Source of the DNA: a virus
Length of the DNA: 33,655 bases
Strand: one strand, 5' to 3'
Virus record (IMG/VR): IMGVR_UViG_3300044911_001183
Span: 1 to 33,655 of that record
Numbering within the stretch: the first letter of the stretch is position 1; each line of letters opens with the position of its first letter. The notes under the pieces were generated by a model. It ran no database searches and was not told where the DNA came from. It saw nothing but the letters and a program-made list of their open reading frames with translations. The translations under genes and the position numbers were made by a program. This document shows positions 1 through 33,655 of this stretch, piece after piece.

Positions 1-1406
1 ACGTTACCACTACGTTCGATCTGCAGGTGCGTACGCCCACCGTTGAGGCAAACGCCGGGTTCGCTCAGATGTCAAGCGAGAACGACGCGGGCGATGCTAC
101 TGGCACCCGCTACTGCTTGTCGCCAGAATCGGACCCGGACTATCGCCTGCGTGCGGCGACCGATTCTCTGTGGGACAGCGAGACGTTCAACTACAACGGC
201 ATCAACAGTGCCAAGTACCGCATGCAGTCCAGCGGGTTCGTACCGGCATACTCGTCCGGCTATGTGTCATTCAATCCGACGAGTGCGACGGCGGCGAATA
301 ACGCGGCGTGCCTAACCACGTGGAAGTATTTCCCGATCTACGGTGCGGATCAGACGTACCTCGAAGTCAGTGCGGCGATCACTACGACGATTGCTACCGG
401 CAACACGCTGGAGTTCGGATTCTACACGACCGGAACGAGTGCCCCATATACCCCGACCGATGGGGCGTTCATTCGCGTCACGACTACCGGCGTGATTGGC
501 GTGTGCAGTTTCAACGGCTCGGAAACCACTACGGGCGTGTTCGCAGCGGTCGGAGGCGGCAACTTCACGATGGCCGCGAACACGTTCTACCACCTCGTTG
601 TGAGCATCAACGAACGCGAGGTCCAGTTCTGGATTGACGACGTTCTCCGGGGGACGATCAACCTTGACCTCACCGGAACCGGACAGCCGTTTATGAACGG
701 TTCGCTGCCCGTGTCGTTCACGCAGCGATTGCCGGGTACGGGCGGCTCGGCAATGACGCTCCGCATCTCGGACTACACCGTGTCCAAGGGCGGCTATGTG
801 CCGTTCCGTTCGTGGGAGTCCGGGCTTGCGGCGATGGGCTCATGTGGCTATCAGGCCCAGAGCGGGTCCACGATGGGCAGCACGGCCAACTACGCCAACT
901 CGGCCAACCCTACGGCGGCGGTGCCGACCAACACCACGGCGGCACTTGGTTCGGGTCTTGGCGGGCAGTTCTGGGAAACTGATACTTTGGCCGCGACCAC
1001 GGACGGCATCATCTGTTCATACCAGAACCCGGCGGCAACGGTCAATCTCAGCGGGCGAACGCTCCTGATTCGCGGCGTGAAGATTGCAAGTCACGTTCAG
1101 ACCGTGCTTGGTGCAGGTGCGGGCTACGTTGCATCATGGTCGCTGGCGTTCGGCAGCACAAACGTCTCGCTCGCTACTACCGAATCGTCCATCGCCAAAG
1201 CCCCTCGCCGCGTGGCGTTGGGATTCCAGACCGTGCCGACCACGGCGGCAGCATTGACGCTCTTGCAGGAAGTGCAAATGCGGTTCGATTGCCCAATCCC
1301 CGTCCAGCCAGGCGAGTTCGTCCAGATCGTCAAGAAGAAGATCGGAGCGGCCCCCGCATCCGGCACCATCGCACACCTCATCACGTTTGATTGCGTATTC
1401 GAGTGA
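1..1406 (+). CDS. lectin-like tail protein, 5'-truncated copy
   Basis: This is the 3' part of a long virion gene whose complete version is at 32161-33612. The window opens inside it; the first whole codon is at position 3 (VTTTFDLQV), and the missing 15 codons are present in the other copy. The segment around 598-660 (HLVVSINEREVQFWIDD) resembles the strand pattern of a concanavalin/LamG-type jelly-roll domain, so a carbohydrate-binding or receptor-binding role at the tail tip is inferred. It lies after tail genes on the closed map and is followed by another structural gene. It differs from the 3' copy by about 70 silent or near-silent bases and one residue (Ile against Val near position 495). 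It is probably a strain variant of the same gene brought in by assembly, not a second gene. Confidence 0.8.
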   Translation, partial: VTTTFDLQVRTPTVEANAGFAQMSSENDAGDATGTRYCLSPESDPDYRLRAATDSLWDSETFNYNGINSAKYRMQSSGFVPAYSSGYVSFNPTSATAANNAACLTTWKYFPIYGADQTYLEVSAAITTTIATGNTLEFGFYTTGTSAPYTPTDGAFIRVTTTGVIGVCSFNGSETTTGVFAAVGGGNFTMAANTFYHLVVSINEREVQFWIDDVLRGTINLDLTGTGQPFMNGSLPVSFTQRLPGTGGSAMTLRISDYTVSKGGYVPFRSWESGLAAMGSCGYQAQSGSTMGSTANYANSANPTAAVPTNTTAALGSGLGGQFWETDTLAATTDGIICSYQNPAATVNLSGRTLLIRGVKIASHVQTVLGAGAGYVASWSLAFGSTNVSLATTESSIAKAPRRVALGFQTVPTTAAALTLLQEVQMRFDCPIPVQPGEFVQIVKKKIGAAPASGTIAHLITFDCVFE

Positions 1407-1449
1407 TACACTCCACCAAAGGAACCTGACACATGGCAGACACCTATCT
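1..1449. repeat. left copy of terminal overlap (paired with 32207-33655)
   Basis: Positions 1-1449 align without indels to 32207-33655. A hand comparison gives about 70 mismatches. Positions 1-127 are identical, the first mismatch is at 128, the last is at 1322, and 1323-1449 are identical, which makes both flanks exactly 127 nt. Flanks of that fixed length are what a de Bruijn assembler with k=127 leaves when a contig starts and ends on the two arms of a strain-variant bubble. The inferred unit genome is 33655 minus 1449, or 32206 bp. Confidence 0.9.
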
Positions 1450-2329
1450 TGCAGCCGGGGCAACGTCACTCGCTGCCGCTAACTGGTCCGATGCAACCGG
1501 ACTCGCGGCGAATGCAACGGCGTTCATTCAGACTGGAACCCAGACCATCACGGGCGGACTTGCCCCGTCGATTGCTACGGGCATCAACAACCTTGACATC
1601 CTCCCCGGATTCTCGGGCACCATCGGCGGTGCGGCTGGTTCGCTGGCCGTCGAAACCGATCTGGCATCGTGGAACCCGTCCACGCAGATTTCACGCATCC
1701 GGTATCTCGCTGCTGGCGGTGTAATGAACTACACCCCGCAGGGTGCGGGCGGTGCGGCTGACTCGGCTGGATTCGTCCAGTGTCAGGGTGCTGGCTCGCT
1801 CAACCTGACGGGCACGGGCACCATCCGGGCGGTCCAGTGCCAGAGCGGGCGTATGTACATCGCCCCGACTATCGGCAGCATTGCCACCTATCGCTGGGTC
1901 TTCAGTGGTGGTACGTCAACGATTGACGGCGTGAGCGGGTCAACCAAGATCCACGCAATCACCATCGCGGGCGGGCAGCATCTTCTGAAGAAGGGGATTC
2001 AGGGTTCTACGCTCGCGTCCACGGGATTCGTTGAAGGGCTCAACGTGTGCGGGGGCCAACTCACCATCGACGCATTTGGTGAAACCATCTCGGATCTGCG
2101 GATCTACGGCGGGTACGTGACGGTAGTGAACTGCGGCACGATTGCCGTTATCAGCGGGTACAACGGCACGCTCGACTTCAGCAAACTCCAGCGGCCCGTG
2201 ACCGTGACCCTGCTGGAAGACGGCCCCAACCTTACCGTTATCCCGTCGAAGCTCCTGACCATCACAACCTACAGCGGTGCGACGAACGGTCGCCAGCCGA
2301 TCAACGCAGGTGCAAACGGCCTGACCTGA
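1433..2329 (+). CDS. virion structural protein, beta-rich, probable tail tip or fibre
   Basis: This 298-residue protein is rich in Gly, Ser, Thr and Ala with short alternating hydrophobic strands (for example LRIYGGYVTVVNCGTIAVI), the look of a parallel beta-helix or stacked beta structure. No enzyme motif is visible. The start is chosen at ATG 1433, 9 nt after a clear AAGGA site. Its leader CAAAGGAACCTGACACATG is repeated exactly before the gene at 24928. It follows the lectin-like tail protein by 26 nt and precedes a Cys-rich gene by 4 nt, so it belongs to the tail operon. The host-contact role is inference from position and composition only. Confidence 0.7.
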   Translation: MADTYLAAGATSLAAANWSDATGLAANATAFIQTGTQTITGGLAPSIATGINNLDILPGFSGTIGGAAGSLAVETDLASWNPSTQISRIRYLAAGGVMNYTPQGAGGAADSAGFVQCQGAGSLNLTGTGTIRAVQCQSGRMYIAPTIGSIATYRWVFSGGTSTIDGVSGSTKIHAITIAGGQHLLKKGIQGSTLASTGFVEGLNVCGGQLTIDAFGETISDLRIYGGYVTVVNCGTIAVISGYNGTLDFSKLQRPVTVTLLEDGPNLTVIPSKLLTITTYSGATNGRQPINAGANGLT

Positions 2330-2333
2330 ACCC

Positions 2334-3203
2334 GTGCCCAAGCTCCTAGCCATCGACCGCAAACTACGGACGCTCTCGCGGCGGCTGGTGACGGACGCGG
2401 GCGGGGCTCCGTGCTGCTGTGGGCCGGGCGAGGTGTGCCCGTGCGATCCGGCGTTACGGCTGCAAGCGTTCCGGGCGGATACGTGCCGCGGTGGCGTGGT
2501 TGGTCCCAATGTGTTTGATCTGTCCACGCCGGCACGCATCGCCATTGTCCGGCTGGAATGGGGCCTGCTGTGGGACACGCTGGACTTCGGGCCCGTGGTA
2601 CGGGTGGCTGAGAGCGGCGAGTCAACCGGCACGGCCCAATGGTGCGTCGTGCATAGCCCTACGGGCTCGACTGGGCTGGTGTGGGTGCTATCGGGGGCTA
2701 CGTCAGCGTTCGTCTACCAGAGGGCAGGAACCAACGTAGAAAGCCAGCAAGAGTCGATCAACTACGCCGGGCCGGATGCGTTGATTGTGCCGGTGCCGAT
2801 CCCGCGTGGTGCTGGCCGTTCGAACAAGTCGGTAGCCTGGCATCCGGGTAACTCGCTCACGTGGCGGGCCGGGCCCACGTACCCCAACGGCCAGCCTATC
2901 CCATCGTCGCCGGATTTCTTGGCACTGGACGGGCGGTGCAACCAGTCCAGCACGTTTTCCGACCGTGGCATCGTGGAGACGCTGCAATACGCATTCGCTG
3001 GCGGCGTGGACGGCGGGCAGGCGGCGTACGCCAACACGTACCGGTTCGCCAATGCGACCAGCCGCGTTGAACGCAATACGCAGTGGTACGCCCGATGGAC
3101 CGTGCGTTATCTCACCTGCGAATCGGGCGGGCCGGACCAGCTCACGCAAGAGCCGGGCTGCTCCAACTGCGGCGACCGTTCCACGCTGGAGCCGTTCGTA
3201 TGA
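2334..3203 (+). CDS. unknown protein with Cys-rich N-terminus, end of tail block
   Basis: The gene encodes 289 residues from GTG 2334, 4 nt after the previous stop. Residues about 28-38 hold a dense cysteine cluster (CCCGPGEVCPC), and four further cysteines sit near the C-terminus (CESG, CSNCG), so metal binding or disulfides are possible. The middle is rich in Trp, Tyr and Val and looks like a beta-sandwich. I recognise no family. Its stop overlaps the ATG of the next Cys-rich gene (ATGA), which suggests translational coupling and possibly a joint role. Tail-associated function is inferred from operon position. Confidence 0.7.
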   Translation: MPKLLAIDRKLRTLSRRLVTDAGGAPCCCGPGEVCPCDPALRLQAFRADTCRGGVVGPNVFDLSTPARIAIVRLEWGLLWDTLDFGPVVRVAESGESTGTAQWCVVHSPTGSTGLVWVLSGATSAFVYQRAGTNVESQQESINYAGPDALIVPVPIPRGAGRSNKSVAWHPGNSLTWRAGPTYPNGQPIPSSPDFLALDGRCNQSSTFSDRGIVETLQYAFAGGVDGGQAAYANTYRFANATSRVERNTQWYARWTVRYLTCESGGPDQLTQEPGCSNCGDRSTLEPFV

Positions 3204-3499
3204 GCTTGCTAGGGCGAGCCTGGGCGGGCGTGACGGGTGCGGCCCGGTGGATCAGTTGCCAACCCGTCGCGGCAGGCGTGGCCGAACAGCGGGCCAGCAT
3301 CTGCCGCCAATGCCCGTCCGTGGTGCCAATGCGGGTGCGTGGTACGGTTCTGGCGGCGGGGTTCTGCGGCGACCCGTTAGCGGCGACTAACCGAACCTGC
3401 GGGTGTCTGGTGCTGTGGGCGAACGATGGGGGCAAGCCAGACACGGCGGCGGGGAAGGTGACTTGCAGCGGCGAGAAATGCCCCCAAGGACGCTGGTAG
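3200..3499 (+). CDS. small Cys-rich (rubredoxin-like knuckle) phage protein
   Basis: A 99-residue protein starting at ATG 3200 overlaps the preceding stop by 4 nt. Cysteines occur as CRQC at about residues 35-38, CGC further on, and a C-terminal CSGEKCPQGRW. A short protein with two Cys pairs that ends in CP-x-G-[KR]W is a recurrent small family at the end of phage tail operons; the Cys pairs suggest a zinc knuckle. A longer upstream open frame exists, but the ATGA coupling and the lack of a site further upstream favour this start. It is the last gene of the late block; the next 146 nt hold a promoter and dyads. Its exact role is unknown. Confidence 0.65.
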   Translation: MSLLGRAWAGVTGAARWISCQPVAAGVAEQRASICRQCPSVVPMRVRGTVLAAGFCGDPLAATNRTCGCLVLWANDGGKPDTAAGKVTCSGEKCPQGRW

Positions 3500-3575
3500 C
3501 AAACCGACACCGAACGGCCCGTTAGGGTGCTGATGACGATTTGAAAGAATCGGACGCAGAATGTGTAGTGTGGGC

Positions 3576-3604
3576 TTGAACGGTACGATATAGTACCGTA
3601 GAGT
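3576..3604 (+). promoter_or_regulatory. candidate promoter of the early block
   Basis: TTGAAC at 3576-3581 and TAGAGT at 3599-3604 are separated by 17 nt, a sigma70-like layout with imperfect hexamers. A second -10-like hexamer, TATAGT, lies at 3589-3594 in the centre of the palindrome, and a weaker pair, TTGAAA 3541 and TGTAGT 3564, lies upstream. It stands in a 146-nt gap between the late block and the first early gene at 3646. An 8-bp dyad follows at 3608-3629. A possible weak hairpin at 3508-3529 could end late transcripts, but it has no T-run. Confidence 0.5.
3580..3599. promoter_or_regulatory. operator-like palindrome, site 1
   Basis: ACGGTAC-gatata-GTACCGT is a perfect 7+7 inverted repeat lying between the candidate -35 and -10 boxes of the early promoter. 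The same ACGGTA-N8-TACCGT architecture recurs perfectly at 12218-12237 and with one mismatch at 5615-5634. Position inside a promoter and the repeated consensus point to a dimeric repressor site. The binding protein is unknown; the small DNA-binding candidates at 11974 and 12257 are possible sources. Confidence 0.7.
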
Positions 3605-3645
3605 AACGGGTCAGGAATAAGCCTGACTCAACGAGGACCGCACCA

Positions 3646-3945
3646 ATGACGACCGCAACCGCCGCACAGATCACCGATGGGACCAAGGTTGACCGATTCG
3701 ACTTCGAGGAGTGTGACTCTTGCAAGTGCCCGAACCACGGCGGAACGCTCCGCAAGATCTACCGCTATGGCAGCACGATGTCGATGGAAACCGATCTGTT
3801 CACGTTCTTCGGATGCTCATGCAGCGTGTCGATTAGTCACGATCCGGTCGGCACGTATCCATCGGTCGCAACGTATTGGGACCACTTCAACGGCGGCATC
3901 GGCAAACTGAACGCAATGTGTGCAAAGGCAAAGTACAACTTCTGA
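3646..3945 (+). CDS. unknown early protein with five cysteines
   Basis: This 99-residue protein is the first gene after the early promoter, with GAGGA 7-11 nt before ATG 3646. Visible features are ECDSCKCPNHGG at about residues 22-33, a second Cys pair (GCSCSV) at about 56-61, and an aromatic C-terminal half. Two separated Cys pairs with a nearby His suggest a small zinc-binding fold. No family is recognised. First-gene placement is typical of host takeover or anti-defence proteins, but that is inference. Confidence 0.65.
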   Translation: MTTATAAQITDGTKVDRFDFEECDSCKCPNHGGTLRKIYRYGSTMSMETDLFTFFGCSCSVSISHDPVGTYPSVATYWDHFNGGIGKLNAMCAKAKYNF

Positions 3946-3951
3946 CAACCA

Positions 3952-3981
3952 CCGCCCCATGCCGGAAACGGCACGGGGCGG
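3952..3981 (+). ncRNA. GC-rich hairpin capped by GAAA (hairpin family member)
   Basis: Positions 3952-3964 pair with 3969-3981 over 13 positions with one A-C mismatch, closed by a GAAA tetraloop at 3965-3968. There is no T-run after it, so it is not a standard intrinsic terminator. It fills the 77-nt gap between the genes at 3646 and 4023. It resembles the other GNRA-capped intergenic hairpins here in loop and position but lacks their CTCACC/GGTTT frame. Confidence 0.55.
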
Positions 3982-4022
3982 ATTACCGGAACCACGCACG
4001 ATCCGGCGTGCAGGAGACGAAC

Positions 4023-4289
4023 ATGAAACTCACGATTTCAGCACACGACTGCACCGACGCGAATGGTAATGCGGTCGGGTACATTGGGGCAGAAGACCGC
4101 AGGGGCTGGTTCTTCTCATGGGGAATGGCGGAGCCTCCGATTCGTGCGGTTATCACGAACGGCTGGCTCTCCAAGGATGAGAAGGCCCGCATCATCGCCA
4201 GCCTTGAAATCGAACAAGAAACCGGAGTACGTGGATTTGCACGGGCAACGGCGGAACGTGTGTTGCGTTCGTACCTTGCCAAGCGTTGA
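4023..4289 (+). CDS. unknown small early protein
   Basis: The 88-residue product starts at ATG 4023, with AGGAGA 5 nt upstream. It has an N-terminal part rich in Gly and aromatics (GYIGAEDRRGWFFSWGM) and a helical, charged C-terminal half. I see no motif that names a family. It stands downstream of the hairpin at 3952 and 11 nt before the next gene, so it is part of the early operon. The open frame extends upstream to about 3876 but without a ribosome site. Confidence 0.6.
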   Translation: MKLTISAHDCTDANGNAVGYIGAEDRRGWFFSWGMAEPPIRAVITNGWLSKDEKARIIASLEIEQETGVRGFARATAERVLRSYLAKR

Positions 4290-4300
4290 TAGGAGACACC

Positions 4301-4618
4301 ATGCAACTGCTTTCACAAGCACTCATTCAGGAAATGACCGACGCGATGAACGCGGCTGAAGAAGACCTGCTCAACGGTGCGTCCGCATACGACGACTGCG
4401 AAGACGACGACCGCCGCAAAGTCGAAGTGTTCGGTGCGATTCTGAAAGATCCAACCGCTGCCGCTGTCAAGTCGCATGCGTTTGCGGTCGAATGGATTGC
4501 CGACCTGCTCGAAGACACAGCGAACCGGGCACAGCACTTCGGACGCGGGGATAGGCCGTATGACCACCACGCGGCAATCGTGAAGGATTACAAGCGAATC
4601 ACCAAGGAGACACCATGA
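4301..4618 (+). CDS. unknown small acidic early protein
   Basis: The 105-residue protein begins at ATG 4301 after AGGAGA with a 4-nt spacer. It is helical and acidic in the first half (NAAEEDLLNG, DDCEDDDRRK) with a His-rich end. Acidic small early proteins can be DNA mimics or inhibitors of host enzymes, but nothing here proves it. Its stop overlaps the next ATG (ATGA), so translation of the two genes is probably coupled. Confidence 0.6.
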   Translation: MQLLSQALIQEMTDAMNAAEEDLLNGASAYDDCEDDDRRKVEVFGAILKDPTAAAVKSHAFAVEWIADLLEDTANRAQHFGRGDRPYDHHAAIVKDYKRITKETP

Positions 4619-4839
4619 AGATTGCACCAGAACACGAAGCGGCGGTCAACGGTTTTGCGGACAAGGCAGAGGCGATCCGCAAGCTCGTTGCCGAACTTTC
4701 GCGGCAGATAACCGACCACATCACGACCATCGACCGCGAACAAGGCGACACGATGGACTTGTTCTACGAACTGTCTGACCGCTCTCGGCAGGCGGCGTAT
4801 TGGCTTGGACGCATCAACGACGAACGCAGAATTCTCTGA
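4615..4839 (+). CDS. unknown small helical early protein
   Basis: This 74-residue product starts at ATG 4615, overlapping the previous stop by 4 nt, with AAGGAGA just upstream. It is almost entirely helical and charged, with a heptad-like pattern in the first half (AEAIRKLVAELSRQI), so a short coiled coil is likely. No family is recognised. A structured hairpin begins 7 nt after the stop. Confidence 0.6.
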   Translation: MKIAPEHEAAVNGFADKAEAIRKLVAELSRQITDHITTIDREQGDTMDLFYELSDRSRQAAYWLGRINDERRIL

Positions 4840-4845
4840 CTCCTC

Positions 4846-4878
4846 ACCCGTCGCGTGCGGAAACAATCGCGGCGTGGT
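4846..4878 (+). ncRNA. repeated structured element, copy 1
   Basis: ACCCGTCGCG at 4846-4855 pairs with CGCGGCGTGGT at 4868-4878 with one bulged T and one T-G wobble; the loop contains GGAAAC. The sequence before it is CTCCTC and after it is TT, giving the CTCNCACC...GGTTT frame shared with copies at 5178 and 25426. The ATG of the next gene follows 2 nt later with no Shine-Dalgarno sequence between, so the element may govern that start. Confidence 0.6.
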
Positions 4879-4880
4879 TT

Positions 4881-5144
4881 ATGCAAATCTTCCCCATCAT
4901 CGTTGCGTCGGTATGCCTGATGCTGGCCCCGCCGCTTACCCCGACCTACTCCAGTTGCTTCGAAGCGTTCTTGGCGACTCTCAACCAGATCAACACGCTC
5001 GATTCGCATGGGCTCATCACCCACGAAACGGCACGCACGCGGCGACTGCAAGCCATTGCCGACTACCAGCAATGCAAACGCGATGCGTTCCGTGCCTGGC
5101 TGCGTGAACGAATCCGCACGAACCCGGAGCGGATCTACGACTGA
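4881..5144 (+). CDS. small exported or membrane-anchored protein
   Basis: From ATG 4881 the gene encodes 87 residues. The first 20 or so (MQIFPIIVASVCLMLAPPL) form a hydrophobic segment like a signal peptide or membrane anchor, followed by a helical charged body with Arg-rich end. There is no ribosome site before the ATG; the hairpin at 4846-4878 abuts it. The frame is open further upstream to about 4800, but that would remove the signal-like N-terminus. No family is recognised. Confidence 0.5.
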   Translation: MQIFPIIVASVCLMLAPPLTPTYSSCFEAFLATLNQINTLDSHGLITHETARTRRLQAIADYQQCKRDAFRAWLRERIRTNPERIYD

Positions 5145-5177
5145 CACACACTCGGGGCTTGTGGCTCCGGCTCTCTC

Positions 5178-5210
5178 ACCCGTCGCGGGCCGGAAGGTAC
5201 GCGGCGTGGT
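5178..5210 (+). ncRNA. repeated structured element, copy 2
   Basis: The same arms as copy 1 (ACCCGTCGCG at 5178-5187, CGCGGCGTGGT at 5200-5210) flank a different loop that can form C5190-G5197 and C5191-G5196 around GGAA, a GNRA tetraloop. Upstream is CTCTC, downstream TTTC. It lies in the 228-nt gap 5145-5372 with no start codon close by. Between copy 2 and copy 3 there is only a T-rich stretch at about 5228-5271 with no supported gene. Confidence 0.6.
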
Positions 5211-5296
5211 TTCGGCGGATCGCATCGTGTTTTTGCTCCTGTTTCAAACGTGTTGCGTTTTTACTAGCGGCCAGCGAGCCGTGCCGAGAATCGCAT

Positions 5297-5325
5297 CTCC
5301 CGTACGTCGAAAGGCGTGCGGCGAG
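5297..5325 (+). ncRNA. repeated structured element, copy 3 (changed pairs)
   Basis: CTCCCGTACG at 5297-5306 pairs with CGTGCGGCGAG at 5315-5325 with one bulged G, and T5307-G5314 and C5308-G5313 close a GAAA tetraloop. Bulge position, wobble and length match copies 1 and 2, while several base pairs are replaced by other base pairs, which supports structure and not mere sequence repetition. It is followed by GTTTC, then a short dyad and the start of the gene at 5373. Confidence 0.55.
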
Positions 5326-5334
5326 GTTTCAACT

Positions 5335-5351
5335 GTCAAGATTCACTTGAC
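5335..5351. promoter_or_regulatory. short dyad GTCAAG-N5-CTTGAC
   Basis: A perfect 6-bp inverted repeat lies 22 nt before ATG 5373 and just before the AAGGAG site. It may be a protein site or a weak hairpin that limits access to the ribosome site. The right arm with the next T also reads TTGACT, but no -10 box is visible at the right distance. Confidence 0.35.
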
Positions 5352-5372
5352 TGTTCACAAAGGAGCCTTGCG

Positions 5373-5609
5373 ATGGACGATAGATTCGACGGCGGCTGTC
5401 CTGCGGACGTTGGCACTGACACGAAGGCGGAGGCTGATCCGTTCATGGACACCGTGAAGCGGTACGGAGACAACCGGGCAAGCCTTGGATTTGCGGAAGG
5501 GTACAACCACGCGGCCCGCATGTTGATCGACACGCACCCGGAGGCGGCATTGGTTCTGATCGACTCGTTCCATGCGGAAGTCGCCAAGCGTGACGAGAAG
5601 CCCGCTTGA
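5373..5609 (+). CDS. unknown small acidic protein
   Basis: The 78-residue product starts at ATG 5373 after AAAGGAG with an 8-nt spacer. It is acidic at the N-terminus and helical in the rest (GFAEGYNHAARMLIDTHPEAALVLIDSFHAEVA). No catalytic or metal motif is evident. It is preceded by a structured leader and followed by an operator-like site, so it appears to stand as its own small unit in the early block. Confidence 0.6.
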   Translation: MDDRFDGGCPADVGTDTKAEADPFMDTVKRYGDNRASLGFAEGYNHAARMLIDTHPEAALVLIDSFHAEVAKRDEKPA

Positions 5610-5614
5610 CTTCT

Positions 5615-5634
5615 ACGGGACGAAAGCGTACCGT
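5615..5634. promoter_or_regulatory. operator-like palindrome, site 3 (one mismatch)
   Basis: ACGGGA-N8-TACCGT differs at one base from the ACGGTA-N8-TACCGT consensus of sites at 3580 and 12218. TTGACT at 5606-5611 lies just upstream as a good -35 hexamer, and the right half-site falls where a -10 would be. It precedes the zinc-ribbon gene at 5653. Confidence 0.5.
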
Positions 5635-5652
5635 CCTGCAAGGAGATTCACC

Positions 5653-5823
5653 ATGTGCCAATGCAGAACCGTTGAACGCAGAACGCCAATCGAAGACCGC
5701 GACTCGCACAAGTGCGACAAGTGCGGCAAGCGGATGAGCCATGAGCCAGACGACCCGGATACGGGCGTGAGCGAGTGCGTCTGGTACTGTGCCGCGTGTG
5801 ACGACGCAGCCGACAGCGAATAA
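5653..5823 (+). CDS. small zinc-ribbon protein
   Basis: This 56-residue protein starts at ATG 5653 after AAGGAG with a 7-nt spacer. It has Cys pairs C2-C4, CDKC at about residues 22-25, and CVWYCAAC at about 42-49, the spacing of a treble-clef or zinc-ribbon. Between them is an acidic stretch (DDPDTG). Such mini-proteins are common in phage early regions, and the function is unknown. Operator-like site 3 just upstream suggests separate control. Confidence 0.65.
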   Translation: MCQCRTVERRTPIEDRDSHKCDKCGKRMSHEPDDPDTGVSECVWYCAACDDAADSE

Positions 5824-5830
5824 CAAACAC

Positions 5831-5892
5831 GACCGCCAGGCTAACGCTGAAGCGGTCATTTCGGCGGCGTTCACTGCTGGTGCGGTTGAACG
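5831..5892 (+). promoter_or_regulatory. two leader hairpins before the recombination operon
   Basis: GACCGC-CAG at 5831-5839 pairs with CTG-aa-GCGGTC ending at 5857, followed by ATTTC. CGTTCA at 5868-5873 pairs with TGAACG at 5887-5892. Together with the terminator-like stem at 5902-5938 these give three consecutive hairpins in the 134-nt gap before the ERF gene. Confidence 0.45.
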
Positions 5893-5901
5893 TTGTTAAG
5901 A

Positions 5902-5944
5902 GCCGCCGCGTGTCGCCGTGCCTTGTTGGTGCGGCGGCGTTTTT
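5902..5944 (+). terminator. intrinsic terminator or attenuator before ERF gene
   Basis: GCCGCCGC at 5902-5909 pairs perfectly with GCGGCGGC at 5931-5938 and is followed by a five-T run at 5940-5944. The ribosome site GAGGAG of the next gene begins immediately after. A terminator placed directly before a start site, in the same direction as the gene, is the arrangement of an attenuator or of a terminator that antitermination must pass. The 21-nt loop makes it weaker than a compact terminator. Confidence 0.55.
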
Positions 5945-5957
5945 GAGGAGCAATCGA

Positions 5958-12915: not shown

Positions 12916-13628
12916 TCTACCTGATGGCGAATCACACGAGCGTCTGGAAGCTCCGCAAGAGCGGAAACAACATGGGGTGGCTCATCGGGTGCGACGGGTG
13001 GAAGCGTCCGGTGCGTGAAGGCCACGATCCAATGCCTTACGCACTTGACAACGGGATGTATTTCAAGTTTGGCGACCAACCGCACGGCCCAGCCAGGTTG
13101 TGCGAGTTCTTTGGGAGGTGTGGCAAGGCGATGGAGTTTCACGCACCGCTGTTTGCTGTGGTGCCGGACATGCCATACGACGCGGTCGAGACTTGCAAGC
13201 GGTACACATGCTGGATCAAGCGATGCCGGGAATTAGCACCGGATTGGAGATGGGGCATTGCCGTGCAGGACGGCATGGTGCCAGCAGACATTGAGCGGCT
13301 TGGGCTTGGTGTGTTCCCGAAGCACGACGCGGTATGCGTGGGAGGTTCGAGCGAGTGGAAGGATGCGAACATCAGAACGTGGGCGGCGTGGTGCCGCGAG
13401 CGTGGAGTCTGGTGCCACGTTCTCCGCGTGAATGACACGAAGCGTTTGGAGCTGTGTCAGGACGAGGGGGTGGACAGCGTAGACGGTACGGGGTTGTTTC
13501 CGGGGAGATCAGCAACAGAGGAAGCGTGTGATGTGGAGCCTGCGGCAAGGGTGCTTGTGGGGTGGATGAGTGACGGAAACGGATGCAAAGTACCAATCTA
13601 CGACGCGGCCACCAAGGAGCAGCCATGA
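12912..13628 (+). CDS. TGT/DpdA-like base-exchange (7-deazaguanine transglycosylase) family protein
   Basis: This 238-residue protein carries blocks typical of tRNA-guanine transglycosylase-like TIM barrels found in phages: ALDNG at 44-48, FAVVPDMP at 81-88, WGIAVQDGM at 114-122, AVCVGGSSEWK at 140-150, VNDTKRL at 173-179 and DSVDGTG at 188-194. The conserved Asp residues in VPD, VQD and DSVD are candidates for catalysis. DpdA-type enzymes insert 7-deazaguanine bases into DNA in place of guanine. No genes for making the base (FolE, QueD, QueE or QueC-like) were recognised here, so it would have to use host precursor. It could instead act on RNA. The family call is from motif memory, not a search. 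Confidence 0.6.
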   Translation: MIYLMANHTSVWKLRKSGNNMGWLIGCDGWKRPVREGHDPMPYALDNGMYFKFGDQPHGPARLCEFFGRCGKAMEFHAPLFAVVPDMPYDAVETCKRYTCWIKRCRELAPDWRWGIAVQDGMVPADIERLGLGVFPKHDAVCVGGSSEWKDANIRTWAAWCRERGVWCHVLRVNDTKRLELCQDEGVDSVDGTGLFPGRSATEEACDVEPAARVLVGWMSDGNGCKVPIYDAATKEQP

Positions 13629-13684
13629 AAGACGCAGCAGCGAAGATCAACCAGGCGAAGCGGCCAAGCCGCAAGCGGAAGTGA
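13625..13684 (+). CDS. 19-residue basic peptide, possible UGA readthrough to 13777
   Basis: ATG 13625 (AAGGAG 6 nt upstream, overlapping the preceding TGA) opens a 19-residue, Lys/Arg-rich peptide ending at TGA 13682-13684. In the same frame after this stop, translation continues for 30 sense codons (RGIDHKNLRAKDWGYSTPEA and on to EGGNA) to a second TGA at 13775-13777. The stop is followed by C, a context known to favour UGA readthrough. The continued frame looks like normal phage protein and fills the 89-nt gap before the next gene. It may be a 50-residue protein made by readthrough, a gene broken by a point mutation, or chance. Confidence 0.45.
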   Translation: MKDAAAKINQAKRPSRKRK

Positions 13685-13773
13685 CGTGGAATCGACCACA
13701 AGAACCTGCGGGCGAAGGATTGGGGCTACAGCACACCCGAGGCGGCGAAAGCCGCGATGGAAGGAGGCAACGC

Positions 13774-14175
13774 GTGAGTGTTGCACTTGATAGGCTGGTG
13801 GCGGAGCGTGTGTTCGGGTGGACCGTCGTTGCGTCATCAGACGGCGAGCCGATCTGGTCAAACGACTGCGGCACGCCGCTTGCGTTCCAGTACGCATCGG
13901 CACCAGTGAAGTTTGGCCCGAACTTTTCAACCGAAATTGCGGCAGCGTGGGAGGTTGTCGAGCATCTGCGGAAGCAGACCAAGGACGACGGCACGCGGAA
14001 GTGGTTGGTTTCAATCATCGACAAAGAAGACGGATTATGGGAATGCGTAATCTATGAAATCGGCATGTATGACGTTGCGTGGGAAGAACATGCATCGCCA
14101 GCGATGGCAATCTGCATTGCGGCACTTCGATTGAACAACGTTCCCGAGGCGACCATTCAGGAGGCGTGCAAGTGA
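13774..14175 (+). CDS. phage ABA-sandwich domain protein
   Basis: The 133-residue protein starts with LDRLVAERVFGW and has FSTEIAAAWEVVEHL and ASPAMAICIAALRL, the three hallmark blocks of the phage ABA-sandwich (BC1872-like) family. The fold is known, the function is not. The chosen start is GTG 13774 with AAGGAGG 5 nt upstream; the frame is open further but lacks a site. The stop overlaps the next GTG (GTGA). Confidence 0.8.
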   Translation: MSVALDRLVAERVFGWTVVASSDGEPIWSNDCGTPLAFQYASAPVKFGPNFSTEIAAAWEVVEHLRKQTKDDGTRKWLVSIIDKEDGLWECVIYEIGMYDVAWEEHASPAMAICIAALRLNNVPEATIQEACK

Positions 14176-14363
14176 CCGACAACGAATGGATCGTGATGGG
14201 CGGCATCTGGCTGTTCGTGATCGTGGCGTACTGCCTTGGAACGTGGGCGACCATGCGGGCCAAATACGCCGTGCGAGAGATGGACAAGCAGGACGACGCT
14301 GAGGCACGGTACGCGAAGATCATGCGTGACATGAAGGTCTGGACGAAAGGCGGGCGAGAATGA
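14172..14363 (+). CDS. small single-span membrane protein
   Basis: The 63-residue product from GTG 14172 has one membrane segment at about residues 6-26 (WIVMGGIWLFVIVAYCLGTWA) and a charged cytoplasmic-type tail. The first 15 bases, GTGACCGACAACGAA, are nearly the same as the start of the next gene. It may be an inner-membrane early protein of superinfection or takeover type; no family is recognised. Confidence 0.6.
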   Translation: MTDNEWIVMGGIWLFVIVAYCLGTWATMRAKYAVREMDKQDDAEARYAKIMRDMKVWTKGGRE

Positions 14364-14605
14364 CCGACAACGAAACCAACCTGGCGAAGTGGACAGCGTT
14401 CGCAAGGGCCACCGACCCCGAGGCCGTGGGGCACACGCTCAACGAGCTGGCGGGGGAGATTCAACGACTGCGGGGAGTGTGCCGCGATGCAGCAAGGCCG
14501 CTTGAGCGTCACATCGCTGAGGTGTTGGACTTGCCATTCGATCGGAAAACGGTGTTACGCATTGCGAAGGATCTGGCGAACGAAGGGAGCAAGGATGGGA
14601 AGTGA
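14360..14605 (+). CDS. unknown small helical protein
   Basis: The 81-residue product starts at ATG 14360, overlapping the previous stop. It begins MTDNE like the preceding protein, then a helical stretch (VGHTLNELAGEIQRLRGVCRDAARPLERHIAEVLDL) and a basic end. A possible short coiled coil is the only visible feature. It overlaps the next gene by 11 nt. Confidence 0.55.
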   Translation: MTDNETNLAKWTAFARATDPEAVGHTLNELAGEIQRLRGVCRDAARPLERHIAEVLDLPFDRKTVLRIAKDLANEGSKDGK

Positions 14606-14939
14606 GAACAACTACGACGAATCGGCTGGCGGCGTGACCATCGACCAAGAGCGGGCGGAATATCACCTGCGTTGCATGGGAACAGATTGCGGCTGGCGTG
14701 CCGATGAGGTTGCCGACTTCATCAAGGACCAGCAGATGAAAGTTTCGGCGTTGTGCAAGGCGGTAGGTGAACGCGGCGTGACGATCATGAAGTTGGAGGA
14801 AGCCGTCCGCGTGCTTGCCGCATCTGTCCGCAGCAACGCCAACGACCGGGCGGTAGGCAAGCACTGGGACGAGGAAGTGTGCGACGAAGTGTGGGCGAAT
14901 GAAATCGCGGCAGAGGCCGTGAGGAAGGCGGGGGGATGA
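14595..14939 (+). CDS. unknown small acidic protein
   Basis: The 114-residue protein starts at ATG 14595 (AAGG just upstream, within the end of the previous gene). It has two Cys (RCMGTDC), a helical core (ADEVADFIKDQQMKVSALCKAVGERG), and an acidic, Trp-containing end. No family is recognised. The stop overlaps the next ATG (ATGA). Confidence 0.55.
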   Translation: MGSENNYDESAGGVTIDQERAEYHLRCMGTDCGWRADEVADFIKDQQMKVSALCKAVGERGVTIMKLEEAVRVLAASVRSNANDRAVGKHWDEEVCDEVWANEIAAEAVRKAGG

Positions 14940-15145
14940 AGTGGAAACACCCAAAGGACGGAGACTACAGGACGTTTCGGCGGTTCGCGATTGTTCCTGT
15001 GCGTGTCAGCGGATACCGCGTGTGGCTGGAGTGGTATTGGGTGACGCAGATGTACTACCAACGTATTGACTCATGGGTAGCGTGCGGATACGGACTCACA
15101 TCAACACAGGCCATGTTTGCGGCAGCAAGGACACCAGAGCAATGA
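14936..15145 (+). CDS. unknown small aromatic-rich protein
   Basis: The 69-residue protein from ATG 14936 is basic at the N-terminus (KWKHPKDGDYRTFRRF) and unusually rich in Trp and Tyr (VWLEWYWVTQMYYQRIDSW), probably a small beta-sheet. No family is recognised. Its stop overlaps the ATG of a tiny membrane peptide gene. Confidence 0.55.
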   Translation: MKWKHPKDGDYRTFRRFAIVPVRVSGYRVWLEWYWVTQMYYQRIDSWVACGYGLTSTQAMFAAARTPEQ

Positions 15146-15246
15146 TCTATCTCGCAATCATCGTCGCCGCAATCCTCGCGGCGTTTGGAATCGTTCTGCG
15201 GATCGAGCATGCACTTCAGATGCACGACGACGAAAGGCGGGCGTGA
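15142..15246 (+). CDS. 34-residue membrane peptide
   Basis: ATG 15142 overlaps the previous stop (ATGA) and the stop at 15244-15246 shares a base with the next ATG (TGATG). The peptide is one hydrophobic helix (MIYLAIIVAAILAAFGIVL) with a short charged tail. Tight coupling on both sides supports it as a real gene despite its length. Confidence 0.6.
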   Translation: MIYLAIIVAAILAAFGIVLRIEHALQMHDDERRA

Positions 15247-15569
15247 TGGGCAAGGCTGAGAACGCCGTCACAAAGTCCGTGCGTCAGGCATGCCAACTTC
15301 GCGGGGCGATGGTGGTACGTGTGCAGGCTGGTTCCCACATGGTCGGCAAGCATTTCGTACGAGGTGCGGAGGCTGGCACGGCGGACCTGATCGGCTCGTA
15401 CATGGGCCGTGCAATCGCTCTGGAAGTCAAGACCGCCAAGGGCAAACAGCAGCCGTCGCAAGTGGAATGGGCCGCACAATGGAACGAAGCGGGCGGGTGG
15501 TATTTCGTGGTGCGGTCGGCGGAAGATACGCTGGCCGCGTTGGATGAAGTCAAGAAAGGGGCCACATGA
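15246..15569 (+). CDS. VRR-NUC domain nuclease
   Basis: The 107-residue protein matches the VRR-NUC branch of PD-(D/E)xK nucleases: GTADLIG with D47, ALEVKT with E60-x-K62, Q72 in QPSQVEW, and GGWYFVV near the end. Phage VRR-NUC proteins are thought to act as structure-specific or Holliday-junction nucleases. ATG 15246 is chosen for its coupling to the upstream stop and correct family length. It is followed by a TGA/ATG overlap. Confidence 0.88.
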   Translation: MGKAENAVTKSVRQACQLRGAMVVRVQAGSHMVGKHFVRGAEAGTADLIGSYMGRAIALEVKTAKGKQQPSQVEWAAQWNEAGGWYFVVRSAEDTLAALDEVKKGAT

Positions 15570-15946
15570 TCCCACCACCCATCGCATCCTACATGGACCG
15601 TCGCCGCGTGCTGCTCATCGGAGGGGATTGCAGGCCCGACCAGCTCTCACGGCTTACCGAAGCCTTCCCGCACTCAACAATCGAATGGGTGCCGACCAGC
15701 GAACGCAACACGCGGACCAGCACGTATCGGGCAATCGTGGAGCGGTTCAGGCCCGGCCTGCTCGTCTGTATCTTCGGCCTGCTGCGAACGCAGGCGACCA
15801 AGGAACTGCGGGCCATATGCTCATCAAACGGCATCCCGATGGCCTACGTCAAACGTCCCACACCGATGGCGATTGTCGCTGCGGTGCAACACTCACGGGC
15901 ACACACAGAGGAGGCACATGCCACGCATAGCAGCCTACAGCGGTGA
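15566..15946 (+). CDS. DUF2325-like protein
   Basis: The 126-residue protein has VLLIGGDCRPDQLSRLTEAF at about residues 15-34, RPGLLVCIFGLLRTQATKEL at about 62-81, and CSSNGIPMAYVKRPTPMAIVAAV at about 84-106, the order of hydrophobic strands and small loops seen in DUF2325 proteins. The fold is probably a Rossmann-like half domain; the function is unknown. The assignment is tentative. It overlaps the next gene by 29 nt. Confidence 0.6.
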   Translation: MIPPPIASYMDRRRVLLIGGDCRPDQLSRLTEAFPHSTIEWVPTSERNTRTSTYRAIVERFRPGLLVCIFGLLRTQATKELRAICSSNGIPMAYVKRPTPMAIVAAVQHSRAHTEEAHATHSSLQR

Positions 15947-16238
15947 TCGGTCATTCGTACCGTCGCCGCAATCGCAGATCATCCACAAGGATCTTCCGGC
16001 ACACCTTGAACGCTTGGAAGGTGTCAAGCAGAACGCCAAGCGGGTTCTGGCGTTGAAGCCGAACGCCAAGGTGTTGGTGAACATGAACAGCGGACCCGTG
16101 GAGGCCGTGCTGGTTCAGGCGTACGCATGGCGGGCGGATCAGTCGGTAGTCGTCGCCGTGGTCAGGTACGAATCCGGCAAGGTCGGAAAGGTCGAAGGTA
16201 GCCGCGTGCTGGAAATCAGAACGAAGGGGAAGAAATGA
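15918..16238 (+). CDS. unknown basic protein
   Basis: This 106-residue product starts at ATG 15918 with GAGGAGG 4 nt upstream, inside the end of the previous gene. It is basic, with a likely small beta domain (AKVLVNMNSGPVEAVLVQAYAW, VVVAVVRYESGKVGKVEGSRV) and a Lys-rich end. A nucleic-acid-binding barrel is possible but not shown. The stop overlaps the next ATG. Confidence 0.55.
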   Translation: MPRIAAYSGDRSFVPSPQSQIIHKDLPAHLERLEGVKQNAKRVLALKPNAKVLVNMNSGPVEAVLVQAYAWRADQSVVVAVVRYESGKVGKVEGSRVLEIRTKGKK

Positions 16239-16432
16239 GCGAGGCAGCATTGGTCATCTGTTGGATCGTGTCGGTAGTTGTGGCGTTGCTGGCCGGGTAC
16301 ATCACCGGCTCATGCGTGGTCGGGCGTGTGCTGGCTAATGCGATCTTCTACCGGCGGCAGCGGACGAACATCGAAGGTGCCAAGGTTCTCGATCAGTTGG
16401 TTGAGGATCTTGGACGCAAGGGGGCGAAATGA
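16235..16432 (+). CDS. small membrane protein
   Basis: The 65-residue protein has a membrane helix at about residues 4-31 (LVICWIVSVVVALLAGYITGS) and a basic tail. ATG 16235 overlaps the previous stop and follows AGGGGAAG. It is one of several tiny membrane proteins in this block; no family is recognised. Confidence 0.6.
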   Translation: MSEAALVICWIVSVVVALLAGYITGSCVVGRVLANAIFYRRQRTNIEGAKVLDQLVEDLGRKGAK

Positions 16433-16524
16433 CCACATGGCAATACGTCGCACTCGCGGAACTGCTGCTGCTCGTCGCGGCGGCTGTGGTGTGGGTTCGA
16501 ATGAAAGGAGCGGAACGTGACTGA
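16429..16524 (+). CDS. 31-residue membrane peptide
   Basis: ATG 16429 overlaps the previous stop (ATGA). The peptide has one hydrophobic helix (YVALAELLLLVAAAVVWV) and a charged end. Its last codons contain the AAAGGAG site of the next gene, and the two overlap by 8 nt. The coupling supports it as a gene. Confidence 0.55.
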   Translation: MTTWQYVALAELLLLVAAAVVWVRMKGAERD

Positions 16525-16714
16525 ACTAGGAGACAACTTCACGCCGCGAACCGTTGAGGTTCCGGCCACCAGCATCGAAACCGTGTCGGCACTCCCGACC
16601 GACTCGCACGAGGTTCCCGGCTTCACCGTGATCGACCTCACGTACCCATCTTGGGAAGACGTATGCGGATCGTTGGCACCGATCAGGCCCGAGGATGTGC
16701 ATTTGATCGTCTGA
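16517..16714 (+). CDS. unknown small protein
   Basis: The 65-residue protein starts at GTG 16517, 6 nt after AAAGGAG. It is acidic and soluble-looking, rich in Pro, Thr and Val (TPRTVEVPATSIETVSALP), and ends in PEDVHLIV. No motif is visible. It is the last gene before a short gap with a promoter candidate at 16711-16740. Confidence 0.55.
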   Translation: MTELGDNFTPRTVEVPATSIETVSALPTDSHEVPGFTVIDLTYPSWEDVCGSLAPIRPEDVHLIV

Positions 16715-16740
16715 CCAGCTAGGGCCACGGTCGGTATACT
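16711..16740 (+). promoter_or_regulatory. candidate promoter giving a leaderless transcript
   Basis: CTGACC at 16711-16716 and TATACT at 16735-16740 are separated by 18 nt. The expected transcription start falls at or within a base or two of the A of ATG 16747. No ribosome site is present in the gap, so the following gene would be read from a leaderless message. Confidence 0.45.
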
Positions 16741-16746
16741 TGTGGC

Positions 16747-17496
16747 ATGAAGCACAAGGGCAACACACAGTACGTAGCGGCGGCATTGGCCTTGTGCTGT
16801 GCCGCCGCTTTCATTAGCGGGTGCCGGTCAAACCCGCTACGGCACGCCGCACCTTCCAGCCTACCCCAAGCCGCCGAAACCACCGGGCAGGCCGCTACGG
16901 TCGTCAGGGAGGCCGCAAACAGCATCGGGGAGGCAAACGCGGAGATTCAGGCGGCGGTGCCGGAAGTCGCCCCCCAAACCAGCCAGATTGCGGCGGGGGT
17001 GGACCGGCTGCGGGCGGTTGAGGAATCGCTCAGTCAGACCAAGACCGCACTTGCGATTGAGGCGGTACAAGCCAAGGAAACCGCTGCCGCGTTGACCAAG
17101 GCCAACGCCCGTATCGCCCAGCTCGAGGACAAGGCCAACGGCCTGCTCAACACCATCCTCATCGGTGCCAGCATCGCGGGACTCGCCCTGGCTGTCGTTT
17201 CCGGCATCTGGCTTCGCTCATGGCAAGGGGTTGTCACCGGGCTCGGCATCTTCGCCGCGTGTGCCGCTGGAATGTGGATCATCCAGTACCGGGCCTACGT
17301 TGCCATTGGCGGGCTTCTGGTGGCGGGGGCCTACGCCGCGTGGTGCATCATCACCGAACGCCGGGCAAGCACTCAGATCGTCGCTACGGTCGAAGCGATC
17401 AAGGGCCATGTTCCCGACTTCAAGAACATGGCGAATACCATCCAAACCAGCAAGACCACCCGCCGCATCGTGGACAAGATCAAGGGGACTGCATGA
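16747..17496 (+). CDS. lipoprotein with coiled coil and three membrane helices
   Basis: The 249-residue protein has a lipoprotein-type signal (hydrophobic to residue 22, then ISGC with Cys26 as the lipid site), a long helical, Ala/Gln/Glu-rich periplasmic-type coiled coil (about 40-132), and three membrane segments at about 133-156, 159-179 and 182-203, then a basic tail. The mix of lipobox and C-terminal membrane spans suggests a protein that bridges two membranes. It sits just before the packaging genes, where lysis genes often lie, so a spanin- or holin-like role is a reasonable guess. Its stop overlaps the next ATG. Confidence 0.65.
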   Translation: MKHKGNTQYVAAALALCCAAAFISGCRSNPLRHAAPSSLPQAAETTGQAATVVREAANSIGEANAEIQAAVPEVAPQTSQIAAGVDRLRAVEESLSQTKTALAIEAVQAKETAAALTKANARIAQLEDKANGLLNTILIGASIAGLALAVVSGIWLRSWQGVVTGLGIFAACAAGMWIIQYRAYVAIGGLLVAGAYAAWCIITERRASTQIVATVEAIKGHVPDFKNMANTIQTSKTTRRIVDKIKGTA

Positions 17497-17810
17497 GTAC
17501 GCTCGACACCGGACACCACATCACCCCGTCAGACCCCATCACGGCCCGCATGTCCGCAGGCGAGTGGTGGAAGGTCATTTCCCTGATCGTGGGAACGGCC
17601 ATAACCGGGGCGATCTACGTCACGAACATGCAGGGGTCAATCGCGGACGCGACACGCGAGGCGAAAGACGCGGCCAGGGACGCAGCCAAGGCTCTCGACC
17701 AGTCAAACGCCGTCAAGGCCGAACTTCAGGGGGCACTCGTCGCCCTGTCCAGCAAACTCGGACGTATCGAGGGTCTTTTGGAGCGGCTGACGCAGGAGCC
17801 TCGCAAGTGA
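17493..17810 (+). CDS. membrane coiled-coil protein, holin-like candidate
   Basis: The 105-residue product from ATG 17493 has one membrane segment at about residues 25-44 (WWKVISLIVGTAITGAIYV) and a C-terminal coiled coil (ATREAKDAARDAAKALDQ... LSSKLGRIEGLLERL). Size and topology match many phage membrane proteins placed in lysis cassettes. A holin role is inferred from neighbours only. The stop overlaps the next GTG (GTGA). Confidence 0.6.
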   Translation: MSTLDTGHHITPSDPITARMSAGEWWKVISLIVGTAITGAIYVTNMQGSIADATREAKDAARDAAKALDQSNAVKAELQGALVALSSKLGRIEGLLERLTQEPRK

Positions 17811-18022
17811 CCGTGATAGCGTTACTTATCGCACTCGTCACACCCGCCAAGTGGTACCGTTGGCAGTTGCCCGTCAACACGGGCGACACCTGCTGGTCCG
17901 CTCATCTGGTCAGGCTGCATGAGTGTGCGGTTCAACACCCGGACGCAACTAGCATCCAGCGGGCGGTCTGTGAGGCATCATCGCGGGGGCAGTACACGGC
18001 TTGCATCGAGGGCATTCCATGA
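17807..18022 (+). CDS. small exported Cys-containing protein
   Basis: From GTG 17807 the 71-residue product starts with a short hydrophobic segment (MTVIALLIALVTPA) like a signal peptide, then a mature part with four cysteines (TCW, ECA, VCEA, ACIEG) that could form two disulfides. It overlaps the terminase-block gene after it by 4 nt. An o-spanin-like or periplasmic lysis helper is possible, but there is no lipobox. Function unknown. Confidence 0.5.
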   Translation: MTVIALLIALVTPAKWYRWQLPVNTGDTCWSAHLVRLHECAVQHPDATSIQRAVCEASSRGQYTACIEGIP

Positions 18023-18522
18023 GCGACACGAACAACACCCAACCACTCGACCACTGGTCTAGCGACGATCTGGAGGCCGACGCGGACGCAGGCCCCAAGC
18101 AACAGGCACCACATGCCGCACAAGAATGGAGTTCTTGTACGCAGGCAAAATCGGATTTTCAAGCGGAACCGCCGACTACAAGCGTAGTTCCTACAGTTTC
18201 CGGGGGTCAGGGGCAAGATTCCGGCATTCTGGCAGATCCGGGGCACGCGGCTCAGGATGCGAAACTGGTACGCCGGGCGATCCGCAACGGGTGGAACGTG
18301 CCTGATTCCGCCAAGCCCCGCATCGTCGGTCGGCTCGTCACCATCGTTGACCAGTCGCCGGATGACGGGGACGCGATCAAGGCCGCGAGCGTTCTGCGGT
18401 CGATGGACGCACAGGACCAGGATCTTGCGATCAAGGAACACGAACTGGAACGCATCGACTCCGGGAAGGCGACGCAGGCGGTGCAGTTGTACGGGCGTGA
18501 GGCCCCAATCGACGCGGTATGA
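18019..18522 (+). CDS. probable small terminase subunit
   Basis: The 167-residue protein has a disordered acidic first half and a helical second half (AKLVRRAIRNGWNVPDSAKPRIVGRLVTIV ... AIKAASVLRSMDAQDQDLAIKEHELERI). It ends 3 nt before the large terminase, the usual place for the DNA-recognition subunit of the packaging motor. Sequence alone does not show a clear helix-turn-helix. ATG 18019 overlaps the previous stop. Confidence 0.6.
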   Translation: MSDTNNTQPLDHWSSDDLEADADAGPKQQAPHAAQEWSSCTQAKSDFQAEPPTTSVVPTVSGGQGQDSGILADPGHAAQDAKLVRRAIRNGWNVPDSAKPRIVGRLVTIVDQSPDDGDAIKAASVLRSMDAQDQDLAIKEHELERIDSGKATQAVQLYGREAPIDAV

Positions 18523-18525
18523 CGC

Positions 18526-19917
18526 ATGGCGACACCCAAGCACAAGCCCGCAGCCTACAACCCGTACGGGGCCGTGCGTGAGGTGTGGCTGTCGCGTGCC
18601 CCGGAGGTGCTGATACCTGGCGGGGCAGGAACGGGCAAGACCCGTGGTGTGCTGGAGAAACTGCACCTGTTCCTGCTGAAGTACCCCGGCACCCGTGGCC
18701 TGATCGTCCGCAAGACCCGTGCAAGCATGACGGAATCCGTGCTGGTCACGTACGAATCCCACGTGGCTCTGGCTGGCGTGACGGTCGGCACCAACCTACG
18801 CCGGACCCGTTCGGCCTACGAGTACAGCAACGGCAGTACGCTGGTGGTTGGCGGCATGGACAACGCCGACCGCATCATGTCCACGGAATACGACATCATC
18901 GCGGTATTCGAAGCCACCGAACTGAGCGAGGATGATCTGGAGAAACTGACGACCCGCCTCCGCAACGGGCGGGGGCCGTACCACCAGCTCATAGCGGACT
19001 GCAACCCTGCGGCCCCGTCACACTGGCTGAAACGCCGGGCGGATCGTGGGGCTATGGCCGTGTTTCATTCGACCCACAAGGACAACCCCCGCCTATGGAA
19101 CGGCACCGCATGGACACCCGAGGGGCAGCGGTATCTCGCGTCGCTGGGAAGCCTGACCGGCCACCGCCGAGCCCGCCTGCTGGACGGCAAATGGGCCGCG
19201 TCCGAGGGTTTGGTCTACCCCGAGTTTGACGCGTCGGTACACGTGCTGGACCGCATGCCCGAGGGTTGGGAATCGTGGCGCCGCATCAGGTCCATGGACT
19301 TCGGCTTCGTCCATCCCTTCGTGTGCCAATGGTGGGCAATCGACGGGGACGGGCGGATGTACTTGTACCGTGAGGTCTACCGGGCCAAACGGACCACCGA
19401 CGAGCATGCCAGCCAGATCAACGAACTGTCGAAGGGGGAACGCTATGACGCGACCGTTACCGACCACGACCCCGACGTACGCGGCATCCTCGCCAAAGCC
19501 GGAATCCAAAGCGTGCTTGCTGAGAAGAACCACGGGGCAGGCCGCGATGCGGTCCACGCTCGTCTGCGTGTACAGGGTGACGGCAAACCGAGGCTATTCG
19601 TCCTCGCTGGTTGTACGCATGAAGTAGACGGCGACCTGTACGAACGCAAGCGGCCGACTAGCACGCTGGCCGAGTTTGACAGCTACGTATACCCACCAGG
19701 CCGCGACGGGAAAGCCGAGAAGGAAGAACCCGTCAAAGAGTGCGACGACGGCATGGACGCGATGCGTTACGCGGTGATGTGGCTGGACTCTCCGAACAAG
19801 GGCTACGGGGCGTGGTCTGGTGGATCTGCGAAAGAACCGGAGCCGTCCGCTAAGGTGCCAACGATGGATCGTGATACACTTGCCCGACGCGACCTCGTAC
19901 ACAGGATGTTTGCATGA
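18526..19917 (+). CDS. terL: large terminase subunit (ATPase and nuclease)
   Basis: The 463-residue protein has the packaging motor motifs: Walker A GGAGTGKT at 32-39, Walker B DIIAVFEA at 122-130 with Glu129, coupling motif ADCNP at 157-161, and the RNase H-like nuclease acidic residues D258 (RSMDFGF), D313 (VTDHDPD) and the DDGMDAMRY group at 407-413. It pumps DNA into the prohead and cuts the concatemer. Length is normal. The stop overlaps the portal ATG. With the closed-map evidence, a headful-type enzyme fits, but the subtype is not proved. Confidence 0.95.
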   Translation: MATPKHKPAAYNPYGAVREVWLSRAPEVLIPGGAGTGKTRGVLEKLHLFLLKYPGTRGLIVRKTRASMTESVLVTYESHVALAGVTVGTNLRRTRSAYEYSNGSTLVVGGMDNADRIMSTEYDIIAVFEATELSEDDLEKLTTRLRNGRGPYHQLIADCNPAAPSHWLKRRADRGAMAVFHSTHKDNPRLWNGTAWTPEGQRYLASLGSLTGHRRARLLDGKWAASEGLVYPEFDASVHVLDRMPEGWESWRRIRSMDFGFVHPFVCQWWAIDGDGRMYLYREVYRAKRTTDEHASQINELSKGERYDATVTDHDPDVRGILAKAGIQSVLAEKNHGAGRDAVHARLRVQGDGKPRLFVLAGCTHEVDGDLYERKRPTSTLAEFDSYVYPPGRDGKAEKEEPVKECDDGMDAMRYAVMWLDSPNKGYGAWSGGSAKEPEPSAKVPTMDRDTLARRDLVHRMFA

Positions 19918-22646
19918 CGGCCAAGAAACCCACGATCAAGCAGCAAGGCCAACCCGCAATGCGTGGCGTGAAGGCCGTTGAGCCGTACGACGACCGCCCG
20001 TTGAACGCCGGGTGGGTGTCCGCGTCTGTGATTCAAGGCGAGGACGCATCGAGCCGCTACAACAACAACACGGGCCGCGACTTCGAGTTGGTCGCACGGG
20101 CCCGACTTGGTACGCCTGCTCATGCGTGTGGAATCCTTGCCAACGTGTGCAGCTCGCAGACGCTGCGGCTCTATCGCCGTGCGGCCCGTGGTGCCAAGCG
20201 GTACGCCTCGCGTGCTGTGACCGACCGCAAGACGCTGAAGTATCTTCGCGGCGACGGCGAGGTACGCCCGACCGCGTGCAAGGGAGCGAACTACGCCAGC
20301 AAGGCGGGCGACGGCATCGAGGAAGTGCTGGATAGCCCGATCCTGTCGGTGCTTCAGAACCCGGACCCCGTGTATTGCGGGCAGTTGTGGATGAAGTTGC
20401 TCTGGTGGCAGCGTGAGGCGTGCGGGCGTTCGTACATCTGGGCGGGCGACCGCGTGGGCGGCATCCCGACGAGTCTGTACCTGCTGCCGAGTGCGTACAC
20501 GTGGCCCGTCAAGTCACGCACCGGGCTCATCTCTGAGTTCATCTACGCCCGTAATCGCTCGGACATGTTCCACGCATCGACCGACGATGTGGTGTACATC
20601 CGGTCCATGCCCGATCCGTTCGACCCGGTGGGTGCGTTGTCGTGGCTCCAGAGCGTGACCGCCGAGGCCGACATGGAAGCGGCGGCACTGACCGCAGAAG
20701 TCGCACGATGGAACAACGGTGGGCATCCCGGCATGGTCTTCAAGGCTGGGGCACAGAACGACAATACCCAGATGATGCAGATGCGGTCGGCACTGGAGAA
20801 CCAGATTCGCGGCGTAGGCAAGGCGGGGAACTTCCTGCTGTTGCGTGACACGGAACTGGTGCAGTACGCCACCAAGCCCCATGAGATGCAGTACATTCAG
20901 GGCATGGAGGCGACACAGAAGCGGATCTACGACGCGGCGGGAATCCCCGAACCGATCTATCGCCTCAACTCTGCGAACCTCGCGAGTGCGACCGTGGCCG
21001 ATGCGATGTTTGCGAAGTTGTCCATCGCCCCGCGTCTGGCGACAATGGCGAGCGAGTTGACCGAGGGCCTGCTGCCGCTGTTTGGCGTTGAGCCTGGCGA
21101 AATGTGGTTCAGCTACGACAACCCCGTGCGGGACGATGTGGTACTGCTCGCGGCGGAACTGCGTGCGGCTGAGTTGCAGGGCATCATCTACCCCAACGAG
21201 TACCGGCACATTCTCGACCTTGAAGCCCTGCCGGATGAAATGAACGTGCTTCGGTTCCGCCAGACCGAGGCACCGCCCCCGATGTTCGACCCGTTCAGCG
21301 TGCCAGCGAAGGTGTCGCCCGCTGCCGAAGCGGAGATGGAAGACGACACGGAAGAAAACGCACCAGACGAGGAAGACGATGCCGAAGGAAACACAGACGA
21401 CACCGTAACCAAGTCCGTAACGACCAAGGCCGACTCCTACGAACCCACCGACAGCATGGCCGAGGAAGCACAGCGGGGGCTCGATTGGCGGGAGGAGTTT
21501 GGACGCGGCGGTACTGAGATTGGCGTAGCCCGTGCCCGTGACATCAGCAACAAACGCGGCCTGTCGCTGGACACCGTGTACCGCATGGCATCGTACTTCG
21601 CCCGTCACGAGGTGGACAAGCAGGGGCAGGGCTGGTCGCCGGATCAGGACGGATACCCGTCTGCCGGTCGCATCGCATGGGCCTTGTGGGGCGGCGATCC
21701 GGGGCGTACGTGGGCTGAGAAGATCGTCAAGCAGGTTGAAAGCGATGATGACACCGATCCGAGCCCGTCCGGCGGAAAGTCCGTTGGCTCGTCAGTTGGA
21801 GCGTGCGAATGCGTATCTTGCGGCAAGGGAGGGAGTGCGGTTCTCAAGTCTGCCAATGACACCGCAGCGGCTGGTGGCGATCATGGATCAGCGGACGTTC
21901 GAACGGATGGTCACGGACGGGACGGCATCGAACTGAAGGCGATGGGCGAATGGGACGAAGACGCGAACGTGCCCAAGTCAACGGTGCGGATCTTCAACGA
22001 GTTTGCGAACAAGATGAACACGTGGTATATGACCGTCATTCCGTCGATGGTGAATGACACCGCAGGCGTGGACCCGCCGACCGTCAAGCAGATGCAGGAC
22101 TTCACGAACATCACGGATGACTTCATCGCCAAGACTTTGCAGAACGGGGCGGCGGTCGGTATCGCACAGATCCCCGGTGCAACGGCGGACACGTTCAACA
22201 CGGCCAATGAACCGGCCATGCAGTACATCCGCGACCGTGGACTCGAGTTGGCTATCAGCGTGCCCGAAACGCTGGTCGGCACCGTGCAGGCCGCAATCGA
22301 GAAGGAACTGGCGGACGGCACCAGCACGGGCCAGATGCGGGACGCGATTGCGAAGGCGGCACCAGAACTGAGCGGCTATCAGGCCGAACGCATCGCCCGC
22401 ACGGAAACCACGAACGCCTTCAACCAAGGGGCGTTGCAATCGTGGAAAGAGGCGGGCGTGCAGGGCAAGCGATGGATTCTGGCGGGCGGTCCATGCCCCG
22501 AATGCGAAGGGCTCGCGGCGAAGTACCCCGGACCGATTCCGATTGACGACCTGTTCGAATACGGCGGGGTCGCGGTAGAGCATCCCGTACTGCACCCGAA
22601 CTGCCGCTGTAGCTACGTCCCTGTTTTGGAGATGCCCAATGAGTAA
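19914..22646 (+). CDS. portal protein fused to a MuF-like head morphogenesis domain
   Basis: One uninterrupted frame of 910 residues has three parts. Residues about 40-440 look like an HK97/SPP1-type portal (SPILSVLQNPDPVYCGQLWMKLL region, then MQYIQGMEATQKRIYDAAGIPEPIYR). An acidic linker (EDDTEENAPDEEDDAEGNTDD) leads to a domain at about 513-605 (GGTEIGVARARDI, YFARHEVDKQGQGW, SAGRIAWALWGGDPG) often seen in phage head proteins. Residues about 680-905 form a Mu gpF-like domain (AERIARTETTNAFNQGAL, CPECEGLAAKYPG, HPNCRCSYVPV). Residues 611-675 read poorly, while another frame there is open and looks coding (21745-21936). MuF could also start alone at ATG 21942, 5 nt after that frame's stop. 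So the product may be a true fusion or two proteins. Confidence 0.85.
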   Translation: MTAKKPTIKQQGQPAMRGVKAVEPYDDRPLNAGWVSASVIQGEDASSRYNNNTGRDFELVARARLGTPAHACGILANVCSSQTLRLYRRAARGAKRYASRAVTDRKTLKYLRGDGEVRPTACKGANYASKAGDGIEEVLDSPILSVLQNPDPVYCGQLWMKLLWWQREACGRSYIWAGDRVGGIPTSLYLLPSAYTWPVKSRTGLISEFIYARNRSDMFHASTDDVVYIRSMPDPFDPVGALSWLQSVTAEADMEAAALTAEVARWNNGGHPGMVFKAGAQNDNTQMMQMRSALENQIRGVGKAGNFLLLRDTELVQYATKPHEMQYIQGMEATQKRIYDAAGIPEPIYRLNSANLASATVADAMFAKLSIAPRLATMASELTEGLLPLFGVEPGEMWFSYDNPVRDDVVLLAAELRAAELQGIIYPNEYRHILDLEALPDEMNVLRFRQTEAPPPMFDPFSVPAKVSPAAEAEMEDDTEENAPDEEDDAEGNTDDTVTKSVTTKADSYEPTDSMAEEAQRGLDWREEFGRGGTEIGVARARDISNKRGLSLDTVYRMASYFARHEVDKQGQGWSPDQDGYPSAGRIAWALWGGDPGRTWAEKIVKQVESDDDTDPSPSGGKSVGSSVGACECVSCGKGGSAVLKSANDTAAAGGDHGSADVRTDGHGRDGIELKAMGEWDEDANVPKSTVRIFNEFANKMNTWYMTVIPSMVNDTAGVDPPTVKQMQDFTNITDDFIAKTLQNGAAVGIAQIPGATADTFNTANEPAMQYIRDRGLELAISVPETLVGTVQAAIEKELADGTSTGQMRDAIAKAAPELSGYQAERIARTETTNAFNQGALQSWKEAGVQGKRWILAGGPCPECEGLAAKYPGPIPIDDLFEYGGVAVEHPVLHPNCRCSYVPVLEMPNE
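21745..21936 (+). CDS. nested overlapping open frame within the portal/MuF gene
   Basis: In the +1 frame relative to the portal gene, ATG 21745 opens 63 codons that end at TGA 21934-21936. The peptide (LARQLERANAYLAAREGVRF, then MTPQRLVAIMDQRTFERMV) has normal amino-acid balance and uses CGG, CGT, GCG, ACG and TTC codons like the neighbouring genes, while the portal frame here has scattered Ser/Gly/Cys. It could be a separate small gene, the C-terminus of the portal reached by a +1 frameshift, or chance. The stop lies 5 nt before a possible MuF start at 21942. There is no strong ribosome site. Confidence 0.45.
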   Translation: MMTPIRARPAESPLARQLERANAYLAAREGVRFSSLPMTPQRLVAIMDQRTFERMVTDGTASN

Positions 22647-23343
22647 CGAAAACCCCATCATCCACAAGATCCGCCGCCGTGCGGCTGACTTCCGGTCGAT
22701 GAGCGATCCGGCCAACCCCATCGGCCTGCTGTCGGCCCCGTGGGGGGCACACCGCAAGAGCCTGATTCGCAAGGCGGACGTTGCCAACGGGCGACCACTC
22801 GAGATTGTGGCGTACGCCAATACGTCGGCGGTCGATCTGGAGCGGGAGGTAGTGGTGCCGAGCGGCGGCGATGTGCGTTCGTACCTGACGACGAACGGCA
22901 ATCTGTTCGTGGATCACCAGTACGACATGGAACACGTGGTAGCCAAGTGCCTTCGCATGGCGTTGGACCCTACCGGCTGGCTCTGCACCGGGCAGTTCTT
23001 CCGTGGGTTCGAGACGGAGTACACCAAGGCATGCCTGGCGTTGGCAATGGCCGGGACGCTGGCAATGTCCATCGGGTTCGAGGCTCTGGATTGGGGCGAC
23101 CCGTCGCAAGAGGAACAGCGGCTGTATCCGGGCATCGAGAGCATCGTTCGCCGGTGGAAGGCTCTGGAGGTGTCGTACACGGCCCTGCCGATGAACGTGA
23201 CCTGCCGCCAAGTATCGACGAACCTCGCGGCTGCGGAAGTGGTAGCCGAGAAGTCACGCAAAGCCCTGATCGACGCTCACGTTTCCGCCGATGTGGTCAA
23301 GCGGTTCGGAATCAAGCCCAAGCGGATTCTGATCCTGACCTGA
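22639..23343 (+). CDS. HK97-type prohead protease
   Basis: The 234-residue protein follows the U35/S78 protease pattern: PLEIVAYANTSAVDLEREVVVP at about 54-74, the catalytic His in LFVDHQYD (H93), Ser in LAMSIGFEALDW (S144), and LEVSYTALPMN with the acidic E177. It cleaves the scaffolding part of the capsid protein during head maturation. ATG 22639 overlaps the previous stop by 8 nt. It stands directly before the capsid gene, as usual. Confidence 0.88.
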   Translation: MSNENPIIHKIRRRAADFRSMSDPANPIGLLSAPWGAHRKSLIRKADVANGRPLEIVAYANTSAVDLEREVVVPSGGDVRSYLTTNGNLFVDHQYDMEHVVAKCLRMALDPTGWLCTGQFFRGFETEYTKACLALAMAGTLAMSIGFEALDWGDPSQEEQRLYPGIESIVRRWKALEVSYTALPMNVTCRQVSTNLAAAEVVAEKSRKALIDAHVSADVVKRFGIKPKRILILT

Positions 23344-23532
23344 TAACGTGGGTACAATGTGGGGCATTGTCTCCTCCCCGGCACGTTGAGAAACACGCTC
23401 ACATGCCGGGTTCAACCGAATAGACCCTGCGACTCGCAGAGACTCGGGAACGCTCGCCGCGTCGGCCACCGTTCACCCACTCTCCAGCATGAGCAGAGAT
23501 ACACCAAACCCGCAAGGGAAGGAATCTCTGTT
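23344..23532 (+). promoter_or_regulatory. structured leader of the capsid gene
   Basis: This 189-nt gap carries several signals. TACAAT at 23353-23358 is a -10-like box without a clear -35. ACAATG 23354-23359 and CATTGT 23365-23370 form a 6-bp dyad over it. CCCGGCA 23377-23383 pairs with TGCCGGG 23404-23410 around an inner GTT-GAGA-AAC hairpin (GNRA loop), preceded by CTCCT and followed by TT. CTGCG-ACT-CGCAG lies at 23427-23439. The ribosome site GGAAGGA is about 10 nt before ATG 23533. A dedicated promoter and stable leader would raise capsid output. Confidence 0.5.
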
Positions 23533-24897
23533 ATGAATCGCAAGTCACTGATCACGCTCCTGAAGGCCAACGGCTACGCCGAGGCCGTCCCCACTCTCGA
23601 AACCGTCAAGTCGCATGTCACCAAGCTCGCCGCCGAAGGCGTTGAAATCAACGGCAGCGACGGCAACCCCATCAACGTCGATGCGGTATGGTCGGCCAAG
23701 TCTGTGCTGACCCTCGCTGACGACGATGCCGACACCGCACTGAGCGAGTCTCAGCGGAAGTCGATCATCGCTGATGCGAAGGGCAAGGACAGCCCGCATG
23801 CTGACGACGAAGTTAGCAACCGCAGCCCCAGCCGATTCACCATCGGCAATGCGGCACGCAAGGCGTATGAACGCAAGATCCGCGACGGCAAGTCTGTGTT
23901 CGCCGACCCCGATCAGGCCGAGGGATACGCCGCGTGGGTTCGCTTGCAGGCTGCCGGTCATCACCACTACACCCAGAAGACGGCGGACATCGAGATTTGC
24001 AAGAAGAACCAGGTTGAGTTCAACCAGCAGCTTGGCGGGGCTCTCGTCCCGCAGGTGTTTGTTCCCCAGTTGATCTGGCTCACCGAGCAGTACGGTGCAG
24101 GCCCCCGGCTTGCCAACGTGGTTCCGATGGGTTCGGAGTCTGCCGCGTACCCCCGTAAGACGGGCATTACGGCCATGACCCCGATGGGCGAAGGCTCGAC
24201 GATGTCCGTGACGACCAACAGCTACGGCAACGTGACGCTGACGGCGAAGGAATACGGCGTGCTGATGAGCTACAGCAACTCGCTGTTCAACGATGCCGCA
24301 GTCAACGTGGCCGACGACATCGCCAACACGATGGCAGAAGCCAAGGCAATCGCCGTGGACAATGCGTACTTCCTTGGTGACGGCACCAGCACATACGCCG
24401 GACAGGTCGGCCTGACTGCCGCACTCCCCAGTGGTGCGTACATCAACGGCTCCGGCAACTCGTGGTCGGCAATCACCAAGGACGACTTCACCTCAATCAT
24501 GGGTGCGGTCCAGAACATCAACGCTGCCCGCCTCAGCTTCACGTGCAGCCGTCAGTTCTTCGTGCAGGTGATGATGCGTCTGGACAAGGCTACCAGCCAG
24601 TTCAAGGACATCACCTCTGGCAACCTTGGCGGCGGAACGTTCATGGGCTACCCGGTGCAGTTCGCTCAGGTCATGCCCATCACTTCGGCGAGTGCAAGCC
24701 GCGTGTGCTACTTTGGTGACTTCACTGGCGGCAGCATGATCGGCGACCGTCAGGATCTGACGATTGCCACCAGCGAGCAGTTCCTGTTCAACACCAACAG
24801 CGTGGCGGTTCGTGGCGTGGCTCGGTTCAATGTGAACATCCACGGCGACGGTCGCGGCTCGACTGTTGGACCCATCGCCGCACTCGTCACGACCTGA
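23533..24897 (+). CDS. major capsid protein, HK97 fold
   Basis: The 454-residue protein has an N-terminal helical, charged section (about 1-130) that would serve as a scaffolding delta domain, then the HK97-type body: QLGGALVPQVFVPQLIWLTEQYGAGPRLANVVPM, LTAKEYGVLMSYSNSLFNDAAVNVADDI, and a late FLFNTNSVAVRGVARFNV strand. It follows the protease and its structured leader. Start ATG 23533 is chosen because the upstream open frame crosses the hairpins and lacks a ribosome site. Confidence 0.92.
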   Translation: MNRKSLITLLKANGYAEAVPTLETVKSHVTKLAAEGVEINGSDGNPINVDAVWSAKSVLTLADDDADTALSESQRKSIIADAKGKDSPHADDEVSNRSPSRFTIGNAARKAYERKIRDGKSVFADPDQAEGYAAWVRLQAAGHHHYTQKTADIEICKKNQVEFNQQLGGALVPQVFVPQLIWLTEQYGAGPRLANVVPMGSESAAYPRKTGITAMTPMGEGSTMSVTTNSYGNVTLTAKEYGVLMSYSNSLFNDAAVNVADDIANTMAEAKAIAVDNAYFLGDGTSTYAGQVGLTAALPSGAYINGSGNSWSAITKDDFTSIMGAVQNINAARLSFTCSRQFFVQVMMRLDKATSQFKDITSGNLGGGTFMGYPVQFAQVMPITSASASRVCYFGDFTGGSMIGDRQDLTIATSEQFLFNTNSVAVRGVARFNVNIHGDGRGSTVGPIAALVTT

Positions 24898-24927
24898 TAG
24901 ACCAACAACCACAAAGGAACCTGACAC

Positions 24928-25407
24928 ATGAAAACCCTTCTCAACGCATACTTCAAGGGCGGCACCTCAACGGGTGGCCCTCTTGACATCAACGGCACGA
25001 CCAACACGGGCACCGCGTTCGATACGTCCGTTCTCGGCGGGCTCGGTGAAGCCGCGTGCATCGTGACCTTCGGCAACGTCGCCGCTGACACGACCGCACT
25101 GAAGATCGAAGAATCCAACGACAACTCCGCGTGGGTCGATGTGACCGGCGGCGGGTTCACTTCGACTGCTCTGCCCGCTGCTACTGGTGGCGACAACAAG
25201 CAGTGGCTGTTCCACGTTGAACTCGGCGGTTCACGCCGTCGCTACCTCCGTGTGACTTGCACCGCAGGTGCGGCAGCAACCCTCTACGGTGCGGTGTGGA
25301 TCGGCCTCAACCCGGCTCAGGGTGTGAACGGCTCTACCGAAGTTGCCCGTGGTGCGGCTCAGAACCTCGGCAACAGCTCGTCGCTCCTCGGTCGCATCGT
25401 GCTGTAA
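24928..25407 (+). CDS. probable capsid decoration or stabilisation protein
   Basis: The 159-residue protein is beta-rich and Gly/Thr/Ala-rich (FDTSVLGGLGEAACIVTFGNVAADTTALKIEESNDNSAWVDV) and stands 30 nt after the capsid gene, the common place for decoration proteins. Its leader CAAAGGAACCTGACACATG is the same as that at 1415-1435. No named family is certain; an Ig-like or jelly-roll fold is inferred. Confidence 0.65.
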   Translation: MKTLLNAYFKGGTSTGGPLDINGTTNTGTAFDTSVLGGLGEAACIVTFGNVAADTTALKIEESNDNSAWVDVTGGGFTSTALPAATGGDNKQWLFHVELGGSRRRYLRVTCTAGAAATLYGAVWIGLNPAQGVNGSTEVARGAAQNLGNSSSLLGRIVL

Positions 25408-25425
25408 TCCTCCCCTGTTTCTCTC

Positions 25426-25458
25426 ACCCCCGGCTCATGGAAACGTGGGCCGGTTGGT
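25426..25458 (+). ncRNA. repeated structured element, copy 4
   Basis: CCGGCTCATG at 25430-25439 pairs over 10 bp (two G-T wobbles) with CGTGGGCCGG at 25444-25453 around a GAAA tetraloop, and ACC 25426-25428 pairs with GGT 25456-25458 across a small internal loop. The flanks are CTCTC and TTTC, matching copies 1 and 2 although the stem sequence differs. It stands in the 71-nt gap between two structural genes, 17 nt before the AAGGAG site region of the gene at 25479. Confidence 0.65.
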
Positions 25459-25478
25459 TTCACCTAAGGAGCTAACAC

Positions 25479-26021
25479 ATGGCGGCACCAGTCAACCTCG
25501 GATCGGACATCAAGAGCGGCGGGCCCGGCGTGATGTTCCCAAGCAACCAGTTCGGAAAGTGGACGATGATTCACACCGACGCGGAGCAGGTAAACACCGC
25601 TGCTGAACTGCTCAACCCAGGCAGCGTGTCGTCAACGTACGTCATTCCCGGCATCGTGACGCAGGGCACGCGGCTGATGATCATCGCACGCATCCTGTAC
25701 GCTGCGACCGTGACCACATCGCCCGTGGTGCGGATCTTCGGTGCAGACCAAGTTCCCAACTCGTCAGGCGTATTTCCGGGAGGAACGATCTTCCACCGCA
25801 TCGACGCTGACGCGTTTACAACGGCTGGTACGACCGTCACGCTTGCTGCGGCGGCATCAGCACAGAACGACGGGGCGGTATATGCCTACTCGTCCGTTCT
25901 GCCTGCGACTAGTGCGATGGGCTACCAGTTGCGTGGTGCAAAGGCGATCATCGTTCTGATCAACACGGCTGCAAACGTATCGACTGGTGCCGTTCCTCTG
26001 TTCGTCAGCATCATCAACTAA
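25479..26021 (+). CDS. virion structural protein near the capsid gene
   Basis: The 180-residue protein is rich in Ala, Thr, Val and Ile with alternating strands (STYVIPGIVTQGTRLMIIARILYAATVTTSPVVRIFGADQ) and no enzyme motif. Position after the capsid and decoration-like genes suggests a head accessory or fibre protein. Start ATG 25479 follows AAGGAG; a structured hairpin lies in its leader. Confidence 0.65.
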   Translation: MAAPVNLGSDIKSGGPGVMFPSNQFGKWTMIHTDAEQVNTAAELLNPGSVSSTYVIPGIVTQGTRLMIIARILYAATVTTSPVVRIFGADQVPNSSGVFPGGTIFHRIDADAFTTAGTTVTLAAAASAQNDGAVYAYSSVLPATSAMGYQLRGAKAIIVLINTAANVSTGAVPLFVSIIN

Positions 26022-26031
26022 GGGGCTACCC

Positions 26032-26667
26032 GTGGCGTTCCTTGTCTCACGCACCGATTACAAGTCTTGGCGAGGCATCACCGGAACGGCGGACGATACG
26101 TTCATCGACTTGATTCTCGGCTGGGTGTCGAATGACATCCGCGACTATTGCAGCCGCGACGGGACCAACGGCTTCGAGTCTGCGACACGGACTGAATACT
26201 ACAGCGGTCCTGACGATGCAATCATCCAACTCCGCGAACGGCCCGTTACGTCGATTACCTCGGTGACGCAGACCTACGCGGGCGGGCAGAGCGTGGTACT
26301 CGAATCCAGCACGTACCGCGTCGATGCCGATTCGGGCCTGCTGTCGCGGATCGACGTTGCACGCAGCCGGTTCGCGTCGTACTCGGCTACGTACCTCGGG
26401 CAGGGTGGCGACTTCAAGCCGTCCCCGCGATTCGAGGAAGGGTTCAACAACTTCACGGTGGTCTACGTGGCTGGCTACGCCACCATCCCCGGAGCATTGC
26501 AGAAGGCGACCTGCCTTCTGGCGGACATGCTGTTCAACGGGCGTGGGCGTGACATGGCGGTACAGTCTGAAACCATCGGCCAGTATTCGTACACGTTGGC
26601 GGACCAGAAGCGCGTGGATGACATTCGCATGAGCCTGCTGCGTGGCTACGTGACGGGGGGTGCGTAA
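26032..26667 (+). CDS. head-tail connector (gp6-like)
   Basis: The 211-residue protein starts at GTG 26032. It opens with a short helical region (LVSRTDYKSWRGITGTADDTFIDLILGWVSNDIRDYC), followed by EYYSGPDDAIIQLRERPVTSITSVTQ and a YRVDADSGLL strand, then VVYVAGYATIPGALQKATCLLADMLF. This is the pattern of HK97 gp6-like adaptor proteins that extend the portal. The stop shares a base with the next ATG. Confidence 0.82.
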   Translation: MAFLVSRTDYKSWRGITGTADDTFIDLILGWVSNDIRDYCSRDGTNGFESATRTEYYSGPDDAIIQLRERPVTSITSVTQTYAGGQSVVLESSTYRVDADSGLLSRIDVARSRFASYSATYLGQGGDFKPSPRFEEGFNNFTVVYVAGYATIPGALQKATCLLADMLFNGRGRDMAVQSETIGQYSYTLADQKRVDDIRMSLLRGYVTGGA

Positions 26668-27020
26668 TGGCATCTACCCCGTGGCACCTGTTGACGATGA
26701 CGGCATCGTTGGACAACAAGACATGGCTGACGGCGAATAGCGGCATCCCGTACGGGTCATTGCCACCCGATCCAATCGACATTGCATGTGCGATGCAGCC
26801 GACAAGTGCGGCGGACGGTCTGGTGTACGGGCGTGACACGACTACGCAGATGTTTGACCTGTTCCTGGCACCGACGACGACCGCAGGGGCCGCGTGGGAC
26901 TGTTCGCCAGCTGATCAGATTTCCATCAATAGCGTGGTGTACCGCATCGAAGGGAAGCCGCAGGACATGTGCAGCATGGGCGTGCTGAAGAAGTTGGTAG
27001 TATCGAGGGACTTGAACTGA
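26667..27020 (+). CDS. head closure (stopper) protein
   Basis: The 117-residue protein has the head-closure look: GRDTTTQMFDLFLAP, then the strand-turn-strand ISINSVVYRIEGKPQDMCSMG near the end. Its place between connector and tail completion genes matches the gpFII/SPP1 gp16-like stoppers. It overlaps both neighbours by one base (TAATGG and TGATG). Confidence 0.7.
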   Translation: MASTPWHLLTMTASLDNKTWLTANSGIPYGSLPPDPIDIACAMQPTSAADGLVYGRDTTTQMFDLFLAPTTTAGAAWDCSPADQISINSVVYRIEGKPQDMCSMGVLKKLVVSRDLN

Positions 27021-27646
27021 TGAACGTGGGCAAGGTGACAATGACCGTTGACACGGCCAAGCTCAAAGCGAAACTCGAGCGGGCTGTCAATACGGGCGTG
27101 TACCGTGCTGCGTTGGTCTATGAGGCGTTCATCAAGGACAGTTTCACGAAGACCGCCGTAGGAACGCACTCGGCACCAGGCCAGCCACCGGGAACGCAGA
27201 CGGGAATGCTGCGGAACGGCATCCGTGCTACGCCAGCGAAGAACGGCAAGAGCATCATCACGACTTCCAAAGCCAAGTACGCGGCCATGATGGAGTTTGG
27301 CGGGACGATCCGGGCCAAGTCTGGCGGGTTCCTGCCGGTTCCGTTGAACGCCGAAGCCAAGCGGCTCCAGAAGCGGACGGCGGGCGGGCTTCGCAACTCC
27401 GCGACCCCGATGCACATCCTCCGCACCAAGACCGGGCGACTGTTCCTCGTCAAGCATCTGACCCGCAAGTCAAAGAACGCGACGAAGTTGCTCGGCTCGC
27501 AGATGATGTTCATCCTCAAAAAGTCCGTGACCATCGCGGCACGCCCGTACATGCGGCCCGCTGAACAGAACGCGGCTCTCTACGTCAAGGCTACCGATGC
27601 ATTCGAAGCGGCTGTGAAGGAAGTTCTGAGCAAGGGGGCCGCATGA
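27020..27646 (+). CDS. tail completion / HK97 gp10-like protein
   Basis: The 208-residue basic protein has VYRAALVYEAFIKDSF at about 28-43, PGQPPGTQTGMLRNGI at about 54-69, and KYAAMMEFGGTIRAKSGGFLPVP, followed near the end by ITIAARPYMRP-type residues (VTIAARPYMRPAEQ). EFG and RPF/RPY-M-x-P blocks mark the HK97 gp10 and minor tail Z family that joins the tail to the head. It stands in the right order. The ATG at 27020 overlaps the previous stop. Confidence 0.85.
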   Translation: MNVGKVTMTVDTAKLKAKLERAVNTGVYRAALVYEAFIKDSFTKTAVGTHSAPGQPPGTQTGMLRNGIRATPAKNGKSIITTSKAKYAAMMEFGGTIRAKSGGFLPVPLNAEAKRLQKRTAGGLRNSATPMHILRTKTGRLFLVKHLTRKSKNATKLLGSQMMFILKKSVTIAARPYMRPAEQNAALYVKATDAFEAAVKEVLSKGAA

Positions 27647-28146
27647 TCCTCGCACCGATCTACCAGGCGATCTACGACCGCATGAAGGCCGACACTGGCG
27701 CGGGTGGGCTCTACAACGGTGGGGCGTGGAATCTCATCACGGGCGGGGCCTATACCGTGTTTGCGGCACCTACGCCGATCACCGGGCCCTACCTGGTCTT
27801 CAGCGTGGCGATGCAGCAGCAGAACACGACAACGGGCGACGAGTTCCTTTGCACGGCGACCTTCAACCTCTACGACCGTTTGAATGAATCATCGCAGACG
27901 GCGTACATCGGCACATCGATCTTGCCAGCACTCGACCGCCTGCACGGGAACGCGGTGCTGCAGAATGGCCGCGTGCCTACCTACGGGTTCAACCGGCATC
28001 GGCTGGTGCTGCCGACGAACGGGTATTCCGCTGTGGCGAGTACGTGCATCGTTGAGGACAATGACGCGACGATCGTGAGCGAGAACGTGGTAATGGCGAC
28101 GATGAAGATGGCATTCAGGGTGTCGGCAATCGCCGCGAACCCGTAA
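27643..28146 (+). CDS. tail terminator protein
   Basis: The 167-residue protein (ATG 27643, overlapping the previous stop) begins MILAPIYQAIYDRMKADTG, has YLVFSVAMQQQNTTTGDEFLCTATFNLYDR and later VASTCIVEDNDATIVSENVVMATMKMAFRV. The layout is that of gpU/DUF3168-like tail terminators, which cap the tail tube. Support comes mostly from order (after gp10-like, before the tube protein). Confidence 0.7.
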   Translation: MILAPIYQAIYDRMKADTGAGGLYNGGAWNLITGGAYTVFAAPTPITGPYLVFSVAMQQQNTTTGDEFLCTATFNLYDRLNESSQTAYIGTSILPALDRLHGNAVLQNGRVPTYGFNRHRLVLPTNGYSAVASTCIVEDNDATIVSENVVMATMKMAFRVSAIAANP

Positions 28147-28157
28147 GGAGTTGACCT

Positions 28158-29012
28158 ATGGCAGACTGGCCGCTGACATCTGAACTTGGCAACCTGACTT
28201 GCTCGGCGGGCAGTGGTGACCTGCTGTACCTGCTGGGAACATCGCTCCGCGTTGCGGCGGACGTTGCCACTCTGAACATCGAGAGCAATGAGTACGACGC
28301 GACCACGCCAACAGGTAGTGCCGTGAACTTCATGACGATGAACGCTGGCCTGCGGTCGGCAACCATCGACTTCAACGGCATCTACCCGCGTGCCGCAAGC
28401 CCGCTTGGCATCACCTCGCTCATCACGTTCGCAGCCGGGTACGTCAAGCACGTAACCGCGTTCAACATCAACATTGAGTTTGGCGAGTTCGACGCGACCG
28501 CTACGACTGGTGCCGTGGGCAACTGGCGGGCGTTCCGTCCCAAGGGCACGGGCCGCTGGGGCGGGTCCTATACGTGCCTTGCGGACAACGCCACCCCGCC
28601 CACGTTGCCAAGTTCGGCAGCATCGGCATCGGCGGTGACGTTCAAACTGGGCGAGGACGGCGTAGCCGATCCAACCCTGACCGGGTTCATCACGGCCCCG
28701 CGACTGAATCAGACGGTTCGGATTGGCGACGAGTCGCAGTTGGTGTACTCGTTCACGGGCTCGGGCGACCTGACGCAGACGGCGGGAACGGCTCTCCCCG
28801 GCCTGACGGCGGCATCTGGTGTGATTACCAAACCGGCTTGGGATCTGAACGGAGATGGAACAGCGGATAACACCTGCGTACTGACCGTGGCATCTGGTCG
28901 CACGTACACCGGCCCGTTCTTCTGGACGCGGCTGAACCTCGCGTGGAAGATGGATGATGTCGTGCGGGTTAGCGGAACGCTCCGGGCGGCTGGTGCTATC
29001 ACCGTGGCGTAA
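28158..29012 (+). CDS. major tail (tube) protein
   Basis: The 284-residue protein is beta-rich with two similar segments (NIESNEYDATTPTGSAVNFM and NIEFGEFDATATTGAVGNWR), which may be a duplicated strand-loop of the tube fold or an added domain. SD AAGGAG precedes ATG 28158. It stands between the tail terminator and the tape measure, where the tube protein is expected. No tail-assembly chaperone gene lies between this gene and the next; the gap is 9 nt. Confidence 0.78.
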   Translation: MADWPLTSELGNLTCSAGSGDLLYLLGTSLRVAADVATLNIESNEYDATTPTGSAVNFMTMNAGLRSATIDFNGIYPRAASPLGITSLITFAAGYVKHVTAFNINIEFGEFDATATTGAVGNWRAFRPKGTGRWGGSYTCLADNATPPTLPSSAASASAVTFKLGEDGVADPTLTGFITAPRLNQTVRIGDESQLVYSFTGSGDLTQTAGTALPGLTAASGVITKPAWDLNGDGTADNTCVLTVASGRTYTGPFFWTRLNLAWKMDDVVRVSGTLRAAGAITVA

Positions 29013-29021
29013 GGGGGCACA

Positions 29022-30029
29022 ATGGCGACTCGCGGCAAAGACGGGTCTGTAGAGATTCAGGTAACTGGCGACACCTCCCCACTGGAGGCATCGGTAGCCG
29101 CTGCGAAGGCCAAGGTAGAAGCCGAAGGATCGACGGGCAAGGTTGGTGCGGCATCGACGCAGGCGGCTGCGGATGTGGCGAAGGTTGGGGTAGCGGCGAC
29201 CGAATCGACTGAAGCACTCAATCAGATGGGGCAGGCGGGAGAGAAGGCCGTAGGTGCCGAGGCTCCGCTGCAAGGCGGTTTGAAGGGACTGAACAAGACC
29301 CTTGGAGATACGGTCGGGCAGGTTCAAGGGCTCATCGGAAAGTTCACAATCGTTGCCGGTGTCGCAACAGGCATGTACGCACTTGGTCGGGCTATCCGCG
29401 AGTCGGTCATTTCCGCACTGGAAACCGGCACAGAGAAGGCCAACAGGTTCGCGGAGAGTCTGGACCTGTCCAAGAAGGCCGAATCAATCAAGTCGATTTC
29501 GGATGAAATCAACAAGCTGTCCGGCGAACTGACGGCACAGGAAACGAACCCGCTCGATCGTGCCGTAGGATTCTTCACCGGCACAAACCCGGAGAAGCTC
29601 AAAGAGGAAATCACGCGGCTCAACAAGTTGTCCCAGAGCCTGCGAGATAATGAGCAGGCCGCTCGTCGCCGCAAGGAACGCGACGATGAATCCAAGGCGT
29701 ACCTTGAACTTCAGCAATCTCGGATGAAGGCATCCGAGGAATATGACGACCTTGTACAGAAGTCGCTCGACAAAGAATCGGAAGCACGCGATAGCCAGAT
29801 TGAGGATTTCCGCAAGTCGATGCAGGAACTTGGCGACGAAATGACCAAGCAGGCCAAGCGGTCGCAAGAGGCGTGGGTCGATTCGCTGCGGGCAATCCGC
29901 GAAGAATCAAACCGTGCGTTCAACACCGATCAGGCCGCGTCGATGGTGCAGCTCGCTGGAAACCTTCGCACTACGGCCACCATCGCAACGGCCAACATGA
30001 ACCGCATCGTTGTCGGGGGTGACGACTAA
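29022..30029 (+). CDS. short tape measure protein
   Basis: The 335-residue protein is mostly helical and charged, with one membrane-like helix at about 105-126 (IGKFTIVAGVATGMYALGRAI) and long heptad stretches (EEITRLNKLSQSLRDNEQAARRRKERDDES). This is the composition of tape measures, which set tail length, but the length is very small; at about 1.5 angstrom per residue it would fit a tail near 50 nm. It shares a base with the next gene (TAATG). Start ATG 29022 follows AAGGGGG. Confidence 0.78.
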   Translation: MATRGKDGSVEIQVTGDTSPLEASVAAAKAKVEAEGSTGKVGAASTQAAADVAKVGVAATESTEALNQMGQAGEKAVGAEAPLQGGLKGLNKTLGDTVGQVQGLIGKFTIVAGVATGMYALGRAIRESVISALETGTEKANRFAESLDLSKKAESIKSISDEINKLSGELTAQETNPLDRAVGFFTGTNPEKLKEEITRLNKLSQSLRDNEQAARRRKERDDESKAYLELQQSRMKASEEYDDLVQKSLDKESEARDSQIEDFRKSMQELGDEMTKQAKRSQEAWVDSLRAIREESNRAFNTDQAASMVQLAGNLRTTATIATANMNRIVVGGDD

Positions 30030-30892
30030 TGGCATTGAACGTCTACGAACTTGGGCTTACGGGCAACGGTCAGGCCGTGGACTACAACGGCAAGGCTTCG
30101 GCCACCCGTACGTTTGTCGTGGACACGATTAGCCAGCAAGCGGCACTCGAAGCGGACGGAATCCCCGCACTCAACAGCCAGCATCCGACACTTCCGAACC
30201 TCATCCTTGACGCAATTGACGCTCAGGTAGAGGATGGGGGAATCTGCCGGGTGGTGTGCCGGTATTCGAACAGTCGGCAGTTCGGTAGCACGCGAACCCC
30301 GAACAAGGATGCTCCGCGTTGGTATCACTGGGGCTGGGCCTCGCGTGTGGTGCAGATCGAAGTACCGATTGCCGTGCGTGCGTTGGTCATCGCCAAAGAC
30401 CAGTTTGGGGCAGGCGACGAGCGGCTGGTCTGGAAGATCGGTCGCAAGATCGTCAATGAGACACGGATTATCCGACCGCTTCAGGTGCGTGTGCAGGTGT
30501 CGAACGTCCGCGACCTTGACGTTATCGCACAGCAGAAAGACCGGCTGCACGTGATGCCGGACGGCAACCAGTACCACTTCGAAGGGGCGACGGTCAACCA
30601 GGTTGACGATAACGGCACCTACGACATCTCGTACATCTGGGAGCTGGACGAAGGCACGTTCAACTTCCCGCCGTTTGCGACCACAAACGCCCGGTATTGC
30701 GTGCAGGTGACGGGCGGTCAATCTCCCGAAGATCCTGACGCTGGCCCGATCTTCCGCAACCCATACACCGTGTTCGTGGCCTACCAGATTGGCGATCCGT
30801 CTGTGACGATTCCAAACTGCGAACTGAACGCTCTCTATCCCGTCGATGCAAACGGCTGGCGGCAACTCCCCGGAGCAAACCGAATCATCTAA
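30029..30892 (+). CDS. tail tip / baseplate protein
   Basis: The 287-residue protein starts at ATG 30029, overlapping the previous stop. It is beta-rich (VRALVIAKDQFGAGDERLVWKIGRKI, FEGATVNQVDDNGTYDISYIWELDEG) with a Pro-rich FNFPPF motif. It follows the tape measure, where distal tail or hub proteins sit. No family is certain. Confidence 0.65.
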   Translation: MALNVYELGLTGNGQAVDYNGKASATRTFVVDTISQQAALEADGIPALNSQHPTLPNLILDAIDAQVEDGGICRVVCRYSNSRQFGSTRTPNKDAPRWYHWGWASRVVQIEVPIAVRALVIAKDQFGAGDERLVWKIGRKIVNETRIIRPLQVRVQVSNVRDLDVIAQQKDRLHVMPDGNQYHFEGATVNQVDDNGTYDISYIWELDEGTFNFPPFATTNARYCVQVTGGQSPEDPDAGPIFRNPYTVFVAYQIGDPSVTIPNCELNALYPVDANGWRQLPGANRII

Positions 30893-31314
30893 TGGCAAGT
30901 CCCCGAATCATCCTCGGTCGCATTGTGGAAGTCAACGGCACCACGCCGGGGCCTGCCAGCGGCATCACGTACACCATCGCTTGCCATGACCCGCAGGTAG
31001 ATGGCCCGTTCCGCGTGACCAATCAGCGGCCCATTCGTCGCTGGCCGGATGCACTCGACACGGTTGCGTTTGCGGTGGGATCGATGGTTATTGGCGTGAG
31101 CGATGCGACCATCCTGCAATGGCACTCGATGGAGATGCCCGACTTTGGAGCGTGTCCGGACAACTCGGGCGGCTCGCAGTTGCTCCAGTTGCTTCGCAGC
31201 GGCGGGGCGTTTGGTCCGTTGGGGCCGATTGCACCGGGCAGCGGATCGACCGAGGCTGGCACAGGGAACGATTCTCCCGCTGGACCTATCCCCGGATCTG
31301 GGAGTACTGACTGA
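30892..31314 (+). CDS. small tail protein with OB-like N-terminus
   Basis: The 140-residue protein has a compact beta region at about 4-82 (IILGRIVEVNGTTPGPASGITYTIACHDP, VGSMVIGVSDATILQWHSME) that could be an OB-type barrel as in baseplate spike or hub parts, and a Gly/Ser/Pro-rich end (PIAPGSGSTEAG, PIPGSGSTD) with a repeated PIxPGSGST unit, likely a flexible tail. The fold call is inference. It overlaps both neighbours by one base. Confidence 0.6.
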   Translation: MASPRIILGRIVEVNGTTPGPASGITYTIACHDPQVDGPFRVTNQRPIRRWPDALDTVAFAVGSMVIGVSDATILQWHSMEMPDFGACPDNSGGSQLLQLLRSGGAFGPLGPIAPGSGSTEAGTGNDSPAGPIPGSGSTD

Positions 31315-31670
31315 TGGGAATCCGCGTTGACATCCTCACGCCAATCGGATCTGACGGGCCCGCGTTCAACCCGACGCAGATGCTGTCGTCCATTTCGAGC
31401 GGCATCACGTACAAGGTGCAGGGCTACTCGAGTGTCGTCGCCCAGATCGACGCACCGATTGACGCTGCGGCTGCTGGCACGATCACGCTGCAATGCTCGC
31501 AGGATGGATGCACGTTCTACAACTTCCCGGCAGGTGCGATCACCTACACGGCGACCGGCATTCAGGCTGCTGTCAACGTGGAGGGTCTGGTATTCGTCCG
31601 CTACCAAGTGACGGCCACTAGCGGCACGGTCGAATACATGCTCACGGTCTGCGGGGTGGCGAATGTCTAA
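31314..31670 (+). CDS. small tail protein
   Basis: The 118-residue protein from ATG 31314 is a beta-sandwich-like sequence (GITYKVQGYSSVVAQIDAPIDAAAAGTITLQCSQDG, VEGLVFVRYQVTATSGTVEYML) with three cysteines. It could be an Ig-like virion domain. It overlaps the next gene by 8 nt and lies in the tail-tip region. Confidence 0.6.
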   Translation: MGIRVDILTPIGSDGPAFNPTQMLSSISSGITYKVQGYSSVVAQIDAPIDAAAAGTITLQCSQDGCTFYNFPAGAITYTATGIQAAVNVEGLVFVRYQVTATSGTVEYMLTVCGVANV

Positions 31671-32157
31671 CGTGCCCCCGATGCCATTGGGCGTGGTTGA
31701 GTGGCCTAGTGCGGCCCCGGACATCATCACCGTGCCAGCGGGCGGCGGTGGCGGGGGTGCCCCTACGAACGCCCAATACGTCACTCTGGCGACCAATGCG
31801 ACACTCACACAGGAGCGGGTGCTTACGGCTGGCACGGGCATTTCGCTGACCGATAGCGGTGCGGGCGGAACGATCACCATCGACGCGACTGGTGCGGGTG
31901 GATCGACGCTGGCGGCAATCGACTTCGGTTCAGGTGCTGGCGATACGTCGGCCACTGTTGCGGTGACGGGTCAAACGTGGGTAACGCCTACGACCGCAAT
32001 CGTGGTGACGGTGCTTGGAACGCGGGCCGAAGATGCTGCGGTCGAAGGGCTCACGTTTGCGGTTGGTGATGTGGTCGATGGGGACGGGTTCACGGTCTAC
32101 GGTTCGAGTCCGCTTGGATCGGTCGGTTCGTACATTCTTTCATGCGTAGGAGTCTGA
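31663..32157 (+). CDS. tail fibre-type protein
   Basis: The 164-residue protein has a poly-Gly hinge (GGGGGGAP) after a short N-terminus, then YVTLATNATLTQERVLTAGTGISLTDSGAGGTITID, a block that recurs in phage tail fibres and tip attachment proteins, and a C-terminal beta domain. It lies directly before the lectin-like protein and is probably part of the adhesion apparatus. Confidence 0.7.
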   Translation: MSNVPPMPLGVVEWPSAAPDIITVPAGGGGGGAPTNAQYVTLATNATLTQERVLTAGTGISLTDSGAGGTITIDATGAGGSTLAAIDFGSGAGDTSATVAVTGQTWVTPTTAIVVTVLGTRAEDAAVEGLTFAVGDVVDGDGFTVYGSSPLGSVGSYILSCVGV

Positions 32158-32160
32158 TTC

Positions 32161-33612
32161 ATGGCAGTTCAAATCGCAACCGGATCAAGTTCGACGGGCA
32201 AAGCCGACGTTACCACTACGTTCGATCTGCAGGTGCGTACGCCCACCGTTGAGGCAAACGCCGGGTTCGCTCAGATGTCAAGCGAGAACGACGCGGGCGA
32301 TGCTACTGGCACCCGCTACTGCTTGTCGCCAGAGTCGGACCCAGACTATCGCCTGCGTGCGGCGACCGATTCGCTGTGGGACAGCGAGACGTTCAACTAC
32401 AACGGCATCAACTCGGCCAAGTACCGCATGCAGTCCAGCGGGTTCGTACCGGCATACTCGTCCGGCTACGTGTCATTCAACCCGACAAGTGCAACGGCTG
32501 CGAATAACGCCGCGTGCTTGACTACGTGGAAGTATTTCCCGATCTACGGTGCGGATCAGACGTACTTGGAAGTCAGTGCGGCGATCACTACGACGATTGC
32601 TACCGGCAACACGCTGGAGTTTGGATTCTACACGACTGGAACGAGTGCCCCATACACCCCGACCGATGGGGCATTCATTCGCGTGACGACTACCGGCGTG
32701 GTGGGAGTGTGCAGTTTCAACGGCTCGGAAACGACTACGGGCGTGTTCGCTGCGGTCGGCGGCGGCAACTTCACGATGGCCGCGAACACGTTCTATCACC
32801 TCGTCGTGAGCATCAACGAACGCGAAGTGCAGTTCTGGATCGACGACGTTCTGCGAGGGACGATCAACCTTGACCTCACCGGCACCGGCCAGCCGTTTAT
32901 GAACGGTTCGCTGCCCGTGTCGTTCACGCAGCGACTTCCGGGTACGGGCGGATCGGCTATGACGCTCCGCATCTCGGACTACACCGTGAGCAAGGGCGGC
33001 TATGTCCCGTTCCGTTCGTGGGAGTCCGGCCTCGCGGCAATGGGCTCATGCGGCTATCAGGCCCAGAGCGGGTCCACGATGGGCAGCACGGCCAACTATG
33101 CCAACTCGGCTAACCCTACGGCTGCGGTGCCGACCAACACCACGGCGGCACTTGGTTCGGGTCTTGGCGGGCAGTTCTGGGAAACCGATACTTTGGCCGC
33201 GACTACGGACGGGATTATCTGTTCGTACCAGAACCCTGCGGCAACCGTCAACCTCAGCGGGCGAACGCTCCTGATTCGCGGCGTGAAGATTGCGAGTCAC
33301 GTTCAGACCGTGCTGGGTGCTGGTGCTGGCTACGTTGCATCGTGGTCGCTGGCGTTCGGAAGCACGAACGTCTCGCTTGCCACTACCGAATCGTCCATCG
33401 CCAAAGCCCCTCGCCGCGTGGCATTGGGATTCCAGACCGTGCCGACCACGGCGGCAGCATTGACGCTCTTGCAGGAAGTGCAAATGCGGTTCGATTGCCC
33501 AATCCCCGTCCAGCCAGGCGAGTTCGTTCAGATCGTCAAGAAGAAGATCGGAGCGGCCCCCGCATCCGGCACCATCGCACACCTCATCACGTTTGATTGC
33601 GTATTCGAGTGA
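32161..33612 (+). CDS. lectin-like tail protein, complete copy
   Basis: The full-length version has 483 residues from ATG 32161 (GGAG about 7 nt upstream). The N-terminus (AVQIATGSSSTGKADVTTTF) may attach to the tail; about residues 60-260 form a jelly-roll/LamG-like domain (HLVVSINEREVQFWIDDVLRG at about 212-232), and a second beta-rich half follows (about 270-483). A receptor-binding or particle-surface carbohydrate-binding role is inferred. It is the same gene as at 1-1406, in another strain version. On the closed map the next gene is the structural protein at 1433. Confidence 0.8.
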   Translation: MAVQIATGSSSTGKADVTTTFDLQVRTPTVEANAGFAQMSSENDAGDATGTRYCLSPESDPDYRLRAATDSLWDSETFNYNGINSAKYRMQSSGFVPAYSSGYVSFNPTSATAANNAACLTTWKYFPIYGADQTYLEVSAAITTTIATGNTLEFGFYTTGTSAPYTPTDGAFIRVTTTGVVGVCSFNGSETTTGVFAAVGGGNFTMAANTFYHLVVSINEREVQFWIDDVLRGTINLDLTGTGQPFMNGSLPVSFTQRLPGTGGSAMTLRISDYTVSKGGYVPFRSWESGLAAMGSCGYQAQSGSTMGSTANYANSANPTAAVPTNTTAALGSGLGGQFWETDTLAATTDGIICSYQNPAATVNLSGRTLLIRGVKIASHVQTVLGAGAGYVASWSLAFGSTNVSLATTESSIAKAPRRVALGFQTVPTTAAALTLLQEVQMRFDCPIPVQPGEFVQIVKKKIGAAPASGTIAHLITFDCVFE

Positions 33613-33655
33613 TACACTCCACCAAAGGAACCTGACACATGGCAGACACCTATCT
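32207..33655. repeat. right copy of terminal overlap (paired with 1-1449)
   Basis: This copy aligns to 1-1449 at a constant offset of 32206 with no indels. First 127 nt (32207-32333) and last 127 nt (33529-33655) are identical to the left copy, and all mismatches lie between. See the left copy for the assembly interpretation. Confidence 0.9.
33639..33655 (+). CDS. start of the gene at 1433 (cut by window end)
   Basis: ATGGCAGACACCTATCT is the first 17 nt of the beta-rich structural gene found in full at 1433-2329, preceded by the same CAAAGGAACCTGACAC leader. It is the far end of the terminal overlap and not a second gene. Confidence 0.85.

Follow-up and report, generated by a model that had tools for sequence, protein, structure and literature searches.

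Two nearly identical stretches at opposite ends of a viral contig raise the question of whether the phage carries one gene twice or whether the assembler wrote one gene twice. Here, we address that question for the window (the whole 33,655-nt stretch of DNA analyzed, IMG/VR record IMGVR_UViG_3300044911_001183). Positions 1 to 1449 and 32207 to 33655 aligned without gaps, with 70 mismatches (the first at 128, the last at 1322), and the mismatched tract was flanked on both sides by exactly 127 identical nucleotides. Offsetting the alignment by 1 to 5 bases in either direction raised the count to between 1,051 and 1,145 mismatches. With both strands counted, the only 127-mers present twice in the window were those starting at 1 and 32207 and at 1323 and 33529. 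When 70 mismatches were placed at random in 1,449 positions, both flanks reached at least 127 nt in 0 of 200,000 placements, and equal flanks of at least 30 nt arose in 0.13% of them. The gap-free match with exact 127-nt flanks that a sequence-only reading had described was confirmed by the ungapped alignment and the 127-mer count. As a control, 65 whole contigs (window included) were searched for end matches (ungapped, same orientation, exact 16-nt start, less than 15% mismatches, 40 to 6,000 nt or half the contig in length). Long imperfect matching ends were found in the window alone, and 63 of the 65 had neither these nor an exact terminal repeat.

The k=127 graph of the window had 0 dead ends and two branch vertices (1 to 127 and 1323 to 1449), joined by two 1,449-nt arms and one 31,011-nt edge; the contig start and end are the two branch vertices. 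All features lie on the plus strand. Branch vertex U occurs at 1 to 127 and again at 32207 to 32333, and merge vertex V at 1323 to 1449 and again at 33529 to 33655, the second copy being seen in the end alignment, the repeated 127-mers, and the graph alike. Between them lie bubble arm A (128 to 1322) and bubble arm B (32334 to 33528, from the end alignment and the graph), which differ at the 70 sites. The shared edge from V to U (1323 to 32333) is single and holds the rest of the genome. Eight values of k were tried (33, 55, 77, 99, 126, 127, 128, and 141), and because of the flank lengths, 127 alone set the first and last k bases of the contig on branch vertices. At k=126 the branch vertex shifted one base inward, at 128 and 141 the graph opened to one linear piece, and at 33, 55, 77, and 99 there were more branch vertices than at 127, with the tract dividing into two bubbles at 77 or 99. 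A circle with one bubble, walked from arm A through the backbone and out along arm B, yields this geometry.

For metaSPAdes, 127 is documented as a maximum k, and metaSPAdes contigs broken at repeats bear end sequences of length maxK (both from the part of PMC10914622 available to us). SPAdes --meta with k up to 127 was used in two other studies (PMC12697132 and PMC12352057, available sections), and the portions seen of PMC10793357 and PMC11265017 name metaSPAdes and give no k. A search for papers naming any of the five metagenome numbers of the contigs used here found none. In a within-sample test of k, which included several loci that are parts of contigs, 14 of 16 contig pairs shared at most 53 nt; with 140 and 683 nt in the other two, shared runs between contigs of the same assembly can exceed 127 nt.

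The match falls in a gene for a 483-amino-acid (aa) protein. The arm-B allele is complete (32161 to 33612, plus strand), and the arm-A allele as written (3 to 1406, plus strand) starts at codon 17, without the ATG at 32161 and the first 16 codons. Copy A could in principle be translated in shortened form, without the joint, from an in-frame GTG at 27, and its missing ATG is therefore supporting rather than decisive evidence. Joining the end of the backbone to position 1 supplies the 16 codons: with the first 46 bases of the gene (32161 to 32206) added, copy A gives a full frame that differs from B at I181V only. Of the 70 mismatches, 62 are at third codon positions; 63 codons differ, and 68 differences are synonymous while the other 2 share the only codon whose residue changes (by a simple count, dS is about 0.215 and dN about 0.002). 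Using the relatives L005 and L006 (below) did not polarize the alleles, since of the 70 sites, L005 agreed with A at 18 and with B at 21, leaving 31 with neither; for L006 the respective counts were 25, 24, and 21. The polymorphism underlying the two copies appears to be real.

We put at roughly 95% the probability that the contig ends reflect a k=127 de Bruijn bubble in a 32,206-bp circle with one copy of the 483-aa gene, present in the sample as two alleles. The contig would then be a path through the graph. A sample holding alleles A and B, with 70 differing sites over 1,195 nt and at least 127 identical nucleotides on each side, would give a circle with one bubble. An assembler that started on arm A at branch vertex U would continue along the shared 31,011-nt edge and then follow arm B as far as merge vertex V. 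With the onward edge already used, the walk would end there, so that both arms would be written, at opposite ends. Directly observed are the window's graph geometry, another contig that spans the joint, and the single copies of relatives; we infer which assembler and k were used, the path it took, and that the window's own reads contained both alleles. The apparent gene duplication is thus most likely an assembly artifact, and the genome is probably a circle closing at 32,206 bp.

Three independent IMG/VR contigs contain the piece of U used as query. Contig L034 (also L102; IMGVR_UViG_3300034012_000820, 13,920 nt) equals window positions 18414 to 32333 (plus strand) over its whole length with 0 differences, and its end, the last base of the second copy of U, is one base ahead of the first A/B mismatch. 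Contig L103 (3300042376_000507, the same contig as L040; 13,545 nt) spans the joint: 6,349 nt match exactly, from 26003 across 32206 (6,204 nt, plus strand) into positions 1 to 145, and at sites 128 and 137, the 2 of the 70 A/B sites that it reaches, it carries the A alleles. Ahead of 25914, L103 has 77 to 97% identity to the window in 500-nt blocks. Opposite 26003, near the start of the frame at 25987, it changes abruptly from divergent to identical, which marks either a recombination breakpoint or an assembly chimera. The third contig, L004 (3300034118_000458, 7,220 nt), is identical to the window from 26023 to 33185 (7,163 nt, including most of arm B) and has B alleles at 51 sites followed by A alleles at 6, with the switch in a 62-base identical run between arm positions 917 and 980. 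L103 and L004 could each be a chimera of its own assembly.

The contigs stop at the edge of the tract or within it, at arm positions 127 (L034), 145 (L103), and 1036 (L004). Only L034 stops exactly at the A/B branch; the other two stop off A/B sites (the next are at 167 and 1040). A further contig, L035 (3300042376_000845, 5,793 nt), equals window positions 17692 to 23484 and does not reach the tract. As L034 and L035 lie wholly within the window, they probably come from assemblies other than its own. A 33-base piece of V had no exact match in other viral contigs, so the downstream merge was not seen independently at near-identity.

More distant relatives also show one copy. L005 and L006, whose proteins have 64% and 63% identity to the 483-aa protein, each cross the joint with a single copy followed by the gene at 1433, and none of the four relatives that cross the joint (L005, L006, L033, and L042) has two copies. 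All 29 of the 29 loci with the 483-aa gene show one copy, and the window alone shows two; in this count L004 covers the gene incompletely, and several loci come from portions of contigs, where a distant second copy would be missed. L006 (IMGVR_UViG_3300032332_000850) has an exact terminal repeat of 123 nt, not 127, and is on that account probably a complete relative of about 31.8 kb. Of the 35 window genes tested, 23 match L006 and follow a single circular order in which the window's end connects to the window's own start. In L006 (reversed contig, 27613 to 28158 and 28217 to 28699), adjacent matches to the window gene at 25479 to 26021 (44% and 36% identity) represent a possible tandem duplication of that gene. 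The best ten terminase matches of 986 annotated-phage records were to Thermobifida and Streptomyces phages; at 38 to 48% identity, these are too far for the host to be named.

L033 and L042 had no match to the 483-aa protein. Between the shared neighbors, its place is taken by genes of 302 and 352 aa in L033 (12273 to 14502 of its contig, L118) and of 309 and 353 aa in L042 (10768 to 13071 of its contig, L116), counting only frames of at least 150 aa; neither of the two L033 proteins had a Pfam match. Both loci are divergent from the window along most of the compared stretch. The upstream neighbor (31663 to 32157, plus strand) matches at 29 of 164 residues in each, which, judged by position, is its N-terminal part. 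The downstream neighbor (1433 to 2329, plus strand) follows the single copy in L005 and L006 and the other genes in L033 and L042, and a search with its protein confirmed 1 locus (L033) of 8 candidate stretches. A 19-nt exact repeat occurs at 1417 to 1435, 24912 to 24930, and 33623 to 33641 (the third place being the V copy). It precedes the genes at 1433 and 24928, spans the start codon, and in our reading includes an AGGA-type ribosome-binding site. In L033, the sequence becomes similar to the window again at 1417, the start of this repeat.

Against this evidence, a real duplication, with both copies on one phage molecule and the contig ends falling within or beside them, is very improbable. 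A single contig does bear both copies, an old duplicate kept by purifying selection would also diverge almost only by synonymous changes, and the in-frame GTG at 27 could start copy A; however, both contig ends fall exactly on 127-nt vertices, copy A as written is truncated at its start, L103 connects the backbone straight to arm-A alleles, and a second copy is present in 0 of the 29 gene-bearing loci (some of them parts of contigs) and in none of the four joint-crossing relatives. The contig ends, L103, and the relatives with one copy were the grounds for rejecting a real tandem duplication. Natural terminal redundancy, in which a packaged linear genome would have direct end repeats that have since diverged, is scarcely credible. 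Repeats at the two ends of one molecule would be expected to match each other; the window's ends have 70 differences in the center and exactly 127 identical bases at each edge. Such a repeat would open within the 483-aa gene and take in the first 17 nt of the next, although terminal repeats spanning a few hundred base pairs are present in some phages (PMC10563150, in the part available). The k=127 bubble proposed from the sequence, the artificial nature of the duplication, and closure at 32,206 bp were all supported by the graph structure, the independent contigs, and the relatives.

The origin of the two arms is a separate matter. The bubble could be real and A and B could come from two lineages that differ genome-wide by some percent, in which case only short stretches such as U and V would be common to both and the 31-kb edge would come from one lineage. 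Divergent relatives do occur in other metagenomes (L103 ahead of 25914, L033, and L042), but L103 carries two A alleles after 6,204 nt of exact window identity and L004 six A alleles after 7,163 nt, each contig being a possible chimera, and we regard a genome-wide difference as unlikely. The sequence-only reading had claimed at least two coexisting lineages, for which "two alleles" is the safer wording. In another metagenome, the two A alleles of L103 come after 6,204 nucleotides identical to the window, so the A/B difference may reflect local recombination over a tract and not two clonal genomes.

Alleles that encode almost identical proteins, on a possibly shared backbone, suggest that a gene tract was replaced by homologous exchange, a reading supported by L103 and L004, either of which may be chimeric. 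Genes of the ERF family and of YqaJ-type recombination proteins adjoin each other at 5880 to 7363. At rather less than even odds, we tentatively consider the lectin-fold gene a recurrent recombination hot spot, where alleles at a dS of about 0.2 would be swapped onto otherwise identical backbones. Exchange within the gene (the B-to-A switch in L004) and replacement by other genes (L033 and L042) would both belong to such a process, the A/B polymorphism would recur in several metagenomes, and the phage's own ERF and YqaJ-type proteins would be possible agents.

The 483-aa protein had no Pfam or PHROG match at an E value of 0.01 and no match among annotated phages. An AlphaFold2 model built from a 26-protein alignment (mean pLDDT, 74.5) predicted a concanavalin-A-like beta-sandwich domain at residues about 71 to 280 (32371 to 33000, plus strand). 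In structure searches, this predicted domain resembled glucanases and lectins of the concanavalin-A-like fold (Foldseek best row, E = 1.7e-07; 50th row, E = 1.5e-06; VIA-align to 3d6e_B, Z = 18.6, root mean square deviation of 2.6 over 174 residues), and the VIA-align rows all concern one domain, residues 58 to 281. The best viral model match was an uncharacterized protein of an uncultured tailed phage (E = 3.1e-39, 31% identity), with LamG, concanavalin-like, and minor tail proteins lower among the 50 viral-model rows listed. Among the 26 aligned proteins, Pfam detected SO2946-like_C in 2 (best E = 9.8e-06), GH16 in 1 (E = 0.0022), and six further families weakly, in a single member each; PHROGs gave one unnamed family (3 of 26). 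A sequence search of solved structures with the 26-member alignment gave one match, which was nonsignificant (E = 0.14). A weak match to a major tail protein PHROG lies at 28158 to 29012, and the 483-aa gene is placed after the tail genes. A shared fold by itself shows no function; from the predicted fold, the place after the tail genes, and the exchange at the locus taken together, the product is a putative host-recognition protein that may bind sugars.

This contig clearly exemplifies a known artifact, behind which a real polymorphism probably lies. With the artifact recognized, a spurious gene duplication disappears, and a record that looked like a linear fragment becomes what is probably a complete circular phage genome of 32,206 bp. 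The signature is simple (contig ends that recur internally as exact k-mers, with a divergent tract between), and a search for it in viral collections could recover hidden complete genomes and list two-allele loci.

Strain bubbles in metagenome assembly graphs are described for Phables (PMC10563150); as here, in the sections available, a vertex has several outgoing branches that reconverge, owing to strain diversity. The usual outcome given there is that one arm is kept or the contig stops, whereas in the window a single contig has an arm at each end, giving a circular genome the look of a linear one in which a gene is duplicated. The part of the COBRA paper that we could consult (PMC10914622) likewise has contig ends of exactly maxK marking a branching point and compares end sequences between contigs. 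Each 127-nt end of the window instead recurs 1,322 nt in from the opposite end, and end-to-end comparison would therefore be expected to miss it. The sections available on strain bubbles, COBRA, Phables, and metaviralSPAdes covered the general phenomenon, and no two-ended bubble of this kind was seen in them.

The locus itself recalls the metaviromic islands of marine phages, variable loci between otherwise close relatives (PMC3909814, in the portion seen). Carbohydrate-binding and lectin-like genes, a kind also predicted at the window locus, are frequent among the identifiable ones there, and variable lectin-like and tail-fiber genes in phage populations are described in the same portion. Those islands are defined by read recruitment, with too few metagenome reads recruited at the locus. 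With 1 of 483 residues differing between A and B, this pair does not by itself indicate a change in recognition. Nearer to the metaviromic-island pattern than the A/B pair is the replacement of the gene in L033 and L042, and a single variable, probably host-facing locus is the kind of place where phage variation is expected.

Follow-up and report, generated by a model that had tools for sequence, protein, structure and literature searches.

A 33-nt intercistronic hairpin repeated across an uncultured phage genome looks like a new RNA control element

Introduction

Short, GC-rich hairpins with GNRA-type loops recur between the genes of a phage genome deposited as an IMG/VR virus record, and they raise the question of whether they are copies of a single functional RNA and, if so, what that RNA would do for the messages that carry it. 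An earlier note made from the sequence had grouped six such hairpins into one family, said to fill the intergenic gaps. Support at the RNA level is rare for repeated cis elements spread through a phage genome; in the present case the RNA fold, the geometry and the sites are all clear, and most of the six hairpins fall into one sharply defined class.

Results

Genome context

The window, by which we mean the whole stretch of DNA analysed (33,655 bp, 60.8% GC), holds its predicted genes on the plus strand according to gene calls made in the present analysis. Early genes encoding ERF, YqaJ exonuclease, helicase and methylase occupy 5.9-11.3 kb, and the terminase, portal, protease, major capsid and tail genes are found from 18.5 kb on, again on the plus strand. 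Positions 1-1449 are repeated at 32207-33655 with 70 differences, and relatives continue from ~31748 directly to ~1419 of the window. The record therefore probably covers a genome of ~32.2 kb and then overlaps its own start, the overlap showing strain variation. TerL matches among phage records stay below 48% identity, and those in genomes are distant (40-44% identity) and yield no host assignment; a covariance-model search of two genomes with a distant TerL gave no match, a negative that carries no information.

Five copies of one hairpin geometry

We scanned the window for 21 hairpin geometries, combining stems of 8-14 rungs with bulges of 0-2 nt. A stem of 11 rungs with a 1-nt bulge is the sole geometry with matches, five on the plus strand and none on the minus strand, and 299 of 300 dinucleotide-Markov simulated windows contain no match at all, the remaining one containing a single match. 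The five matches are copies of one 33-nt hairpin that reads, 5' to 3', ACC, 11 rungs, a GNNA tetraloop, 11 rungs, one bulged nucleotide and GGU, with UU immediately after; the base is therefore a 3-bp clamp (ACC/GGU) separated from the 11-rung stem by a 1-nt bulge on the 3' side. The covariance model R1, run on the window with filters off and trained on these same window copies, returns all five at E-values of 3e-12 to 4e-17, and the next best match lies at 0.38.

The first copy, H1 (4846-4878; GAAA loop; 57.3 bits with R1), is placed 6 nt behind the stop codon of gene 4615-4839 and 2 nt ahead of the ATG at 4881, which has no Shine-Dalgarno (SD) sequence. H2 (5178-5210; GGAA loop; 59.2 bits) and H3 (5295-5327; GAAA loop; 50.9 bits), the latter with ATC as a variant of ACC, stand in tandem within the 228-nt gap behind gene 4881-5144, H3 lying upstream of the SD and ATG of gene 5373-5609. 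H4 (7381-7413; GAAA loop; 45.9 bits), which the earlier note had missed, separates the YqaJ exonuclease gene from gene 7428-7652 and is followed by TTAAGGAG, with AAGGAG beginning 2 nt past the hairpin. H5 (25426-25458; GAAA loop; 61.2 bits) lies between a decoration-protein-like gene (24928-25407) and gene 25479-26021, with a stop codon 18 nt upstream and AAGGAG 7 nt downstream. All five are on the plus strand. The stems of H4 and H5 have little sequence in common with those of H1 and H2, and the geometry is kept.

Every copy examined in its context sits past the stop codon of one gene and ahead of the start of the next, and the downstream SD or AUG is usually within ~25 nt of the hairpin (~45 nt in the H2/H3 gap). 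The predicted folding energies range from about -15 to -27 kcal/mol. No consistent promoter was found upstream of the hairpins in the window. A pseudoknot in which the loop sequence GAAAC pairs with a GTTTC tail was considered and rejected, being lost in copies with GGAA or GACA loops.

These results redraw the six-member family proposed earlier. Hairpins do exist at all six sites, and R1 rejects their union: four belong to the 33-nt family (4846, 5178, 5295, given before as 5297, and 25426), one is a 13-rung hairpin at 3952, and one, at 23377, belongs to a capsid-gene leader as its P1 stem, the last two being described below. The bulge reported as a T is a genuine feature of the family, in which it may be T, A or C, and is absent at 3952. 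The loops, described as GNRA-type, are GAAA, GGAA, GCAA and GACA, the last of which widens the consensus to GNNA. Nor do the hairpins fill the intergenic gaps, since the family occupies only 4 of the ~15 gaps longer than 40 nt in our gene calls.

Selection acts on the plus-strand RNA

Because R1 was trained on window copies, we used as a fair test a second model, R2, built from the early-region copies only. R2 recovers the late copy (25426) with an E-value of 5e-5 and the corresponding copies of two relatives (L015 and L016) with 1.4e-6; the more diverged copies in L017, L014 and L018 reach only 0.01, 0.11 and 0.48, respectively.

We aligned 19 copies from the window and its relatives within the same phage clade. 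Across this alignment 92.5% of cells are paired and 10 of the 14 pairs show changes on both sides. The covariation score is 0.694, compared with 0.228 for shuffled alignments and no more than 0.175 for slid partners, the copies being few and partly related, so that shuffles overstate the significance. When a candidate from contig L231 is added to the 19, G-U pairs fill 40 cells and A-C mismatches 3, an asymmetry indicating that it is the plus-strand RNA that is under selection. All 19 copies have the same outer A-U pair, the same base at either end of the loop and GGUUU, and the bulge and the stem sequence vary freely; the invariant positions amount to more constraint than stability alone requires. 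A plus-strand RNA fold of near-invariant geometry, intercistronic placement and conservation across the clade are thus established.

The earlier note had argued that a fold kept while its bases change marks a functional RNA, and had named covariation in relatives and a covariance-model search of related phages as checks. The argument is borne out by the compensatory changes, the G-U/A-C asymmetry and the cross-validated model. Its statement that no named RNA class fits also holds: Rfam (release 15) has no match to the window at E-values up to 1, and searches with H5, the capsid leader and the L153 hairpin region singly gave either nothing or chance matches far below gathering scores. With the literature negative covering the open PMC set, the 33-nt hairpin appears to be an RNA control element that is new and as yet without a name.

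Distribution in relatives and hairpin exchange at the H5 site

Family-pattern scans of viral contigs found members only in the phage clade of the window, other matches pairing at chance level. Contig L231, which has no known relationship to the clade, has a match to the 33-nt pattern at 313-365 in which 11 of 11 rungs pair, with a GTGA loop and a score of only 12.9 bits; whether this is a distant member or a chance match is doubtful. The 33-nt type is absent from the records of wider relatives, some of which are complete and others partial.

The tandem arrangement of H2 and H3 is also present in L153 and L078. A single hairpin takes its place in L151 (at 2822) and L240 (at 11170, reverse strand), and this hairpin is a chimera of the 5' half of H2 and the 3' half of H3, from which it follows that copies recombine.

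A hairpin is present at the H5 site, behind the decoration-protein gene, in each of the relatives examined, and its architecture differs by clade. L019 and L020 retain ACC/GGUUU around a different internal loop. In eight wider relatives (L380, L378, L366, L402, L416, L412, L150 and L146) the site is occupied by an unbulged 13-rung tetraloop hairpin. Behind it comes CUUC, UUUC, AUUC or CUU, leading into an AUG that, 3-4 nt past the hairpin, has no SD. The start encoded there, MASLISIAEYKVW, aligns with residue 1 of the window gene at 26032 (VAFLVSRTDYKSW).

The hairpin at the left end of the earlier series (3951-3984, plus strand) belongs by its shape to this 13-rung class, related to the 33-nt family and distinct from it. 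It has a GAAA loop and the tail GGATTACC and scores 10.7 bits with R1 (E 0.38); as 3952-3981, the span given earlier, it lacks a bulge and ends in GGATT. The changes it has undergone in L153 and L240 are uncompensated; among nine 13-rung hairpins that include it, 10 of 13 pairs covary, some of the nine having been picked for their pairing. Another unbulged 13-rung tetraloop hairpin is found in L189 (1116-1145).

A structured leader precedes the major capsid gene

The hairpin at 23377-23410 (plus strand) is likewise outside the 33-nt family (10.7 bits with R1, E 0.38). It forms P1 of a larger, ~185-nt leader RNA of the major capsid gene at 23351-23535 on the plus strand, which we delineated with a covariance model and per-sequence folds; RNAalifold performed poorly on the plain leader alignment, and these were used in its place. 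The leader runs from a promoter-like GGTACAAT through P1, TTCAACCGAATA and a stepped arm to a terminal stem around the SD before the ATG at 23533. TTCAACCGAATA is nearly invariant, CUGC/GCAG closes the stepped arm, and the terminal stem encloses the SD, its 3' strand adjoining the AUG.

A near-identical leader precedes capsid genes whose proteins share only 66-76% identity, and it is spread over a much wider phage group than the 33-nt family. The model R3, from which the window and its closest relatives had been left out, detects the window leader at E 4e-6 among 34 matches. Over 23 distinct sequences, both sides change in 28 of 35 pairs, with a score of 0.476 against 0.151, on an alignment adjusted to the structure; without such fitting, alignment A4 gives 11 of 35 pairs and 0.313 against 0.158. 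Rfam has no credible match for it. The capsid leader may be a separate candidate RNA family and may regulate translation of the capsid gene.

Discussion

What the five hairpins do has to be judged from their form and placement. The reading we favour, on which our confidence is evenly divided, is that all of them represent a single cis-acting mRNA element, placed between cistrons, whose shape a specific factor recognizes. A phage or host protein would read the hairpin by contacting the GNNA loop as well as the opposite end, where the ACC/GGUU base and the 3' bulge lie. Since 11 rungs make about one turn of A-form RNA, both ends would be presented on one face. Once bound or processed, the hairpin may act as punctuation of the message, giving the upstream cistron a stable 3' end or a barrier and the downstream cistron a fresh start. 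A role in processing or stability, in downstream translation, or in both would fit the intercistronic position. No named RNA-binding protein was found among the early genes searched, and when gene presence was compared with hairpin presence, the differences were too numerous for any one gene to be picked out as the partner. Wider relatives have the unbulged 13-rung type at the H5 site, so neither the bulge nor the 11-rung spacing is universal, and this weakens the argument for a single specific reader.

The strongest rival, somewhat unlikely in our judgement, dispenses with a specific factor: the stems would simply block exonucleases or separate the translation of neighbouring genes. GNRA-type caps do stabilize stems, the predicted energies are in keeping with such a role, and the H5 site keeps a hairpin while its type changes; a generic stabilizer leaves unexplained why ACC/GGUUU does not vary, why there is one bulge on the 3' side and why the length is exactly 33 nt. 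If the hairpins acted as partial terminators or attenuators, turning down the gene that follows (behind the capsid and decoration genes, for instance), this would account for a GC-rich stem with UUU directly behind it in a window where no canonical terminators stand out elsewhere. The tail, however, has just three U before C or A and no canonical U-tract, the conserved bulge three pairs above the base would weaken termination, and the corresponding tail in wider relatives leads directly into the AUG of head genes. As the earlier note had said, the stems lack T-runs: only one of the five, at 25430, passes even a lenient terminator scan, the matches to which in the window do not exceed chance. 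We consider termination quite improbable.

Two further readings we regard as very improbable. The lambda nut site combines boxA with a boxB hairpin, and a comparable antitermination signal for an N-like protein is brought to mind by the GNNA loops of all copies and by the CU-rich, CTCTC-like 5' flank of most. That flank is not constant, being missing in 3 of ~8 site classes (5295, 7381 and L153 9414); the hairpin is a tetraloop on 14 pairs, not a pentaloop on 5, and is repeated within operons just upstream of starts, and no N-like protein was found among the early genes searched. The other reading, in which the repeats matter as DNA, either as REP/IS200-like mobile hairpins or as recombination junctions, carries equally little weight. 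It draws on the recombination evident between the tandem H2/H3 of the window, L153 and L078 and the one chimera of L151 and L240, and is opposed by the 40:3 ratio of G-U to A-C, by the coding-strand, intercistronic location of all copies and by sites that are fixed across the clade. Each of these three readings (terminator, nut-like signal and DNA repeat) fails at least one tested feature.

An element read by one factor has partial precedents. In T7, RNase III processes several intercistronic hairpins per phage message and leaves stable ends; those sites are longer and have internal loops, and the likeness to the 33-nt hairpin is one of position. MS2-type operator and IRE-type hairpins present a bulge and a loop at a fixed distance to one protein, the MS2 operator being located at a start codon. 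The loop, the side of the bulge and the spacing all differ from the hairpin described here, the reader of which is inferred.

The closest published analogue is the set of SAS and ESAS repeats of Cluster K mycobacteriophages, short repeats of unknown function that occur just upstream of some gene starts (Pope et al. 2011, PMC3203893). They keep one orientation with few exceptions, and the same genes tend to keep them across relatives (PMC3203893). The 33-nt hairpins also lie near the starts of a gene subset and in one orientation. ESAS are imperfect inverted repeats with a spacer, whose arm departures do not support RNA pairing, and a DNA-binding role was favoured by the authors (PMC3203893); in the 33-nt hairpins, by contrast, RNA pairing is strongly supported. 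The 13-bp GGGATAGGAGCCC-type SAS repeat was not found in the flanks of any copy examined, and the 33-nt hairpin is not a member of that group.

A defined 33-nt element with natural variants makes the punctuation of almost gapless phage operons testable, and together with the structured capsid leader it suggests RNA control of head-gene expression in these uncultured phages. In a bolder version of the favoured reading, which we think unlikely, one factor would recognize hairpins of fixed length, in which a helical turn separates the bulge from the GNNA loop, at many sites between cistrons and perhaps also at P1 of the capsid leader, and would cut or re-set the message so that SD-less AUGs 2-4 nt behind the hairpin are translated. 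A cut at the 3' base of the hairpin could, speculatively, give translatable ends.

Two features suggest that the host translates mRNAs lacking a leader: SD-less starts directly behind hairpins, and promoter-like boxes that precede an AUG by 5-7 nt. A promoter-like GGTA(T/C)A(C/A)T box precedes both the capsid leader and the gene at 16747. In the window, GGTATACT lies 6 nt upstream of the ATG of gene 16747-17496 (16733-16749), and in four relatives GGTATACT or GGTACACT lies 5-7 nt upstream of an ATG; these boxes look like a promoter for leaderless messages.
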